Notes under the pieces: generated by a model
Told to the model about the DNA's origin: nothing
What the model saw: the letters and a program-made list of their open reading frames with translations, nothing else
Databases searched by the model: none
Source: Massilia varians
Lineage (GTDB): Bacteria > Pseudomonadota > Gammaproteobacteria > Burkholderiales > Burkholderiaceae_D
NCBI RefSeq assembly: GCF_027923905.1
Contig: NZ_AP026966.1
Span: 3,473,001-3,537,000 of the forward strand
Direction of reading: 5' to 3'
DNA: 64,000 bases
In this document: positions 1-64,000 of the stretch, piece after piece
Layout of the letters: every line of letters begins with the position of its first letter
Position numbering within the stretch: the stretch's first letter is position 1
Made by a program: the position numbers and the translations under genes

Positions 1-62
1 CAAACGCGCATTCGGGCGCCAGACTACGCTGCCGGAACAATCACCACGACAAGGAGAACGGC

Positions 63-788
63 ATGTTGACCGATATCGCTCGCGGCGCCGTGGCGGCCGC
101 CGTTTTTGTCCTGCTGAGCGCACCCGCCGCCGTTGCGGCACAGGAGAGCCGGGCTGGCCAGGGCACGCCGAATGCCGCGCAGCCTGCCGAAACCGGGGCC
201 CAGCGCAAGGAAACGGCCGCCCGGCGCGTGGCCGACGCCGCGGGTGTGGCACGGACCATGGCGGCAACGCCAGCAATCGCCGCGCTGCTGGGCCGGGCGC
301 GCGGGGTGTACATCGTTCCCACCTATGGGCGCGCCGCGCTTGGTCTCGGCGCCGAGGGCGGCTCGGGCGTGCTGATGACGCGCCACGCGGACGGCCGCTG
401 GGGCAATCCCGTGTTCTATACCATCGGCGGGATCAGCCTCGGACTCCAGGCCGGCGCCGAGGGCGGGCCTTTTGCCCTGCTCCTGATGAACCAGAAGGCG
501 GTCGACCACTTCCGCAAGCGCAACAATTTTTCGCTCAACGCCGACGCTGGCCTGACCGTGATCAACTATGCGCGCATGGCGCAGGGCACGACCGCAGGGG
601 ACGTGGTGGTCTGGTCGGGCAGCAAGGGCTTGTTCGGCAATGCGGCGACGATCGCCATCGACGGCATCCGCTACAACCAGCGTCTGACCCACGCCTATTA
701 CGGCAAGCCGATCACGGCTCTAGAAGCGATGGACGGCGGCACGCCGGAGCCGCAGTCCGAGCCGTTGCGCACGGCGCTCGGCAAGTAG
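63..788 (+). CDS. SYLF-domain (YSC84-like) secreted lipid-binding protein
   Basis: This 241-residue protein begins with a Sec-type signal peptide (charged start, hydrophobic run, cleavage near AVAAQ at about residue 27). The rest matches the SYLF/DUF500 family: a GVYIVPTYG segment near residue 83, then glycine-rich strands containing GGSGVLM, GGISLGLQAG and a late GLFGNAATIA. In this family the fold binds lipids, and bacterial members are usually periplasmic or outer-membrane associated; the molecular role is not established. The start at 63 is supported by AAGGAG a few bases upstream. The gene is convergent with the transporter genes on the minus strand that end at 799. Family assignment is confident; function is not. 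Confidence 0.85.
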   Translation: MLTDIARGAVAAAVFVLLSAPAAVAAQESRAGQGTPNAAQPAETGAQRKETAARRVADAAGVARTMAATPAIAALLGRARGVYIVPTYGRAALGLGAEGGSGVLMTRHADGRWGNPVFYTIGGISLGLQAGAEGGPFALLLMNQKAVDHFRKRNNFSLNADAGLTVINYARMAQGTTAGDVVVWSGSKGLFGNAATIAIDGIRYNQRLTHAYYGKPITALEAMDGGTPEPQSEPLRTALGK

Positions 789-798
789 GCGCTTGGCC

Positions 799-1923
799 TC
801 AGCGCGGCCGCAGCGCCGCGCCGAAGCGCGCCAGGCCCAGCGCGAACAGCAGCGTGCCGATTCCCAACAGCGCCAGCATGGGCCGCCATACCACCTCGCT
901 CCCGGCGCCACGGAACAGGATCGCCTGGCTGATGTCCACGAAATGGGTGGTCGGCGCCAGCAGCATCAGGTCGCGCAGCACCGGAGGAATGCTCTCGCGC
1001 GGCGTGGTCGCACCCGACAGCATCTGGAGCGGCAGCAGCGCCAGGATCACCAGCAGAGCGAACTGCGGCATGCCGCGCGCACTGGCTGCCATCAGGATGC
1101 CGAGCGAGGTGGTGGCGAACAGGTGCAGCGCCAGCCCGAGCAGGAACAGCGGCAAGGAGCCCTGCAGGCCAACCTGCAACAGGCCGCGCAGCACCACCAG
1201 CAAGGCCACCAGCGTCGCCAGCATCACCACCGCGGCCATCGACCATAGCTTGGCCAGCAGGATTTCCGCACCGCGCACCGGCATCGCCAGCAGGTGCTCG
1301 ACCGTGCCGTGCTCGCGCTCGCGGATAAGGGCGGCGCCGCTGAGGATGACCGACAGCATGGTGACATTGTTGATCAGCTCCATCAGGCCGCCGAACCAGC
1401 CGGGCGTGAGCGCGGGGTTGAAGCGCGCCCGAACCGTCAACGCGACGGGCGCGGCCTCCTGCACCCGCACGCCGCGCACGAAGGCCGTTACTTCGCCCAG
1501 CGCGATCTGCTCGACGTAGCCGCTGCCGGAGAATGCCTGGCTCATGCGGGTGGCGTCGACGTTCAACTGCAGCGCCGCCGCGCGCCCGGCCAGCACCCGG
1601 CGCTGGAAGCCGGCCGGGATCACCAGCACGAAGGTGGCGCTGCCGCGGTCCAGGCGCGCATCGAGCTCCCTCAGCCCGATCGTCTCGGGCGGGATGAACT
1701 GCGGCGCCAGAAATGCCTGGCGGATGCGCAGCGACAGCGCCGATCCGTCCTCGTCGACGATGGCGAGCGAGGTGCGGCTCAAGGTATCGGGCTGGGCGGT
1801 CGCGCCAAGATACACTGCCGCGGTGAAGCTGTAGACGATCAGGCCCAGCAGAACCGGGTCGCGCAACAGGCTCCACCATTCCTTGATGCCGAGGCGCCAC
1901 ACCTTGTTCCAGGACAGATTCAC
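799..1923 (-). CDS. yhhJ: ABC-2 type permease, YhhJ-like
   Basis: This 374-residue integral membrane protein has the ABC-2 permease layout: one N-terminal membrane segment (about residues 25-45), a large extracytoplasmic domain to about 175, then five or six membrane helices to the end. The family motif LSGATTPRESIP lies before the last helices. It is the last gene of a minus-strand set HlyD-like, RbbA-like, YhhJ-like, matching the E. coli yhiI-rbbA-yhhJ arrangement, where the proteins are predicted to form an export system. Only 1 base separates it from the upstream gene, so translation is probably coupled. The upstream ATPase gene is disrupted, so this permease may no longer have a working partner. 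Confidence 0.85.
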   Translation of the reverse strand: MNLSWNKVWRLGIKEWWSLLRDPVLLGLIVYSFTAAVYLGATAQPDTLSRTSLAIVDEDGSALSLRIRQAFLAPQFIPPETIGLRELDARLDRGSATFVLVIPAGFQRRVLAGRAAALQLNVDATRMSQAFSGSGYVEQIALGEVTAFVRGVRVQEAAPVALTVRARFNPALTPGWFGGLMELINNVTMLSVILSGAALIREREHGTVEHLLAMPVRGAEILLAKLWSMAAVVMLATLVALLVVLRGLLQVGLQGSLPLFLLGLALHLFATTSLGILMAASARGMPQFALLVILALLPLQMLSGATTPRESIPPVLRDLMLLAPTTHFVDISQAILFRGAGSEVVWRPMLALLGIGTLLFALGLARFGAALRPR

Positions 1924-1924
1924 G

Positions 1925-4616
1925 TTAGCGCTCCTGGCGCGGCAGGACCAGGATCGCCAGGCCGAGGATCACGGGAAGCGCCGCCAGCAGGGCCAGGAAA
2001 TCGGCGCGCAGGTCGCTCCAGCCGAGCGCCTTCGAGAATACGCCGCGGGCAATGCTCAGCATGTGGGTGGCCGGGTAGCTTTCCCCGATCAGCCTGCCGA
2101 CGCCCCCCAGCGTCTCGACCGGGTTGATCAGGCCGCCGAACTGGATCGCCGGCAGCATGGTGCCGATCATGGTGAGGAAGATCGCGGCGATCTGGCTGCG
2201 GGTGAAAGCCGAGGCCAGCAGGCCGATCCCGGTCGAGCAGATGCAGAACAGGAAGGCCGCCGCGCTCAAGGCCGCCAGGCTGCCCTTGAGCGGCACCCCG
2301 AACAGCGTCACGGCCAGCAGCGTCATCAAGGCGAAGTTCAGCATGGCCAGCAGCACGTAGGGCGCCGCCTTGCCGAGCAGGAATTCACTGCGCCGCAAGG
2401 GCGTGACGTACAGGTTCACGATCGGCCCCATTTCCTTCTCGCGCACGACCGCCAGCGCGGCCTGCATGGCCGGCAGGTTCAGCAGCAGCAGGGCAATGAT
2501 CGCCGGTACCATGGCTGGCAGGCTGCGCACGTCGGGGTTGTAGCGAAAGCGCGTCTCGACACGGGCGGGCAGCGCTCCCGCACCCGCGCCCGGGGCGCCG
2601 GCCATGGCGGCGCGGCTGCGCAGCCAGTGCGCGTGCATGCCCCGCACATAGGCTTCGGCCGTTTCGGCGCGGGGCGGATTGGCGCCGTCGATCCAGGCCC
2701 CGATCTCGACCTGGCGGCCGCGCTGCAGCGCACGGGCGAAACCGGGCGGGATCTCGATCGCCAGCGCCAGTTCGCCCGAGCGCATCCGGCGGTCCAGGTC
2801 GGCGTAGTCCGCCAGCGGCGGCCGCTCGCTGAAGTAGCGCGAGCCGGACAGGTTCAGCGCATAGTCGCGGCTGAGGGCCGTGGCGTCGCGGTCGAGCACT
2901 GCATAAGGCAAGTCTTCGACGTCCATGTTCAGGCCATAGCCGATCACGATCATCAGCAGCAGCGAGCCCAGCGTCGCCAGCAGCGCCCGCACCGGGTCGC
3001 GCAACAGCTCCAGGCTCTCGCGGCGGCTGCAGGCAGCGGTGCGCCGCAGCCAGCCGAAGCGCGCATCAGGCTGCGGCCGGGACGGCGGCAGCGCGGGCGC
3101 CGGCCGGCCCGCTTCGGGGTCGCTGTCGCACAGCCAGGCCACGAAGGCCTGCTCCAGGCTGGCCGCGCCGCGCTCGCGCTGGAGAGCGGCAGGCGCGCCG
3201 CAGGCCAGCACCCGGCCGGCGTGCATCAGCGCCACCCGGTCGCAGCGCTGGGCCTCGTTCATGAAGTGGGTCGAGATGAAGATCGTCACCCCTTCATGGC
3301 GCGACAGGGCCAGCATCTCGGCCCAGAAGGCGTCGCGCGACGGCGAGCGACAGGCGCTGGCGCACCCCCAAGGGCAGCGCATCCGGCATGGCGTCGAGCA
3401 CGGGCTCCAGCCCGAAGCGCCGCGCCAGGTCGGCGCAGCGGCGGCGCCCGCTGTCTTCGGGCAAATCGAACAGGCGCGCGTGCAGCAGCAGGTTCTGGCG
3501 CACGCTCAGCTCATGGTAGAGGGAAAACCCCTGCGACATATAGCCGACCCGGCGCCGGGCGCCGAGGTCGTGGCGGTCCACCTGCCGGCCCAGCACCCGG
3601 GCTTCGCCGCTGCTCGGTGCCAGCAGCCCGGTCAACATCTTCATGATGGTGCTCTTGCCGCAGCCGTTGGAGCCGATGAAACCGAAGATCTCGCCACGCG
3701 CGATGTGGAAGCTCACCTCGTGCACCGCGACGAACTCGCCGAAGCGGCGCGAGAGTCTGTGCGCCTCGACCGCCGGCGCGCCGTCTTCCGCCGGCGGCGC
3801 CTGCTGCGCCTGCGCGCCAAGCTCGCGCAGCGCCGGGCGCGCGGCCGCGCGCGCGGGCGGCAGCAGCGCCACGAAGGCTGATTCCAGGTCAGGGCATCCG
3901 CTGCGCGCCAGCAGCGCCGCGGGGCTGCCCGCCGCCAGTACCCGGCCGGCGTCGAGCGCCACCAGCCAGTCCATCCGGCCGGCCTCCTCCATATAGGCGG
4001 TGGCCACCAGCACGCTCAGGCCGGGGCGCGCGCGGCGGATGGCCCCGATCAGCTCCCAGAACTGCACCCGCGCGAGCGGGTCGACCCCGGTGGTCGGCTC
4101 GTCGAGGATTAATAAGTCAGGCTCATGAATGAGGGCGCAGCATAAGCCCAGCTTCTGCTTCATGCCGCCCGACAGCAGTCCGGCCGGGCGCGCCAAAAAG
4201 GGATGCAGGCCGGTACTGCGGCTCAACAAATCGATACGGGCGCGCGCCGCCGGCGTGTCCAGCCCGAACAGGCGGGCGAAGAACTGCAGGTTTTCCTCGA
4301 CCGTGAGGGCAGCGTACAGGTTGCGGCCCAGGCCCTGCGGCATGTAGGCGATGCGCGGGCTGACCCGGGTGCGAAAGCCGGCGTCGCCGATGTCCCCGCC
4401 CAGCACCTCGACCCGGCCGTGGCGGAAACGCCGCGCGCCGGCCAACACTGCGAGCAGGCTCGACTTGCCGACCCCGTCCGGCCCGATCAGGCCCGTCATC
4501 GCGCCGCCCGGGAATGCAAGATCGACATTGTCCAACGCGAGTACGCGCCTGTAATGCAGGCTCAGCCCGGCCACGCGCGCGCACGGCGGGATGGAGGGCG
4601 CCGTGTCCCCATTCAT
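1925..4616 (-). pseudogene. rbbA: rbbA-like ABC ATPase/permease, broken by a deletion and frameshift
   Basis: Two reading frames together make one RbbA-type protein (two ABC domains plus an ABC-2 permease, about 900 residues). The upstream piece (4616 down to 3294) has a complete first ABC domain ([29 protein letters not shown]) and a second domain with GSNGCGKST and the signature [11 protein letters not shown]. It then shifts frame and stops. The downstream frame (1925-3382) resumes at [10 protein letters not shown]-loop FISTHFMNE, followed by the permease. Comparison with the family shows that about 22 residues containing the second Walker B and D-loop are absent at about 3330-3350, and the net loss is not a multiple of three. 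Short GTCGCG-like homology at the junction suggests slipped deletion. The gene overlaps the upstream hlyD-like gene by 4 bases (ATGA). It is probably non-functional as a full protein; an assembly error is less likely because a whole motif is missing. Confidence 0.8.
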
Positions 4617-5701
4617 TGCCCGCTCCGCAAGGCCAGCGTCGGCGGCCAGGGGACACGCCGGTCGAGGCGCACCCAGGCCACCCCCGGCACTCCAGCCTTG
4701 ACATAGTCGGCATAGCGCGACAGCACCTGGCGGTCGACCTGGGCCTTGACGCGGAACATCAGCTTCTGGCGCTCGCTGGCCGTTTCCACCGACTTCGGGG
4801 TGAACTGGGCAGCGCTGGCGACATAGCTTACCCTGGCCGGCACAATGAAGCCGGGAGCGGTGTCCAGCTGCAGGCGCACCTCGGCGCCGAGCGCAACGCG
4901 GCCGGCGGCCGTCTCCGGAACGAAAAAGCTCATGAAGACGTCGGTCAGGTCGATCAGGTTCAGCACCGTCCCGCCGCCGGCCAGCACTTCGCCCGGCTGG
5001 GCCACGCGGTACTGGATGCGTCCGGCGCGGGGAGCGGTCAGCGCCAGCTCGCGCAGGTCGGCGTCGATGCGGGCGGTGGCGGCCACCGCCACCTCCACAT
5101 TCGAGCGCGCCTCCACCACCTGGGCCTGGGCCGCCTCGACTGCGGCAGATGCCGCCTCGCGCTGCGCCCGCGCCGCCATGACCGCCGCCTGCGCGCCGCG
5201 CACCCGCGCCTCGTCATCGTCCAGCTCCTGCGACGCCACCGCACCGGCGCCGGCCAGCGTGACGGAGCGCCGCAGGCGCCTGCCTGCGGCATCCAGTTCG
5301 CTTTCGCGCTGCACGACGCCGGCCGCCGCCGCAGCCTCGTCGCTGCGCCGCATCGCCAGGCCCGCCTGCGCCTGCGCCACCGCGTCGCGTGCCTGACGTT
5401 CACGCGCCACCGTCTCGGCCCGTTGCGCCAGCAGGGACTGCGCATCCATGCGCGCCAGCACCTGGCCGGCCGCGACCATGTCGCCCTCCTCCACCAGCAC
5501 TTCGGCAACGCGTCCGGGCAGGCGGGTGGCGATATCGATCTCGGTCGCTTCGATGCGGCCGTTGCCACTGACGAAACCCGGCCCGGGCTCCTGCTGGCGC
5601 GCCAGCCGCCACGGGCCGAGCGTCGCGCCGATGGCCAGCAGCGCCACCAGCGCCAATAGCCCGGCGCCGAGGCGCCACCCGCGCTGGGCCGTCGTCGTCA
5701 T
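4613..5701 (-). CDS. HlyD-family periplasmic adaptor, YhiI-like
   Basis: This 362-residue membrane-fusion protein has one N-terminal membrane anchor (about residues 9-28), a biotinyl-lipoyl-like half motif ([14 protein letters not shown] near residue 63), a long alanine-rich alpha-helical hairpin (about 95-210), the returning lipoyl half ([13 protein letters not shown]) and a beta-barrel domain. It would bridge an inner-membrane ABC exporter to the outer membrane. Its stop overlaps the start of the rbbA-like gene by 4 bases, and it begins 12 bases after the alcohol dehydrogenase gene ends, so it is probably co-transcribed from the hemerythrin-like gene onward. The reading frame is intact although its ATPase partner is broken. 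Confidence 0.85.
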
Positions 5702-5713
5702 GGGAAGCAGGAC

Positions 5714-6769
5714 CTAGGGCACGATCGCCACTTTCAGTACGCCATCGCGCTGGTTGGCGAACAGCTCGTAGGCTTCCTCGATCCGGTCGAGGGGGAAACG
5801 GTGCGTGACGAGGGGCCGCAAATCGACCCGGCCCGACGCCACGATATTCATCAGGCGCTGCATGCGATGCTTGCCGCCCGGACACAGCGTCGTGATCAGC
5901 TTGTGGTCGCCCAGCCCGGCGGCGAAGGCGTCCACCGGCAGGCCCAGCTTGCCGGAGTACACGCCCAGGCTCGACAGGGTCCCGCCCGGCTTGAGGGCGC
6001 GCAGGCAGCTCTCGAAGGTCTGCTGGGTGCCGAGCGCCTCGATCGTCACGTCGGCGCCCTGCCCGTCGGTCAGCGCGAGGATGGCCTGGACCGGATCGGT
6101 AGTCCGGTAGTCGATGACGTGGTCCGCGCCCAGCCGTTTGGCCATCTCGAGCCGCGCCGGCACGGTGTCGACCGCGATGATCCGGCTGGCGCCGCGCAGC
6201 CGCGCCCCGGCGGTCGCGCACAGGCCGATCGGCCCCTGTGCGAACACCGCCACCGTATCGCCGATGCGGATCGCGCCGTTCTCGGCGCCGCCGAAGCCGG
6301 TGCTCATGATGTCGGGGCACATCAAGACTTGCTCGTCGCTGAGCCCGCTTGGTACGGGGGCCAGGTTCGCGCTTGCGAACGGCACCCGCACGTACTCGGC
6401 CTGGCAGCCGTCGATGGTATTGCCGAAGCGCCAGCCCCCCATTGCACGGCCCCCGCACTGCGACTGGTGCGCTTCCAGGCAGGCATAACATTGGCCGCAG
6501 GGCGTAATCGCGCCGACCACGACACGTTGTCCGAGCGAATAACCCGCCACGCCCGCGCCGAGCTCGGCGATGACGCCGACGGGTTCGTGTCCGATGGTCA
6601 GACCGGGCTCGACCGGATATTCGCCTTTCAGGATATGGACGTCGGTCCCGCAAATGGTCGTCATCGTCACCTTGACGATGGCTTCGCCGGGACCTGCCCG
6701 CGGCACCGGCTTGCGCTCGAGCGCAATCCGCCCGGGCCCGGTGAATACTGCCGCTTTCATCATTTCCAT
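5714..6769 (-). CDS. Zinc-dependent secondary-alcohol dehydrogenase-like protein
   Basis: This 351-residue medium-chain dehydrogenase has the catalytic-zinc set (ICGTDVH and the following GHEP), a structural zinc loop with the four cysteines of CGQCYACLEAHQSQC, and an NAD(P)-binding Rossmann core (about residues 170-300). Segments such as IGHEPVGVIAELG, GNTIDGCQAEYV and MSTGFGGAE resemble bacterial isopropanol/secondary alcohol dehydrogenases, so interconversion of a short secondary alcohol and a ketone is the best guess. The start at 6769 (MEMMKA) is preceded by GGGAG five bases upstream. It lies 28 bases after the universal stress protein gene and 12 bases before the HlyD-like gene, in an apparent FNR-controlled operon. 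Substrate is unproven. Confidence 0.85.
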   Translation of the reverse strand: MEMMKAAVFTGPGRIALERKPVPRAGPGEAIVKVTMTTICGTDVHILKGEYPVEPGLTIGHEPVGVIAELGAGVAGYSLGQRVVVGAITPCGQCYACLEAHQSQCGGRAMGGWRFGNTIDGCQAEYVRVPFASANLAPVPSGLSDEQVLMCPDIMSTGFGGAENGAIRIGDTVAVFAQGPIGLCATAGARLRGASRIIAVDTVPARLEMAKRLGADHVIDYRTTDPVQAILALTDGQGADVTIEALGTQQTFESCLRALKPGGTLSSLGVYSGKLGLPVDAFAAGLGDHKLITTLCPGGKHRMQRLMNIVASGRVDLRPLVTHRFPLDRIEEAYELFANQRDGVLKVAIVP

Positions 6770-6797
6770 GGAAGCTCCCGTTGGTAGGAGAAAACAG

Positions 6798-7634
6798 TCA
6801 GCGCGCCATCAGTACGGCCATCGTGGCCTCCTGCAGTACCTTCCTGGTGACGCCCCCGAGGAACAGTTCGCGAAACTGCGAGTGCCCGTAGCAGCCGATG
6901 ACGAGCAGATCGTAGGCCTCCTGGGTGGCCAGCGTGAGCAGGGCCTGTCCCCCATCGATATGGCGGTCGAAGGCGATGATCTCGGCCTGGACGTCGTGCC
7001 GCGCGAGGAAGGCGGCCAGGTCGGCCTTTTGCTGTGCGTCGCCGAGGTCGGTGTCGCCGGGCGAGCGAAAGGAGACGAGCGTCACGCGCACCGCCCGCCG
7101 CATCAGGGGCAGCGCGGCCAGCAGTGCGGCCGATGCTTCCTTGCTGCCATTCCAGGCGACCAGCACGTGCCGCCCCATGAAATGCGGGACCGGCGCGCAG
7201 GGAACCACCAGCACCGGGCGGGCGCAGGTGAAGGCCACGTACTCGGGTATGCGCCCGACGGTTTCGGCCAGGGCTTCGGTCAGGTCCTCCTGGCTGACGA
7301 CGACCAGGTCGGCGTAGCGTCCCATGCGCGCCAGGGCTTCGCTGGCGAGGTCGCAGACCAGCCGCTTCTCGTGCACGACGCCGGTCTCGCTGGCCAGCGC
7401 GGCGAAGCCGTGGAGCGCACGCGTTGCGGTCTCGTGCAGGGGGCTGAAATAGCTGGCTTCGAGACTGCCGGGGACCGCTCGGTAGCCGTCCGGGAACACC
7501 TCGCGCGAGACGCCGATGGCCGCGACACCGATCAGGTGCGCCTCGTGCTCGACAGCCAGCCTGGCCGCGATCCGAATCCGCTGCGGCGCATGCCGCGACG
7601 CGTCGGCATGCACGATGATGGTCCTGTAGCTCAT
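6798..7634 (-). CDS. Universal stress protein, tandem UspA domains
   Basis: This 278-residue protein carries two UspA folds. The N-terminal copy (about 1-145) begins MSYRTIIVHADAS and has lost an obvious ATP-binding glycine motif. The C-terminal copy (about 148-278) has VLVAWNGSKEASAAL and ends with the family-like pattern VIGCYGHSQFRELFLGGVTRKVLQ. Two-domain Usp proteins are typical of oxygen- and energy-stress responses. The start is strongly supported by AAGGAGGAG just upstream. It follows the hemerythrin-like gene by 32 bases and precedes the alcohol dehydrogenase by 28, so it is likely part of the operon downstream of the FNR-type box at 8188. Confidence 0.9.
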   Translation of the reverse strand: MSYRTIIVHADASRHAPQRIRIAARLAVEHEAHLIGVAAIGVSREVFPDGYRAVPGSLEASYFSPLHETATRALHGFAALASETGVVHEKRLVCDLASEALARMGRYADLVVVSQEDLTEALAETVGRIPEYVAFTCARPVLVVPCAPVPHFMGRHVLVAWNGSKEASAALLAALPLMRRAVRVTLVSFRSPGDTDLGDAQQKADLAAFLARHDVQAEIIAFDRHIDGGQALLTLATQEAYDLLVIGCYGHSQFRELFLGGVTRKVLQEATMAVLMAR

Positions 7635-7666
7635 TGGTCTCCTCCTTTTGGCGGTGTCGCCGGAAA

Positions 7667-8119
7667 CTAGGCCTGGCGCCGGCGCCGTCCCGCCCCATGC
7701 GGTATGGCGCGTCCAGGCAGCGGTCCCTGCGCCCCCGGCGAGCCGCGCGCCGTGGCCAGCATGCGCAGGCCGCAGAAGCGATGCAGCGACAGCAGGTCCG
7801 GCAGGGCCGCCACGACCTCCCGGCCCAGGCCCAGGTCGCCGGCCTCCACCCGCGGCGCCGCATGGTGCAGGGCACTGAGCAGCAAGGCATTGTCGCGGCG
7901 CTGCTCGACCACCCCGGGGAAGCCGATCGCATCCATCAGCGCCTCCTCATGGCGGAAGGCGGCCTCGATGGCAGCGGCCAGTTGCACGAACGCCGCGGCA
8001 AAACGCGCGTCAGGCTCGCCCCCGACCCTACGGACCTGTTCCAGCAGCAGCTTGCGCGCATGCGCCAATGCGCGGACAATCGTCCGGGCGGCCTGTGCGG
8101 GTCGTGACGAGGGGAGCAT
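7667..8119 (-). CDS. Hemerythrin-like protein with most metal ligands replaced
   Basis: This 150-residue helical protein aligns by eye with bacteriohemerythrins: FRHEEALM fits HFxxEExxM, GFP fits the xxP turn, and LLSLHR fits the last helix. Where the family has P-x4-H-x3-H, this protein has P-GVVE-Q-RRD-N, and the final HxxxxD aspartate is also absent. A normal di-iron oxygen site is therefore unlikely, although a stray HH pair (SALHHA) follows. The C-terminus is rich in Arg/Gly/Ala. It is the first gene of the minus-strand operon and starts 69 bases from the FNR-type palindrome. It may be a sensor or scaffold remnant rather than an oxygen carrier. Family call is moderate; ligand loss is read directly from the sequence. 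Confidence 0.6.
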   Translation of the reverse strand: MLPSSRPAQAARTIVRALAHARKLLLEQVRRVGGEPDARFAAAFVQLAAAIEAAFRHEEALMDAIGFPGVVEQRRDNALLLSALHHAAPRVEAGDLGLGREVVAALPDLLSLHRFCGLRMLATARGSPGAQGPLPGRAIPHGAGRRRRQA

Positions 8120-8187
8120 GGTAAAACCTCGTATGACGTTGAACGGGGTACAGGTGGCAGTCTCCTCCTCTCCCCCTTGCCCTGTAT

Positions 8188-8201
8188 TTGATCTAGATCA
8201 A
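8188..8201. promoter_or_regulatory. FNR/Anr-type binding site
   Basis: TTGATCTAGATCAA is a perfect 14-bp match to the FNR/Anr/FixK consensus TTGAT-N4-ATCAA. It lies between divergent genes: its centre is about 75 bases from the hemerythrin-like start at 8119 and about 106 bases from the acyl-CoA synthetase start at 8301. Either distance allows a class II site at -41.5 with a short leader, so it could drive both directions. Regulation by an oxygen-sensing FNR homologue is inferred from the motif. Confidence 0.8.
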
Positions 8202-8300
8202 ATAGGCAACGATCACTGCAAGACCGTACCCGATGGTCAAAGGAGTTGTCGTCCAGCCTCGTCAGGCAAGGGCGTTCGGCGCCAACCGGCAGGAGAATCC

Positions 8301-10997
8301 ATGAGCATCCGCAACCTGCATCACCTGTTCGCGCCCGCCTCCGTCGCCGTGCTCGGCGCTTCCGACCGCAGCGGCAGCGTCGGTGCCACCGTGTGGAACA
8401 ATCTCGTCACCGGCGGTTTCCAGGGGCCGCTATGGCCGGTCAACCGGCGCCACGCCCAGGTAGGCGGGCAGCAGGCATGGCGCAGCGTCGCCGACCTGCC
8501 CGCCGTACCGGAGCTGGCCGTGATCTGCACGCCCGCCGCTACCGTACCGGGGCTGATCCGCGAACTCGGCGCCGCCGGTTGCCGCGCCGCCATCGTCATC
8601 AGTGCCGGCTTGGACGCCCCCGAGACCGCGGGCGATCCGGGGCGAAGCTTGCGCCAGGCCATGCTCGACGCCGCCCGGCCCTGGCTGCTGCGCATCCTTG
8701 GACCCAACTGCGTCGGCCTGCTTGTGCCGGGCATCGGCCTGAACGCCAGCTTCGCGCCCGCCACGGCGCTCCCCGGGCGTTTGGCTTTCGTGGCCCAGTC
8801 GGGCGCCCTGGTCACGGCGGTGCTGGACTGGGCGGCGGCGCGCCGCATCGGCTTTTCGTACTTTGTTTCGCTGGGCGACGGCAGCGACATCGATTTCGGC
8901 GACCTGCTCGACTGGCTGGCGGGCGACGCCGGCACCGATGCCATCCTCCTGTACGCCGAGAGCGTGCGCCAGGCCCGCAAGTTCATGAGCGCGGCGCGCG
9001 GCGCCGCACGCGGCAAGCCCACCCTGATCGTCAAGTCCGGCCGCGGCGCCGAAGCCGCGCGCGCCGCCTTCAGTCATACCGGCGCGCTGGCGGGATCCGA
9101 CCTGGTCTACGACGCCGCCATCCGCCGCGCCGGCATGCTGCGGGTCAACACGACGGCCGAACTGTTCGACGCGGTCGCGACCCTGGCCCATATCCGGCCG
9201 CCGCGTGGCGACCGGCTGGCCATCCTCACCAACGGCGGCGGGCCAGGCGTGATGGCGACCGACGCCCTGCTCGACGGCGGCGGCGTACCGGCCCGGCTCG
9301 CGCCAGGCACCGTGGCGCGCCTGGACGAAGCCCTGCCCCCGCTGTGGTCGCACGGCAACCCGGTGGACATCGTCGGCGATGCCCCTGCCGAACGCTACCG
9401 CCACGCGCTGGCCGCGCTGCTCGATGCGCCCGAGCTCGACGCGGTGCTGCTGATTCACGCGCCGACCGCCATCGTATCGAGCAGCGAGATCGCCGCCGCC
9501 GTGCTGCCGCTCATCAACGGCAGCAGCCGTCCTGTGCTGTGCTGCTGGCTGGGCGGTCCGAGCGTGGCCGGTGCGCGCCGGCTGTGCATCGAGGCGGGCG
9601 TGCCGGTGTTCGACACTCCGGAAGAAGCGGTCAAGGGCTTCCAGCAACTGGTCGACTACCGGCGCAACGGCGACATCCTGGTGCAGGCGCCGCGACCGGG
9701 AGAACTGGCAGTGCCGGACCGCAATGCTGCGCGGTCCCAGGTCGAGCGCCTGCTGGCCGGCGGCGCCAGGATGATCGGCGAAAGCGACGCAAAACGCCTG
9801 CTGGCTGCGTATGGCGTTCCCGTGGTGCCCACCGAGAGCGTCGCGGACCGCGGCGCGGCGCTGGCGGCGGCGCGCCGCATCGGCTTTCCCGTGGCGCTCA
9901 AGATCCAGTCGCCGGACCTGGCGCACAAGACCGAGGTCGGCGGCGTCGTCCTTGACCTGGTCGACGAAGACGCCTTGGCCGCGGCGCTCGATGCGATGGT
10001 CGTGCGTGTCGCCAGCCTGCGCCCGCAGGCGCGGCTGGCCGGCTTCACGGTGCAGGCCATGGCGCGCCGGCCACAGGCGCTGGAACTGATCATCGGCATC
10101 ACCACGGACCCGGTATTCGGACCGGTGGTGCTGTTCGGCCATGGCGGCATCGCGGTGGAGGTCACCGCCGACCAGGCGGTCGGGCTGCCGCCGCTGAACC
10201 GGGTGCTGGCCGCGGACCTCGTCAAGCGCACCCGGGTGGCGCGGCTGCTGGCCGGCTACCGCGGCCTGCCCCCGGCCGACCTGGACGCGCTGTGCGACGT
10301 CCTGGTGCGCGTCGGCCAAATGGCGGCCGACCTGCCTGAACTCGTCGAGCTCGACATCAATCCGCTGCTGGCCGACGCCGGCGGCGTGGTGGCGCTCGAT
10401 GCCCGCATGCGGCTGGAGCCGGCGTCTGCGGGCCGCGACGGCCACGCGCGGCTGGCCATCCTGCCCTACCCGGAACACCTCGAACGGCAGCTCGCCAGCA
10501 GCATCGGGCCGCTGACGATCCGCCCGATCCGGCCCGAGGACGCGGCTGCGCACGTGGAGTTCTTCAAGGCCCTGAGCCCCGAGGACGTGCACATGCGCAT
10601 GTTCGGCATGATGCGCGAACTCTCGCCGCAACAGCTGGCGCGCTTCACGCAGATCGACTATGCACGCGAAATGGCCTTGATCGCGACCCGCGCCGGACCG
10701 GCCGGATCCGAGACGCTGGGCGTGGCGCGCGCCGTGTTCGATCCCGACGACCTGCGCGGCGAGTTCGCCGTGACGGTGCGATCGGACCTGCAAGGACGCG
10801 GCCTGGGGCGGATTCTGCTGTCCAGCCTGCTCGACTACTGCCGCGCGCGCGGCGTGCCGCTCCTCGAAGGCCTCGCGCTTCCGGAAAATACACGGATGCA
10901 CAGGCTTGCCGCGAGCCTCGGCTTCGAGCTGGTTGGCGGCGACGGCGGCATGGTGCGCATGCGGCGCTACCTCGACAAGAGCGGTGCGGCCCCGTGA
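8301..10997 (+). CDS. ADP-forming acyl-CoA synthetase fused to GNAT acetyltransferase (Pat/PatZ-like)
   Basis: This 898-residue protein has an N-terminal CoA-binding Rossmann domain (about 1-130, beginning LFAPASVAVLGASDRSGSVG), succinyl-CoA-synthetase-like domains (about 145-450, including SHTGALAGSD with the likely phospho-histidine loop), an ATP-grasp domain (about 480-700, GFPVALKIQSPDLAHKTEVGG) and a C-terminal GNAT domain (about 720-890, with LQGRGLGRILL as the acetyl-CoA loop). Family members either make ATP from acyl-CoA or act as protein lysine acetyltransferases that tune acetyl-CoA synthetase. The start is set by AGGAGA at 8291, just before the ATG. The FNR-type box upstream fits a fermentative, ATP-yielding or acetyl-control role under low oxygen. 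Which activity dominates cannot be read here. Confidence 0.9.
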   Translation: MSIRNLHHLFAPASVAVLGASDRSGSVGATVWNNLVTGGFQGPLWPVNRRHAQVGGQQAWRSVADLPAVPELAVICTPAATVPGLIRELGAAGCRAAIVISAGLDAPETAGDPGRSLRQAMLDAARPWLLRILGPNCVGLLVPGIGLNASFAPATALPGRLAFVAQSGALVTAVLDWAAARRIGFSYFVSLGDGSDIDFGDLLDWLAGDAGTDAILLYAESVRQARKFMSAARGAARGKPTLIVKSGRGAEAARAAFSHTGALAGSDLVYDAAIRRAGMLRVNTTAELFDAVATLAHIRPPRGDRLAILTNGGGPGVMATDALLDGGGVPARLAPGTVARLDEALPPLWSHGNPVDIVGDAPAERYRHALAALLDAPELDAVLLIHAPTAIVSSSEIAAAVLPLINGSSRPVLCCWLGGPSVAGARRLCIEAGVPVFDTPEEAVKGFQQLVDYRRNGDILVQAPRPGELAVPDRNAARSQVERLLAGGARMIGESDAKRLLAAYGVPVVPTESVADRGAALAAARRIGFPVALKIQSPDLAHKTEVGGVVLDLVDEDALAAALDAMVVRVASLRPQARLAGFTVQAMARRPQALELIIGITTDPVFGPVVLFGHGGIAVEVTADQAVGLPPLNRVLAADLVKRTRVARLLAGYRGLPPADLDALCDVLVRVGQMAADLPELVELDINPLLADAGGVVALDARMRLEPASAGRDGHARLAILPYPEHLERQLASSIGPLTIRPIRPEDAAAHVEFFKALSPEDVHMRMFGMMRELSPQQLARFTQIDYAREMALIATRAGPAGSETLGVARAVFDPDDLRGEFAVTVRSDLQGRGLGRILLSSLLDYCRARGVPLLEGLALPENTRMHRLAASLGFELVGGDGGMVRMRRYLDKSGAAP

Positions 10998-11020
10998 ACA
11001 AGCGCATCCATCCTCCAGGG

Positions 11021-13579
11021 TCACCCGGCCGGCAGTGGTGAGCCTGGCACGCGCGCCGACAGCCACTTGCGCAGTTCGAGACCGGCCAGCGCCAATGCGG
11101 CAATGCCGCCCGAGGCGGCCAATGCGGCCGGCGGCGGAGGGGCCAGCACCAGGATCCCGGCCAGTACCGGTACGTACACGACCAGCGCCAGCAGAACAAG
11201 CGCAGTCGCGGCGATGGCCCAGAACACCGGATTGGCGGTGCGCAGCGTGCTGCTGAGCCCCTGGCGCTGCCGGTTGGAGAACATCAGCGCAAGGTTGCAC
11301 AGCACCAGACCGGCAAATCCCACGGCGCGCGCCTCGGTTTCCGGCAGCCAGGACAGCGCCCAACCGTACAGCGAGGCCAGCAATGCCAGCACCCAGCCTC
11401 CCTGCAGCAGCGCACTGATGACGGCCTTCAGGCCAAACAGCGCTTCGTCGCGCCCGCGCGGCGGCCGCCGCATCAGGTCCGGCTCGGCTGGCTCGTTCTC
11501 GAACGCCACTGAACAGGCAGGCGTGATGACGAGTTCCAGGAAAACGATGTGCAAGGGATACAACATCACCGTCCAACCCAGCAAGGCGGGCAGCAAGGCC
11601 ATGCCGGCGATCGGCACGTGCGCCGCCATCACGTAGCACATCGACTTGCGCATGTTGCCGAAGATCCGCCGCCCGGACGCGATCGCCTCGACCAGGGAGG
11701 CGAAGCGGTCGTCAAGCAGCGTCAGTTCGGCGGCCTCGCGCGCGACATCGGTGCCACGCAATCCCATGGCCACCCCGACATTGGCCGCCCGCAGGGCCGG
11801 GGCGTCGTTGACGCCGTCGCCGGTCATGGTCACCACCGCACCGCCGCGCTGGAGCGCCTGCACGATGCGCAGCTTCTGCTGCGGCGCAATGCGCGCGCAT
11901 ACGTCGGTATGGTCGAGACGGCGCGCCAGCGCCGTGTCGTCGAGTGCCGCGATCTGGCCTCCGGTGAGCGCGCCGCCATCCTTCCCCAGCGCGATCCCGG
12001 CCTGGCGCGCGATGGCGCGCCCGGTGTCGGGATGGTCCCCGGTAATCATGACGATGCGCAGGCCGGCCGCGCGGCAGGCCGCCACGGCCGCGGGAATGTC
12101 GGGGCGCAGCGGATCGGCGAGCGCGGCCAGGCCGAGCAGCTCGAAGCCGAACGCGCCAGGCTCCGCCGGCCATGGTCCGGGCGCGGCAAGGGCACGCGCC
12201 ACCGCCAGGACCCGCAGGCCATCGGCCGCCATGCCCGCGGCAGCCGCCAGCGCCGCGTCACGGCCGGGTGCGTCCGGACGGCACATCGCCACGATCGTCT
12301 CGGGCGCGCCTTTCGCCGCGACCAGGACCGTCCCGTTGCCGCAATCCCAGACGTGCACCAGCGCGGGCCGGTGAGGGGTCAAGCCGTATTCGTGCACCAG
12401 CGTCCAGCCGGATGGCGCCGACCCGCCGCCCGGCAGCGCTTTCGCCGCGAGCCGCCAGAGCGCCGCCTCCATCGGATCGTTGCCGAGGGCGCGGCTGGCG
12501 CGCAGGGCGCAGGCCAGCAGTTCCGCGTGCGCCGGAGCCATCGGCGCATCCAGGGCGGCGTCGTAACAGGCGCCGGCGCGCCACAGCCGCGCCACCGCCA
12601 TACGGTTCTCGGTCAGGGTGCCGGTCTTGTCCACGCACAGCACCGAGGTCGAGCCGAGAATCTCGATCGCCGCCAGGCGACGGGTCAGGACCTGCCTGCG
12701 CGCCAGGCGCCAGGCGCCGATGGCCGGAAACACGGTGAGGATGACGGGAAACTCGCCTGGCAGCATCGACATCGCAAGCGCGATGCCCGCCAACAGCGCC
12801 TGCAGCAGCGCGCTGCCGCGCGCGAGGAGCAAGGCCACCAGCAGGATGCTGACGATTCCCCCCAGGACCGCGAAACGGCGCGCCAGCGTCGCCGTCTCTT
12901 GCTGCAGCCGCCCGGGTGGCGGGGCGATGTCTCCGAGCGCCGCGCCGATGCGGCCCATCTCGGTGCGCGCCCCGGTGGCGCTGATCCGCGCCAGGCCATG
13001 TCCCTGCACCACCAGGGTACCCGAATACACCCACGGCAGGTCGGCGCCGCCGGGGGCGACCGGGGGGGTGCCGGGGGGCGCAGCCATCTTGCCAACAGGA
13101 ACCGATTCACCGGTGAGCAGCGATTCGTCGACGCGCAGGCCCGCCGCCGTCAGGAGCAGGCCGTCGGCAGGCACGCGGTCGCCCTCTCCCAGTTCGACCA
13201 GGTCACCCTCGACCAGATTGCGCGCCGCAATCCGCTGGACGCGTCCGTCACGCCATACCAGCGCACTGGGTGCGCCGAGTTCACGCAACGCCTGCAGCGC
13301 CCGCTCGGTGCGTCCCTGCTGCAGCAGCGTCATGCACACCATCAGCAGCACGATGCCGAGCAGGAAGCCGCCCTCGAGCGGCTCGCCGAGCAGCAGATAG
13401 AGGACGGCGGCACCCACCAGCAGCACGTACATCGGCTCGCGCGCGGCATCCAGCGCGATCCGGCGCCAACGTCGTCCGCCCGGGTCGGGCAAGGCATTGG
13501 GCCCGTCGCGCACCAGGCGCCGCGCAGCTTCCTCGCTGTCGAGCCCCTTCGGCGCGGCAAGGCCAGCGTCAAGCTTCAT
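11021..13579 (-). CDS. Cation-transporting P-type ATPase
   Basis: This 852-residue P-type ATPase has an N-terminal cation-ATPase region, TGES in the actuator domain near residue 160, the phosphorylation motif DKTGT with Asp at residue 317, MITGDHPDT, the hinge TGDGVNDAPA and a C-terminal group of membrane helices with a P2-like layout. The fourth-helix motif is LPGEFPVIL rather than the VPEGLP of typical Ca2+ pumps, so the ion is uncertain (Ca2+, Mn2+ or another cation). GGAGAG precedes the ATG at 13579, and the first 11 bases overlap the end of the diguanylate cyclase gene, implying coupling. It converges with the acyl-CoA synthetase gene 23 bases away. It is probably in the operon headed by the FNR box at 15687. 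Confidence 0.9.
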   Translation of the reverse strand: MKLDAGLAAPKGLDSEEAARRLVRDGPNALPDPGGRRWRRIALDAAREPMYVLLVGAAVLYLLLGEPLEGGFLLGIVLLMVCMTLLQQGRTERALQALRELGAPSALVWRDGRVQRIAARNLVEGDLVELGEGDRVPADGLLLTAAGLRVDESLLTGESVPVGKMAAPPGTPPVAPGGADLPWVYSGTLVVQGHGLARISATGARTEMGRIGAALGDIAPPPGRLQQETATLARRFAVLGGIVSILLVALLLARGSALLQALLAGIALAMSMLPGEFPVILTVFPAIGAWRLARRQVLTRRLAAIEILGSTSVLCVDKTGTLTENRMAVARLWRAGACYDAALDAPMAPAHAELLACALRASRALGNDPMEAALWRLAAKALPGGGSAPSGWTLVHEYGLTPHRPALVHVWDCGNGTVLVAAKGAPETIVAMCRPDAPGRDAALAAAAGMAADGLRVLAVARALAAPGPWPAEPGAFGFELLGLAALADPLRPDIPAAVAACRAAGLRIVMITGDHPDTGRAIARQAGIALGKDGGALTGGQIAALDDTALARRLDHTDVCARIAPQQKLRIVQALQRGGAVVTMTGDGVNDAPALRAANVGVAMGLRGTDVAREAAELTLLDDRFASLVEAIASGRRIFGNMRKSMCYVMAAHVPIAGMALLPALLGWTVMLYPLHIVFLELVITPACSVAFENEPAEPDLMRRPPRGRDEALFGLKAVISALLQGGWVLALLASLYGWALSWLPETEARAVGFAGLVLCNLALMFSNRQRQGLSSTLRTANPVFWAIAATALVLLALVVYVPVLAGILVLAPPPPAALAASGGIAALALAGLELRKWLSARVPGSPLPAG

Positions 13580-14798
13580 GGCGCTCTCCCGACGAATGGG
13601 GCGGGGCCTGCTCGACGCGATTGCGTCCTCCCGACTTGGCCCGGTAGAGCGCGGCATCGGCGGCGGTGAGCAGCGCATCGATGCCCGCATGCCTGGGCTC
13701 GAGCGCGGCAACGCCGATACTGATCGTACATTGCACAGGCCCCGACGGCGCCTCCAGCCGGATTGCCCCCACCGCCGCACGCATCCGCTCTGCGCAGGCG
13801 AGCGCCTCGGTCTCGCTGGTCTCCGGCATGACACAGACAAATTCCTCTCCACCGTAGCGTCCGAGATAGTCACTGGCGCGCAGTTGGGCGGCGCAGGCCC
13901 TGCTGACGGCGCACAGGAGCATGTCTCCGACCGGGTGGCCCCAGGTATCGTTGAGGCGCTTGAAGTGGTCGATGTCGAGCATGGCGACCGCCAGCGGATG
14001 CGCATAACGCCGGGCCAGTGCCACGTCGTGGGCTGCCAGCTCGAGCAGGTAGCCACGCGACAGGATGCCGCACAAACTGTCGTGGCGGACCGACCAGGTC
14101 AGCGACCGCTCGGCCAGGAAATCCTTGCGCCTCAGGCGCCCCTGGAACATGGCGAGCACCAGCACCAGTGCAAGCATGACGGCATACACCAGTACGCAGC
14201 TGGCGAATATCCGCGGCGGCAACATCACTGCGCCCAGCACCAGGAACAGCAGCGAAGGCGGCAGCACCAGAGCGAGCAGGCGATGCAGGCGCGGTTCGAC
14301 CAGCGCGAGCGGAAACATGGCGCCGGTGATCGCGGGCAGCGCCAGCACCAGGCCGTCGGGCAGCAGCGCCGAACTGAGGATCATGGCCCCGGTATGGGTG
14401 CCGTACACCAGCGCGCAGCGCCAGGCAACCGGGATCCGGCCGCCCCAGCGAACATACCCGGCGCTGCCGAGAAGCACCAGCGACAGTCGGACGAGTACGG
14501 TGGTGCCCGCCTGATGGGGCGCGATCCAGTAATCCCAAGCGCCGAACAGGATGACGCCGGCCCCGAATACGATGCCGAGCGCCGCCAGCGTATCGGAAAG
14601 CGTGCGGTCGAGCGCCAGACCGAACTCACGCTCATCCGGAGCGTCGAGCAAGCCGCCTGCACGGGCGATCCGGGCGCGCAGGCGGCGCCAGCCCGTCGGG
14701 ACCGGGACCGCCAATGCGGCGCTCTTGTCGCCCGCCCCACGGGAACGCCCGCGATCGGTGAACGTGGACGCTGCTGGCCGCTGCTTTCCGGGCTGCAC
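13569..14798 (-). CDS. Membrane diguanylate cyclase (GGDEF)
   Basis: This 409-residue protein has about six membrane helices (roughly 78-235) and a C-terminal GGDEF domain. The catalytic loop is GGEEF at residues 316-320, preceded five residues earlier by RASD, a complete RxxD inhibitory site, and the Mg2+/substrate segment MLDIDHFKRLND is intact. It should make cyclic di-GMP and be subject to product inhibition. The GTG start at 14798 lies 9 bases after the shortened universal stress protein gene, with no strong ribosome site. The 3' end overlaps the ATPase start by 11 bases. Its place in a stress operon suggests coupling of low oxygen or redox state to a lifestyle switch. Confidence 0.88.
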   Translation of the reverse strand: MQPGKQRPAASTFTDRGRSRGAGDKSAALAVPVPTGWRRLRARIARAGGLLDAPDEREFGLALDRTLSDTLAALGIVFGAGVILFGAWDYWIAPHQAGTTVLVRLSLVLLGSAGYVRWGGRIPVAWRCALVYGTHTGAMILSSALLPDGLVLALPAITGAMFPLALVEPRLHRLLALVLPPSLLFLVLGAVMLPPRIFASCVLVYAVMLALVLVLAMFQGRLRRKDFLAERSLTWSVRHDSLCGILSRGYLLELAAHDVALARRYAHPLAVAMLDIDHFKRLNDTWGHPVGDMLLCAVSRACAAQLRASDYLGRYGGEEFVCVMPETSETEALACAERMRAAVGAIRLEAPSGPVQCTISIGVAALEPRHAGIDALLTAADAALYRAKSGGRNRVEQAPPHSSGERHEA

Positions 14799-14807
14799 CT
14801 GGCGCCC

Positions 14808-15101
14808 CTAGCCGGGATCCGGGGCGGGCCAGGGCCCGGCCGGCGCCTGCGCATACGCCGGGGCCCGGGTGTCGCCCACCACCGGGCGCAGCACCATCAC
14901 CGGTACCGGCGCATAGGCGAGTAGCGCCTGCGTCACGCTCCCGGCCAGCAGGCGCCCGATCCAGCGCCGCCCATGCGAGCCCATCGCGATCAGGTCGCAC
15001 CCGCGCTGGCGCGCCGCGGCTCGCGCAAGATCGATTGCGGCGTCGACGGCCGCTTGGGCCACCGGCGAGCCGTCGGTCGGCACCAGGATGCGTTTGTACA
15101 T
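14808..15101 (-). CDS. Universal stress protein with an internal in-frame deletion
   Basis: At 97 residues this is about 50 shorter than a single UspA domain. The N-terminus MYKRILVPTDGSPVAQAAVDAAIDLARA is normal for the first strand and helix, and the C-terminus (CDLIAMGSHGRRW, then LLAGSVTQALL) is the normal ATP-binding end. The middle strands and helices between LARA and AARQRG are missing. The complete paralogue at 22438 shows the same two ends separated by the usual middle. The frame is kept, and the tail continues with a Pro/Ala-rich extension. It lies between the full-length universal stress protein gene (21 bases away) and the diguanylate cyclase gene. It is unlikely to fold as a normal UspA unit. 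Confidence 0.8.
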   Translation of the reverse strand: MYKRILVPTDGSPVAQAAVDAAIDLARAAARQRGCDLIAMGSHGRRWIGRLLAGSVTQALLAYAPVPVMVLRPVVGDTRAPAYAQAPAGPWPAPDPG

Positions 15102-15122
15102 GAAGGCCAGCCCTCCCCGTGC

Positions 15123-15560
15123 CTAGCGGTGCACCAGCACCGGAATCAGGCTGTGCACCAGCACTTTCTGCGTCTCGCTTCCCAGCAGCAGGCCCTTGAT
15201 ACCCTTGTGCCCATGCGAGGCCATCACGATCAGGTCGCACAGCCGTTCGCGCGCGGTGGCGATAATGGCCTCGTACGGCTCGTCGGAGACCACCTGCACG
15301 CAGCTGCAGGGCACGCCGGCGTCGCGCGCGACTGCCGCCACTTCGTCCAGAAGGCGCTCCCCGTGCGCCCTGGTGGATGCGACATACTGGTCGCGGGTTT
15401 GCTCCATCATCTCGGCATTGGCCGTGAAGGTATGGAATTCGGGCGTGGCCGTCATGCCGACCACCTCGGCGCCCAGACTTTTGGCGAAGTCGACGCCGGC
15501 CCGGATGGCACGCCGTGATGCCTCCGACCCGTCGGTCGTGAGCAGGATACGCTTGTACAT
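15123..15560 (-). CDS. Universal stress protein (UspA family)
   Basis: This 145-residue single UspA domain runs from MYKRILLTTDGSE (first strand and ATP loop start) to VMASHGHKGIKGLLLGSETQKVL, which carries the G-2x-G-9x-G(S/T)-type ATP-binding pattern. The ATG at 15560 is preceded by GGAGG five bases upstream, which favours it over earlier in-frame codons. It is the first gene after the perfect FNR-type box at 15687-15700, about 130 bases away. Downstream are the shortened universal stress protein, diguanylate cyclase and P-type ATPase genes, all closely spaced on the same strand. Expected role: ATP-binding stress protein in energy-limited or low-oxygen cells. Confidence 0.93.
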   Translation of the reverse strand: MYKRILLTTDGSEASRRAIRAGVDFAKSLGAEVVGMTATPEFHTFTANAEMMEQTRDQYVASTRAHGERLLDEVAAVARDAGVPCSCVQVVSDEPYEAIIATARERLCDLIVMASHGHKGIKGLLLGSETQKVLVHSLIPVLVHR

Positions 15561-15686
15561 GGCAACCTCCATGGAAATGCCGGCGCCGCCGGCAGGATGA
15601 TTCGAGCACGCGGTATTAGGCACCAGTTAGGCGGTTGCCATTTGAGAGAAACAGTGCCAGTTTGTCCCCCCAGGCTCGCAGTTTCT

Positions 15687-15700
15687 TTGATGTAGATCAA
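15687..15700. promoter_or_regulatory. FNR/Anr-type binding site
   Basis: TTGATGTAGATCAA is a perfect TTGAT-N4-ATCAA match. It lies between the end of the alcohol dehydrogenase gene (15715) and the universal stress protein start at 15560, both on the minus strand, so it can only serve the stress-protein operon (usp, shortened usp, diguanylate cyclase, ATPase). Its centre is about 134 bases from the ATG, leaving a leader of about 90 bases if it acts as a class II site. Confidence 0.8.
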
Positions 15701-15714
15701 GAACAGAATAGCGG

Positions 15715-16722
15715 CTATCGACTTCCTTCCGGGACCAGTACCGCGGCGCCGTCGATCCTGCCGGCACGCAGCGCATCCAGCGCTTCGTTGGCCGCGCCCA
15801 GCGGGTAGGTCCTGACGGTGGTACGCAGCGCGCCGTGCGCGATCTGTCCGAAGAAGGCGTCGCCGTCGGCGCGCGTCAGGTTCGCCACCGAGCGCACGCA
15901 GCGCTCGCCCCACAGCAGGGCGTAGGGAAAGGACGGGATGTCGCTCATGTGGATGCCGGCGCACACCACGATGCCGCCCTTGCGGGTCGCCGCCAGCGCC
16001 TGCGGCACCAGTTCCCCGGCTGGCGCAAACAGGATGGCGGCGTCGAGCGGCGCCGGCGGCGCCGCGTCGGCGGCTCCGGCCCAGGCGGCCCCGAGCGCGC
16101 GGGCGAAGGCCTGCGAGCGCGTATCGCCGGGACGGGTGAAAGCGCAGACTTCGCGGCCCTGCTGCAGTGCCAGCTGCGCGACCAAGTGGGCGGATGCGCC
16201 GAAGCCATACAGCCCGAGCCGGCGCCCGCCCTCCGTCATCGCATAGGCGCGGTAGCCGATCAGTCCGGCGCACAGCAGCGGGGCCGCGTGCGCGTCGTCG
16301 TAGGCATCCGGGAGCGCATGGCAGTAACGTTCATCGGCCAGCGTGTAGTCCGCGAACCCGCCATGCCGGTCATAGCCCGTGAACGTGGCGCGCTCGCACA
16401 GGTTCTCGCGTCCGGCGCTGCAGAACGCGCAGGCGCCGCAGCTGCCCGCGAGCCAGGGAACGCCGACCCGCTGGCCCGGACGAAAGCGCTGCGCCAGCGC
16501 GCCGGCGCCGGTCACACGCCCGACGATCTCATGGCCGGGGATGAGCGGCATCAGGTGCGGGGGCAGTTCGCCGTCGACGATGTGCAGGTCGGTCCGGCAG
16601 ACGGCGCAGGCGCTTACCTTGATGAGGATGTCCCTTCCCTGCGCCCGGGGAAGCGCAAGCCTAGCCTTGCGCAGCGGGCGGCCGGGCGCATCGAGCAGCA
16701 TCGCTTCCATGGTGAGGCGCAT
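15715..16722 (-). CDS. Zinc-dependent alcohol dehydrogenase
   Basis: This 335-residue medium-chain dehydrogenase has the catalytic zinc ligand motif CAVCRTDLH, PGHEIVG, the structural-zinc loop CGACAFCSAGRENLC and a Rossmann segment GLYGFGASAH. It resembles the AdhA/AdhP-like group of bacterial alcohol dehydrogenases that interconvert alcohols and aldehydes with NAD(P)H. The start is taken at 16722, where TGATG couples it to the stop of the upstream glycosidase gene; a second ATG lies four codons in. It is the third gene of hsp20-like, glycosidase, alcohol dehydrogenase on the minus strand, and the IS481 insertion upstream may reduce its transcription. Confidence 0.87.
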   Translation of the reverse strand: MRLTMEAMLLDAPGRPLRKARLALPRAQGRDILIKVSACAVCRTDLHIVDGELPPHLMPLIPGHEIVGRVTGAGALAQRFRPGQRVGVPWLAGSCGACAFCSAGRENLCERATFTGYDRHGGFADYTLADERYCHALPDAYDDAHAAPLLCAGLIGYRAYAMTEGGRRLGLYGFGASAHLVAQLALQQGREVCAFTRPGDTRSQAFARALGAAWAGAADAAPPAPLDAAILFAPAGELVPQALAATRKGGIVVCAGIHMSDIPSFPYALLWGERCVRSVANLTRADGDAFFGQIAHGALRTTVRTYPLGAANEALDALRAGRIDGAAVLVPEGSR

Positions 16723-17475
16723 CACACGACGCCAGCCGGTGGCAAGCGCGCTGCCGGTCTCTCGAGCCAGTCGGGCGAGCATGCGGGATGATCGGTGTCG
16801 GCCAGCGCACCGCTCCAGGCCTGGATGATGCGGCGGTATTCGACGCCGGCACGGCGGATCCGGCGCGCCATGTCGTACAGGCCGTTGGCCACGACGTGGT
16901 GACGCTGCACGCGCAGGTCGATGTCCCAGTCGACCTGGTCGGTGAGGCTGTACCAGGTGAATCCGATGACCGGATGGTCCTCCTGGCGCAGGCGCAGGAC
17001 GTTCGCCCACTGGCGCTCCAGCCAGAATGCCGCGTTGAGCCCCTGGATCTGGTTGGTTTCTGTGAGCATGATCGGAAGCCGGTAGCGCTCGTAGTACTGC
17101 CGGGTCAGCCCGTAGTAGCCCAGCACGTTGGATCCGCGGGCGCTGCCGTCGGCGAACACCACGGACTCGCTCGACTCGTAGTAATCGGTACCCATGATGC
17201 ATTGCGGCCAGATCTTGCGCTGCAAGAAATAGTCGAGCCGGGAAGCTATCATGCCGTTTTCAGACAGGTAGGCGATCATCTGCTCCGATGGCCTGCGGGC
17301 GTAGTTCAGGTCGAGGCTCAGGAAACGGAGATCGTTCAGGTAGTCGGCCTGGGAAGCCGCGGCCGGATCGAAGGGGTGGTAATAACGGGTCGACTCGCTC
17401 TGCACGAACCACGGCTTGCACACCTGGCAGATCGCCTCGCTGGCACGCACGTTTGCCTCGACCACATGGCCTAGC
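16722..17475 (-). pseudogene. C-terminal part of GH1-like glycosidase, split by IS481-family element
   Basis: This is the 3' half of a glycoside hydrolase (about 250 residues). It continues exactly from the 5' fragment at 18508-19049: removing the IS and one copy of its CCTAGC duplication joins TALG to HVVEANVRAS in frame and gives a 429-residue product. The fragment contains MLTETNQ, a plausible nucleophile motif of family 1-type clan GH-A enzymes, and GFTWYSLTDQVDWD near the end. On its own it lacks the start and the acid/base region. The 3' end overlaps the alcohol dehydrogenase start. Substrate is unknown; beta-glycosidase-like activity of the intact ancestor is inferred. Confidence 0.8.
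17470..17475. repeat. Target-site duplication, left copy (CCTAGC)
   Basis: CCTAGC flanks the left end of the IS481-family element and is repeated at its right end. It fits the NCTAGN target preference I recall for IS481 itself. Confidence 0.9.
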
Positions 17476-18507
17476 TGTGATGTTTCAATAGGTTGTTCAT
17501 TCGGATTGGATTTGCGAAACTGGAAATCGCCAAACCCCCAGTTCTCAAGGAAACCAACCGAATGAACATCCATAAGAATGCCCGATTGACCTTCATCCGT
17601 CGAGTCGAAATGGTCGAAGACGTCCTGAAATCTCGTTTGCCTGATAGCCAAGCGGCGCAGTTATACGGCGTCAGCGCAGCAACCGTGCGCAAATGGGTCG
17701 GTCGCTTTCTCGCCGAGGGAAAGCCAGGTTTGGTTGACCGCTCTTCACGTCCTAACTGCAGTCCGCGTGCCATTGATGAATCGAAGGCGCTGACCATCGT
17801 TGAGCTGCGCAAGAAGCGAATGACGCAAGCACGCATCGCCGAGTATTTGTCGCTATCAAAAGCCACGGTAAGCCGTGTGCTCGGTCGTGCTGGCCTGGCG
17901 CGATTGTCGGATCTGGAACCGGCCGATCCAGTGAAGCGTTATGAGCACGAGAATCCGGGCGACCTCATACACATCGATACGAAGAAGCTAGGCCGGATCG
18001 AGAAGACCGGTCACCGGGCTACTGGTGACCGTCGTGACCGCAGCCGCGGTGCGGGCTGGGAAGTGTTGTTTGTGGCCGTCGACGATCATGCCCGGATTGC
18101 GTACACCGAGCTGCACCCTGATGAGTCACAGGAAAGCGCCTGCCGCTTCCTGGCGAACGCTCATGCGTATTACTGCTCGCTGGGTGCGAAACCCAAGCGG
18201 CTGCTGACCGATAATGGCTCGGCCTTCCGTGCAAAGAGTTTTAGCCGCGTTTGCACAGGGCTGGACCTGAAGCACCGTTTTACCAAGCCCTACCGGCCCC
18301 AGACCAACGGCAAAGCCGAACGCTTCATCCAGTCGGCGTTACGTGAATGGGCCTACGGCTTCGTCTACAAGAGCTCCGACGAGCGTGCAGCCACGCTGCG
18401 TGAGTGGATCCATCATTACAACTGGCATCGCCCGCACCAGGGCATCAGCGGCAAGGCGCCAATGTCCAGGCTCTCAACCAACCGAAACAACCTCTTGCAA
18501 CTTCACA
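17476..18507 (+). mobile_element. IS481-family insertion sequence, 1032 bp
   Basis: The element is bounded by imperfect inverted repeats of 22 bp with 19 matches. The left end begins TGTGATGTTTCAATAGG (17476-17497); the right end, read inward, begins TGTGAAGTTGCAAGAGG (18507 down to 18486). A 6-bp duplication CCTAGC sits on each side. It carries one DDE transposase. It interrupts the glycosidase gene in the opposite orientation, and the perfect duplication and exact restoration of frame point to a recent insertion. Confidence 0.92.
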
Positions 18508-18512
18508 CCTAG
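17562..18512 (+). CDS. IS481-family transposase
   Basis: This 316-residue DDE transposase has an N-terminal winged-helix/HTH region (about 1-110, with DSQAAQLYGVSAATVRKW and MTQARIAEYLSLSKATVSR) and an rve integrase core (about 130-300, including HIDTKKLGRI, LLTDNGSAFRA and PYRPQTNGKAERF, which supply the acidic residues). The ATG at 17562 (MNIHKNARL) is the family-typical start and follows AAGG. The stop codon TAG at 18510-18512 is not inside the element: it comes from the CCTAGC target duplication, so each insertion into such a site supplies the stop. Confidence 0.93.
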   Translation: MNIHKNARLTFIRRVEMVEDVLKSRLPDSQAAQLYGVSAATVRKWVGRFLAEGKPGLVDRSSRPNCSPRAIDESKALTIVELRKKRMTQARIAEYLSLSKATVSRVLGRAGLARLSDLEPADPVKRYEHENPGDLIHIDTKKLGRIEKTGHRATGDRRDRSRGAGWEVLFVAVDDHARIAYTELHPDESQESACRFLANAHAYYCSLGAKPKRLLTDNGSAFRAKSFSRVCTGLDLKHRFTKPYRPQTNGKAERFIQSALREWAYGFVYKSSDERAATLREWIHHYNWHRPHQGISGKAPMSRLSTNRNNLLQLHT

Positions 18513-18513
18513 C
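18508..18513. repeat. Target-site duplication, right copy (CCTAGC)
   Basis: Identical to 17470-17475. It also supplies the TAG stop codon of the transposase. Confidence 0.9.
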
Positions 18514-19049
18514 GCCGTGACGAAGGCCTGGTCGCTGCGCAAGGCCTCGTTCCAGTAGCCGCGCAAGGCCGAGTACTCGGCGGTCACGAGCATTTCGTTG
18601 ACCGGCGTGTACATCCAGACCCATGGAAAGCGGCGGGCAAATGCTTGCGCGTATTCCGCGAAATAGGCGGGGAAGTCAGGATTCTGGAAATCTCCCAGCC
18701 AGGCAGGCAAGCCGAAATGGCACAGGTCGGCAATCGGGACGATGCCAAGCCGGCGCAGCTCGGCGAAGGTCTCGTCGGCAAAGGACCAGTCGTAATGGCC
18801 GGGGCCGAGGTGGGTGCGGTGGTAGCAGGGTCCGTAGCGCAGGCAGCGCAAACCGAGTTCCTGCACCAGGTGGAAATCCTCGCGCCAGCGCCGGTCGTGC
18901 CCGGATGCGGCCATCTGGTCGATCCGGAGCGGCCGGCCGTCGGGACCCGCGATGACGGGGGCACTGTTCTCGATCCCGGTGCAGAACGAAAATGAACGAA
19001 GCAGGTTCTCGGGCGTCAGGGGCGGACAGGCCCGGCAGGTCGACGGCAT
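18508..19049 (-). pseudogene. N-terminal part of GH1-like glycosidase, split by IS481-family element
   Basis: About 180 residues of the glycosidase precede the insertion. The fragment starts MPSTCRACPPLTPEN at 19049, after a weak purine-rich ribosome site, and contains SFCTGIENSAPVI, then RYGPCYHRTHLGPGHYDW, and the likely acid/base motif YTPVNEM, all as in family 1-like glycosidases. Reading continues into the IS as a short unrelated tail ending near 18474. The gene begins 28 bases after the shortened hsp20 gene, so the two were probably co-transcribed. Confidence 0.8.
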
Positions 19050-19077
19050 TGTCTTGTTTCCCCCTGATGTCGCTGGG

Positions 19078-19458
19078 CTAGCGCCCCTGCCCCCCGCTTG
19101 CGCAGCCCTCATTGCACGGCAATTTGCTTCCTTCCCGTACCTGGGAGCCGCTGCAGCGTTCACTGCATACCGTGTCGCCGACGGTTTTTTGTTCCTGTTC
19201 GTAGATGGTGGCGCCGATGGACACCAGCCTGCCCTCCACCGGGATCTTGATGTCTTCTTCCTTGAAGCCGGGCATGTCCGCCTTCACCAGGCAGGCCTGG
19301 TCGGCTTTCTTCACGCCGATCCTGATCCGGCGCCCGTGCTCGACACTGCGCAGCGCCGGCGAGAGCGCGAAGTCGCGCATCGGATCCTCGATATTGCGCA
19401 AGCCGGACATGCGCATGACGTCGTGGAACGGCGCGAAACGGGTCAGGTTGTTGGCCAC
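19078..19458 (-). CDS. Small heat-shock protein (Hsp20), C-terminally truncated
   Basis: The 126-residue product begins at a GTG (19458) with AGGAG six bases upstream and reads MANNLTRFAPFHDVMRM, a typical Hsp20 start. The first half of the alpha-crystallin domain is present (CLVKADMPGFKEEDIKI, VEGRLVSIGATI, then SER.SGS). After LPCN the sequence becomes EGCASGGQGR and stops, so the last two strands with the family's GVL motif and the I-x-I tail needed for dimer and oligomer contacts are absent. It probably cannot act as a normal chaperone. It precedes the glycosidase gene by 28 bases. Family call is firm; the truncation is seen directly. Confidence 0.8.
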   Translation of the reverse strand: MANNLTRFAPFHDVMRMSGLRNIEDPMRDFALSPALRSVEHGRRIRIGVKKADQACLVKADMPGFKEEDIKIPVEGRLVSIGATIYEQEQKTVGDTVCSERCSGSQVREGSKLPCNEGCASGGQGR

Positions 19459-19840
19459 GATGTTCTCCTGGGTGAACGTGGAAATGCTGCCAGAGGTCCC
19501 CCTGCGGTTCTGCATCCGTGCGGACGGAAAAGCCGGGCCGCGATGCCGCCGTCTGCGGCCGTGCCCCACGGCTCGTCGTCCATGCTAGGAGTCGTCATGA
19601 CTGGTCGTATGAGGCACGTCAACGTGCGGCGCTTGAAAGCTTCAGAGTTACGGACCATGAAACGCCTCCCGGCGCGCCACGCCGTCGAACGCCCGGGCGC
19701 AGGCGGTGCGCAGCTGAGCGAGCCCGCCTGTACCGCCCGTATCGATCACGAGCGTGTATGCGCGCCAGCATGGCTGCGTGATCCGGACGTCTCCGCCCAT
19801 CCGGCCGGCCGCTTGGCTTGCGCTGGTGATCCTCCCGCGC
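19459..19840. other. 382-bp gap without a confident gene
   Basis: This lies between the hsp20-like gene and the end of the second PEP synthase gene. Minus-strand open frames exist (for example 19648-19914) but have no recognisable family, no good ribosome site and atypical residue use. I see no terminator with a T-run and no FNR-type palindrome. The segment may hold the hsp20 promoter and gene debris. Confidence 0.4.
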
Positions 19841-22276
19841 TCAGCCTGCAAACGGCATGCGCGCTGCGATACCGAGCGCACGCTCGACCTCGACCAGGTT
19901 GCGCACGGTGGCAAGCAGCGAATCGGGGTTCAGGCTGATCGAATCGATCCCCTGCTCCACCAGGTAGCGCGCCACCTCCGGATAGTCGGACGGCGCCTGG
20001 CCGCAGATCCCTACATGACGCCCGTTGCGCCGCGCACCGGCGACCGCCTGGCGCAGCATCTCGAGCACGCCGGGATCGCGCTCGTCGAAGTCGAAGGCCA
20101 CGATGTCGGAATCGCGGTCCACACCCAGCACCAGCTGGGTCAGGTCATTCGAACCGATCGAAAAGCCGTCGAACAGGCGCGCAAAAGCATCGACCTGGAT
20201 CACATTGTTGGGGATCTCGCACATGACGTAGACTTCCAGCCCGTCCACGCCCCGCTCCAGGCCGTGCGACGCCATCGCATGCAGCACGTCCTCGGCCTCC
20301 TTGACGCGCCGGCAGAACGGAATCATCAGGATCAGGTTCGACAGGCCCATGTCTTCGCGTACCCGCCGCATGGCACGGCACTCCAGCGCGAACCCTTCGG
20401 CATAGGCCGGATGCGCGTAGCGCGAGGCCCCGCGAAAGCCGATCATCGGATTGGCTTCGAGCGGTTCGAAGGCGGCGCCGCCGAGCAGGCTGGCATACTC
20501 GTTGGTCTTGAAGTCGGACATGCGGACGATGACGGGTTTCGGGTAGAAGGCGGCCGCGATCGTGCCGACTCCCTCGGCCAGCTCGCGGACGAAGTACTCG
20601 GCAGGCGACGCATGGCCGCTGGTGATACGGGCGATCTCGGCGCGCTGGCCTTCGTCGCGCACCTGGTCCGGATGAATCAGCGCCATCGGATGGATGCGGA
20701 TATGTTCCGCGACGATGAATTCCATGCGCGCCAGGCCCACCCCGTCGTTCGGCAGGAAGCGCGTGCGGAAAGCGAGGTCGGGGTTGCCGATGTTGACCAT
20801 CATGCGGGTGCGCGGCATGGGCAGGGCCGCCAGGTCGGTGATGGTCCGGTGGAACGGCAGGCTGCCGGCATACACGTGGCCGACGCTGCCCTCGGCACAG
20901 GACAGGGTGACGGGGTCGCCGGTGCGGATCGTTCGCGTCGCGTTGCCGCAGCCGACCAGGGCCGGCACACCGGTCTCGCGCGCCACGATGGCGGCGTGGC
21001 AGGTACGTCCGCCACGGTCCGTCACCACCCCGGCAGCGGTCTTCATGACCGTGCCCCAGTCCGGCATGGTGGTTTCGGCCACCAGGATCTCGCCCGGCCG
21101 GAACTGGCCGAGCTGGCCGATGTCGGCGATGACCCGCGCCGTGCCGGCCGCAACCCTGCTGCCCACGGCGCGTCCGGATGCCAGCACCTCGCCCTTGCCG
21201 TCGAGATGGTACTCGTCCAGCAGGGTCGCCGAGCGGCGCGCGGCGACCGTCTCGGGACGTGCCTGGACCACGTAGAGCTTGCCGTCGATGCCGTCCTGCG
21301 CCCATTCGATGTCCATCGGCACAGGGTGACCTGCCCGCGCGCCGTAGTGCTCCTCGATGCGCAGCGCGGCCTCGGCCAGTTCCAGCACGGCGGCATCGTC
21401 GAGGCAGTAGCGCGCCCGCGCGTCCGGCGCGGTCGGCACATTGCGCGTGGTGCCCGCGGCGCCCGCCTCCGCGTAGACCATCCGCACCTCCTTGCCGCCG
21501 AGGCTGCGCCGCAGCACGCTGCGGCGCCCCGCGCGCAGGGTCGGCTTGAACACATAGAACTCGTCGGTATCGACCGTGCCCTGCACCACGTTCTCCCCCA
21601 GTCCATAGGCGCCGGTAACGAGCACGACGTCGCGAAAGCCGGTCTCGGTATCGAGGGTGAAGATCACCCCGGAACAGGCCAGGTCCGAGCGCACCATTTT
21701 CATCACACCGACCGACAGCGAGACCCTGAAGTGGTCGAAACCGTTCTCGATACGGTAGACGATGGCGCGCTCCATGAACAGGCTGGCGAAGCAGCGCCGC
21801 ACGCTGTCGAGCAGGTCCGCTTCGCCGCTGACATTGAGATAGGTTTCATGCTGGCCGGCGAAGCTGGCGGTAGGCAGGTCTTCGGCCGTGGCGGAGCTGC
21901 GCACGGCCACCGTCAATGTTTCGCCATACTGCTCGCGCAGCGCGCGCCAGGCCTGCACGATGCCCTCCGCGAGTTCGGGCGGCAGGGGCGCGCCGTAGAC
22001 GATGTCGCGCGCAGTCCTGGCACGCCGCGTGAGCGCGGCCACGTTAGTATGGTCGAGTCCGTCGAGGGCCGCGTGCAGGCCATCCCATGCCCCGGCGCGG
22101 TCCAGGGTGGCCCGGTAGGCGGCCGCGGTCACGGCGAAGCCGTTCGGCACCCGCACGCCCTGGCCGCCCAGTTCACGCACCATCTCGCCAAGGGAAGCAT
22201 TCTTGCCGCCCACCAAAGGCACGTCCGCAATGCCCAGCTCTGCAAACCAGGAAATGAACTTGCCGGATGCTTCCAT
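19841..22276 (-). CDS. ppsA: Phosphoenolpyruvate synthase, second copy
   Basis: This 811-residue protein has the full PEP synthase layout: N-terminal nucleotide-binding domain ([31 protein letters not shown]), central phospho-histidine domain with [13 protein letters not shown], and C-terminal PEP/pyruvate-binding barrel (MVNIGNPDLAF, CGQAPSDYP). It converts pyruvate + ATP + water to PEP + AMP + Pi. GGGGAGGGG lies before the ATG. A second ppsA at 30778-33222 sits beside ppsR and is the likely housekeeping gluconeogenic copy. This one lies inside the stress island beside usp genes, so a role in carbon flow during oxygen limitation is inferred. Confidence 0.93.
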   Translation of the reverse strand: MEASGKFISWFAELGIADVPLVGGKNASLGEMVRELGGQGVRVPNGFAVTAAAYRATLDRAGAWDGLHAALDGLDHTNVAALTRRARTARDIVYGAPLPPELAEGIVQAWRALREQYGETLTVAVRSSATAEDLPTASFAGQHETYLNVSGEADLLDSVRRCFASLFMERAIVYRIENGFDHFRVSLSVGVMKMVRSDLACSGVIFTLDTETGFRDVVLVTGAYGLGENVVQGTVDTDEFYVFKPTLRAGRRSVLRRSLGGKEVRMVYAEAGAAGTTRNVPTAPDARARYCLDDAAVLELAEAALRIEEHYGARAGHPVPMDIEWAQDGIDGKLYVVQARPETVAARRSATLLDEYHLDGKGEVLASGRAVGSRVAAGTARVIADIGQLGQFRPGEILVAETTMPDWGTVMKTAAGVVTDRGGRTCHAAIVARETGVPALVGCGNATRTIRTGDPVTLSCAEGSVGHVYAGSLPFHRTITDLAALPMPRTRMMVNIGNPDLAFRTRFLPNDGVGLARMEFIVAEHIRIHPMALIHPDQVRDEGQRAEIARITSGHASPAEYFVRELAEGVGTIAAAFYPKPVIVRMSDFKTNEYASLLGGAAFEPLEANPMIGFRGASRYAHPAYAEGFALECRAMRRVREDMGLSNLILMIPFCRRVKEAEDVLHAMASHGLERGVDGLEVYVMCEIPNNVIQVDAFARLFDGFSIGSNDLTQLVLGVDRDSDIVAFDFDERDPGVLEMLRQAVAGARRNGRHVGICGQAPSDYPEVARYLVEQGIDSISLNPDSLLATVRNLVEVERALGIAARMPFAG

Positions 22277-22437
22277 GGTCCCCTCCCCGGTGCACGCATC
22301 GTATGTCGACCGATCGTATCCGAGGAATTTGACTATCGCTTAATCTGGCTCAATACTCTCCCATGCGAACGCGAGCCAGTTTCATGCAGTTTTGAGGCTG
22401 CGGGCGCATACTCTCCCACCTGCTCAAGGAGGACAGC

Positions 22438-22917
22438 ATGTACAAGCGCATCCTGGTGCCGACAGACGGTTCGCCCATCGCGACGCAGGCGGGCGACGCC
22501 GCGCTCCAGCTGGCCCGTGCCTGCGGCAGCGAGATCGTGGCGCTGTCGGTCGCCTTTCCCGAGGCATTCCTCGGCGGCGCCGAACGCGGACTCGTCAGCG
22601 GCGCCGGCCCCCAGGTCGACCGCATGCTGGCGGAGGCCGAGGGCCGTGCGGCCGCGGTGGCCGCGCGCGCGCAGGCCGCCGGCCTGGCGTCCGAGACGCT
22701 GGCCACCTACTCGCTCAGCCCGGGGGATGCCATCATCGATGCCGCCAGGGAGCGCCAGTGCGACCTGATCGTCATGGGCTCGCACGGTGCGGGCGGGCTC
22801 ACCGGCAAGATCGCCGGCAGCGTCACCCAGCATGTCCTCGCCTACGCCGCGGCCCCGGTCATGGTGCTGCGGCCGCCGCGGGCCGATGCGGCCGTGAGCG
22901 TTGCGGCCGGTTTCTGA
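22438..22917 (+). CDS. Universal stress protein (UspA family)
   Basis: This 159-residue single UspA domain begins MYKRILVPTDGSPIATQAG and ends with CDLIVMGSHGAGGLTGKIAGSVTQHVLAYA, a complete ATP-binding signature. AAGGAGGACAGC before the ATG is a strong ribosome site. It is divergent from the second ppsA, with about 160 bases between. No perfect FNR box is visible in that interval; the upstream region has a repeated ATACTCTCCCA (near 22353 and 22410) of unknown meaning. It serves as the reference for recognising the internal deletion in the 97-residue paralogue at 14808. Confidence 0.93.
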   Translation: MYKRILVPTDGSPIATQAGDAALQLARACGSEIVALSVAFPEAFLGGAERGLVSGAGPQVDRMLAEAEGRAAAVAARAQAAGLASETLATYSLSPGDAIIDAARERQCDLIVMGSHGAGGLTGKIAGSVTQHVLAYAAAPVMVLRPPRADAAVSVAAGF

Positions 22918-22954
22918 GCGGGCGCCATCCTGCGCCCTTCCCGACCCGCCACCC

Positions 22955-24502
22955 ATGACGCTCCCATTTCCCGCCCTGCTTCGCTCCAGCGCGCACAGGA
23001 CCGCATCCGTCCTGCTGCTGTACCTCGTGCTCGCCGCGTCGCCGCAGCGCGCGCCGGCCTTTGCCGCCCCGGTCGACGCCGGCGCCCTGGCGGCGCGCCT
23101 GTACGCGTCCGGCGCGCCGCCGCGCTGGCTGGAGCACGGGCAGGCGCCGGCACGGCTGGCACTGCGCCTGCTTGGGGATGCCGCCACCCATGGTCTGGAC
23201 CCGGCGCTCTACCGGACGGACGAGCTTGCTCACCAGCTGGATCGTGCGGTTTCCCCCGACGACAAGGCAGCGTTCGAGCGTGCGCTCAGCACCGCCATGC
23301 TGCAGTACCTGGCCGACCTGCATGCCGGCCGCACGCCTTCGCCTTACCGCCAGGACCAGGACGCGCTCGCGGGCTTCGATCCGGTAGCGGAGCTGCGCCA
23401 GGCTGCCGCCAGCGGCCGACTGGCCGACGCCGTGGATGCGGCCGCGCCCGCATTGCCGCTCTACGCCAGGGTGAAGGCTTCGCTCGCGCAGTACCGCGAA
23501 CTGGCGGGGCGGGCGCCGGAGTGGCCGGCCTTGCCGGCAGGCGCGGCGGCGCTGCGCGAGCGCCTGCGTCTGCTCGGCGACCTGGAAGGCGGTGTCGAAG
23601 AAGGCGACGCGGGTGCAGCGGGCTCCCCCGCCCTGGCCTCCGCCGTGCGGCGCTTCCAGGAGCGTCACGGCCTTGTCGAAGATGGGCGCGTGGGTCCCGC
23701 CACCCTGGCTGCGCTGGCCGTGCCGCCGGCGCAGCGCGCCGCGCAGCTCGCGCTGACGCTGGAGCGCCTGCGCTGGCTGCCGCCCTTGCGTGGACGCGTT
23801 ATCGCCGTCAACGTGCCTGCCTACCGCCTGTGGGCCTTCGACCTCGGCCAGGCGGCGTCCACGCCGCTCGAGATGCGGGTCATCGTCGGCAGGGCCGCGG
23901 GGACACCCACTCCCTCCTTCCTCGGTCACATGCGCGCAGTCGAGTTCAACCCCTACTGGAACGTGCCGCGAAGTATTGCTCTGGGTGAGATCCTGCCCAA
24001 ACTGGTTCATCACCCCGCTTACCTGCGCCAGAACGACATGGAACTGGTGGCGGCGAACGGCCAGGTGCTCGCCACCGCGGGGCCACAGGCAGTGGCTGCC
24101 CTGCGCACGGGCACCGCGCGGGTCCGCCAGCGCCCGGGCGCGAAAAACGCGCTCGGCAACATCAAGTTCGCCATGCCGAACCCGATGAACATCTATCTGC
24201 ATTCGACCCCGTCGCAGGAATTGTTCCAACGCGGACGCCGCGACCTCAGCCATGGTTGCATACGCGTGGAGCACCCGGCCGCGCTGGCCAGTTTCGTGCT
24301 GGCTGACCCTGACCGCTGGAGCGAGCAACAGATCGCCGCGGCCATGCGCCCGGGGCCGCCGCGAACGGTCAGCCTTGCCACCCCGGTGACCGTCATCCTG
24401 TTCTACGCCACCGCAGTGACGGACCGCCAGGGCCGTGTGCTGTTCGCGAACGACATTTACGGACGCGACCGGCAGTTGAGTGCAGCCCTGGCTTCCCGCT
24501 GA
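22955..24502 (+). CDS. L,D-transpeptidase, YcbB-like, with peptidoglycan-binding domain
   Basis: This 515-residue exported protein has a hydrophobic signal region (about 16-38, cleavage near AFA), a scaffold domain, a PG_binding_1 repeat (about 225-270, RRFQERHGLVEDGRVGPATL) and a YkuD catalytic domain (about 285-490). The catalytic motif S-H-G-C-I-R has its cysteine at residue 435. Such enzymes make 3-3 cross-links in murein in the periplasm and help survival when D,D-transpeptidases are limiting. The start at 22955 gives a normal signal peptide but has no obvious ribosome site; it follows the universal stress protein stop by 37 bases and may be co-transcribed with it. Confidence 0.9.
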   Translation: MTLPFPALLRSSAHRTASVLLLYLVLAASPQRAPAFAAPVDAGALAARLYASGAPPRWLEHGQAPARLALRLLGDAATHGLDPALYRTDELAHQLDRAVSPDDKAAFERALSTAMLQYLADLHAGRTPSPYRQDQDALAGFDPVAELRQAAASGRLADAVDAAAPALPLYARVKASLAQYRELAGRAPEWPALPAGAAALRERLRLLGDLEGGVEEGDAGAAGSPALASAVRRFQERHGLVEDGRVGPATLAALAVPPAQRAAQLALTLERLRWLPPLRGRVIAVNVPAYRLWAFDLGQAASTPLEMRVIVGRAAGTPTPSFLGHMRAVEFNPYWNVPRSIALGEILPKLVHHPAYLRQNDMELVAANGQVLATAGPQAVAALRTGTARVRQRPGAKNALGNIKFAMPNPMNIYLHSTPSQELFQRGRRDLSHGCIRVEHPAALASFVLADPDRWSEQQIAAAMRPGPPRTVSLATPVTVILFYATAVTDRQGRVLFANDIYGRDRQLSAALASR

Positions 24503-24615
24503 CCGTAGGCGCCGATATCAGCGGGAATTGACAAGCGCGGCCAACGCCGCGCGCCCAATACCCAGCAGTCGGTGGCGCCTTGACCGTTCGCACAAACCGG
24601 GGCGACTGAGACGCC

Positions 24616-25425
24616 TCAACGGGGCCGGACGTCCTGTTTGAGGGCGGCCAGCGCCATCTTCTCCACCAAGCCGGGAGCGATCAGCTTGAGGAAGCGCCCA
24701 AGCCTGCCCTTGGCCGTCATGACGACTTCGCGCCGGCGCGCGTCCATTCCCTCGATGATCAGGCGCGCGCATTCCTGCACGCTCATCGCGCCTGCTTCAT
24801 CGAGCCCGCTCACGCCGGCCTCCTCGCCGCGTGCGTTGAAGCCGCGGTGACGGATCGCGGTCGCCACCACGCCCGGATAAGCGGTGGTCACGGACACGCC
24901 ATGGCCCTTCACTTCGGCGCGCAGCGCCTCGAAGAAGCCGGTCATGGCGAACTTGGTGGCGCTGTAGGCGGTGCGCCCCGGCACCCCGACCAGGCCTGCC
25001 AGCGAGGACACCGCGACGATCCTGCCGGTTGAGGCCTTCAGCGCCGGCAGCGCCGCCTGGGTGCACCAGACCGCGCCCCACAGGTTCACGCGCATCAGTT
25101 CCTCGTACCAGGACAGGTCTTCGACTTCCTCGAACAGCGCATGGGCCGAGCGCCCGGCATTGTTGACCAGCACGTCGATGCGGCCGAAATGCTCGAGGGC
25201 GCTGATCACCAGGCGCCGGCACTGGATCTGCACGCCGACGTCGGTCGGCACCACCAGCGTCTGCGCGCCGAAAGCGGCACATTCGGCCGCCACCGCGTCG
25301 AGCTGCTCGGCGCTGCGCGCCGCCAGCACCAATGCGACGCCTGCGCCCTCTTTCGAGGCCAACTGGCGCGCCATCTCGGCGCCAATCCCATCGGAAGCGC
25401 CGGTGATGATCACCACACGGGTCAT
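24616..25425 (-). CDS. Short-chain dehydrogenase/reductase
   Basis: This 269-residue classical SDR has the cofactor motif TGASDGIG at residues 9-16, NNAG near 88, a catalytic serine in VSSLAG and the YSATK dyad. The C-terminal extension (ECARLIIEGMDARRREVVMTAKGRLGRFLKLIAPG) matches the DHRS7/YqjQ-like group. It overlaps the QmcA-like gene by 4 bases (ATGA), so it is translationally coupled as the third gene of nfeD-qmcA-SDR. Substrate is unknown; the membrane-protein neighbours hint at a lipid or quinone-related substrate, but this is only inference. Confidence 0.88.
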   Translation of the reverse strand: MTRVVIITGASDGIGAEMARQLASKEGAGVALVLAARSAEQLDAVAAECAAFGAQTLVVPTDVGVQIQCRRLVISALEHFGRIDVLVNNAGRSAHALFEEVEDLSWYEELMRVNLWGAVWCTQAALPALKASTGRIVAVSSLAGLVGVPGRTAYSATKFAMTGFFEALRAEVKGHGVSVTTAYPGVVATAIRHRGFNARGEEAGVSGLDEAGAMSVQECARLIIEGMDARRREVVMTAKGRLGRFLKLIAPGLVEKMALAALKQDVRPR

Positions 25426-26357
25426 CGCAGGATATCCGGCTGCTGCGACTTCACGATCTGCAGCGCGCTGGCGATCACGCTGCTCATGTCGCCCATGTTG
25501 GCCGGCACGATCAAGGAGTTGTTGGTCTTGGCCAGCTTGCCGAAGGCGTCCACGTAGTGCTCGGCCACGCGCAGGTTGACCGCGTCCATGCCGCCCGGCT
25601 CGCGGATCGCCGCGCCCACTTGGCGCAGCGCCGCGGCACTGGCTTCGGCCAGCGCGACGATGGCGCTGGCTTCGCCCTGGGCGCGGTTGATCGCGGCCTG
25701 GCGTTCGCCCTCGGAACGGGCGATCGCCGCTTCGCGCTCGCCGCTGGCGATGTTGATCTGTTCCTGGCGCCGGCCCTCCGACGCCGCGATCAGGGCGCGC
25801 TTTTCGCGCTCGGCGGTGATCTGGCGCTGCATCGCGTGCAGGATCTCGGCCGGCGGGGTCAGGTCCTTGATCTCGTAGCGCAGCACCTTGACGCCCCAGT
25901 TGGCGGCCGATTCGTCGATCGCGTTGACGATGGTGGTATTGATGTGGTCGCGCTCCTCGAACGTCTTGTCGAGCTCCATCTTGCCGATCACCGAACGCAG
26001 CGTGGTCTGGGCCAGCTGGGTGATGGCCTGGATGTAGTTCGAGGAGCCGTAGGAGGCGCGCATCGCGTCGGTCACCTGGAAGTACAGGATGCCGTCGACC
26101 TGCAGCTGGGTGTTGTCCCTGGTGATGCAGACCTGGGGCGGCACGTCGAGCGGAATCTCCTTCAGGCTGTGCCTGTAGGCGATGCGGTCGATGAAAGGCA
26201 CCACGATGTTCAGGCCGGGCGCCAGCACGGCATGGAACTTGCCGAGGCGCTCGACCACCATCGCGTGCTGCTGGGGCACCACGTTGATGGTCTTGAAGAT
26301 GAATACCAGGGCGATGATGAAGATGACGATCGCAACCGTGCCGGAGGTGAATTCCAT
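25422..26357 (-). CDS. qmcA: SPFH/band 7 membrane protein, QmcA-like
   Basis: This 311-residue protein has one N-terminal membrane helix (about 5-25), an SPFH domain (about 28-185, with VVPQQHAMVVERLGKF and DVPPQVCITRDNTQLQVDG) and an alanine/glutamate-rich coiled coil (about 190-260). In the family these assemble into membrane rings or cages that regulate proteases and lipid microdomains. The start at 26357 is preferred over the ATG two codons earlier because AGGG then falls at normal spacing. It is encoded directly after the NfeD-like gene, the usual partner of this family. Confidence 0.92.
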   Translation of the reverse strand: MEFTSGTVAIVIFIIALVFIFKTINVVPQQHAMVVERLGKFHAVLAPGLNIVVPFIDRIAYRHSLKEIPLDVPPQVCITRDNTQLQVDGILYFQVTDAMRASYGSSNYIQAITQLAQTTLRSVIGKMELDKTFEERDHINTTIVNAIDESAANWGVKVLRYEIKDLTPPAEILHAMQRQITAEREKRALIAASEGRRQEQINIASGEREAAIARSEGERQAAINRAQGEASAIVALAEASAAALRQVGAAIREPGGMDAVNLRVAEHYVDAFGKLAKTNNSLIVPANMGDMSSVIASALQIVKSQQPDILR

Positions 26358-26396
26358 GAGCATCCCTTGTAGATGAGTAGTATTTATTAGATTGTC

Positions 26397-26819
26397 TTAT
26401 GAATCGGCCACGATCAGGCGGCTGCCGCGCACTTCCACGATGCGGTAATCGCCCGCTTCCGGCTGCGCGCCCGGACCGAGCTCGACGTCCCACAGCGCGC
26501 CGCGGTACATCACGCGGGCGCGGCCTTCCACCCAATGCGGGACGGCGACGCGCTGGCCGATGTCGAGATTGACGTTGCAGTCGCGGGTGGCTTCGGCCTT
26601 GGCCGGCTTGCCGAAGCGGCTGCGGTGCAGGACCGCGGTGGCGGCCAGGCCGACCACGGCCGCGGTCATGATCTGCAGCGGGCCGCTGGCGCCCGTGACG
26701 GCGGCCAGCGCGCCGGCGCCGACGCCGATCGCGATCATCAACAGGTAAAAAGTGCCGGTGAACAGTTCGGCAATCACGAGGACGCCCGCGGCCACCAGCC
26801 AGCCCATCCAATCAGTCAT
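26397..26819 (-). CDS. NfeD-family membrane protein, YbbJ-like
   Basis: This 140-residue protein has two or three N-terminal membrane helices (about 3-75) and a C-terminal OB-fold NfeD domain (about 85-140, with IGQRVAVPHWVEGRARVMYRG and VEVRGSRLIV). NfeD proteins pair with SPFH proteins such as the neighbouring QmcA. GAGGAG six bases before the ATG at 26819 sets the start, although the frame is open upstream through the leader hairpin. It is the first gene of the nfeD-qmcA-SDR operon. Confidence 0.9.
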   Translation of the reverse strand: MTDWMGWLVAAGVLVIAELFTGTFYLLMIAIGVGAGALAAVTGASGPLQIMTAAVVGLAATAVLHRSRFGKPAKAEATRDCNVNLDIGQRVAVPHWVEGRARVMYRGALWDVELGPGAQPEAGDYRIVEVRGSRLIVADS

Positions 26820-27160
26820 CTGCTTCTCCTCGAATGAATCAACAAAGTAAAAAACCCCCGCGACCTGCGACAGGCGGCGAGGGTTCAACGGTGTCGGGTT
26901 GGGTGCCGATTCTGTGCTTTCTGCCAAGAAGTTGTCGTTGCCAGTGTAGCAGGCCTGGCGAGGATTGGAAGCGCCAGGCCGCCGTTTATCGCAGGCGCAT
27001 GAAGCGGGCGGAACAGCGCGCGTGGCGGGCCCGGCGCGAGCGTCACTTATGCGATGCTTAAACCGGCGCCGGCGCCACCGGCGGCCGTCAACTGCGGCGG
27101 CCGGCGCGCGTTGAGTGGGGGAGCGACTTGCTCATACCCGACTCAGGACAGGAGATCATC
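26820..27160. other. 341-bp divergent intergenic region
   Basis: Between nfeD (minus) and the small secreted protein gene (plus). It holds the leader hairpin described separately, a possible minus-strand -10-like TGCTACACT near 26941-26949, and a very GC-rich stretch near 27062-27110 with several short palindromes (CCGGCGCCGG, GGCGGCCG). No tRNA or further open frame with a ribosome site was found. Confidence 0.5.
26847..26888 (-). terminator. Terminator-like hairpin in the nfeD leader
   Basis: On the minus strand AACCC...GGGTT closes a long hairpin with an inner perfect CCTG-TCG-CAGG, followed at once by six T residues (forward aaaaaa at 26849-26854). It lies only about 30 bases before the nfeD start and after a possible extended -10 (TGCTACACT near 26945). 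No gene precedes it on this strand. It may be an attenuator or the end of a small leader RNA. Confidence 0.6.
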
Positions 27161-27451
27161 ATGAAATCGACTTTCAAGCTGGCCGGCGCCGCACTGCTGA
27201 TGGCTTCGACCGCCGCCTTTGCGGCGCCCCAGGCAGCCGCACCCGCCAACGCGCACCCCGCGGCCGCGGCCCATGCCAGCGCGCCGACCAAGACCGAGGT
27301 CAAGGCCGAGAAGAAGCAGATCACGGCCAATGAAAAGACCGCGCTGGCCAACTGCAAGACCATGAAGGGCGCCGAAAAGTCCGCATGCAAGAAAGACGCG
27401 GTAGCGAAAGCGCAGCATGCCAGGGCCCACCTGAAGGCCAAGCACGCCTGA
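27161..27451 (+). CDS. Small secreted Ala/Lys-rich protein
   Basis: This 96-residue protein has a clear signal peptide (MKSTFKLAGAALLMASTAAFA, cleavage at about residue 22), then an Ala/Pro/His linker and a Lys/Ala-rich, probably helical C-terminus with two cysteines (LANCKTMKGAEKSACKK) that could form a disulfide in the periplasm. AGGAG lies eight bases before the ATG, and a strong terminator follows the stop. The composition resembles small PsiF-like or cation-binding periplasmic proteins (the C-x10-C spacing is similar), but I do not assign a function. Confidence 0.75.
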   Translation: MKSTFKLAGAALLMASTAAFAAPQAAAPANAHPAAAAHASAPTKTEVKAEKKQITANEKTALANCKTMKGAEKSACKKDAVAKAQHARAHLKAKHA

Positions 27452-27465
27452 TCCATGCTGGCCGT

Positions 27466-27494
27466 CCCGCGTCTTCGGACGCGGGGCATTTTTC
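27466..27494 (+). terminator. Rho-independent terminator
   Basis: Perfect 8-bp stem CCCGCGTC/GACGCGGG with a TTCG tetraloop, followed by GCATTTTT. It ends the small secreted protein transcript 15 bases after its stop. Confidence 0.9.
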
Positions 27495-27582
27495 TTGAGC
27501 GAGCACCGAGGCGCCATCATGGCCTCGCGATCGCCCCAACGCCGTCGCGGGCAGGCCCGCGGACCACCTTGCGCAGGCCATC

Positions 27583-28860
27583 ATGCCGCTCGCCCTCCTC
27601 CGCCGGCTCGTCGACAACGCCACCCTGAAGTCGCTCGGGCCCGGCTTGATCACCGGCGCCGCCGACGACGACCCTTCCGGCATCGCCACCTATTCGCAGG
27701 CCGGCGCGCGCTTCGGATTCAATGCCCTCTGGACCCTGGTGCTGACCTATCCCTTCATGGTCGGCATCCAGCTGGTGTCGGCGCGGATCGGGCGCGTCAC
27801 CGGCCGCGGGCTGGCCGCGAACATCCGCCGCGCCTACCCGCCCTGGCTCCTGTACGCCATCATCGTCTTGCTGCTGGTCGCCAACGTGATCAACATCGCG
27901 GCCGACATCGCCGCCATGGGCGAGGCGCTGCGTCTGGCGCTCGGCCGTGGTTCCAGCCACCTGTACGCGCTGGGCTTCGGCGTGCTGTGCCTGCTGCTGC
28001 AGGTATTCCTGCCGTATACCACCTATGTGCGCTACCTGAAGTGGCTGACCCTGGCCCTGCTCTCCTACGTCGCCACCGCCTTCGCGGTGGAACTCGACTG
28101 GACCGATGCGCTTGCGCGCACGGTGTGGCCGCACTTCCGCTTCACCTCCGACTCGGTGGCGCTGGTGGTCGCGATCTTCGGCACCACCATCAGTCCCTAT
28201 CTGTTCTTCTGGCAGGCGTCGCAGGAAGTCGAGGAAATCCGCAGCACGCCGCGCGCCCACGCCTTGCGCACCCGCCCGCCGGACGCCAGCGCCCAGCTCG
28301 CGCGCATGAAGTCGGATACCCTGGCCGGCATGGGATTTTCCAACCTGGTCGCCTACTTCATCATGCTCACCACCGCGGCCACGCTCGGCGCGCACGGCGT
28401 CACCGAGATCGTCTCGTCGAGCCAGGCGGCGCAGGCGCTGCGCCCGCTGGCGGGCGAATTCGCCTTCCTCGCCTTCGCGCTGGGGATCATCGGCACCGGC
28501 ATGCTGGCCGTGCCGGTGCTGGCCGGATCGGCCGCATACGCGATCACCGAGAGCTTCCACTGGCGTAACGGCATGGATCTCAAGCCGATGGAAGCGCGCA
28601 GGTTCTACGCCATCATCGCGCTGGCCACGCTGGGCGGCGCCCTGCTCGACTTCGCCCCCATCGACCCGATCGCCGCGCTGCTGCTCTCGGCCCAGATCAA
28701 CGGCGTGATCGCGGTGCCGGTCATGGTGGTCATGCTGCTGCTGGCGCGAAACCGCAAGATCATGGGAGGCTACACCCTGAGCCTGCGCCACACAGTAATC
28801 GGCTGGGCCGGGGTAGCCCTGATGCTGGCCGCCACCCTGGCCATGCTGGTGGACGGCTGA
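27583..28860 (+). CDS. Nramp-related divalent metal transporter
   Basis: This 425-residue polytopic protein has about eleven membrane helices and the Nramp/SLC11 fold signature in helix 1. That signature reads DDDPSGIATYSQAG instead of the canonical DPGN, and helix 6 reads TTISPYLFFWQASQE in place of the usual MPH motif whose methionine binds soft metals. Such changes occur in Nramp-related clades that move Mg2+ or Mn2+ poorly understood in proteobacteria, so the ion is uncertain. The start at 27583 has only a weak AGG upstream. Its 3' end lies 9 bases from the group II intron boundary. Confidence 0.85.
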   Translation: MPLALLRRLVDNATLKSLGPGLITGAADDDPSGIATYSQAGARFGFNALWTLVLTYPFMVGIQLVSARIGRVTGRGLAANIRRAYPPWLLYAIIVLLLVANVINIAADIAAMGEALRLALGRGSSHLYALGFGVLCLLLQVFLPYTTYVRYLKWLTLALLSYVATAFAVELDWTDALARTVWPHFRFTSDSVALVVAIFGTTISPYLFFWQASQEVEEIRSTPRAHALRTRPPDASAQLARMKSDTLAGMGFSNLVAYFIMLTTAATLGAHGVTEIVSSSQAAQALRPLAGEFAFLAFALGIIGTGMLAVPVLAGSAAYAITESFHWRNGMDLKPMEARRFYAIIALATLGGALLDFAPIDPIAALLLSAQINGVIAVPVMVVMLLLARNRKIMGGYTLSLRHTVIGWAGVALMLAATLAMLVDG

Positions 28861-28868
28861 GGATCGGC

Positions 28869-30719
28869 ATAGGGGACGGCCCTGAGGGCCGCTCCCCTGC
28901 CACACCACCCGGCATGCGGGTCCGCACCGGGCGGTTCGAGTAGTTGAGGTCAAGACAGGCGGGGTACGCCCAGTCGGTCGAAATAGCCGATAGTCATCAC
29001 TGTTTTGAGTAGCCTATCGCTGTTGTGCCACCAGCGGCGGCTGTTCGCCGCCACGTGCCTTGCTGCCGACGGCCAAGCCCCAAGCTTGAGCAGTTCCCGA
29101 TACATGGTGCTTCCGCGTTTCCAGTGCTTGAGCTGGATAGCTCGCAGCCTGTGCCGCAACCATTCATCGAGTCCGCGCCAGACCTTTGGGGTTTGCGCCA
29201 ACTGGAAGTACCCTTTCCAACCCAGCATATAGGAACGAAGTCCCTGCACCACATCCGGCATGCTGCGTCCGCCGGAACGGCAGGTCAGCTCCCGAATACG
29301 TTGCTTGAACGCTTGCAGCGGCTTGTCAGCCACCTTGCGTTTGATTTCGCCTCCACGCGCCACCCACAGGCTGTAACCGAGGAACTTGCGGCCGAAGACG
29401 CTAGCTACCGCGCTCTTGCCCTCGTTGACCACGAGGTGCAACTTGGCATAGCAGCGCCGCAGCAGCCCCATCACCCGCTCACCCGCCCGCCTGCTGCGCA
29501 CATACACATTCGCATCGTCGGCGTAGCGTGCAAAGCGATGGCCGCGCCGTTCCAGTTCCTTGTCCACTTCATCGAGCATCACGTTGGCAAGCAGCGGACT
29601 CAATGGCCCGCCTTGCGGCGTTCCTTCGCTTCGCTCCTGCACCACGCCATGGTCCATGATGCCGCTGTTCAGATAGGCACGGACCAGCCGGATCACTCGG
29701 GCGTCGTCGATGCGTTTCTTCAGGCGATCGATCAGGATGTCATGGTTGACCCGGTCGAAGAATTTCGACAAGTCCACGTCCACCACGATTCTCAACCCGG
29801 ACTGGACGTATGCCTGAGCGGCTAACACCGCATCCTGCGCACGCCTGCCCGGCCGAAAACCATAGCTGTGCTCACTGAAAGTGGGGTCAAGGATCGGCTG
29901 CAGCACCTGTAGCAGTGCTTGCTGGATCAGGCGATCCGTCACCGTCGGAATGCCGAGCTCGCGCTCGCCACCATCGGGCTTCGGAATCGTCACCCGACGT
30001 ACCGGGCTGGGCCGATACGTCCCTGCAAGCAGTTGTTCACGTATGTGCAGCCACTCGGTCGCCAGTAGACGCGAGGTCTGGTCAATGTCCAGTCCATCCA
30101 CGCCGGCAGCTCCCTTATTGGCCCGTACACGCTTGAACGCCCGCCGCAAGTTCTCTGTCGTCAGCGCCGTTTGCAGCAGCGCCGACCCTGTGCCTCCGGT
30201 TGCATGCCGCGGGCAGAACGCTTCGTCGCTGAAAGCATCGAGCATGGCTTCACCTTGCCCTACGGCTTCCCGCCCCGCGTTAGCGGGCATCTGACGCTGT
30301 GCCTTCTGCATCGACATATCGGATTCACTCCTACTCGTTTGGTCCTTCGTCGGCGGAGTCGAGCCTTCCCGGCGCTACCTCCAACTACTATGACCTCTGC
30401 TGAGACCCCGCTCCGATTTTTTTTTCGTCGCCCTTTCAGGCACAAGGCGGGGCGTCCCCAGGTAAGGGCCGCACTCCTTCATCACACAACCGCCGCATCT
30501 ACGCCACCTCTCCTTGACCACAAGAGCTTCGCGATTCATGGCCCGCTCGCCCTGATCGGCAACGCCTTCTATGCGATTCGTGTTCCTCGGCTCATGATTT
30601 ACGCTCCACGCTTCCTTCCCACACTCGGTTACCCTCATGCAGTTGCGCTTCACTTCGCTCACTGTGGTCAGCTCGCGACGGGACTTGCACCCGCAGGAGT
30701 GCGCCCATGCTGGGCGCAC
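28869..30719 (-). mobile_element. Class C group II intron, about 1.85 kb
   Basis: The 5' end (minus strand, from 30719) reads GTGCGCCCAGCATGGGCG, a typical class C intron start. The 3' end carries a domain V-like hairpin at about 28904-28937 (ACCGCCCGG paired with CCGGGTGGT) and a domain VI-like hairpin at about 28870-28895 (GGGGA..CGGCCC / GGGCCG.TCCCC), ending in CCCCTAT at 28869. An intact reverse transcriptase lies in domain IV. It is inserted four bases past the T-run of the ppsA terminator, the usual class C target, and in the same orientation as ppsA. Confidence 0.9.
28950..30317 (-). CDS. ltrA: Group II intron reverse transcriptase/maturase
   Basis: This 455-residue protein has RT blocks with YGFRPGRRAQDAV, a DVDLSKFFDRVNHD segment and the active-site ARYADDANVYV (YADD), then a maturase X domain with GLRSYMLGWKGYFQL. 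There is no HNH endonuclease domain after X, which fits class C introns. The frame is intact, so splicing and mobility may be preserved. It lies inside the intron structure between 28869 and 30719. Confidence 0.95.
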   Translation of the reverse strand: MSMQKAQRQMPANAGREAVGQGEAMLDAFSDEAFCPRHATGGTGSALLQTALTTENLRRAFKRVRANKGAAGVDGLDIDQTSRLLATEWLHIREQLLAGTYRPSPVRRVTIPKPDGGERELGIPTVTDRLIQQALLQVLQPILDPTFSEHSYGFRPGRRAQDAVLAAQAYVQSGLRIVVDVDLSKFFDRVNHDILIDRLKKRIDDARVIRLVRAYLNSGIMDHGVVQERSEGTPQGGPLSPLLANVMLDEVDKELERRGHRFARYADDANVYVRSRRAGERVMGLLRRCYAKLHLVVNEGKSAVASVFGRKFLGYSLWVARGGEIKRKVADKPLQAFKQRIRELTCRSGGRSMPDVVQGLRSYMLGWKGYFQLAQTPKVWRGLDEWLRHRLRAIQLKHWKRGSTMYRELLKLGAWPSAARHVAANSRRWWHNSDRLLKTVMTIGYFDRLGVPRLS

Positions 30720-30723
30720 CATG

Positions 30724-30757
30724 AAAAAACCCCGCCGCCTGGAAGGCGCGCGGGGTT
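30724..30757 (-). terminator. Rho-independent terminator of ppsA
   Basis: On the minus strand AACCCCGCGCGCC-TTCC-AGGCGGCGGGGTT forms a long stem followed by TTTTTT. It lies about 20 bases after the ppsA stop and served as the landing site of the group II intron. Confidence 0.9.
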
Positions 30758-30777
30758 GCCGGGACAGCCGGGCGTGC

Positions 30778-33222
30778 TTACTTCGCAGCCAGCTTCTGCC
30801 AGGTCTCGATCACCGAGTCCGGATTGAGCGACATCGACTCGATGCCCTCACCCACCAGCCACTCGGCGAAGTCCGGATTGTCGGACGGCCCCTGGCCGCA
30901 GATGCCGATGTACTTGCCCTGGGCGCGGCAAGCCTTGATGGCCAGGCTCAGCATGGCCTTCACGGCCGGGTCGCGCTCGTCGAAGTCCTTGGCCAGCAGC
31001 TCCATGCCGGAATCGCGGTCCAGGCCCAGGGTCAGCTGGGTCAGGTCGTTCGAACCGATCGAGAAGCCGTCGAAATACTGCAGGAACTGTTCGGCCAGGA
31101 TGGCGTTGGACGGCACTTCGCACATCATGATGACGCGCAGGCCGCCTTCGCCACCACCTTCGCCGCGCTTCAGGCCATACTTCGCCAGCAGATCGATGAC
31201 CTTCTCGGCCTGGCCCAGGGTGCGCACGAACGGGATCATGATCTCGACGTTGGTCAGGCCCATGTCTTCGCGCACGCGTTTCATGGCCATGCATTCCATC
31301 TCGAAGGACTCGGCGAAGTCCTCGGCCAGGTAGCGGGCGGCGCCGCGGAAGCCCAGCATCGGGTTCTCTTCGTCCGGCTCGTAGCGCGAGCCGCCGATCA
31401 GCTTCTTGTACTCGTTCGACTTGAAGTCGGACAGGCGCACGATCACTGGCTTGGGCCAGAAGGCCGCGGCGATGGTGGCGACGCCCTCGGCCAGCTTGTC
31501 GACGTAGAAGGCGCGCGGCGAGGCGTGGCCGCGTGCCACCGATTCCACCGCCTTCTTCAGGTCGACGTCGATGTTCGGGTACTCGAGGATGGCCTTCGGG
31601 TGCACGCCGATGTTGTTGTTGATGATGAACTCGAGGCGCGCCAGGCCGACGCCGTTGTTCGGCACCGACTGGAAATCGAAGGCCAGCTGCGGGTTGCCGA
31701 CGTTGAGCATGATCTTGGTCGGGATCGGCGGCAGTTCGCCGCGCGAGACTTCGGTGATCTCGGTTTCCAGCAGGCCGTCGTAGATCTTGCCCTCGTCGCC
31801 TTCGGCGCAGGAGACAGTAACAAAGGTGCCGTCCTTGAGCGCCTCGGTGGCGTCGCCGCACCCGACCACGGCCGGCACGCCCAGTTCACGCGCGATGATC
31901 GCCGCGTGGCAGGTACGGCCGCCGCGGTTGGTGACGATGGCCGAGGCGCGCTTCATGACCGGTTCCCAGTTCGGGTCGGTCATGTCGGCCACCAGCACGT
32001 CACCCGGCTGCACGCGTTCCATCTCGCTCGGGTCGTGGATCACGCGCACGGGACCGGCGCCGATCTTCTGGCCGATCGCGCGGCCGGAGGTCAAGACGGT
32101 ACCCGTGCCCTTCAGGCTGAAGCGCTGCTGGGTATCAAGGGCCGACTGCTGCGACTTCACCGTTTCCGGACGCGCCTGCAGGATGTACAGCTTGCCGTCG
32201 CGGCCGTCCTTGCCCCACTCGATGTCCATCGGACGACCGTAGTGGTTCTCGATGATGACGGCGTACTTGGCCAGCTCGACCACTTCAGCGTCGGTGAGCG
32301 AATAGCGGTTGCGCATCTCGATCGGCACGTCGACGGTGCGCACCGAACGGCCGGCCTTGGCTTCGCTGGTGAACTCCATCTTGATGAGCTTCGAGCCGAT
32401 GTTGCGGCGGATGACGGGCAGCTTGCCCTGCGCCAGCATCGGCTTGTGCACGTAGAACTCGTCCGGGTTCACCGCGCCCTGCACCACGGTCTCGCCCAGG
32501 CCGTAGCTGGAGGTGACGAAGACCACGTCCTTGAAGCCCGATTCGGTATCGATGGTGAACATCACGCCGGCCGCGCCGGTGTCCGAGCGCACCATGCGCT
32601 GCACGCCGGCCGACAGCGCCACTTCGGCGTGGGTGAAGCCTTTATGGACGCGGTAGGAGATCGCGCGGTCGTTGTAGAGCGAGGCGAAGACGTGCTTCAT
32701 CGCTTCCAGCACGTTGTCGATGCCGACCACGTTCAGGAAGGTCTCCTGCTGGCCGGCGAACGACGCGTCCGGCAAGTCTTCGGCGGTGGCCGAGGAGCGC
32801 ACGGCGAACGAGACTTCGGTATCGGAGTCGGCCACCAGGCGATCGTAGAAGGCGTGGATTTCCTGCTCCAGGCGCGGCTGGAACGGGGTGTCGACGATCC
32901 ATTGACGGATCTCGGCGCCGGCGGCGGCCAGGGAGCGCACGTCGTCGATGTCCAGGCCTTCCAGGCGCGTGGCGATGCGCTGCGCCAGCGACGGCCCGCC
33001 ATCGCTGTGCTCGAGGAAGTCGCGGAAGGCCTCGGCCGTGGTGGCGAAGCCGCCCGGCACGCGCACGCCGGCGCTGGCCAGTTGCGAGATCATCTCGCCG
33101 AGCGAGGCGTTCTTGCCGCCGACCGACTCGACGTCGGTCATGCGCAGGTTCTCGAACGAGGCCACATAGACCCGTGATGCTTGCTCAGGCTCCTTCAATG
33201 CTGCTACAGACAGGTTAGTCAT
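30778..33222 (-). CDS. ppsA: Phosphoenolpyruvate synthase
   Basis: This 814-residue protein has the ATP-binding N-terminal domain ([32 protein letters not shown]), the phospho-histidine segment [15 protein letters not shown] and the C-terminal PEP-binding barrel ([27 protein letters not shown]). It makes PEP from pyruvate and ATP for gluconeogenesis. The divergent neighbour is ppsR, whose product phosphorylates or dephosphorylates this enzyme, which marks this copy as the regulated housekeeping one. AAGGG lies about ten bases before the start. The transcript ends at the hairpin at 30724-30757. Confidence 0.97.
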
Positions 33223-33394
33223 GGTGATACACCCTTACTTGAGATAGAAACCTTTTGGCATCGTGCGGGACGACGGGGTGTTCTTGTTATTCTCGCCGTC
33301 GTGCAGCACAATGCAGAACCGTTGCCGAGCATTTTACCGCGTGAGCGGTCAAGCACGCTGCAACTTTGTCACGCCGACCTAGCATCCAGACATC

Positions 33395-34255
33395 ATGATC
33401 GTAGAAACCACCGCTTCGCCCGCCCCGGGTTCCGCCCCCTCCTCGCGCACCGTCTTCTTCGTTTCGGACGGGACCGGCATCACGGCGGAGACCTTCGGCC
33501 ACGCCGTGCTGAGCCAGTTCGAGATGCGTTTCCGCCAGATCCGCCTGCCCTTCATCGACTCGATCGACAAGGCCCACGAGGCCGCGCGCCGCATCAACGA
33601 CAGCTTCGCGCGCGACGGCCAACGGCCGATCGTGTTCTCGACCCTGGTGAAGCACGACCTGTCCAGCATCATCCGGGCCGCCCGGGGCATGCACATGGAC
33701 CTGTTCCAGACCTTCGTATCGCCGCTCGAGCAAGAACTGGGCGTCAAGTCGACGCACACGATCGGACGCATCCATAATGCAGTGGACACCGAGGAATACA
33801 AGAACAGGATCGAAGCGATCAACTTTTCGCTCGCCCATGACGACGGTCAGTCGCACAAGAACCTGGCCGAGGCAGATGTGATCCTGGTCGGGGTGTCGCG
33901 CTCGGGCAAGACCCCGACCAGCCTCTACCTGGCGATGCAATACGGCCTGAAGGCAGCGAACTATCCCCTGATTCCCGACGATTTCGAGCGCGGCAAGCTG
34001 CCGTCCTCCTTGCCGCCGTTCAAGGCCAAGCTGTTCGGGCTGACCATCACGCCCGAGCGCCTCTCGCAGATCCGCAACGAGCGCCGCGCCGGCAGCAAGT
34101 ATGCCTCGATCGAAAATTGCCGCTATGAAGTGAACGAGGCCGAAGCGATGATGCGCCGCGAGGGGATTCGCTGGCTGTCTTCGACCACCAAGTCGATCGA
34201 GGAAATCGCGACCACGATTCTGCAGGAGATCAAGCCGGACCGGCGCGAATACTAG
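33395..34255 (+). CDS. ppsR: PEP synthase regulatory protein (bifunctional kinase/pyrophosphorylase)
   Basis: This 286-residue DUF299-family protein starts with [21 protein letters not shown] and has the P-loop-like [15 protein letters not shown] near residue 170 and the conserved [15 protein letters not shown]. The family inactivates PEP synthase by ADP-dependent threonine phosphorylation and reactivates it by phosphate-dependent removal. It is divergent from ppsA with about 170 bases between, a conserved arrangement. It begins 33 bases after a short AT-richer stretch likely to contain the promoters of both genes. Confidence 0.95.
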
Positions 34256-34415
34256 TAGTCTGCGAAGGCGCTGTAGCACTGGAGAGTGCCGGAAGCGATT
34301 CAAGCCCTTGCTGCGTATTTGCAACATAATCCCCAAGTTCGATCCTGTCTGAAACAATCGTCGACTGCCTCCATTAAAATGACCAGACGAATTCCAGGCA
34401 CGGCGATTCTTGCGC

Positions 34416-35303
34416 ATGTGTGCCATGGACCCATTCTGGAATGGCACCTTGACGCTACCTAGCCCGAGAAAACAAGTACGCTGGATAATCGTATGCGCTA
34501 CTTTGGGCGCGGCGCTGGTATGGCCGGTCGTGGCAGCGGCGGGTCAGCTGGACAGTGTCCATGTCGAAGAGCTTACCTGGACCGAGGTGGCGGCGCGCAT
34601 TGCCGGCGGCGCCACCACGATTCTCGTGCCGGTTGGCGGTACCGAACAAAGCGGCCCGCACATGGTGCTCGGCAAACACAACGTGCGTGCACGGGCGCTC
34701 GCGACAGGGATCGCCCGGCGTCTTGGCAATACGCTGGTAGCGCCTGTCGTTGCCTATGTGCCCGAGGGATCGATTACGCCGCCTGGCGGCCACATGCGCT
34801 TCGCAGGTACGATCTCGATCCCGGAAGCGGCCTTCGAATCGATGTTGGTGGCAACGGCGCGCAGTTTTTGCCAGCACGGAGCGCGCGACATATTCTTCCT
34901 TGGCGACCATGGCGGCTACCAGGACAATCTGGCAAATGCAGCGGCACATGCACGGAGCGGATCCGCGTGCCGCGTGCATAGCTTGCCCGACTATTACGCG
35001 GCGACGCAGACGCAGTATGTGGCCGCACTCAAGCGGCGCGGGTATGGCGAACGCGAAATCGGCACCCACGCCGGCCTCGCCGACACCGCCCTGTCGATGG
35101 CGATCGACCCTTCCCTCGTGCGTCCCGGCTTGCTCGGCGTCGCCGCCAGAAATGGCAGCGCGGCCGGCGTACGGGGCGATCCATCCCGCGCGACAGCCGC
35201 GCTGGGCCAGCTCGGCGTCGACACCATCGTCGCAACGTCGGTGGCGGCCATTCGCACCCGGCTACGGACGCAAGCCAACCAGAACCCATCCACACAACCC
35301 TGA
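34416..35303 (+). CDS. Secreted creatininase-family amidohydrolase-like protein
   Basis: About 295 residues with an N-terminal hydrophobic export segment (WIIVCATLGAALVWPVVAAAG). The rest is a creatininase/MftE-like domain: ILVPVGGTEQSGPHMVLGKHN supplies the usual Glu and His metal ligands, PPGGHMRF the next, and FFLGDHGGYQDNL the later Asp/His. Relatives hydrolyse creatinine or small cyclic amides or trim modified peptides, generally in the cytoplasm; export is unusual. Earlier in-frame TTG (34410) and a later ATG (34425) are alternative starts, and no strong ribosome site is visible. It ends 12 bases before the beta-propeller gene and is probably co-transcribed with it. Confidence 0.75.
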   Translation: MCAMDPFWNGTLTLPSPRKQVRWIIVCATLGAALVWPVVAAAGQLDSVHVEELTWTEVAARIAGGATTILVPVGGTEQSGPHMVLGKHNVRARALATGIARRLGNTLVAPVVAYVPEGSITPPGGHMRFAGTISIPEAAFESMLVATARSFCQHGARDIFFLGDHGGYQDNLANAAAHARSGSACRVHSLPDYYAATQTQYVAALKRRGYGEREIGTHAGLADTALSMAIDPSLVRPGLLGVAARNGSAAGVRGDPSRATAALGQLGVDTIVATSVAAIRTRLRTQANQNPSTQP

Positions 35304-35315
35304 ACGAAGCAGATC

Positions 35316-36569
35316 GTGCGATTCAAAAAGAACGTCGGCATCCTCGTGGTGGCCTCCGCGGCTGCGGCAAGCATCCTCATCATGCGCCCTGGAGATGCGC
35401 CCCTCGCGGCGACCGCAGCTGCCAGCATTGTCACCGTCGCGGGTATGCCGCCGGTGGTCGACCCGCGCAACGTCTACAGCGAAATCGGGCCGACCCATCT
35501 GAGCGCTGCCGTGCGCAAGGACCTCGAACGGGTCTACGTCCCGAACCTGCGTTCGAACGACGTCAGCGTCATCGATCCAGCCACGATGAAGGTCGTGGAC
35601 CGCTTCAAAGTAGGGCTGAGTCCGCAGCACGTCATTCCGAGCTGGGACCTGCGTACGCTGTGGGTCGCCAACAATGCGGAGCGCAAGAAAACCGGCAGCC
35701 TCACCCCGATCGATCCGGCGACCGGCAAGCCGGGAGCGAGCGTGGTGGTCGACGCCCCCTACAACATGTATTTCACGCCGGACGGCAGATCGGCGATCGT
35801 GGTGGCCGAAGCGCGCCGCCGGCTCGATTTCCGCCATCCGCACACGATGGCAATGCAATATGCGATCGACGTGCCCCAGTGCGGCGGCATCAACCACGCG
35901 GAGTTCTCGATCGACGGGCGCTTCGCCCTGTTCACCTGCGAGTTCGACGGCGCCATCGCCAAGATCGACCTGGTACAACGCAAGGTGCTCGGCTACCTCA
36001 AGCTGAGCATGCCATCGACGCGGGTGCGCGAAGGTGCCGATCCGCGCGACCCCGGAGCCTCGGAAATCTGCACGGCCAAGAAAGGCATGCCCCAGGACGT
36101 ACGCATCTCACCCGACGGAAAACGCTTCTACGTGGCCGACATGAAAGCCGACGGCGTGCACATTGTCGATGGCGCGAGCTTCCGGAAAATCGGCTTTGTC
36201 GCGTCCGGCCCGGGGACCCACGGGCTCTATCCTAGCCGCGATGGCAAATTCCTGTACATCACGAACCGCGGGACCCATCGCGTCCATGGCAAGCGCAATG
36301 GACCGGGCAGCGTCGACGTGATGGAATTTGCCAGCGAAAGAGTCGTGGCGCATTGGCCCATCCCGAACGGCGGCAGTCCCGACATGGGCAATGTCAGCGC
36401 CGACGGCAAGTCCCTATGGCTGGCCGGCCGCTACGACGACGTGGTTTACCGGATCGATACGCGAAACGGCGCCGTACGGCAGGTGAAGGTTGGCGGCGAA
36501 CCACACGGGCTGACGGTCTGGCCCCAGCCTGGCCGCTACTCACTGGGGCACACGGGCAATTTGCGTTAG
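35316..36569 (+). CDS. YncE/YVTN-type beta-propeller protein, exported
   Basis: This 417-residue protein starts at a GTG (35316), has a hydrophobic signal segment (about 6-30) and then repeating propeller blades such as DVSVIDPATMKVVDRFKVG, GMPQDVRISPDGKRFYVADM and HGLYPSRDGKFLYITNRG. Such YVTN repeats form seven-bladed propellers in the periplasm or on the surface and often act as binding modules or accompany redox enzymes; some fold like cytochrome d1 without haem. No CxxCH motif is present. It lies directly after the creatininase-like gene. The partner and ligand are unknown. Confidence 0.8.
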   Translation: MRFKKNVGILVVASAAAASILIMRPGDAPLAATAAASIVTVAGMPPVVDPRNVYSEIGPTHLSAAVRKDLERVYVPNLRSNDVSVIDPATMKVVDRFKVGLSPQHVIPSWDLRTLWVANNAERKKTGSLTPIDPATGKPGASVVVDAPYNMYFTPDGRSAIVVAEARRRLDFRHPHTMAMQYAIDVPQCGGINHAEFSIDGRFALFTCEFDGAIAKIDLVQRKVLGYLKLSMPSTRVREGADPRDPGASEICTAKKGMPQDVRISPDGKRFYVADMKADGVHIVDGASFRKIGFVASGPGTHGLYPSRDGKFLYITNRGTHRVHGKRNGPGSVDVMEFASERVVAHWPIPNGGSPDMGNVSADGKSLWLAGRYDDVVYRIDTRNGAVRQVKVGGEPHGLTVWPQPGRYSLGHTGNLR

Positions 36570-37074
36570 CAACTGGGCGCCGCCATGGCAGCACAAGCCT
36601 ATCAGTGAGGTCCGGACCTGGCCGAGACCGGCGCTTCGGTTGAGCATGGCAGCTCACCAGGTGTGACAAATCGCACACGCTCACGAAGGTTTGGATCGGC
36701 CCATTGCGGACCTATATGGGCCGGAAAATCTTATGTTCACCAACTCCAACACCGATTGGACGGATGGCCACAGGCGAGGAGAAGTCTGACGCGACAATCT
36801 GTCTCGAACGCCGGGATAAGGATCATAACAGCGCGCGATATCTGGAAGCCGGAAGCGCCGGTGACGTACCAAAATCCCTCGCAGTCGTCGCCGCAGCAAG
36901 CCCTGTCGGTAGCAGTGCAGTCCTGTCGGCGAGCTTGTTCATAGGGATGCTCGATCTGTGCGGTGGCATGTCAACAGAAGCGTTCACGCCATGCTGCCTT
37001 CGCGTGAAATTCGCCCTTTCTCACAAGGCTAAGGACCGCTTCTGGCCGATTGTGGACCTGGAACAGCTACGCTG
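36570..37074. other. 505-bp gap, lower GC, no confident gene
   Basis: Open frames occur on both strands (the longest plus-strand frame is 36704-37162) but none has a ribosome site, a recognisable family or normal composition. The stretch is visibly less GC-rich than its surroundings. I see no inverted repeats typical of an IS end. It is best read as gene debris or imported sequence next to the creatininase/propeller pair. Confidence 0.4.
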
Positions 37075-37362
37075 TCAGCGGGCGGTCTCACCGAACACGC
37101 GACTGTGCCAATACATCTGTGGTGCGGCAAACCAGCTTTCGTTCCTCGTCGTTCGAAATTGAGCAAGTTGGGCCATCGGTATCTGATAGCGACTGAACAA
37201 AGCTAACAGGTCTCTAAGGGACGCCTGGGACAGGTTCGTTCTGACCACCAAGGTATCCTGTTCCCACCTGAGGACACCGGGGATCTCCATCGCCCACTCA
37301 AACAGATGCTTCTCGTCGAGCTGCGAACCGAATCGCACGCCCGAACAGTCGAGATAGACCAT
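37075..37362 (-). CDS. Small conserved hypothetical protein, 95 residues
   Basis: The frame begins MVYLDCSGVRFGSQLDEKHLF at 37362 with AAGGA six bases upstream. Its regular mix of charged and hydrophobic residues and two predicted strand/helix units (GVLRWEQDTLVVRT, SLRDLLALFSRYQIPMAQLAQF) look like a real soluble protein. I do not recognise a named family. It lies alone between the low-GC gap and the receiver-EAL gene, both at some distance, so context gives no function. Confidence 0.65.
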   Translation of the reverse strand: MVYLDCSGVRFGSQLDEKHLFEWAMEIPGVLRWEQDTLVVRTNLSQASLRDLLALFSRYQIPMAQLAQFRTTRNESWFAAPQMYWHSRVFGETAR

Positions 37363-37482
37363 TCATTTCCTTGTTCTTCTGCGCCCGCTCCTGGCCGGTA
37401 GTGGACGATCGTATGGCTCAGTGCACGAGCATGTCGCCGCTAGAGCAAGTAGCCGGGCTTGCCGGGCGTTCCAAAAGTCAAA

Positions 37483-38688
37483 TCAGAAGAAATGCCGCCA
37501 GTCTTCCAGCCAGCCAGGGAAGGCCCCGGCTTCCATCGGATTGGCAATGTGATAGCCCTGCGCGTACGTGCAGCCGAGGTTCTGCAGGAAATCCCAGTCC
37601 TGGCGCGTCTCCACGCCGACCGCGACCGACATGCGGTCCAGGCTGTGCGCCAGGCCCAGGCAGGAGCGCAGCACCGTGCCCAGCGGGCGCCGCTTGGAGG
37701 CGCCGTCAACAAAACTGCGGTCGATCTTCAGTTCCGTGAACGGGATGCGCGCCAGCAGCTGCAGGTTGGAGCGACCGGTGCCGTAGTCGTCGATCGCCAG
37801 GCCGAAGCCCATCATGCGCAGGCGCACCAGGCGTTCGATGAATTCCGGGTCGGTGTTCAGGACCGAGGATTCGGGCATCTCGAAGGTCAGGTATTCCGGC
37901 AGGATGCGGTGCCGCTGCACACAGGCGGTGATCTGGCGCACGAAGGCCGGGTGCGCCAGGGTCTCGGGCGCGAGGTTCAGGCTGATCGGGACGGGAATGC
38001 CCTGGTCCTGGAACCAGCGGCAGCGCTCGCTGGAGAGCTCGATCATGCTCCAGTCGAGGAAATCGACCCGGTTGTTCTGCTCGAGCGCATCGATGAAGGA
38101 GCCCGGGCCCAGCACGCCGTGCTCGGGATGGCGCCAGCGGGCAAAGGCTTCCAGGCCCTTCACCTGCCCGGTGGCGAGCTCGATCTTGGGCTGGAAGAAG
38201 GGTTCGAACTGGCGCTTCTGCAGGCCGATGCCGATCTCCTGGAAGGAAAAGCTCGCCCCCCTAGAGGCGTCCTTGCCGTGCGTCAGCGGCGTGTAGTTGT
38301 CGAGCAGGGGCTTGAGTTTGGCGGCCGTGACCGGCTTGGGCGTCGTGCCCAGCAGGTCGACCCCATAGGCCTGGGCCAGGGTCTCGACCGAGAACAGCAG
38401 TCCGGCCGGCTGGGCGCCGGTGACGATCAGGCGCAGGCCGTCGGCCGCGGCGCCCAGCGCACCGAGATTGCGGATCAGTTCCAGGCCATCCATGCCGGGC
38501 AGGGCCAGGTCGACGATCGCGACATCCACCTTCGGTGCGAAGCCCGCTTCGAGCCGCTGCAGCGCCAGGTGCCCGTCCGGCACGTCGGTGACGCGGCGCG
38601 CGCCCAGTTGGCCGAGCAGCTCCACCAGCGTCCTGAGCTGGGCGGCGTCGGCTTCCGCCACCAGGAAGTGCAAATGCGCGATGTCCAT
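37483..38688 (-). CDS. Response regulator with EAL phosphodiesterase domain
   Basis: This 401-residue protein has an N-terminal receiver domain (about 1-130; phospho-acceptor Asp in AIVDLALPGMDG, conserved Lys in TTPKPV) and a C-terminal EAL domain (about 150-400). The catalytic signature reads EAFARW in place of EALLRW, while the downstream metal residues are kept: Glu in FEMPES, IDDYGTGRSNL, LKIDRSFV and VGVETRQDWDFL with QGYHI. It therefore probably degrades cyclic di-GMP under control of a histidine kinase not encoded here. GGAG before the ATG at 38688 fixes the start; a MITE-like repeat lies just upstream. Confidence 0.88.
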   Translation of the reverse strand: MDIAHLHFLVAEADAAQLRTLVELLGQLGARRVTDVPDGHLALQRLEAGFAPKVDVAIVDLALPGMDGLELIRNLGALGAAADGLRLIVTGAQPAGLLFSVETLAQAYGVDLLGTTPKPVTAAKLKPLLDNYTPLTHGKDASRGASFSFQEIGIGLQKRQFEPFFQPKIELATGQVKGLEAFARWRHPEHGVLGPGSFIDALEQNNRVDFLDWSMIELSSERCRWFQDQGIPVPISLNLAPETLAHPAFVRQITACVQRHRILPEYLTFEMPESSVLNTDPEFIERLVRLRMMGFGLAIDDYGTGRSNLQLLARIPFTELKIDRSFVDGASKRRPLGTVLRSCLGLAHSLDRMSVAVGVETRQDWDFLQNLGCTYAQGYHIANPMEAGAFPGWLEDWRHFF

Positions 38689-38703
38689 CTTTACTCCATT
38701 TAT

Positions 38704-38860
38704 GAACCTATCCCAGTAGGGAATGAGTCGTTGCTGGCGCGCCTGACAAGCGGGTGCTGCGTTGCTCGTCCTTGCATGGCTCGCCATGCGGCGTCCTCGC
38801 GCCTTGCCCTCGCTTGCCATGCATCGCCATCAACTTCCTCCTCCCTACCGGGATAGGTTC
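38704..38860. repeat. MITE-like element, 157 bp, with 18-bp terminal inverted repeats
   Basis: GAACCTATCCCAGTAGGG (38704-38721) is matched in inverse by CCCTACCGGGATAGGTTC (38843-38860) with one mismatch. A perfect central hairpin GCATGGC-TC-GCCATGC lies at 38774-38789. There is no coding capacity. It sits in the leader of the EAL gene, seven bases before its ribosome site, and after the end of the rRNA methyltransferase gene. Confidence 0.75.
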
Positions 38861-38899
38861 CAATCAACCGCCAGATTACCCTGAAGGCCGAGCCGCCGT

Positions 38900-39685
38900 C
38901 TACGCCTGCGTTTGCCGCAGCTGTTCGAAAAAGCACACCGCGGCGCAGGCGGCCACGTTCAGCGACTCCACCTTGCCGGCGTGGGGAACGGCGACGCGGT
39001 GGGTCGCCAGCTCGAGCAGCTCCTGCGAGACGCCCTGCCCTTCGTGGCCCAGCACCCAGGCCACCGGGCGGCGCAGGTCGAGCGCATACAGCCGCTCGCT
39101 GGCGTAGCCGCTGGTGGCCAGCACCGGAATGCTGGCTGCGCGCACCAGCGGCGCAAGCTCGATGTTCTCGAAGATGTCGAGCACGAAGTGGGCGCCCATC
39201 GCGGCGCGCAGCACCTTGGGCGACCAGCAGAAGGCGGTGCCCGGGCTGCAGTAGACCTGCCTGATGCCGCTTGCCGCGGCGCTGCGCAGGATCGAGCCGA
39301 CGTTGCCCGGGTCCTGCACGCCGTCGAGCAGCACGCTCGATTCAACCAGGCCGGGCGCCTTCGAGGGAACGGGCGAGGCGACCACGAACACGATGTGCAC
39401 GCCGTGCTCGACCTGGCTGATGGCGCCGAACAGCGCGTCCGGCAACGCCGTCACGTGGGCGTGCAGGGCTTCCACGCGATCGACGATGGCGGCGACCTCG
39501 GGATTGCCGAGCGCGCCCTCGGAGACCACGCAATGTTCGGGCGCGCCGCGCAGCTCGAGCCAGCTCTGGCACAGGTGGACGCCGTCGAGCAGGCTGGCGC
39601 CAAGCTTGCGGCGCGCCTGCGAACTGGTGGCCAGGCCCTTGAGTTCCTTGTAAAACGCGTTGTCGCGCGAGCTGACGTGCTTCAT
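38900..39685 (-). CDS. TrmH/SpoU-family RNA 2'-O-methyltransferase
   Basis: This 261-residue protein has an N-terminal substrate-binding domain (about 1-100) and a C-terminal SPOUT knot with VLLDGVQDPGNVGSILRSA, VLGHEGQGVSQELL and VPHAGKVESLNVAAC, the three SpoU motifs. It should methylate a ribose in rRNA or tRNA using S-adenosylmethionine; the site is not determined. The start at 39685 lies just after the rnhB stop, inside the second copy of a 12-bp repeat TTCGCCGCATGA whose first copy contains the rnhB stop codon. It is the last gene of the long envelope/translation cluster. Confidence 0.9.
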   Translation of the reverse strand: MKHVSSRDNAFYKELKGLATSSQARRKLGASLLDGVHLCQSWLELRGAPEHCVVSEGALGNPEVAAIVDRVEALHAHVTALPDALFGAISQVEHGVHIVFVVASPVPSKAPGLVESSVLLDGVQDPGNVGSILRSAAASGIRQVYCSPGTAFCWSPKVLRAAMGAHFVLDIFENIELAPLVRAASIPVLATSGYASERLYALDLRRPVAWVLGHEGQGVSQELLELATHRVAVPHAGKVESLNVAACAAVCFFEQLRQTQA

Positions 39686-39695
39686 GCGGCGAACC

Positions 39696-40340
39696 TCATG
39701 CGGCGAACAGGTCGGACTGCAGCAGGCCGCGCACCGGCGCGAACGAGCGGCGATGCACCGGCGACGGGCCGTGCAGGCGCAGGCGCTCCAGGTGCAGCGG
39801 CGTCGAATAGCCCTTGTGCTGGTCGAAGCAGTATTGCGGATACTGGGCATGCAGTTGCACCAGCGCGGCGTCGCGCGCGGTCTTGGCCAGGATCGAGGCG
39901 GCCGAGATCGCGTTGACCTTGTCGTCGCCTTCCACCACCGCATGGGCGCGGATCTCCATCGGCGGGCAGCGGTTGCCGTCGATCAGGGCGATGGTCGGGA
40001 TGGTTTGCAGCGCTTCCACCGCGCGGCGCATCGCCAGCATGGTCGCATGCAGGATGTTCAGGGTGTCGATCTCTTCGCAGGAACACTCGGCGATGGCCCA
40101 GGCCAGGGCATGCTCCTTGATCAGGGGCGCCAGCTCGTCGCGGCGCGCTTCCGTCAGCTTCTTGGAGTCGCGCAGGCCCTCGATCGGGCGCTTCGGGTCG
40201 AGGATGACGGCGGCGGCGAACACCGGCCCGGCCAGCGGACCGCGGCCGGCTTCGTCCACGCCACACACGATGTCGGCGTCCGTGAACGGCCGCAGCCGGG
40301 GCGGCAGGCCGGGGTAAAGATTGACCTTCTTCTTGCTCAT
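39696..40340 (-). CDS. rnhB: Ribonuclease HII
   Basis: This 214-residue protein has [15 protein letters not shown] (catalytic Asp-Glu), [17 protein letters not shown] and [13 protein letters not shown], all diagnostic of RNase HII, which cuts the RNA strand of RNA-DNA hybrids including single ribonucleotides in DNA. Length matches the family. Its ATG overlaps the lpxB stop by 4 bases. The fabZ-lpxA-lpxB-rnhB order is conserved in proteobacteria. Confidence 0.96.
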
Positions 40341-41497
40341 TTTCTACGTCCAATCACGCGGAGCACTGCGTCCGCGCTCGCCTCGGCACTATTGCGCAGC
40401 AGGCTGTGATGCATGTCGGTAAAGCGGCGCGCCAGCGCCTCGCTGCCGGCCGGGTCGTCCAGCTGGCGCTGCACCGCATCGGCCAGCGCCTGCGGCGTGG
40501 CCGCATGCTGAAGATACTCCGGAACGACGAATTCGCGCGCCAGGATGTTCGGCAGTCCGATCCAGGGCTGGTAGCCCATGTGGCGCATGATCTGCCACGA
40601 GGCGCCCATCACCTTGTAGGCGATCACCATCGGCTTCTTGAACAGCGCCACTTCCAGCGTCGCAGTGCCCGAGGCCACCAGCACCACGTCGGCGGCGGCA
40701 ATGGCGGCATGCGACTGGCCGTCGACCAGGCGTACCGGCACGTCCGCCAGCCCGGCCTTGTTCACGATCTCGGTGTAGTAGGCGCGCTGGCGCTCGCCCG
40801 CCATCGGCGCGATGAACACCAGCTTCGGGTCGCGCCGCGCCAGCAACCCGGCGGCGGCCACGAAGGGCTCGGCCAGGTACTTCAGCTCGCCCATGCGGCT
40901 GCCCGGCATGATCGTCACCACCCGCGCATCGTGGGCGATGCCCAGCTCCGCGCGCGCGGCCGCCACGTCGGGCTGGAGCGGAATCATCTCGGCCAGCGGA
41001 TGGCCGATGTAGGTCACCGGCACGCCGGCGGCGCGGTAGATCGCTTCCTCGAAGGGAAAGATCACCAGCATGTGCGAGACGGCGCGCTTGATCTTCTTGA
41101 TGCGCCCGCCGCGCCAGGCCCAGATCTGAGGGCTGACGAAGTGGACGGTCGGAATCCCTTCCGCGCGCAGCTGCTCTTCCAGGCCCAGGTTAAAGCCCGG
41201 ATAGTCGGCGCCGATGAAGGCGGCCGGACGCTCGCGCAGCAGGCGGTCGCGCAGCGTGTTCTGGATGCCCTTGATCTCGCGGTAGCGCGGGATGATCTCG
41301 AACAGGCCGCGCACGGTGAGGGTCTCGATCGGCACGTCGCTGTGCATGCCCTGCTCGATCATGCGCGGGCCGCCGATGCCGTGGAAGCGCACGTTCGGCA
41401 GCTGCGGGCGCAGGCCGGCCATGAGGCGCGCGGCGAGCATGTCGCCGGACACCTCGCCGGCGACCATCGCTAGCGAGACCTCAGCGGACGATGCCAC
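40337..41497 (-). CDS. lpxB: Lipid-A-disaccharide synthase
   Basis: This 386-residue GT19 enzyme has [19 protein letters not shown] at the N-terminus, the conserved [24 protein letters not shown] and [12 protein letters not shown]. It joins UDP-diacylglucosamine and lipid X to make the lipid A disaccharide at the inner membrane. A GTG at 41497 is taken as start because the ATG at 41467 would remove the first strand; this makes it overlap lpxA by 17 bases. It overlaps rnhB by 4 bases. Confidence 0.95.
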
Positions 41498-42269
41498 GGG
41501 TGGCGCTGTCGAGGAATTCGCGCATGGCGCGGATATCGGCCGCGGCGGCTGCCTGGCCGGATTCGAGCTCGAGCAGCGCGGCCTTGGCTTCTTCCAGCGT
41601 CAGGTTCGAGCGGTACACCAGCTTGTGGGCGCTGCGGATGCCGTCGATCTGCTCGCGGCTGAAACCGCGGCGCTTCAGGCCTTCGATGTTGACGCCGCGC
41701 TGGCCGGCCGGATTGCCCGACACCAGCACGAAGGGCGGCACGTCCTGGGTCAGGCTGGTGTACATGCCGACGAAAGCATGGGCGCCGATCTTGCAGAACT
41801 GGTGCACGCCGGCATAGCCGGACAGGATGGCATGGTCGCCCACGTGGACGTGGCCGGCCAGCTGCGCGTTGTTCGAGAAGATCGTGTGGCTGCCCACCTG
41901 GCAGTCGTGCGCCAGGTGCACGTAGGCCGAGATCCAGTTGTCGCTGCCCAGGCGGGTGATGCCGGCGTCCTGGGCGGTGCCCAGGTTCATGGTGACGAAT
42001 TCGCGGATGGTGTTGCCGTCGCCGATTTCCAGGCGGGTCGGCTCGCCCTTCCATTTCTTGTCCTGCGGCGCGGCGCCGATCGAGCAGAACTGGAAGAATT
42101 TATTATCCTTGCCGATCGTCGTGTGGCCTTCGATGACCACGTGCGGTCCCACCACGGTGCCCGCGCCGATGCGCACGTCAGGACCGATGATCGAATACGG
42201 GCCGACCTCGACCGAGCTGTCCAGCTCGGCCTTGGGGTCGACGATCGCGCTCGGATGGATCTTGCTCAT
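41481..42269 (-). CDS. lpxA: UDP-N-acetylglucosamine acyltransferase
   Basis: This 262-residue protein, the same length as the E. coli enzyme, is built of left-handed beta-helix hexapeptide repeats ([16 protein letters not shown] onward) and contains the catalytic-histidine region [22 protein letters not shown]. It performs the first step of lipid A synthesis, moving a 3-hydroxyacyl chain from ACP to UDP-GlcNAc. TAATG couples its start to the fabZ stop. Confidence 0.97.
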
Positions 42270-42757
42270 TACTGCCCCGCTGCTTCGTTGGCGCGGATGG
42301 TGCACATCAGTTCACCCTCGACCGCGACCTTGCCGTCGACGCTGGCGACGGCCTTGTACTTCCAGATGCCGCGCGACACGCGCAGGATTTCGACTTCCAT
42401 CTTGAGCTGGTCGCCCGGCTCGACCGGACGCTTGAAGCGCGCGTTGTCGATGCCGACGAAATACACCACCGAATTCTCGTCCGGCTTGACGTTCATGGTC
42501 ATGAAGGACAGGATCGCGGCGGTCTGCGCCATCGCTTCGATCATCAGGACGCCCGGCATCACCGGCTTGTGCGGGAAGTGGCCGTTGAAGAACTCTTCGT
42601 TGACGGTGACGTTCTTGATGGCGGTGATGCGCTTGCCCAGTTCGACGTCCAGCACGCGGTCGACCAGCAGCAGCGGATAGCGGTGCGGCAGGTATTCCTT
42701 GATCGCGTTGATGTCGAGGGTCTTGACTTCGTTCATGGTCTGGACTTCGGTGGTCAT
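42269..42757 (-). CDS. fabZ: 3-hydroxyacyl-ACP dehydratase
   Basis: This 162-residue hot-dog-fold protein has [17 protein letters not shown] with the catalytic His, [20 protein letters not shown] with the catalytic Glu helix, and the usual C-terminal strands. It dehydrates 3-hydroxyacyl-ACP in fatty acid elongation and competes with LpxA for substrate. It overlaps lpxD by 4 bases and lpxA by 1 base. A second in-frame Met lies at residue 8, but the ATGA overlap favours the start at 42757. Confidence 0.96.
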
Positions 42758-43803
42758 TTTTGTTCTGTCAGTGTTTTAATGGTTTTTTCAAGCGTGCGGA
42801 TCTTCTCGCGCATCGAGGCCAGGTTGCGCACGATGGCGGCGCTGCGCTCCCACTCGGCGTTCTTGGCCAGCGGGTAGAAGCCGGTGTACTGGCCCGGTTC
42901 GAGCACCGAGCGCGAGACCATGCTGCCCGAGGAGATATGGACGTTGTCGGCGATTTCCAGGTGGCCCAGCACCATGGCGGCGCCGCCGAAGGTGCAGCCC
43001 TTGCCGATCCTGGCGCTGCCGGCCACGCCGACGCAGCCGGCCATGGCGGTATTGGCGCCGATGTGGCAGTTGTGGCCGATCTGGATCTGGTTGTCCAGCT
43101 TGACGCCGTCCTCGATGACGGTGTCGGCCAGCGCGCCGCGGTCGATGCAGGTGTTGGCGCCGATGTCGACGTCGTCGCCGATCACCACGCGCCCGGTCTG
43201 CGGGATCTTGATGTACTTGCCGCCTTCGACCGCGAAGCCGAAGCCGTCGCCGCCGATCACGGCGCCGGAATGGATCACGCCGCGCGCACCGATCACGCAG
43301 CGCGCGTGGAAGGTGGCGTTCGCGAACAGGTGGGTGCCCTCGCCGATCCGCGCCTCGGCGCCGATGAAGCAGCCGGCGTCGATGACCGCGTGGGCGCCGA
43401 TCACGGCGCCCGCCTCGATGGTCACGTGCGGACCGACGTGGGCGGTGGGGTCGACCGTGGCGTCCGGCGCGATCACGGCGCTGGCGTCGATGCCGGGCGC
43501 CTTCGGCGTCTCGGCGAGCGACACGAAGTATTGCGCGGCGCGGGCGAAGTAGGCGTAGGGATTGGTCGTAACGATGCGCGCGCCCTCGTAGGTCGCGGCA
43601 ACGCTCGGGTCGTCCAGCGGAGAGAGGATCAGTGCGGCGGCCTGGCTTTGCGCCGCCAGGGCGCGCAGCTTGCTGTTGCTGAGGAAGCTGATGTGCGAGG
43701 CGCCCGCGCTGTCGAGCGGCGCGATGGCCGAGACGACGAGGTCCGGGTCGCCGACGAGCTGTCCGCCGAAGCGCTCGACCAGGTCTTGGAGTCGAATGCC
43801 CAT
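42754..43803 (-). CDS. lpxD: UDP-3-O-acylglucosamine N-acyltransferase
   Basis: About 349 residues. It has the uridine-binding N-terminal domain ([18 protein letters not shown]), hexapeptide-repeat helix ([19 protein letters not shown]), the catalytic-region [19 protein letters not shown], and a C-terminal helix. It adds the N-linked acyl chain in lipid A synthesis. The start is set at MGIRLQDL (43803); a TTG eight codons upstream is possible, but the shorter form matches relatives. Confidence 0.94.
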
Positions 43804-43866
43804 GTTGGAATGTCGGGTGTCAGTCAAAATGTGCTGCGTCTTTACTTGTGCTGCCGCCGGAGCGGA

Positions 43867-44391
43867 TTACTTGTCCAGCAGCTTCAGGATCTTGTCGGTG
43901 ATATCGATGCGCGGGCTCGACCAGGCGGCTTCGGCCAGCACGGCGTCCAGGCGCTCCTGCTCGGCGACCTGCTCGATGATCTTGTAGGCACGCGTCGCGA
44001 TGGCGGCGCGCTCTTCGTTCTTGCGCTGCATGAGGTCTTCCTGGAACTCGCGCTGCATGCGCTGCACGTCCTTTTCCATGTTCAGCAGCTCGCGCGCGCG
44101 GCGCGTGCGTTCCACGTCGTTCAGGCCGGCCGCCTCGCCGTCGAATTTCTCAGACATCTGCTTGAGCTTGGTGACGGTCTCCTCGACCACCTTCTGGCGT
44201 TTCGAGAACTCGGCCTGGATGCGGGCATCGGCCGTCTTCGCCATCTTCGATTCGCTCATCAGGCGCTCGGTCGCGACGAACCCGATGCGGCCGGTGCTCT
44301 GGGCCTGGGCCAGCGGCGCGGCGCACAGCGCGGCCAGCAGCAGTGTCTGGAGCAAAGGCCGGGGCAACGTGGCTTTCAGCATTTTCAACAT
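43867..44391 (-). CDS. skp: Periplasmic chaperone Skp/OmpH
   Basis: This 174-residue protein has a signal peptide (hydrophobic LLQTLLLAALCAAPLAQA, cleavage near residue 30), a short beta core (GRIGFVATERLMSES) and a long charged alpha-helical hairpin (about 60-140) typical of the Skp trimer's tentacles. It carries unfolded outer-membrane proteins across the periplasm to BamA, whose gene is directly upstream. GGAGAG adjoins the start at 44391. Confidence 0.94.
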   Translation of the reverse strand: MLKMLKATLPRPLLQTLLLAALCAAPLAQAQSTGRIGFVATERLMSESKMAKTADARIQAEFSKRQKVVEETVTKLKQMSEKFDGEAAGLNDVERTRRARELLNMEKDVQRMQREFQEDLMQRKNEERAAIATRAYKIIEQVAEQERLDAVLAEAAWSSPRIDITDKILKLLDK

Positions 44392-44455
44392 CTCTCTCCG
44401 TAAAATCGGGACCTGCCCAAGGTGGGGCCTTGTCAAGCGGCCCCGTTCCGGCCGG

Positions 44456-46792
44456 TCAGAAGCCGGTACCCATCTGGAACTGGAAGCGCTCCAGGCGGTC
44501 GCCCGGCAAGGCGTTCAAAGGCTTAGCATAACTCAACTTCAGCGGACCGACCGGGGAAATCCACGACAGGCCGATACCCGCCGAGAAGCGCATGCGGTCG
44601 AGGCGGATCTTCTCTTCCTCCTGGTAGACCTGGCCGCCGTCGACGAAGGTGAACCAGCGCAGGCTGCGATCCTTGCCGCCGCCCGGGAACGGGAACTGCA
44701 GTTCGGCGTTGGCGATCAGGCGCTTGGAGCCGCCCACCGCGTCGTAGTAGGTCGGGTCGACCACGCCCAGCGAGGAGCTTTCGTAGCCGCGCACCGAACC
44801 GATGCCGCCCGCGTAGAAGTTCTTGAACACCGGATAGCTGCTGCCGCCGATGCCCTTGCCGTAGTCGAACTCGCCGCGCAGCGCCAGGGTCATCCAGCGC
44901 GTGAGCGGACGCCACCACTGGTGTTCGTACACCACGCGGAAGTACTTGGCGTCGCCCAGCGCATCGACTTCGAGGTTGGCGCGCTGGTAGCGGCCGCGGG
45001 TCGGCGTCACCGCGCTGTCGCGGGTGTCGCGGCCCCATGCCGCGGTCAGCGGGATGGCGAAGGTGGAGGCCTTGCCGATGCCGTCGATCGGACCGCCGTT
45101 GTCGGCCACGAAGGTCTTGTACAGGGTCGGCGAGGTGAAGTCGGTCTCGATCTGGGTGCGCTCCAGGCCGGCGCCGAAGAACACGGTGTCGTTTTCCGAG
45201 AACGGCACGCCGAAGGTCATGGTGCCGCCGGTCTGGCGCACCGTGTACAGGCCGAGGTTGAGCGCCGGCGGGCGCATCGTGCGCAGGTAGAGCTGGAACG
45301 AGCGCGAGATGCCGTCGTCCGTGAAGTACGGATTGGTCTGCGAGAACGCGATCGTCTTGTTGTACTTGCTGGTGTTCAGCTCCAGGCCGATGGTATTGCC
45401 GCTGCCTGCGAAGTTGGCTTGCGAGATCGAGGCGGTGAAGGTGAACTTCTCGGACTGCGAGAAAGCGCCGCCGATCATGAAGTTACCGGTCGGCTTCTCT
45501 TCGACCACCATGTTCACGTCCACCTGGTCGGTGGTGCCGGGCGACTCCGGGGTCTCGACCTTCACGTCCTTGAAGTAGCCGAGGCGGTCGACGCGGTCGC
45601 GCGAGAGCTTGACGCGGTTGGCGTCGTACCAGGAGCTTTCGAACTGGCGGAACTCGCGGCGGATGACTTCGTCGCGGGTCACGGTATTGCCCGAGATGTT
45701 CATGTGGCGCACGTAGGCGCGCTTGCCCGGATCGATGAAGAAGGTGAAGCGGGCTTCGCGCTTCTCGCGGTTGATCTCCGGGTTGGCGGTGACGTTGGCA
45801 AACGCGTAGCCGAAGGAACCGAGGCGGTCCGAGATCAGCTTGTTGGTCGCTTCCATCAGGTCGCCCGAGTAGACTTTGCCCGGCTGCAGCAGGATCAGCT
45901 TGCTCAGCTCTTCCTCGCGGCCGAACATCTCGCCTTCCAGCTTCACGCCCGAGACGGTGTACTGCTCGCCTTCGGTGATGTTGATGGTCAGGTAGATGTC
46001 GCGCTTGTCCGGGGTGATCGAGACCTGGGTTGATTCGACGTTGGCTTCCAGGTAGCCATTATTCAGGTACAAGGACTTGATCGACTCGAGGTCGCCGGTC
46101 AGCTTCTGCTTCGAGTACTGGTCGGCCTTCGAATACCAGGTGAACCAGCCCGACTTGGACAGCTGCAGCACTTCGCGCAGCTGCTTGTCGCTGAAGGCCT
46201 TGTTGCCGACGAAGTTGATCTGGCGGATCTTCGCCACGTCGCCTTCGTCGACGTTGAACATGATCGTCACGCGGTTGCGCTCGATCGGGGTGACGGTGGT
46301 GGTGATCTTGACGCCGTACAGGCCGTGCGACAGGTACTGGCGCTTGAGCTCCTGCTCGGCGCGGTCCACGGCCGCCTTGTCGAAGATCTTGGTCTCGCCG
46401 ACGCCGATCTCTCCGAGCGCCTTGACCAGCATGTCCTTTTCGAATTCCTTGGTGCCGGTGAAGTCCACCGAGGAAATCGCCGGGCGTTCCTCGACCAGCA
46501 CCACCAGCACGCCGTTTTCTTCTTCCAGGCGCACGTCCTTGAAGAAGCCGGTCGCGAACAGGGCCTTGATGGCGGTGGTCGCCCGCGCATCGTCCATGGT
46601 CTCGCCCACGCGCACCGGCAGGTAGCTGAACACGGTGCCCGCTTCGGTACGCTGGATGCCTTCGACCCGGATGTCCTTGACCACGAACGGATTGGCGGCA
46701 AGGACATTGCCGGCGCACAGAGCCAGCACGGCTGCGCCAATCATGCTGCGGCGGATGAACGGCAGGGCGAAACGATCAGGTTGTGAATTCAT
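44456..46792 (-). CDS. bamA: Outer membrane protein assembly factor BamA
   Basis: About 778 residues: signal peptide (IGAAVLALCAGNVLA, cleavage before ANPFVVKDIRVEG), five POTRA domains (about 30-420) and a 16-strand barrel ending in FQFQMGTGF with the C-terminal aromatic signal. VRGYESSSLG is the conserved VRGF/Y-type motif of the barrel interior. It folds and inserts outer-membrane barrels. An ATG eight codons earlier (46816) is possible; neither has a strong ribosome site. The 198-base gap to rseP holds a MITE-like element. Confidence 0.96.
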   Translation of the reverse strand: MNSQPDRFALPFIRRSMIGAAVLALCAGNVLAANPFVVKDIRVEGIQRTEAGTVFSYLPVRVGETMDDARATTAIKALFATGFFKDVRLEEENGVLVVLVEERPAISSVDFTGTKEFEKDMLVKALGEIGVGETKIFDKAAVDRAEQELKRQYLSHGLYGVKITTTVTPIERNRVTIMFNVDEGDVAKIRQINFVGNKAFSDKQLREVLQLSKSGWFTWYSKADQYSKQKLTGDLESIKSLYLNNGYLEANVESTQVSITPDKRDIYLTINITEGEQYTVSGVKLEGEMFGREEELSKLILLQPGKVYSGDLMEATNKLISDRLGSFGYAFANVTANPEINREKREARFTFFIDPGKRAYVRHMNISGNTVTRDEVIRREFRQFESSWYDANRVKLSRDRVDRLGYFKDVKVETPESPGTTDQVDVNMVVEEKPTGNFMIGGAFSQSEKFTFTASISQANFAGSGNTIGLELNTSKYNKTIAFSQTNPYFTDDGISRSFQLYLRTMRPPALNLGLYTVRQTGGTMTFGVPFSENDTVFFGAGLERTQIETDFTSPTLYKTFVADNGGPIDGIGKASTFAIPLTAAWGRDTRDSAVTPTRGRYQRANLEVDALGDAKYFRVVYEHQWWRPLTRWMTLALRGEFDYGKGIGGSSYPVFKNFYAGGIGSVRGYESSSLGVVDPTYYDAVGGSKRLIANAELQFPFPGGGKDRSLRWFTFVDGGQVYQEEEKIRLDRMRFSAGIGLSWISPVGPLKLSYAKPLNALPGDRLERFQFQMGTGF

Positions 46793-46841
46793 TGGCTGGA
46801 TCAAAGGGTCAGTCATTGGACAACATACATATTCTTGGCAT

Positions 46842-46949
46842 CTCGAATAAGCTACTGCGCGTTGCACTGGCGGTCTGCGGTGCTCGCTGTACTATCGTAC
46901 AGCTGCGCTTCTCGACCACCATTGCCGCCGCTCGCTACGCTTATTCGAG
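46842..46949. repeat. MITE/REP-like element between rseP and bamA, 108 bp
   Basis: CTCGAATAAGC (46842-46852) and GCTTATTCGAG (46939-46949) are perfect 11-bp inverted repeats. The middle has a perfect hairpin GCTGTAC-TATC-GTACAGC (46886-46903). The layout (terminal repeats, central hairpin flanked by TGC..TGCTC and TGCGC..TCTCG) resembles the element at 38704. It lies within the bamA leader. Confidence 0.7.
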
Positions 46950-46990
46950 CGCCATTCTTTTGCCGGTGCGCGGTCCCTGCTTGGGCACCG

Positions 46991-48331
46991 CTAAAGCAAC
47001 CGCACCAGGTCATTGAAGACGGCGAGCGCCATCAGCATGAACAGCAGGCCGACCCCGAAGCGCTGCGCATACTCTCCAACGCGCGCAGGGAGGGGACGCC
47101 CGGTCAAAACTTCCAGCGAATAATACAGTAAATGGCCACCATCCAGAACCGGAATTGGTAACAAATTCATTACGCCTAAGCTAATACTAATAAATGCGAT
47201 GAACTGCAAATAGGTGGCCAGGCCGATGCGCGCGGTCTGTCCGGCGTAGTCGGCGATGGTGATCGGACCGGTGACGTTCTTCCAGGAGGCTTCGCCGGTG
47301 ATCATCCTGCCGATCATCTTGATCGTCATGACGCTGGTTTCCCAGGTCCGCTCGGCGCCCTTGGCAATTGCCTCGAAGGGACCCGAATGCACGGTCACCA
47401 TCTCGACCGGCTGCGACAGCATCACCTTGGCGACGCCGCGCCCGCTCGCCGCGTCCTTCTCCGGCGTGACCGCCAGCGCCACCACGCGCCCTGCCCGCTC
47501 GACTTCGAGCGGCACGGTGCGCCCGGCGGCCGCGCGCATGGTCTCGGTGAAGGCCATGCCGTCCTCTACCAGCTTGCCGTCGGCGCGCAGCACCAGGTCG
47601 CCGGCCTGCAGGCCGGCGCGCTCGCCCGCCCCGCCCGGCAGCACCTTGTCGATGCGGGCGCGGGCGCGCCACAGGTCCAGGCCCAGGGCCTCGGTCACGT
47701 CGCCTTCGACATCGAGCTTGGCGATCCGTTCCGCGGGAATGGTGGCGTGGTAGCTGCCGCCGCCCTGGGCGCGCAGTTCGAGCCGTGCTTCCGTTTTATC
47801 CACGGTGGCGTGGATGATCTGCCAGCGCAGTTCGGCCCAGGACTGGACCGGGTTGCCGTTCACCGCCACCACGGTGTCGCCCCCGCGCACGCCGGCCAGC
47901 TGCGCCGCCGTGCCCTGGGGCGCGGCGCGCAGGCGTGCCGATGGCTCCTCGACGCCGTGCATGAACAGTACCGCCATCAGGCCGATGGCGACCAGGAAGT
48001 TGGCGAGCGGGCCGGCCGCCACGATGGCGATGCGGCGCCACACGCTCTGGCGGGTGAACTCGCGGTGCAGTTCCGATTCGTCCTTGGGCGCCGTTTCCGG
48101 GTCGCGCGCATCGAGCATCTTGACGTAGCCGCCCAGCGGCAGGGCCGAGATGGCCCATTCAGTCTGGTCGGCGCCGAAGCGGCGCGACCACACCACGCGG
48201 CCCATGCCGATCGAAAAGCGCAGCACCTTCACGCCGCAGGCGCGGGCCACCAGGTAGTGCCCGAGCTCATGCAGGACGATCAGCGGCCCGAGGGCCAGGG
48301 CAAACGCCAGGATGGTATAGATCAGGCTCAT
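46991..48331 (-). CDS. rseP: Site-2 protease RseP
   Basis: This 446-residue membrane metalloprotease has HELGH in the first helix (IVLHELGHYLVARACG), two periplasmic PDZ domains (about 125-300) and the conserved NLLPIPVLDGGHLLYY with the third zinc-ligand Asp. It cleaves anti-sigma factor RseA to release sigma E and also clears signal-peptide remnants. It lies 4 bases after dxr and before bamA, the usual envelope cluster order. Confidence 0.96.
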   Translation of the reverse strand: MSLIYTILAFALALGPLIVLHELGHYLVARACGVKVLRFSIGMGRVVWSRRFGADQTEWAISALPLGGYVKMLDARDPETAPKDESELHREFTRQSVWRRIAIVAAGPLANFLVAIGLMAVLFMHGVEEPSARLRAAPQGTAAQLAGVRGGDTVVAVNGNPVQSWAELRWQIIHATVDKTEARLELRAQGGGSYHATIPAERIAKLDVEGDVTEALGLDLWRARARIDKVLPGGAGERAGLQAGDLVLRADGKLVEDGMAFTETMRAAAGRTVPLEVERAGRVVALAVTPEKDAASGRGVAKVMLSQPVEMVTVHSGPFEAIAKGAERTWETSVMTIKMIGRMITGEASWKNVTGPITIADYAGQTARIGLATYLQFIAFISISLGVMNLLPIPVLDGGHLLYYSLEVLTGRPLPARVGEYAQRFGVGLLFMLMALAVFNDLVRLL

Positions 48332-48335
48332 GGCG

Positions 48336-49511
48336 TCAAGCCCGCAGGCGGGCGATCACGGACCTGGCGGCGGCACGCGCGCGCGCATCCTGGGCCAGCA
48401 CCGCCTCGATCGAGGACGCCGGGCCGTGCGGCACGGCCTCCATCACCTGGGCGATCACGCGGTCGATATCGCGGAAACCGATCTCGCGGTCGAGGAAGGA
48501 CTGCACCGCCACTTCGTTGGCGGCATTGAGCAGGCTCGGGGCGGTGCCGCCCGCGCGCAGCGCTTCGAAGGCGAGCGCCAGGCAGGGAAAGCGTTCGAAG
48601 TCGGGCCGGTGGAACTGCAGCGCGGCCATCTCGGTCAGGTCGAGCTGCGGCACGCCGGAAGCGATCCGCTCCGGGAAGGCCAGCGCGTGCGCGATCGGAG
48701 TGCGCATGTCGGGATTGCCCAGCTGGGCCAGCACCGAGCCGTCGGTGTAGGAGACCATCGAGTGGATCACGCTTTGCGGATGGATCACGACCTCGATCAG
48801 CTCGGGCGCGGCGCCGAACAGCCAGTGGGCCTCGATCACTTCCAGGCCCTTGTTCATCATGGTGGCCGAATCCACCGAGATCTTGCGACCCATGACCCAG
48901 TTCGGGTGCTTGCAGGCTTCCTCGGGCGTCACCGCCTCCAGGGTCTCGACCGCGCGCTGCAGGAAGGGGCCGCCCGAGGCGGTGAGCAGGATCCTGGCCA
49001 CGCCGGCCGCCTGCGGGTCGCGCGCATAGCTGGCCGGCAGCGACTGGAAGATCGCATTGTGCTCGCTGTCGATCGGCAGCAGGGTCGCGCGGTGCTCGCG
49101 CACAGCGTCCATGAACAGCTGTCCGGACATGACCAGGGCTTCCTTGTTGGCCAGCAGGACCTTCTTGCCGGCACGCGCGGCCGCCAGCGTCGGCGCCAGG
49201 CCGGCGGCGCCGACGATGGCGGCCATCACGGTATCGGTGTCCGGACTGGAGGCGATCTCGCACAAGGCCTGCTCGCCATGATCGACCTGGATGTCCAGGC
49301 CCGCCAGCAACTGCGCCAGGCGCCCTGCCGCATCGGCCGAGCCGACCACGGCGCGCGCCGGCTTGAAACGGCGGCAGGCGTCGGCCAGTTCCTCGACGCG
49401 ACCGTGCGCGCTCAGCGCGTACACGCTGTAGCGGTCCGGGTGGCGGGCGAGAACGTCGAGGGTCGAGGCGCCGATCGAGCCGGTGGCGCCCAGGATGGTA
49501 ATGCGCTGCAT
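48336..49511 (-). CDS. dxr: 1-deoxy-D-xylulose 5-phosphate reductoisomerase
   Basis: This 391-residue enzyme has the NADPH-binding [32 protein letters not shown], the metal-binding [10 protein letters not shown] and the flexible flap [21 protein letters not shown]. It makes methylerythritol 4-phosphate in the non-mevalonate isoprenoid pathway. Its product pathway feeds undecaprenyl diphosphate made by uppS two genes upstream. It is closely spaced to cdsA (32 bases) and rseP. Confidence 0.97.
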
Positions 49512-49543
49512 TGCGGGATTCCTTTATTGCTGGCAGCTTGCTG

Positions 49544-50374
49544 CTAGAGCCGGGAGCCGATCAGGGCTGCCAGGGGCAGGACCGGGACGAGCGCGTCCAC
49601 GCGGTCCAGCACTCCGCCGTGGCCAGGCAGCAGGTTGCTGCTGTCCTTCATGCCGGCGCGGCGCTTGAGCTGGGATTCGAACAGGTCGCCGACCACGCTG
49701 GCCGCGACGATGAGGATGAGCACCACGTACAGCGCGGCCCAGCCGAGGCTGGCCTGCACCTGCGCGGCGAAGGTGCCGGCCATCGCGTCGCCGCCGAGCA
49801 CGATGCTCAGGGTGGCCAGGACCAGCACCGCGATGCAGCCGCCGATCGCGCCTTCCCAGGACTTGCCCGGCGAGATCGAGGGCGCCAGCTTGCGCTTGCC
49901 GAACGCCTTGCCCGAGAAATAGGCGAAGATGTCGGCGGCCCAGACGATGGCCATCACCGACAGCAGGTAGAGCGGCGACAGGCGATACATCTCGACGATG
50001 GCCGCGAAGCAGCCGACCACGGCGATGGCGTAGACCAGGCTGAGGAAGGTGTTGGCGCCGCTACCCAGCGGCGGCAGGCCGAGCTTGAGCGAGGGCGCGA
50101 AGCGCAGCGCCCACACCAGCACGCTGATCGCGAACCAGAAGGTCGGGTTCGGGCTCGGCGCGATGAAGAAGGCGTAGACGAAGGCCGCGGTCCAGAAGGC
50201 GGCGATCAGGGGCGCCTTGGCGGTCTCCGGGTTGAACAGGCGGAAGCACTCCCAGATGGCCGCGCCGAAGAACACCGAGGCCACCACCGCGAACGCCGTG
50301 TAGTTGTTGAAGTACAGGACCGGCAGCAGGACTGCCAGCAGTGCGAGCGCGGTAATGATCCGGGTTTTCAGCAT
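49544..50374 (-). CDS. cdsA: Phosphatidate cytidylyltransferase
   Basis: This 276-residue membrane protein has about eight helices and the CDP-diglyceride synthetase signature near the C-terminus (SQLKRRAGMKDSSNLLPGHGGVLDRVDAL). It makes CDP-diacylglycerol from phosphatidic acid and CTP for phospholipid synthesis. It follows uppS by 21 bases and precedes dxr. Confidence 0.96.
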   Translation of the reverse strand: MLKTRIITALALLAVLLPVLYFNNYTAFAVVASVFFGAAIWECFRLFNPETAKAPLIAAFWTAAFVYAFFIAPSPNPTFWFAISVLVWALRFAPSLKLGLPPLGSGANTFLSLVYAIAVVGCFAAIVEMYRLSPLYLLSVMAIVWAADIFAYFSGKAFGKRKLAPSISPGKSWEGAIGGCIAVLVLATLSIVLGGDAMAGTFAAQVQASLGWAALYVVLILIVAASVVGDLFESQLKRRAGMKDSSNLLPGHGGVLDRVDALVPVLPLAALIGSRL

Positions 50375-50395
50375 TGTCGATATGGGCTTCGGGTC

Positions 50396-51148
50396 TTAAA
50401 CCTTGGACTTCTGCGCAACCTGGTCGCCGGTCTGGCCGAAGCGGCGTTCGCGCTGCTGGAAGGAGTCGATCGCTTCGTCCAGCGAGGCCTTGGAAAAGTC
50501 GGGCCAGAAGGTCTTGGTGAAATACAGCTCGGAATACGCCAGCTGCCACAACAGGAAATTGGAGATGCGTTCCTCGCCGCCGGTACGGATGAACAGGTCG
50601 GGCTCGGGCGCATAGGCCATGGCCAGGTGCGGCGCCAGCATCTCTTCGGTGAATTCGGTCACACCGGGGTTAGCCGCCACCATCTTGCCCGTTGCCTGCA
50701 TGATATCCCAGCGGCCGCCATAATTGGCGCACACGCTGACCGTGAGGCGGGTGTTGTTGGCGGTGCGGCGTTCCGCCGCGGTGATCATGTCCTGCAGCTT
50801 GGCGTCGAAGCGGCTCAGGTCGCCGACCACCTTGAGGCGGATGTTATTGGCGTGCATCTTCGCCACTTCGCGCTCGAGCGCGGTGACGAACAGGCGCATC
50901 AGGAGCGAGACTTCCTCGGCCGGACGGCGCCAGTTTTCCGACGAAAAGGCGAACAGCGTCAGGTATTCCACGCCGCGTTCGACGCAGTGTTCGACGACGC
51001 CGCGCACCGCCTCCACGCCCTTGACGTGACCGGCCACGCGCGGCAGCAAGCGTTTGGTAGCCCAGCGTCCATTGCCATCCATAATGATGGCGATGTGGCG
51101 CGGCACCTTCGGCGCTTCGGGAATGGCAGTGGTCGAACTTTTGAACAT
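50396..51148 (-). CDS. uppS: Undecaprenyl diphosphate synthase
   Basis: This 250-residue cis-prenyltransferase has [16 protein letters not shown] with the catalytic Asp, [14 protein letters not shown], and the C-terminal [19 protein letters not shown]. It makes the C55 carrier precursor for cell-wall and O-antigen synthesis. It lies between frr and cdsA; the 103-base gap to frr carries two hairpins. Confidence 0.97.
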
Positions 51149-51179
51149 CTTTGCTTCCAGCTGGGTCTTAAAGGGAGTC

Positions 51180-51249
51180 GGACCGGCCGCGGCATGAGAG
51201 CCGGGGCCGGTCCGCCTGGGCGCGAGTGAGGATCACCCGCGGCGCCCAG
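51180..51249 (-). other. Paired hairpins between frr and uppS
   Basis: Two inverted repeats without a T-run: GGACCGGCC/GGCCGGTCC at 51180-51188 and 51205-51213, and CTGGGCGC/GCGCCCAG at 51216-51223 and 51242-51249. They fill most of the gap and start three bases after the frr stop. They may stabilise or process the mRNA; they do not look like intrinsic terminators. Confidence 0.5.
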
Positions 51250-51251
51250 TA

Positions 51252-51812
51252 TCACACCGTCATGATGTCTTTTTCTTTGTCGGCCAGCAGCTTGTCGATC
51301 TCGGCGACGAACTTGTCGGTCAGCTTCTGGATGTCGTCGTTCGAACGGCGCTCGTCGTCTTCCGACGCGGTCTTGTCTTTGACCATTTTCTTGACGGCTT
51401 CGTTGGCGTCGCGGCGGATGTTGCGCACGGCGATCTTGGCGTCTTCGCCTTCCGACTTGGTCAGCTTGACCATTTCCTTGCGGCGCTCTTCGGTCAGCGG
51501 CGGGGTCGGCACGCGGATCATGTCGCCCTGCGACGACGGGTTCAGGCCCAGGTCGGAGTCGCGGATCGCCTTCTCGATGGTGCTCGCCATCTTCTTTTCG
51601 AAAGGCGCGACGCCGATGGTGCGGGCGTCGATCAGGGTCAGGTTGGCCACCTGCGACAGCGGGACCGGCGAACCGTAGTATTCGACCATCACGGAATCGA
51701 GGATGCCGGCGTGGGCGCGGCCGGTGCGGACCTTGGCCAGGTTGGCCCGCAGGGTCTCGATGGACTTGGTCATGCGCTCCTGCGCGTTCTTCTTGACGTC
51801 AGCTAAGGACAT
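51252..51812 (-). CDS. frr: Ribosome recycling factor
   Basis: This 186-residue protein has the L-shaped RRF sequence: [46 protein letters not shown], and [14 protein letters not shown] near the hinge. With EF-G it splits post-termination ribosomes. The gene follows pyrH by 35 bases. Confidence 0.98.
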
Positions 51813-51847
51813 GCTGCACTCCTATATTTTAATTTTTGAAACGAAAT

Positions 51848-52564
51848 TCAAACGTGTACCAGTGTACCCTCGTCTTCGCCCATGATCACGGCTTTCATGG
51901 CGCCGGGCTTGACGATGGAGAAGACCTTGATGGGCAGCTTCTGGTCGCGGCACAGTGCGAACGCGGTGGCGTCCATCACCTGCAGGTTCTTGGCGATCGC
52001 CTCGTCGAAGGAGATCGAATTGTAGCGGGTGGCGTTCGGGTCCTTCTTCGGATCGGCGGTGTAGACGCCGTCGACCTTGGTGGCCTTGAGCACGATCTCG
52101 GCCGAGATCTCGGCGCCGCGCAGGGCGGCCGCGGTGTCGGTGGTGAAGAAGGGGTTGCCGGTGCCGGCGGCGAACACGACGACCTTGCCCTCTTCCAGGT
52201 ACTGCAGGGCCTTCGGACGCACGTAGGGCTCGACCACCTGCTCGATGCTGATCGCCGACATCACGCGCGCGGTGATGCCCACGTGGCGCATCGAATCGGC
52301 CAGGGCCAGGGCGTTCATGACGGTGGCGAGCATGCCCATGTAATCCGCGGTGGCGCGGTCCATGCCCTGGGCGCCGGGAGCGACGCCGCGGAAGATGTTG
52401 CCGCCGCCGATCACGACCGCCACCTGCACGCCCAGCTTCGCCACTTCCGCCACGTCGGCGACCATACGGTCGATGGTGGCGCGGTTGATGCCGAACTGGT
52501 CGTCACCCATCAGCGCTTCGCCAGACAGTTTGAGGAGGACTCGTTGGTAGGCTGGTTTTGTCAT
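51848..52564 (-). CDS. pyrH: UMP kinase
   Basis: This 238-residue amino-acid-kinase-fold protein has [26 protein letters not shown], and the C-terminal [14 protein letters not shown]; it phosphorylates UMP to UDP and is a hexamer regulated by GTP/UTP in the family. The start at 52564 (MTKPAYQ) follows AGGAG. A terminator lies between it and tsf, so expression may depend on read-through or an own promoter. Confidence 0.98.
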
Positions 52565-52698
52565 GATGAAGCGGCTCCTATGTTGTGTTTCGAATTCGGG
52601 TCCGAGCGCCGGCGACCTGCCGACGCTCTCATCTGCAACGACAGATGGCTGTGAGGGACTGCCGCGCGCACCTACCGACGCATGCGGCAGCACCCTAC

Positions 52699-52719
52699 AA
52701 AAACGGGCCTTACGGCCCG
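52699..52719 (-). terminator. Rho-independent terminator after tsf
   Basis: On the minus strand CGGGCC-GTAA-GGCCCG is a perfect 6-bp stem (extended by a flanking G) followed by TTTTTG. It lies 10 bases after the tsf stop. Confidence 0.85.
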
Positions 52720-52729
52720 CTTTGTTTGA

Positions 52730-53635
52730 TTACTGCTTGTTGGCAGCCATCTGTGCTGCGACTTCTGCTGCGAAGTCGTCCACCTTCTTCTCGATGCCTT
52801 CGCCGACGACGTACATCGTGAATGCCTTCACGCTGGCGTTCGAGGCTTTCAGGTATTGCTCGATCGACTGCTTGTCGTTCTTCACGAATGCCTGGTTCAG
52901 CAGCGAGACTTCCTTCAGGTACTTCTGCACCGAACCGTCGATACGCTTGGCGACGATCTCGGCCGACTGCGGCTGCTTGCCTTCGGCGACGGCCTTGTCG
53001 GCGTCTTCCTGGGCTTTCAGCTGGGCAACCGAACGCTCTTTCTCGATCAGTTCAGCAGGCACTTGCTCTGCCGACAGCGAGACCGGCTTCATTGCAGCGA
53101 TGTGCATGGCCACGTCCTTGCCGACCTGGTCGTCGCCCTCGAACTCGACCATGACGCCGATGCGGGCGCCGTGCAGGTACGACGCCAGCTTGGCGCTGGT
53201 TTCGAAGCGCTGGAAGCGGCGAACGGTCATATTCTCGCCGATTTTACCGATCAGTGCCGTACGCACGTCATCGAAGGTCTTGCCTTCGTGCGGCAGGGCT
53301 GCCAGGGCGGCGACGTCGGCCGGGTTCTGCTCGGCGACCAGCTTGGCTGCCAGGTTGGCCATGGCCAGGAAGTCATCGTTCTTGGCGACGAAGTCGGTTT
53401 CGCTGTTGATTTCAACCAGCGCGCCGATGTTGCCGGAGATGTAAGCGGCGACCACGCCTTCGGCGGTGATACGCGATGCTGCCTTCGATGCCTTGCCGCC
53501 CAGCTTGACGCGCAGGATCTCTTCGGCACGCGCCATGTCGCCTTCGGCTTCGGTCAGTGCCTTCTTGCATTCCATCATCGGCGCGTCGGTCTTCGCGCGC
53601 AGTTCACCAACCATCGCTGCGGTAATAGCTGCCAT
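52730..53635 (-). CDS. tsf: Elongation factor Ts
   Basis: This 301-residue protein has an N-terminal UBA-like domain ([26 protein letters not shown]), the EF-Tu contact TDFVAKND near residue 80 and a two-part core domain. It exchanges GDP for GTP on EF-Tu. GGGAG lies eight bases before the ATG at 53635. It follows rpsB across an attenuator-like hairpin. Confidence 0.98.
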
Positions 53636-53718
53636 GTTGAATTCTCCCAAATATTTGATGTAGAGGCCCGCATGTCCCACGGACATCCGGACGATAATTT
53701 ATTGCTAAGCGTCGCGCT

Positions 53719-53756
53719 TAAAAAAAGGGGCGCTCGTGCTATGGCTCGGCGCCCCT
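53719..53756 (-). terminator. Attenuator-like terminator between rpsB and tsf
   Basis: On the minus strand GGGGCGC and GCGCCCC form a 7-bp stem with a 15-base loop, followed by seven T residues. A partial terminator at this position is known in other bacteria and would lower tsf relative to rpsB. Confidence 0.8.
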
Positions 53757-53788
53757 TCCATACTCAGGCAGGTCTCACCTGCCCTGCA

Positions 53789-54538
53789 TTATGCCTGCTC
53801 GGACACTTCGACGAAGTCGTCGCCAGCGGCCTTGACCATCTCGACGACTTCGTTGGTGGCGTTGGCGCGGCCTTCCAGGATCGCATCGGCGACGCCGCGT
53901 GCGTACAGGGTGATCGCCTTCGACGAGTCGTCGTTACCCGGGATCACGTGGGTGACGCCTTCCGGCGAGTGGTTGGTATCGACCACGCCGATGACCGGGA
54001 TGCCCAGCTTGCCGGCTTCGGTGATCGCGCCCTTGTGGTAGCCGACGTCGACGACGAAGATCGCGTCAGGCACGCCGCCCAGCTCCTTGATGCCGCCGAT
54101 CGACTTCTGCAGCTTGACCATTTCGCGCGAGAACATCAGCGCTTCTTTCTTCGACAGCTTCTCGACTTCACCCGACTCGACCAGGGCTTCCATGTCCTTC
54201 AGGCGCTTGATCGAGGTCTTGATGGTCTTGAAGTTGGTCAGCATGCCGCCCAGCCAGCGCTGGTCGACGTAAGGCACGCCGGCGCGTTGCGCTTCAGCGG
54301 CGATGATGTCGCGGGCCTGGCGCTTGGTGCCGACCATCAGGATGGTGCCGCGGTTGGCCGAGATCTGCTTGATGGTCTTCATCGCATCCTGGTACATCGC
54401 CATGGTCTTTTCCAGGTTGATGATGTGGATCTTGTTGCGATGACCGAAGATGAACGGTGCCATTTTCGGGTTCCAGAAACGGGTCTGGTGGCCGAAGTGG
54501 ATACCGGCTTCCAGCATTTCACGCATAGTAACGGACAT
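53789..54538 (-). CDS. rpsB: 30S ribosomal protein S2
   Basis: This 249-residue protein begins [26 protein letters not shown] and contains [28 protein letters not shown] and [25 protein letters not shown], all S2 signatures. GGAG lies before the ATG at 54538. It is the first gene of the long minus-strand cluster and has a strong promoter about 125 bases upstream. Confidence 0.98.
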
Positions 54539-54667
54539 GTAATTCTCCAGGGTTGGGTCTTGAACGTAGCCAGTCACCTAGCAGGCACCCTTTGGCGGCC
54601 ACGTTCGCGATTTCATTTAAAAGATGATTTTTACAACATTGCTCGATGCGAATACGAGCAACCCGAG

Positions 54668-54696
54668 ATTCTAGCGGGATTTGGTCCGCTTTTCAA
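54668..54696 (-). promoter_or_regulatory. Sigma70-type promoter of rpsB-tsf
   Basis: On the minus strand TTGAAA (54696-54691) and TAGAAT (54673-54668) are separated by exactly 17 bases. Transcription would start near 54661, leaving a leader of about 123 bases. In other bacteria S2 represses its own mRNA through this leader. Confidence 0.75.
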
Positions 54697-54724
54697 GCGT
54701 AGACACAGGAGTAAATCGGTTTAC

Positions 54725-54832
54725 CGTAGCGTGGGCGGGTCTCCCGCCCACGCGTTCGACCATCGCCAGCACATTCGCGACGGATCTACGCGCAACTCTC
54801 GCCGCGTGGGCGGCATAGCCGCCTACCCTACG
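54725..54832. repeat. MITE/REP-like element between rpsB and map, 108 bp
   Basis: CGTAGCGTGGGCGG (54725-54738) is matched in inverse by CCGCCTACCCTACG (54819-54832) with two mismatches. Inside each end is a hairpin: CGTGGGCGGG-TCT-CCCGCCCACG (54730-54752) and GTGGGCGGC-AT-AGCCGCCTAC (54806-54826). Repeats of the type GTAGGGTGGGC..GCCCAC are dispersed in many proteobacterial genomes. It separates the divergent rpsB and map promoters. Confidence 0.75.
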
Positions 54833-54839
54833 AAACCCT

Positions 54840-54845
54840 TATAAT
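54840..54845 (+). promoter_or_regulatory. -10 element of the map promoter
   Basis: A perfect TATAAT eight bases past the MITE/REP-like element and 33 bases before the map start. The expected -35 position falls inside the repeat and has no good TTGACA match, so the element may shape this promoter. Confidence 0.55.
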
Positions 54846-54877
54846 GGCGTAATAACTTACATTCGCAGGAACAGAAA

Positions 54878-55714
54878 ATGGCCTCCATCCCCAAGACCTC
54901 GGAAGAAATCGAAGGCATGCGCGTCGCCTGCCGGCTCGGTTCGGAAGTGCTCGACTACATCACGCCCTTCGTCAAGCCCGGCGTCACCACCGGCGAACTG
55001 GACCGCCTGGCCAAGGACTACATGATCAACGTGCAGGGCACCGTCCCGGCCACCCTGAACTACGCGCCGCCGGGCTACCCGCCCTTCCCCGGCTCGATCT
55101 GCGCCTCGGTCAACGACGTCATCTGCCACGGCATCCCGGGCGATCGCGTGCTCAAGAGCGGCGACGCGCTGAACATCGACATCACCCCGATCACCAAGGA
55201 AGGTTTCCACGGCGACAACAGCCGCATGTTCCTGGTCGGCGAAGCCTCGATCCTGGCCAAGCGCCTGTCGGAAGTCACCTTCGAATGCATGTGGCTGGGC
55301 ATCGCCAAGGTCAAGCCGGGCAACCGCCTGGGCGACATCGGCTTCGCGATCCAGCAGCACGCCGAGAAGCACGGCTACAGCGTGGTGCGCGAGTTCTGCG
55401 GCCACGGCGTCGGCCGCGTGTTCCACGAAGAGCCGCAGGTGCTGCACTACGGCCGTCCCGGCACCGGCGAAGAACTGGTCCCCGGCATGATCTTCACCAT
55501 CGAGCCGATGATCAATGCCGGCCGCCGCGAGATCCGCGAGATGCCGGACGGCTGGACCATCAAGACCAGGGACCGCAGCCTGTCGGCCCAGTGGGAGCAC
55601 ACCGTCCTGGTCACCGAGACCGGCGTCGAAGTGCTGACCATGTCGGCCGGCAGCCCACCGCCGCCCGCGATCGTGCTGCCGCTGCTGAACCAGGGCACCG
55701 CCGTTCCGGCCTGA
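54878..55714 (+). CDS. map: Methionine aminopeptidase, type I
   Basis: This 278-residue protein has NDVICHGIPGD, the metal-binding DALNIDITPI and the following GDNSRMF, EFCGHGVGRVFHEEPQVLHYG and IFTIEPMIN, giving the five metal ligands (two Asp, His, two Glu). It removes the N-terminal methionine from nascent proteins. AGGAA lies nine bases before the ATG. It is divergent from rpsB and just upstream of glnD, a common proteobacterial order. Confidence 0.97.
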   Translation: MASIPKTSEEIEGMRVACRLGSEVLDYITPFVKPGVTTGELDRLAKDYMINVQGTVPATLNYAPPGYPPFPGSICASVNDVICHGIPGDRVLKSGDALNIDITPITKEGFHGDNSRMFLVGEASILAKRLSEVTFECMWLGIAKVKPGNRLGDIGFAIQQHAEKHGYSVVREFCGHGVGRVFHEEPQVLHYGRPGTGEELVPGMIFTIEPMINAGRREIREMPDGWTIKTRDRSLSAQWEHTVLVTETGVEVLTMSAGSPPPPAIVLPLLNQGTAVPA

Positions 55715-55728
55715 GCGAGGGACACCCT

Positions 55729-58323
55729 ATGGGCCAGCCCGCGCTCCTCGACAGCTCGCTCGGCGAGCTGCGCCAACGGCTGAAGGCCCGACTGAAATCC
55801 GAGCGCCAGGCCCTGATCGACGCCTTCCACCAGGACGGCAAGCCGGAAAAGCTGCTGCGCGGCCTGCGCAACTGCGTCGACGGCATCCTCACCGATGCCT
55901 GGCACGCGGCCGGCCTGCCCGCCAACACGGCGCTGGTGGGCGTGGGCGGCTACGGCCGCGGCGAACTCTTCCCCTATTCCGACGTCGACCTCCTGATCCT
56001 GCTCGGGCAGCCGGCCGACGCCCTCACCCAGGCCAGGCTGGAAAGCCTGGTGCAGCTGTTCTGGGACCTGGGCCTGGAAATCGGCCACAGCATCCGCACC
56101 GTGGACGAATGCCTGGTCGAGTCGCGCGCCGACATCACGGTGCAGACCAGCCTGCTGGAAGCGCGCCTGGTGGCCGGCGACGAAGCCCTGTTCGACGAGC
56201 TGCGCCGGCGCCACCGCGCCGCCCTCGATCCGCAGGCCTTTTTCCAGGCCAAGACCGCCGAGATGCGGCTGCGCCACGCCAAGTACGAATACACCGCCTT
56301 CGCCCTCGAGCCCAACGTCAAGGAAAGCCCGGGCGCGCTGCGCGACCTGCAGGTGATCATGTGGGTGGCCAAGGCCGCCGGCCTGGCCGAATCCTGGAGC
56401 CAGATGGCGCGCGCCAAGCTGATCACCCGCGCCGAGGCGCGCCAGCTGATGGAAAAGGAGTACGCCTTCAAGGACATCCGCGTGCGCCTGCACCTGCACA
56501 CCGGACGGCGCGAAGACCGCCTGGTGTTCGACGTCCAGACCGCGATCGCCAAGACCTTCGGCCTGGAGAATGCCAAGGGACGCCGCGCCAGCGAATTGCT
56601 GATGCAGCGCTATTACTGGGCGGCCAAGGTGGTGACCCAGATGAACACCATCATGCTGCAGAACATCGAGGCGCAGCTGTTCCCGCGCCCGGCGGCCCGG
56701 GTGCCGCTCGGCGGCGACTTCAAGGCGCATTTCGACGAGGTCAACGGCTTCATCGACATCGCGCAGGCCGATACCTTCGAGCGCCATCCCTGGACCGTAC
56801 TGGGCGTGTTCGTGGTCATGACCGAACGGCCCGACATCAAGGGCATGACGGCGCGCACCATCCGCGCCCTTTGGCATGCGCGCAACGTGATCGACGAGGC
56901 ATTCCGCGCCGATCCCGGCAACAAGGCCCTGTTCCTGCGCATCCTGAAGGCCCCGGTGGGGCTGCTGCACGCGCTGCGGCGCATGAACGACATGGGCGTA
57001 CTGGGACGCTACCTGCCGGCCTTCCGCAGCATCATCGGCCAGATGCAGCACGACCTGTTCCACGTCTACACGGTGGACCAGCACATCATGATGGTGGTGC
57101 GCAACCTGCGCCGCTTCACGATGCCCGAGCACGCCCACGAATACCCCTTCTGCAGCCAGCTGATCGCCAATTTCCGCGACCGCTGGCTGCTCTACGTGGC
57201 CGCCCTGTTCCACGACATCGCCAAGGGCCGCGGCGGCGACCATTCGGAGCTGGGCATGCAGGACGCGGCCGAATTCTGCCGCGGCCATGGCCTGTCCGAG
57301 GAAGACACCGGGCTGGTCGTGTTCCTGGTGCAGCAGCACCTGACCATGTCGACCGTGGCCCAGAAGCAGGACCTGTCCGACCCGGACGTGATCCAGTCCT
57401 TCGCCAACCTGGTGAAGGACGAGCGCCACCTGACCGCGCTCTACCTGCTCACGGTGGCCGACATCCGCGGCACCAGCCCGAAAGTCTGGAATGCCTGGAA
57501 GGCCAAGCTGCTCGAGGACCTGTACAAGGTGACCCTGCGCGTGCTGGGCGGCGAGCCGCACAGCGCCGACCGCGAACTGCGCGCGCGCCAGAAGGAAGCG
57601 CTGGCCACCCTGCGCCTGTTCGGCCTGTCCGCCAGCGCCCACGAGGCGCTCTGGAAGCAGCTCGACGTGGTCTACTTCCTGCGCCACGACGCCTCCGACA
57701 TCGCCTGGCAGACGCGCGCCCTGCACGACAAGGTCGACAGCGGCAAACCGGTGGTGAAGGCGCGCCTGGCGCCGATCGGCGAAGGCCTGCAGGTGGCGGT
57801 ATACGTGAAGGACCAGCCGGACCTGTTCGCGCGCATCTGCAGCTATTTCGAGCGCAAGAACTTCAGCATCCTCGACGCCAAGATCCACACCACCCGCCAC
57901 GGCTATGCGCTCGACTCCTTCCTCGTCACCGAGGAGAGTTTCGCCGGCAGCTACCGCGACATCATCAGCCTGATCGAGCACGAACTGTGCGCCCTGTTGC
58001 TGGCCCAGGAAGCCCTGCCGCCGCCGACGCGCGGCCGCCTGTCGCGCCTGTCGCGCACCTTCCCGGTCACGCCGACCGTGGACCTTCGCCCCGACGAGCG
58101 CGGACAGTTCCACGTGCTGTCGGTGGCCGCCAACGACCGTCCGGGCCTGCTGTATGCGATCGCCAATGTGCTGACCCGCTACCGTATCAACCTGCACACC
58201 GCCAAGATCATGACCCTGGGCGAGCGCGTCGAGGACGTCTTCCTGATCGACGGCGCGGCCCTGAACAACCCGCGCAGCCAGGTGCAGCTCGAGACCGACC
58301 TGCTCGACGCCCTGAAGATCTAG
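55729..58323 (+). CDS. glnD: Bifunctional uridylyltransferase/uridylyl-removing enzyme
   Basis: This 864-residue protein has a nucleotidyltransferase domain (GVGGYGRGELFPYSDVDLL near residues 65-85), an HD hydrolase domain with LFHDIAKGRGGDHS (His495-Asp496), and two C-terminal ACT domains (about 690-860) that sense glutamine. It attaches UMP to PII proteins when nitrogen is short and removes it when glutamine is plentiful. The start at 55729 lies 14 bases after the map stop, with AGGG upstream, implying co-transcription. Confidence 0.97.
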   Translation: MGQPALLDSSLGELRQRLKARLKSERQALIDAFHQDGKPEKLLRGLRNCVDGILTDAWHAAGLPANTALVGVGGYGRGELFPYSDVDLLILLGQPADALTQARLESLVQLFWDLGLEIGHSIRTVDECLVESRADITVQTSLLEARLVAGDEALFDELRRRHRAALDPQAFFQAKTAEMRLRHAKYEYTAFALEPNVKESPGALRDLQVIMWVAKAAGLAESWSQMARAKLITRAEARQLMEKEYAFKDIRVRLHLHTGRREDRLVFDVQTAIAKTFGLENAKGRRASELLMQRYYWAAKVVTQMNTIMLQNIEAQLFPRPAARVPLGGDFKAHFDEVNGFIDIAQADTFERHPWTVLGVFVVMTERPDIKGMTARTIRALWHARNVIDEAFRADPGNKALFLRILKAPVGLLHALRRMNDMGVLGRYLPAFRSIIGQMQHDLFHVYTVDQHIMMVVRNLRRFTMPEHAHEYPFCSQLIANFRDRWLLYVAALFHDIAKGRGGDHSELGMQDAAEFCRGHGLSEEDTGLVVFLVQQHLTMSTVAQKQDLSDPDVIQSFANLVKDERHLTALYLLTVADIRGTSPKVWNAWKAKLLEDLYKVTLRVLGGEPHSADRELRARQKEALATLRLFGLSASAHEALWKQLDVVYFLRHDASDIAWQTRALHDKVDSGKPVVKARLAPIGEGLQVAVYVKDQPDLFARICSYFERKNFSILDAKIHTTRHGYALDSFLVTEESFAGSYRDIISLIEHELCALLLAQEALPPPTRGRLSRLSRTFPVTPTVDLRPDERGQFHVLSVAANDRPGLLYAIANVLTRYRINLHTAKIMTLGERVEDVFLIDGAALNNPRSQVQLETDLLDALKI

Positions 58324-58359
58324 CATTCCAGATTCAACCCTCTTTTTCCCTGTATTCCG

Positions 58360-59106
58360 ATGACCGAACCTGTCCGCCTCTCCAAACGTATGTCCGAACT
58401 CGGCCTCTCCTCACGCCGCGAAGCCGATGAATGGATCGCCAAGGGCTGGGTGCGCGTGGATGGCAAGGTGGTGTCGGAGCTGGGCAGCAAGGTGCTGCCG
58501 CACCAGAAGATCACCGTCGAACGCCAGGCCGCGGCCGAGCAGTCCAAGCGCGTGACCATCCTGATCCACAAGCCGGTCGGCTACGTCAGCGGCCAGGCCG
58601 AAGACGGCTACAAGCCGGCCGTGACCCTGGTCAAGCCGGAGAACCGCTGGCCGGACGACCCTTCGCCCGAGCAGTTCCACCCGACCCAGCTGCGCAGCCT
58701 GGTCCCGGCCGGACGCCTGGACATCGACTCGGTGGGCTTGCTGGTGCTGACCCAGGACGGCCGCATCGCCAAGCAGCTCATTGGCGAAAACAGCTCGGTC
58801 GACAAGGAATACCTGGTGCGGGTGCAATACACCAAGCCGGGCACGCTGCCGGACGCCGACCTCAAGAAGCTCAACCATGGCCTGTGGATGGACGGCAAGC
58901 CGCTGCTGCCGGCCAAGGTGCGCTGGCAGAACGAGGACCAGCTCAGCTTCACCCTGAAGGAAGGCCGCAAGCGCCAGATCCGCCGCATGTGCGACATGGT
59001 CGGGCTGAAGGTGATCGGCCTGAAGCGGGTACGCATCGGCAAGGTGAAACTGGGCGACCTGCCGCCGGGGCAGTGGCGTTACCTGCGGCCGGACGAGCAG
59101 TTCTGA
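58360..59106 (+). CDS. 23S rRNA pseudouridine synthase, RluB/RluF family
   Basis: This 248-residue protein has an N-terminal S4 RNA-binding domain (about 5-60, RLSKRMSELGLSSRREADEWI), then the catalytic domain with VPAGRLDIDSVGLLVLTQDG, where the Asp of GRLDIDS is catalytic, and KEGRKRQIRRMCDMVGLKV. The family isomerises a uridine in 23S rRNA; RluF-like is my best guess for the subgroup. It follows glnD by 36 bases. The IS1595-family element is inserted 23 bases after its stop. Confidence 0.9.
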   Translation: MTEPVRLSKRMSELGLSSRREADEWIAKGWVRVDGKVVSELGSKVLPHQKITVERQAAAEQSKRVTILIHKPVGYVSGQAEDGYKPAVTLVKPENRWPDDPSPEQFHPTQLRSLVPAGRLDIDSVGLLVLTQDGRIAKQLIGENSSVDKEYLVRVQYTKPGTLPDADLKKLNHGLWMDGKPLLPAKVRWQNEDQLSFTLKEGRKRQIRRMCDMVGLKVIGLKRVRIGKVKLGDLPPGQWRYLRPDEQF

Positions 59107-59121
59107 GATCTGCCGGCCTGG

Positions 59122-59129
59122 AAGCTTAT
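59122..59129. repeat. Target-site duplication, left copy (AAGCTTAT)
   Basis: The 8-bp sequence AAGCTTAT occurs directly at both ends of the IS1595-family element; 8 bp is the usual length for this family. Confidence 0.92.
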
Positions 59130-60180
59130 GGCGCTGTTCTCATTATGTGTGGAAGATCCCGATCACCGCTCTCAGGAAGCGCTCCGGCGAAGCGATCCGT
59201 TCCCCGTCGAGCGCCCAGCGCCAGCCGAGGTAATTGGGCAGGTAGCGCGAGGCCACGCCGTGAAAACGCGCCAGCCAGCTGCGCAGGCGCTGGTGGTAGG
59301 CGTTGACGTGTTGAACGTGCACTGCACCCCGCACCCGCTCGCTTAGGCGCAAGTTGACGTAGGCGTGCGCGATGCGCGCCTGGCGGGCAAAGGTCCGGTA
59401 GGCGCGATGGCCGTCGGTCACGAGGAGCACATCCGGATCGAGCACAGGGAGCAGGTGCCGGTGCAATTGCTTGACTGTTACGGCAGCCCGACCCGTGACG
59501 AAGGAGCAGGTCTGGCCGGCACGGTCGCGCGCGACCAGGATGCAGTCGTGATCCTGGCTGATGCCACGGCTATGGGCGACACCGCCGCGCTTGCGTGCCG
59601 GCCGGTCGAGCTTGCGCGATCCCTTTTGCGATTCCAATAGAAACATCTCATCGGCCTCGGCGATGCCGGCCAGGCGTTCCGGCTGGTCGTGTTTTGCGCC
59701 GTCGAGAAAACGGTGGCGCCAGCGAAAACTAGTCGTATGGTGCACGCCAAGCAGCTTGGCCGCGACCCGCACGCTGCGCGAATCCAGCATGTGTTTGAGG
59801 AAGTCGAGCCATTTGCCGCGGTGGCGCAGGCGTGCCAGCGGTGTGCCGCTCAGGGCGCTAAAGGTGCGTCCGCAGGCGCGGCAACGGTAGCGCTGCAGGC
59901 CGCGGTTGAGGCCGTGGCGATAGTGACGGGAGCTCCCGCAGTCGGGACAGCACAAGGGTGCCGGCCGCGCGCCGTCGATCGCCGCGCAAACGCTGTCGAG
60001 CCCGATTGCCGGCTGTAACGCCGTGGCAAGCTGCGCTCGCTGCTGCCGGGTAAGCGAGGGCAAGCTGCGCAGCAATCGGGTGAAACTTGTCGGCCGCATC
60101 GATCCTCCTGGCGATTCAGTCCAGGTTGGACATCCACTCTGCTCGACAGTTCAATTTCTACACCTGGCGCGAACAGCGCC
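59130..60180 (-). mobile_element. IS1595-family insertion sequence, 1051 bp
   Basis: Both ends start GGCGCTGTTC and continue as imperfect inverted repeats of about 25 bp (sharing GTGT.GAA at their inner end). An 8-bp duplication flanks the element. It contains one transposase on the minus strand with its stop just inside the left repeat. It lies between the convergent pseudouridine synthase gene and a small hypothetical gene. Confidence 0.93.
59143..60099 (-). CDS. IS1595-family transposase (ISXO2-like)
   Basis: This 318-residue protein has an N-terminal zinc ribbon (CCPDCGSSRHYRHGLNRGLQRYRCRACGRTF), an HTH region (SVRVAAKLLGVHHTTSFRWRHRF) and a DDE core with EADEMFLLES, LLVTDGHRAY and VNAYHQRLRSWL. 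This is the ISXO2-like layout. The frame is intact and the element may still be active. Confidence 0.93.
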   Translation of the reverse strand: MRPTSFTRLLRSLPSLTRQQRAQLATALQPAIGLDSVCAAIDGARPAPLCCPDCGSSRHYRHGLNRGLQRYRCRACGRTFSALSGTPLARLRHRGKWLDFLKHMLDSRSVRVAAKLLGVHHTTSFRWRHRFLDGAKHDQPERLAGIAEADEMFLLESQKGSRKLDRPARKRGGVAHSRGISQDHDCILVARDRAGQTCSFVTGRAAVTVKQLHRHLLPVLDPDVLLVTDGHRAYRTFARQARIAHAYVNLRLSERVRGAVHVQHVNAYHQRLRSWLARFHGVASRYLPNYLGWRWALDGERIASPERFLRAVIGIFHT

Positions 60181-60188
60181 AAGCTTAT
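60181..60188. repeat. Target-site duplication, right copy (AAGCTTAT)
   Basis: Identical to 59122-59129. On the minus strand it contains the TAA stop codon (60187-60185) of the small gene that follows. Confidence 0.92.
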
Positions 60189-60433
60189 TGGCCGACGCAA
60201 ATGATCCTGGTGTCGTATTCCTGGGCATTGCCCTTCTTTTGCTTCGCCCAACGGATCACCTCGTCGGCTTCGGCGACCGTCATCACGGTCGCTTTTTCCT
60301 TGTTCCGGATAAAGGACACTCCTTCGAACTTGCCTTCCTTGCTGCGCATGACCCTGGCAAATACGGGTGGCTTCTTGCCCTCGTCGGTGCGCTTGTTTTG
60401 CTGGACGAGGTAACGCTGGTCGATGTTTTCCAT
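60185..60433 (-). CDS. Small conserved hypothetical protein, 82 residues
   Basis: The protein begins MENIDQRYLVQQNKRTDEGKK and has a compact, charged sequence without membrane segments or cysteine motifs (one Cys, near the end). A helix-rich second half (VMTVAEADEVIRWAKQKKG) follows strands containing VFARVMRSKEGKFEGVSFI. I do not recognise a family. The IS1595-family element inserted exactly at its stop codon; because the stop lies in the duplicated site, the protein is unchanged but its original 3' region is now 1 kb away. Confidence 0.65.
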   Translation of the reverse strand: MENIDQRYLVQQNKRTDEGKKPPVFARVMRSKEGKFEGVSFIRNKEKATVMTVAEADEVIRWAKQKKGNAQEYDTRIICVGQ

Positions 60434-60629
60434 GCTGGTGTTCCATGTGGGGCAGTCGGGGGCGCATTGTACCGGGTATGACGCCTCGGAAGTACCCGGC
60501 GTCTCATCCCGGGGCTCCTGATGGCGCCATGGTCGAACCAGGATACGCTAGCCTATCCGCGCTCTGCCCCTGAGGATGGATCTTCGTTCACGCAGCATGC
60601 CTGGCTGCCGGCGCCCGGCTGCCCGCGCG

Positions 60630-62015
60630 TCACGGAGCCAGCCAGGGGCTTGCCGCGGCGAGCATCGCCTCGATGCCGCGGTCCAGCGTCGGCGTGATCA
60701 CGGGCGCAAACTGCGGCGAGTGGTTGGAGGGGATTTCGTTGGCCCGTCACTCGCTCTGGAGCCGGTCATACAGCTTGGGGGCAGTTCCACCCACTGCCCA
60801 ATAGACAGCCGGCACATTCCAGGCCCGCGCGAACCAGCTGAAGTCCTCGCTCGCGGAGGCAGGAACGATCTGGGTCACCTGGTCGTCGCCCAGGCGCGCC
60901 TTCAGCGCCGCCACCACCTTCGGGGTCGCCTGCTCGTCGTTGTAGGTCGCAGGAAAACGCGTCCCCTCCTTGATGGCAGGCGGCTTCGGCGCATTCGAGG
61001 CGGTCGCTTCGGCGTCGAGGATCCGCCTGATCGAACCGAGCACGGTCTTGCGCACGCCCTCGTCGAAGGTGCGGATGTTCAGCCGCAGCGTCGCCTCGCT
61101 CGGAATGATGTTGCCGCTGCTGCCGGCCTGCACCGCGCCGACGCTGACGACCGCGCCCTGCGTGATGCCGATCTCGCGCGAGACGATGGTCTGCAGGCGC
61201 ATGACGGAGGCGGCGGCCATCACCACCGGGTCGATCGTCTTTTCCGGAGGCGAACCGTGCCCGCCGCGTCCGAACAGGGTGACATCCAGGCTGTCGGACA
61301 TCGACAGCATCAGGCCCACGCGCGTACCGATCTGGCCGGCACGCAGGGGCAACACGTGCTGTCCCATCACCACGTCCGGCTTCGGGAAGCGCTTGAGCAT
61401 GCCGTCGTCGATCATCGCCCGGGCGCCCGAGCCGATTTCCTCGGCCGGCTGGAACACCGCCAGCACGGTGCCTTTCCAGTTCTTGCGATTCTCGGCAAGC
61501 ATGCGCGTCACGCCCATCAGCCAGGTCACATGCATGTCGTGCCCGCACGAATGGGCGACGAAGGTCGACGCCCCGTTTGGCTCCCTCATCTGCTTCTTGC
61601 TGGCATAGGGAAGTCCGGTATCTTCCTTCATGTCGAGCGCGTCCATGTCGGCGCGCAGCAGCACGGTCGCGCCCTGGCCGTTGCGCAGGACACCGACCAC
61701 GCCGGTGCCGCCGACCTTCTCGGTGACCTCGAAGCCCTGCTTGCGCAGCCAGTCGGCCGCGATCTTCGCGGTCCGGAGTTCCTGGTTCGCCAGCTCGGGG
61801 TTGGCATGCAGGTCCTTGTAGACGCCTTCGAGCTCGCGCAGGAGCGCCTCGGAAGGACGCGGGAACGGGCTCCGGTTCGCTGGCCCGGCATCCTGCTGCG
61901 CGCGGGCCGCTTGCGGCGGCGCCAGCCCGCAGACGAGCAGCGCCGCGACGAGGAGAAGGAACGACAGGAATGCAGACCGTGCGCGCGGCGTCGGGAACAG
62001 CGGGGTATGCGTCAT
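60630..62015 (-). pseudogene. Exported M20 amidohydrolase (hippurate-hydrolase-like), interrupted by in-frame TGA
   Basis: The frame starts at 62015 (GGAGG upstream), encodes a signal peptide (FLSFLLLVAALLVCGLAPPQAARA) and an M20D peptidase with ADMDAL, HSCGHDMHV, FQPAEEIGSGA, a GRGGHGS dimerisation segment and QHVLP. It stops at TGA (60747-60749) after 422 residues. The same frame continues for 38 more sense codons, including the conserved IPSNHSPQFAPV, and ends at TGA 60630-60632. That tail carries the His that binds metal in the family. The broken product would lack a metal ligand, so it is probably inactive. Sequencing error is possible but a simple point mutation explains it. No neighbouring operon. 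Confidence 0.8.
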
Positions 62016-62242
62016 ATTGCCTCCACGGGGTTCAGCAGGATACAAACGCGCTCTGCCGCTCCATGGCGTTACGAGGGTTGGCGGCACACACGATATGACC
62101 GGGGTCGAAGCGCTTGGTTCCTCCCCGGCCACAGCCGAAGGCCGGTCCATCCGCCTACGGCGGCACCCCGAGCCCAGGCATGCGCCGCCCATCCGTGCGC
62201 TGCGCGACAATGGATGCCCGACACGCGACGAGGTAAACAGGC

Positions 62243-62785
62243 ATGGAACCGGTCTACACCATCGGTCACTCGAACCGCCCGATCGAAGAATTCCTGGCCC
62301 TGCTGCGCGAGCACGGCATCGAACGCGTGCTCGACATCAGGACCGTGCCCAAGTCGCGCCACAATCCGCAGTTCGGGCAGGATCAGTTGCCGGCCGCGCT
62401 CGCCCAGGCCGGCATCGGCTACGAATACATCCGCGAACTGGGCGGCCTGCGCAAGGCGCGCAAGGACACGCCGAACGGGGCCTGGCGCAATGCATCGTTT
62501 CGCGGCTACGCCGACCACATGCAGACCGAGGAATTCAACACCCACGTCGACCTTGTCGCCCGCATGGCGCAATCGACCCGCTGCGCGCTGATGTGCGCGG
62601 AAGCTGTGCCGTGGCGCTGCCACCGCTCGATGGTGGCCGACGCGCTGGCGGTGCGCGGGATACCGGCCGAGCACATCATCGGCAAGGGCAAGACCAGGCC
62701 GCATACGCTCACGCCATTCGCGCAGGTCGAGGGCAAGCACATCACCTACCCGCCCGCGCCCGCGGACGCGCCGGACCCGCAATAG
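62243..62785 (+). CDS. DUF488-family protein
   Basis: This 180-residue protein has the DUF488 hallmarks: an opening YTIGHSNRPIEEFLALL, DIRTVPKSRHNPQF, ELGGLRK, and a CAEAVPWRCHR motif with two cysteines plus His/Arg. Function is unknown; members occur widely and some are proposed to act in nucleic-acid or stress processes. AGG lies a few bases before the ATG. It converges with the ABC transporter gene, only 2 bases apart, so there is no room for separate terminators. Confidence 0.88.
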   Translation: MEPVYTIGHSNRPIEEFLALLREHGIERVLDIRTVPKSRHNPQFGQDQLPAALAQAGIGYEYIRELGGLRKARKDTPNGAWRNASFRGYADHMQTEEFNTHVDLVARMAQSTRCALMCAEAVPWRCHRSMVADALAVRGIPAEHIIGKGKTRPHTLTPFAQVEGKHITYPPAPADAPDPQ

Positions 62786-62787
62786 TG

Positions 62788-63528
62788 TCAATCGCGCCGG
62801 CGGTCCGCCAGGAACTGCCGGGCGCGCGGGTGCTGCGGGTTGGTGAAGAACTCCTCGGGCGTGGCCCGCTCGAGGATCCGCCCTTCGCTCATGAAGATCA
62901 CGCGGTCCGCGACCTCGCGCGCAAAGCCCATTTCGTGGGTTACGCAGAGCATGGTCATGCCCTGCCCCGCCAGCGAGCGCATCACCCCCAGCACCTCGCC
63001 CACCATTTCCGGGTCGAGCGCGCTGGTCGGTTCGTCGAACAGCATGATCGGCGGGCGCATCGCCAGGGCGCGCGCGATCGCCACGCGCTGCTGCTGGCCG
63101 CCCGAGAGCGCGTTCGGATAGGCATCGACCTTGTGCGCCAGGCCGACCTGCTCCAGGAGCTCCATGGCGTACTCGCGCGCCTCCTTTGGCGAGGCGCGTT
63201 TCAGGTTCACCGGCGCCAGGGTGCAGTTTTCCAGCACCGTCAGGTGCGGGAACAGATTAAAGTGCTGGAACACGAAGCCGATCCCGGCGCGCAGCAGGTT
63301 GACATCCAGGCCCCTGGCGTGGATGTCGCGGCCATCGATGGCGATGCTGCCGCCATCGATTTCTTCGAGGCGGTTGAGGGTGCGGATCAGGGTCGACTTG
63401 CCGGAACCGGACGGGCCGCACACGACCACGACCTCGTTCTTTTCCACGGTTTCGCTGATGTCGACCAGCGCATGATAACGGGTCGCGCCGTGGCCGTACC
63501 ACTTGTTGACTTTATCGAGAACGATCAT
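62788..63528 (-). CDS. Polar amino-acid ABC transporter ATP-binding protein
   Basis: This 246-residue ATPase has Walker [11 protein letters not shown]-loop [12 protein letters not shown], signature [15 protein letters not shown], Walker [15 protein letters not shown] and H-loop [13 protein letters not shown]. It matches the GlnQ/GltL group that powers uptake of glutamate, aspartate, glutamine or similar amino acids. It follows the permease gene by 14 bases. A substrate-binding protein and a second permease are expected beyond the right edge. Confidence 0.94.
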
Positions 63529-63542
63529 CGTTCACACCCTTT

Positions 63543-64000
63543 TTATGGAAGCTGCACGGCGCGCTTGCTGGATAAGCGGCGCTCGAGCAGGAAGGCCAGG
63601 CGGGACAGGCCGAAACAGAGGATGAAATAGGTCAGCGCCAGGATCAGATAGACCTCGACCGCCTGCGTGAACACCAGGGTGTTGACCTGGGTGGCGATGA
63701 AGGACACTTCCGACAAGCCGATGATATAGCCGAGCGAAGTCGCCTTGATGGTCGAGACCAGCTGGCTGACGATCGAGGGCAGGCCGTTGCGCAAGGTCTG
63801 CGGCAGCACCACCAGGCGCAGCGCCTGTGAATAGGACAGGCCCAGCGAGCGGGCGCTTTCCAGCTGCCCCTTGGGCAGCGCGCGGATGCCGGCGGCCACG
63901 ATCTCGGCCAGGTAGATGCCGTCGAACAGCACCAGCACCATCAGCATGGTGGTCGCCTGCCCGGTCTTGACGCCGGTAACCGCCGGCAGGAAGAAGTAGA
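63543..64000 (-). CDS. Polar amino-acid ABC transporter permease, partial (5' end outside window)
   Basis: The last 152 or so residues of a HisM/GltK-type permease. The visible part has LFDGIYLAEIVAAGIRALPKGQLESARSLGLS, the EAA loop that contacts the ATPase (here E-S-A-R-S-L-G), and a C-terminal helix LALTYFILCFGLSRLAFLLERRL. The frame is open to the right edge with no start in view that fits the family length of about 220-240. It is the partner of the ATPase gene that follows. Confidence 0.92.
   Translation of the reverse strand, partial: YFFLPAVTGVKTGQATTMLMVLVLFDGIYLAEIVAAGIRALPKGQLESARSLGLSYSQALRLVVLPQTLRNGLPSIVSQLVSTIKATSLGYIIGLSEVSFIATQVNTLVFTQAVEVYLILALTYFILCFGLSRLAFLLERRLSSKRAVQLP

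Follow-up and report, generated by a model that had tools for sequence, protein, structure and literature searches.

A partly eroded, putatively FNR-controlled low-oxygen stress island of the lxa kind in Massilia varians

A 23.7-kb block in the genome of Massilia varians unites genes for universal stress proteins (Usps), alcohol dehydrogenases (ADHs), a small heat-shock protein and an acyl-CoA synthetase/GNAT fusion with two palindromes of the FNR type, raising the question of whether these genes form a jointly controlled low-oxygen island or are merely neighbors. We analyzed it within a window of 64,000 nucleotides (positions 3473001-3537000; GC content 66.8%), and the genome searched was a single contig of 5,575,375 bp. 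The gene list that the first-pass annotation had proposed for positions 799-24502 was borne out by Pfam, except for the hemerythrin-like ORF (Table 1). Two zinc ADHs, four Usp genes (one of them internally deleted), the synthetase/GNAT fusion, a P-type ATPase and a GGDEF protein were all recovered. The PEP synthase of the block is indeed a second one, besides another copy at 30778-33222, and Hsp20 is present, but with its tail missing or altered. Three features had not been listed earlier: an RbbA-type ABC exporter, an L,D-transpeptidase, and a GH1-like gene interrupted by an IS481 element. The segment behind the IS481 element was assigned to the GH1-like gene because both halves adjoin in the related genome G025.

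Table 1. Features of the M. varians block (positions within the window).
Feature	Position	Strand	Basis
Exporter genes HlyD / RbbA-type double ATPase-permease / ABC-2 permease	799-5701	-	Pfam
Zinc alcohol dehydrogenase 1 (ADH1)	5714-6769	-	Pfam; 87-91% identity, equivalent place in G042, G025, G014
Double-length Usp, 278 aa	6798-7634	-	Pfam Usp
Hemerythrin-fold-like protein lacking the standard iron ligands	7667-8119	-	Homologue alignments
FNR-type box TTGATCTAGATCAA	8188-8201	.	Exact TTGAT-N4-ATCAA
NDP-forming acyl-CoA synthetase-GNAT fusion, SHTG motif (His259) present	8301-10997	+	Pfam, PDB comparison
P-type cation ATPase, start approximate	11021-13591	-	Pfam, NCBIfam
MASE8-GGDEF diguanylate cyclase	13569-14798	-	Domain search
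Usp with internal deletion of ~70 residues	14808-15101	-	Alignment vs 5 relatives
Usp, first gene behind second box	15123-15560	-	Pfam (longer ORF 15123-15623)
FNR-type box TTGATGTAGATCAA	15687-15700	.	Exact TTGAT-N4-ATCAA
Zinc alcohol dehydrogenase 2 (ADH2), TIGR02822 family, start approximate	15715-16707	-	Pfam, NCBIfam
GH1-like gene, C-terminal part	16722-17475	-	No Pfam match of its own; halves adjacent in G025
IS481-family element	17476-18507	+	Transposase; target duplication CCTAGC at 17470-17475 and 18508-18513
GH1-like gene, N-terminal part, upstream end approximate	18508-19000	-	PF00232
Hsp20 ORF with lost or altered C-terminal part	19078-19569	-	Pfam; alignment vs G042, G025
Accessory PEP synthase	19841-22276	-	Pfam; copies at 78-86% identity in 12 further genus genomes
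Weak box-like site TTAATCTGGCTCAA, 8/10 positions	22340-22353	.	Between PEP synthase and Usp
Usp	22438-22917	+	Pfam
L,D-transpeptidase, start uncertain	22901-24502	+	Pfam

Both palindromes proved to be exact, as had been read from the letters. Dinucleotide-shuffled versions of the window contained on average 0.02 exact boxes, and none of 100 reached two; when one mismatch was allowed, the window still held just these two, compared with a shuffle mean of 0.38 (4/100 reaching two). The first box lies between divergent genes; from its center it is 75.5 nt to the hemerythrin-like start and 106.5 nt to the synthetase/GNAT start. The second box, which closely follows the end of ADH2, has its center 133.5 nt upstream of the start of Usp 15560; behind this Usp, on the same strand, come the internally deleted Usp, the GGDEF gene and then the P-type ATPase. 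ADH2 itself was rejected as the gene headed by this box, as it ends upstream of it on the same strand, and the box precedes Usp 15560. The PEP synthase promoter has an 8-of-10 site at best; a site identical to the weak one at 22340-22353 occurs at the corresponding promoter of G025. Genome-wide there are eight exact sites, against one for the reversed pattern, and two of the eight lie 7.5 kb apart inside the block (binomial P ~5e-4). The chance of any two among eight random sites falling within 7.5 kb is 0.072, so that the clustering, judged on this genome alone, is only suggestive, and the weight rests on conservation in relatives.

Which protein would read the boxes? The genome contains three matches to the Crp family (PF00325), none of them inside the window, and the island has no FNR-family gene. 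In one of the three, L089 (~3.737 Mb), residues 20-245 align to FNRs of solved structure (E 2e-61), and the protein has a CX2CX5C motif, a central cysteine and an E..SR recognition helix; by these sequence features, it is a true FNR with cluster cysteines. Five of the six exact sites outside the window could be assigned to genes. One falls within the 5'-terminal part of an ORF for COX1 (ccoN-like) as called, the true start of which is probably downstream, since the domain begins at residue 41; the others precede genes for OmpW, a protoglobin-PAS protein, a chemotaxis receptor and an HDOD protein. Massilia belongs to the Oxalobacteraceae, as does Herbaspirillum. According to the accessible part of PMC5934665, Fnr proteins of Herbaspirillum seropedicae directly activate fixNOP and ompW1, which are Fnr1 targets, and uspA_1 and uspA_2, which are targets of Fnr1/Fnr3. 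Part of that target set thus recurs in M. varians at the ccoN-like and OmpW genes.

The boxes could instead be read by a CRP/FNR-type protein without an Fe-S cluster, in which case the trigger would be another signal. L090 (~4.327 Mb), another of the three Crp-family proteins, would fit this role: its recognition helix, ETVSR, resembles the ESISR of FNR, it lacks an N-terminal cysteine cluster, and a Usp gene lies within 2 kb of it. However, a true FNR is encoded in the same genome, and the exact motif also occurs at the ccoN-like and ompW genes, whose Herbaspirillum counterparts are given as FNR targets in the accessible part of PMC5934665. We therefore regard control by such a protein as unlikely, and take FNR as the probable reader of the boxes.

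The next question is how firmly the block holds together. The genes are not unlinked in all relatives: in G042 and G025, the bulk of the block is conserved with little change in gene order, and linkage is patchy across the genus. At a threshold of E 1e-50, a synthetase/GNAT match was present in 62/62 genus genomes. With the M. varians genome included, ADH2 was found in 12/62 and the second PEP synthase (at least 78% identity) in 13/62. The island-type GNAT and PEP synthase genes co-occur in eight genomes, in seven of them (M. varians again included) within 25 kb on one contig; in the eighth, G028, the two are on separate contigs.

Judged from alignments to these relatives, the island is eroding in the M. 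varians strain. The RbbA gene is split by a 65-nt gap and a change of frame into the ORFs 3294-4616 and 1925-3382, whereas in G042, G025 and G014 the matched region of its counterpart reads through as a single open frame of 905-912 codons; the RbbA model NF033858 matches 1928-3382 with its positions 432-909, a score below the cut-off for that half. Usp 14808-15101 has lost ~70 central residues relative to five relatives, and the tail of Hsp20 is missing or altered relative to G042 and G025. The IS481 element interrupting the GH1-like gene (1,032 bp by reading of its ends) is one of three near-identical copies. A Usp gene with its box that lies between HlyD and ADH1 in G042, G025 and G014 is absent in M. 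varians, and the region between the hemerythrin-like and GNAT genes measures 181 nt compared with 227-243 nt in these three. The second, GNAT-side box that G042 and G014 have in this region is absent too; the first (75.5 nt) is kept.

These losses (the IS481 insertion, the RbbA and Usp deletions, the altered Hsp20, and the disappearance of the GNAT-side box and of one Usp together with its box) are what would be expected if the block were a general accessory stress island with boxes that are relics, ancestral FNR control being irrelevant in the decaying copy. Yet the two surviving boxes are perfect, and many genes are open and alignable with those of relatives: ADH1, ADH2, the PEP synthase, two single Usps and the double Usp align along most of their length, and the same is true of the GGDEF protein, the ATPase and the transpeptidase. 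We hold this explanation to be quite improbable, and retain FNR control as the preferred reading of the surviving copy.

Conservation of the boxes was followed at the GNAT gene. Island-type copies were defined by at least 70% identity and occur in 17/62 genus genomes, that of M. varians included; a box was counted if 9 or 10 of its 10 positions matched within 250 bp upstream of the gene. Such boxes precede 11 of the 17 orthologues (15 sites altogether), whereas after shuffling of the sequences 0.055 genomes on average had a site, and no round out of 200 reached 11. In the 13 other genus copies for which the locus was returned (30 loci altogether), four at 62-64% and nine at 57-61% identity, no box was found within 250 bp (Fisher 11/17 vs 0/13, P 3e-4, relatedness being ignored). 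Other genera of the family, as delimited by the collection's own classification, which differs from NCBI names, were represented by 18 genomes hand-picked, mostly as best-scoring, out of 125 with matches among 294 searched. There, the box was present in 12/18, a divergent Usp gene within 1.5 kb in 12/18, and both in 9/18. A box within 250 bp of the GNAT gene is thus absent from 6/17 island orthologues and from 6/18 genomes of the other genera.

The position of the boxes recurs as well. In 14 of the 23 box-bearing genomes, a box lies 64-76 nt before the GNAT start, and others are at 28-200 nt; a second box stands 65.5 nt before GNAT in G042 and 64.5 nt in G014. The distance to the hemerythrin-like gene is 74.5 nt in G042, 75.5 nt in G025 and 80.5 nt in G014 (with an approximate start), and the counterpart of Usp 15560 is preceded by a box at 106.5-186.5 nt in the same three genomes. 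In nine genus relatives, 16 of the 88 exact genome sites fall within stretches of 38-40 kb around the GNAT gene: 4/9 in G042, 4/12 in G014, 3/14 in G019, 2/9 in G054, 1/11 each in G043 and G061, 1/12 in G018, 0/6 in G025 and 0/4 in G048. The binomial P is ~1e-7 for G042 and for G014; because the genomes are related, the counts are not independent. Three genomes without the island-type gene have exact sites too (16 in G010, 11 in G016, 12 in G021). Since relatives have boxes at comparable positions ahead of these genes, and a cysteine-cluster FNR is encoded in the genome, the joint FNR-type control that the first-pass annotation had proposed appears well supported. That the stress genes are merely neighbors and the palindromes coincidental, a view for which the 0.072 obtained from M. 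varians alone might speak, is rejected as highly improbable on the recurrence of the boxes at these positions in relatives and other genera.

The protein encoded next to the first box had been called hemerythrin-like, and this name stands only in part. Pfam gave no match even at E 5, and the hemerythrin models of NCBIfam reach no better than 4e-5, which falls short of their cut-offs. In myohemerythrin, the di-iron ligands include H54, H73 and H77, and alignment to that protein showed the hemerythrin set of histidine ligands to be missing: the island protein has A54 and Q73 at the aligned ligand columns, and N77 by extension of the alignment. A loss confined to the M. varians strain was rejected, as N77 is invariant and H54 is lacking in 26 homologues chosen from the 69 found; H73 is retained in some of them, e.g., P0058.

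On the other side of the box, the best PDB matches of the synthetase/GNAT fusion are entries described as 'protein acetyltransferase' (9it0, E 7.6e-201; 9isq, E 6.6e-200). Like PatZ/Pat, the island protein consists of an NDP-forming acyl-CoA synthetase followed by GNAT. In contrast to PatZ/Pat-type chains, which are without the SHTG histidine, its synthetase domain has it: in the alignment, His259 falls on the SHTG motif of an ADP-forming 4-hydroxybutyrate-CoA ligase, and 9it0 and 9isq have a gap at this place. Histidine was found in 55/57 motif matches from 73 loci, a count obtained with a search pattern that itself selects the motif. The synthetase domains of type I GNATs are described as inactive in the accessible text of PMC8556138; the island protein, which retains His259, would seem not to share the trait of a synthetase domain without catalytic histidine.

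These features allow a narrower proposal, which we consider conceivable but rather unlikely: that the old core of such islands is an FNR promoter between Usps and a still catalytically competent ADP-forming synthetase/GNAT, made together, with the latter acetylating the Usps. The promoter would be two-boxed in some Massilia, and its Usp side would include the ligand-less hemerythrin-like protein in several Massilia. When respiration stalls, FNR would cause the Usps and the synthetase/GNAT to be made together; the synthetase would convert acetyl-CoA to acetate and ATP, and the GNAT domain would acetylate the neighboring Usps, coupling stress proteins to the acetyl-CoA pool. The nearest precedent found is mycobacterial Pat, which acetylates a Usp (PMC8556138, accessible text).

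Is such an island new? That such a contiguous betaproteobacterial block is novel had been suggested, which does not hold, and a wholly new kind of island is rejected on the literature on the low-oxygen-activated (lxa) locus of Burkholderia cenocepacia. In the accessible parts of the sources, lxa (BCAM0275-BCAM0323) is described as 50 genes with six Usps, Hsp20 and a zinc ADH, induced by low oxygen and likened to DosR (PMC6127331), and it is associated with anoxic persistence (PMC6127331; PMC9733578). By described gene content, it resembles the M. varians island in being contiguous and in having several Usps, Hsp20 and a zinc ADH, but it is larger, whereas the M. varians copy is smaller and partly broken. 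Further, lxa carries its own FNR gene, BCAM0287 (PMC4505428, in part), and the M. varians island has none; FNR-box-like motifs are found at promoters of the island itself in M. varians, and on the B. cenocepacia side at low-oxygen-induced genes generally (same source). The locus is reported missing from strain H111 (PMC3759415, PMC9104464, both in part), and patchiness is therefore known for lxa too. Within the Oxalobacteraceae, H. seropedicae has three Fnr orthologues, compared with the one cysteine-type FNR found in M. varians, and the accessible part of the same paper describes no island of such a kind in the Fnr1/Fnr3 regulon (PMC5934665).

More distant parallels exist. A region of pSymA in Sinorhizobium meliloti 1021 (NC_003037, 605735-644362) encodes homologues of the GNAT (47%) and of ADH1 (69%), with three Usp-like matches and P-type ATPase matches within 38.6 kb; it holds ten box-like sites, three of them exact, a count made without a chance control, and its gene order is unlike that of the M. 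varians island. The record itself comes without gene annotation, and the region may be under FixK control. The parallel to the DosR regulon of mycobacteria, through Usps and alpha-crystallin, is functional and an analogy only; DosR is a different type of regulator from FNR. In alphaproteobacteria, to go by the accessible parts of the sources, uspA is a predicted core member of the FNR regulon (PMC2908626), expression of a small heat-shock gene depends on FnrN (PMC11784457), and the genes induced by microoxia include Usp and GNAT genes (PMC6515984).

Taken together, we think it likely that the block is an accessory island of stress and energy genes for low oxygen, of the lxa kind, bound by FNR at two boxes and now being lost step by step. 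Very probably, it would switch on at low oxygen under FNR control; the genes, the boxes and their recurrence in relatives, the FNR gene and the lesions are established, and operon structure, FNR binding, the oxygen response and a role in physiology and survival are what we infer. As oxygen falls, [4Fe-4S] FNR would dimerize and bind both boxes. The first would drive the leftward hemerythrin-like, Usp and ADH genes and, to the right, perhaps also synthetase/GNAT, and the second the Usp-Usp-GGDEF-P-type ATPase series. The Usps, Hsp20, the ATPase and the exporter would protect proteins and membranes, the ADHs would dispose of reducing equivalents, and the synthetase/GNAT and PEP synthase would handle acetyl-CoA and PEP.

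No paper on Massilia Usps with Fnr was found in the open-licence literature searched, and none on a divergent Usp/box/synthetase-GNAT promoter among titles and abstract openings; this promoter may perhaps have gone undescribed so far. It recurs in several genera (box and Usp in 9/18 chosen genomes), and the hypotheses of Usp acetylation and ATP yield are therefore easy to test. The island would extend lxa-type hypoxia islands to Massilia, and the M. varians strain would offer a snapshot of such an island under loss.

The RbbA-type exporter gene (window 1925-4616) carries a 65-nt deletion, which falls in the stretch aligning with the second ATPase domain; the gene has an open frame in three relatives. 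Two mobile elements also lie in the window. The transposase ORF of the IS481-family element, of which the genome holds three near-identical copies, extends into the duplicated target, which supplies its stop codon. The group II intron matches Rfam group-II-D1D4-3 at 30468-30638, on the minus strand.

Mobile elements in the window
Element	Position	Strand	Features
IS481-family element	17476-18507		6-bp target duplication CCTAGC
Group II intron	28950-30638	minus	reverse transcriptase/maturase ORF; Rfam match

Elsewhere in the genome, a second Crp/Fnr protein (locus L090 and G000:C1:4324944-4325378) is without the N-terminal cysteine cluster. Its neighbours are an ORF for a LuxR-type regulator and a universal stress protein (Usp), and an exact FNR-type box occurs at 4337716, about 10 kb away. 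A protoglobin-PAS protein gene also has an exact box, about 250 nt upstream (L001, G000:C1:218167).

The ligand-poor hemerythrin-like family (alignment A1, 26 proteins) had matches at E ≤ 1e-6 in 56 of the 62 genus genomes, and in G010, G055 and G057 Usp genes and box-like sites adjoin its copies.

In several other genera (L188, L189, L192, L193, L195, L198, L201), a fragment of a P-type ATPase was seen 4-6 kb past the gene for the acyl-CoA synthetase/GNAT fusion. Box-like sites come after this fragment; one of them reads ATGATGTCGATCAA, with a one-base difference in L195, and this is the site reported for ccoNOQP of Rhodobacter (PMC2908626). The region is probably the cbb3 cluster.

The gene mix of Sinorhizobium meliloti pSymA 605735-644362 (L202) resembles that of the island. 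This region encodes an ADH1 homologue with 69% identity and contains ten box-like sites, which together suggests a gene set common to alpha- and betaproteobacteria.
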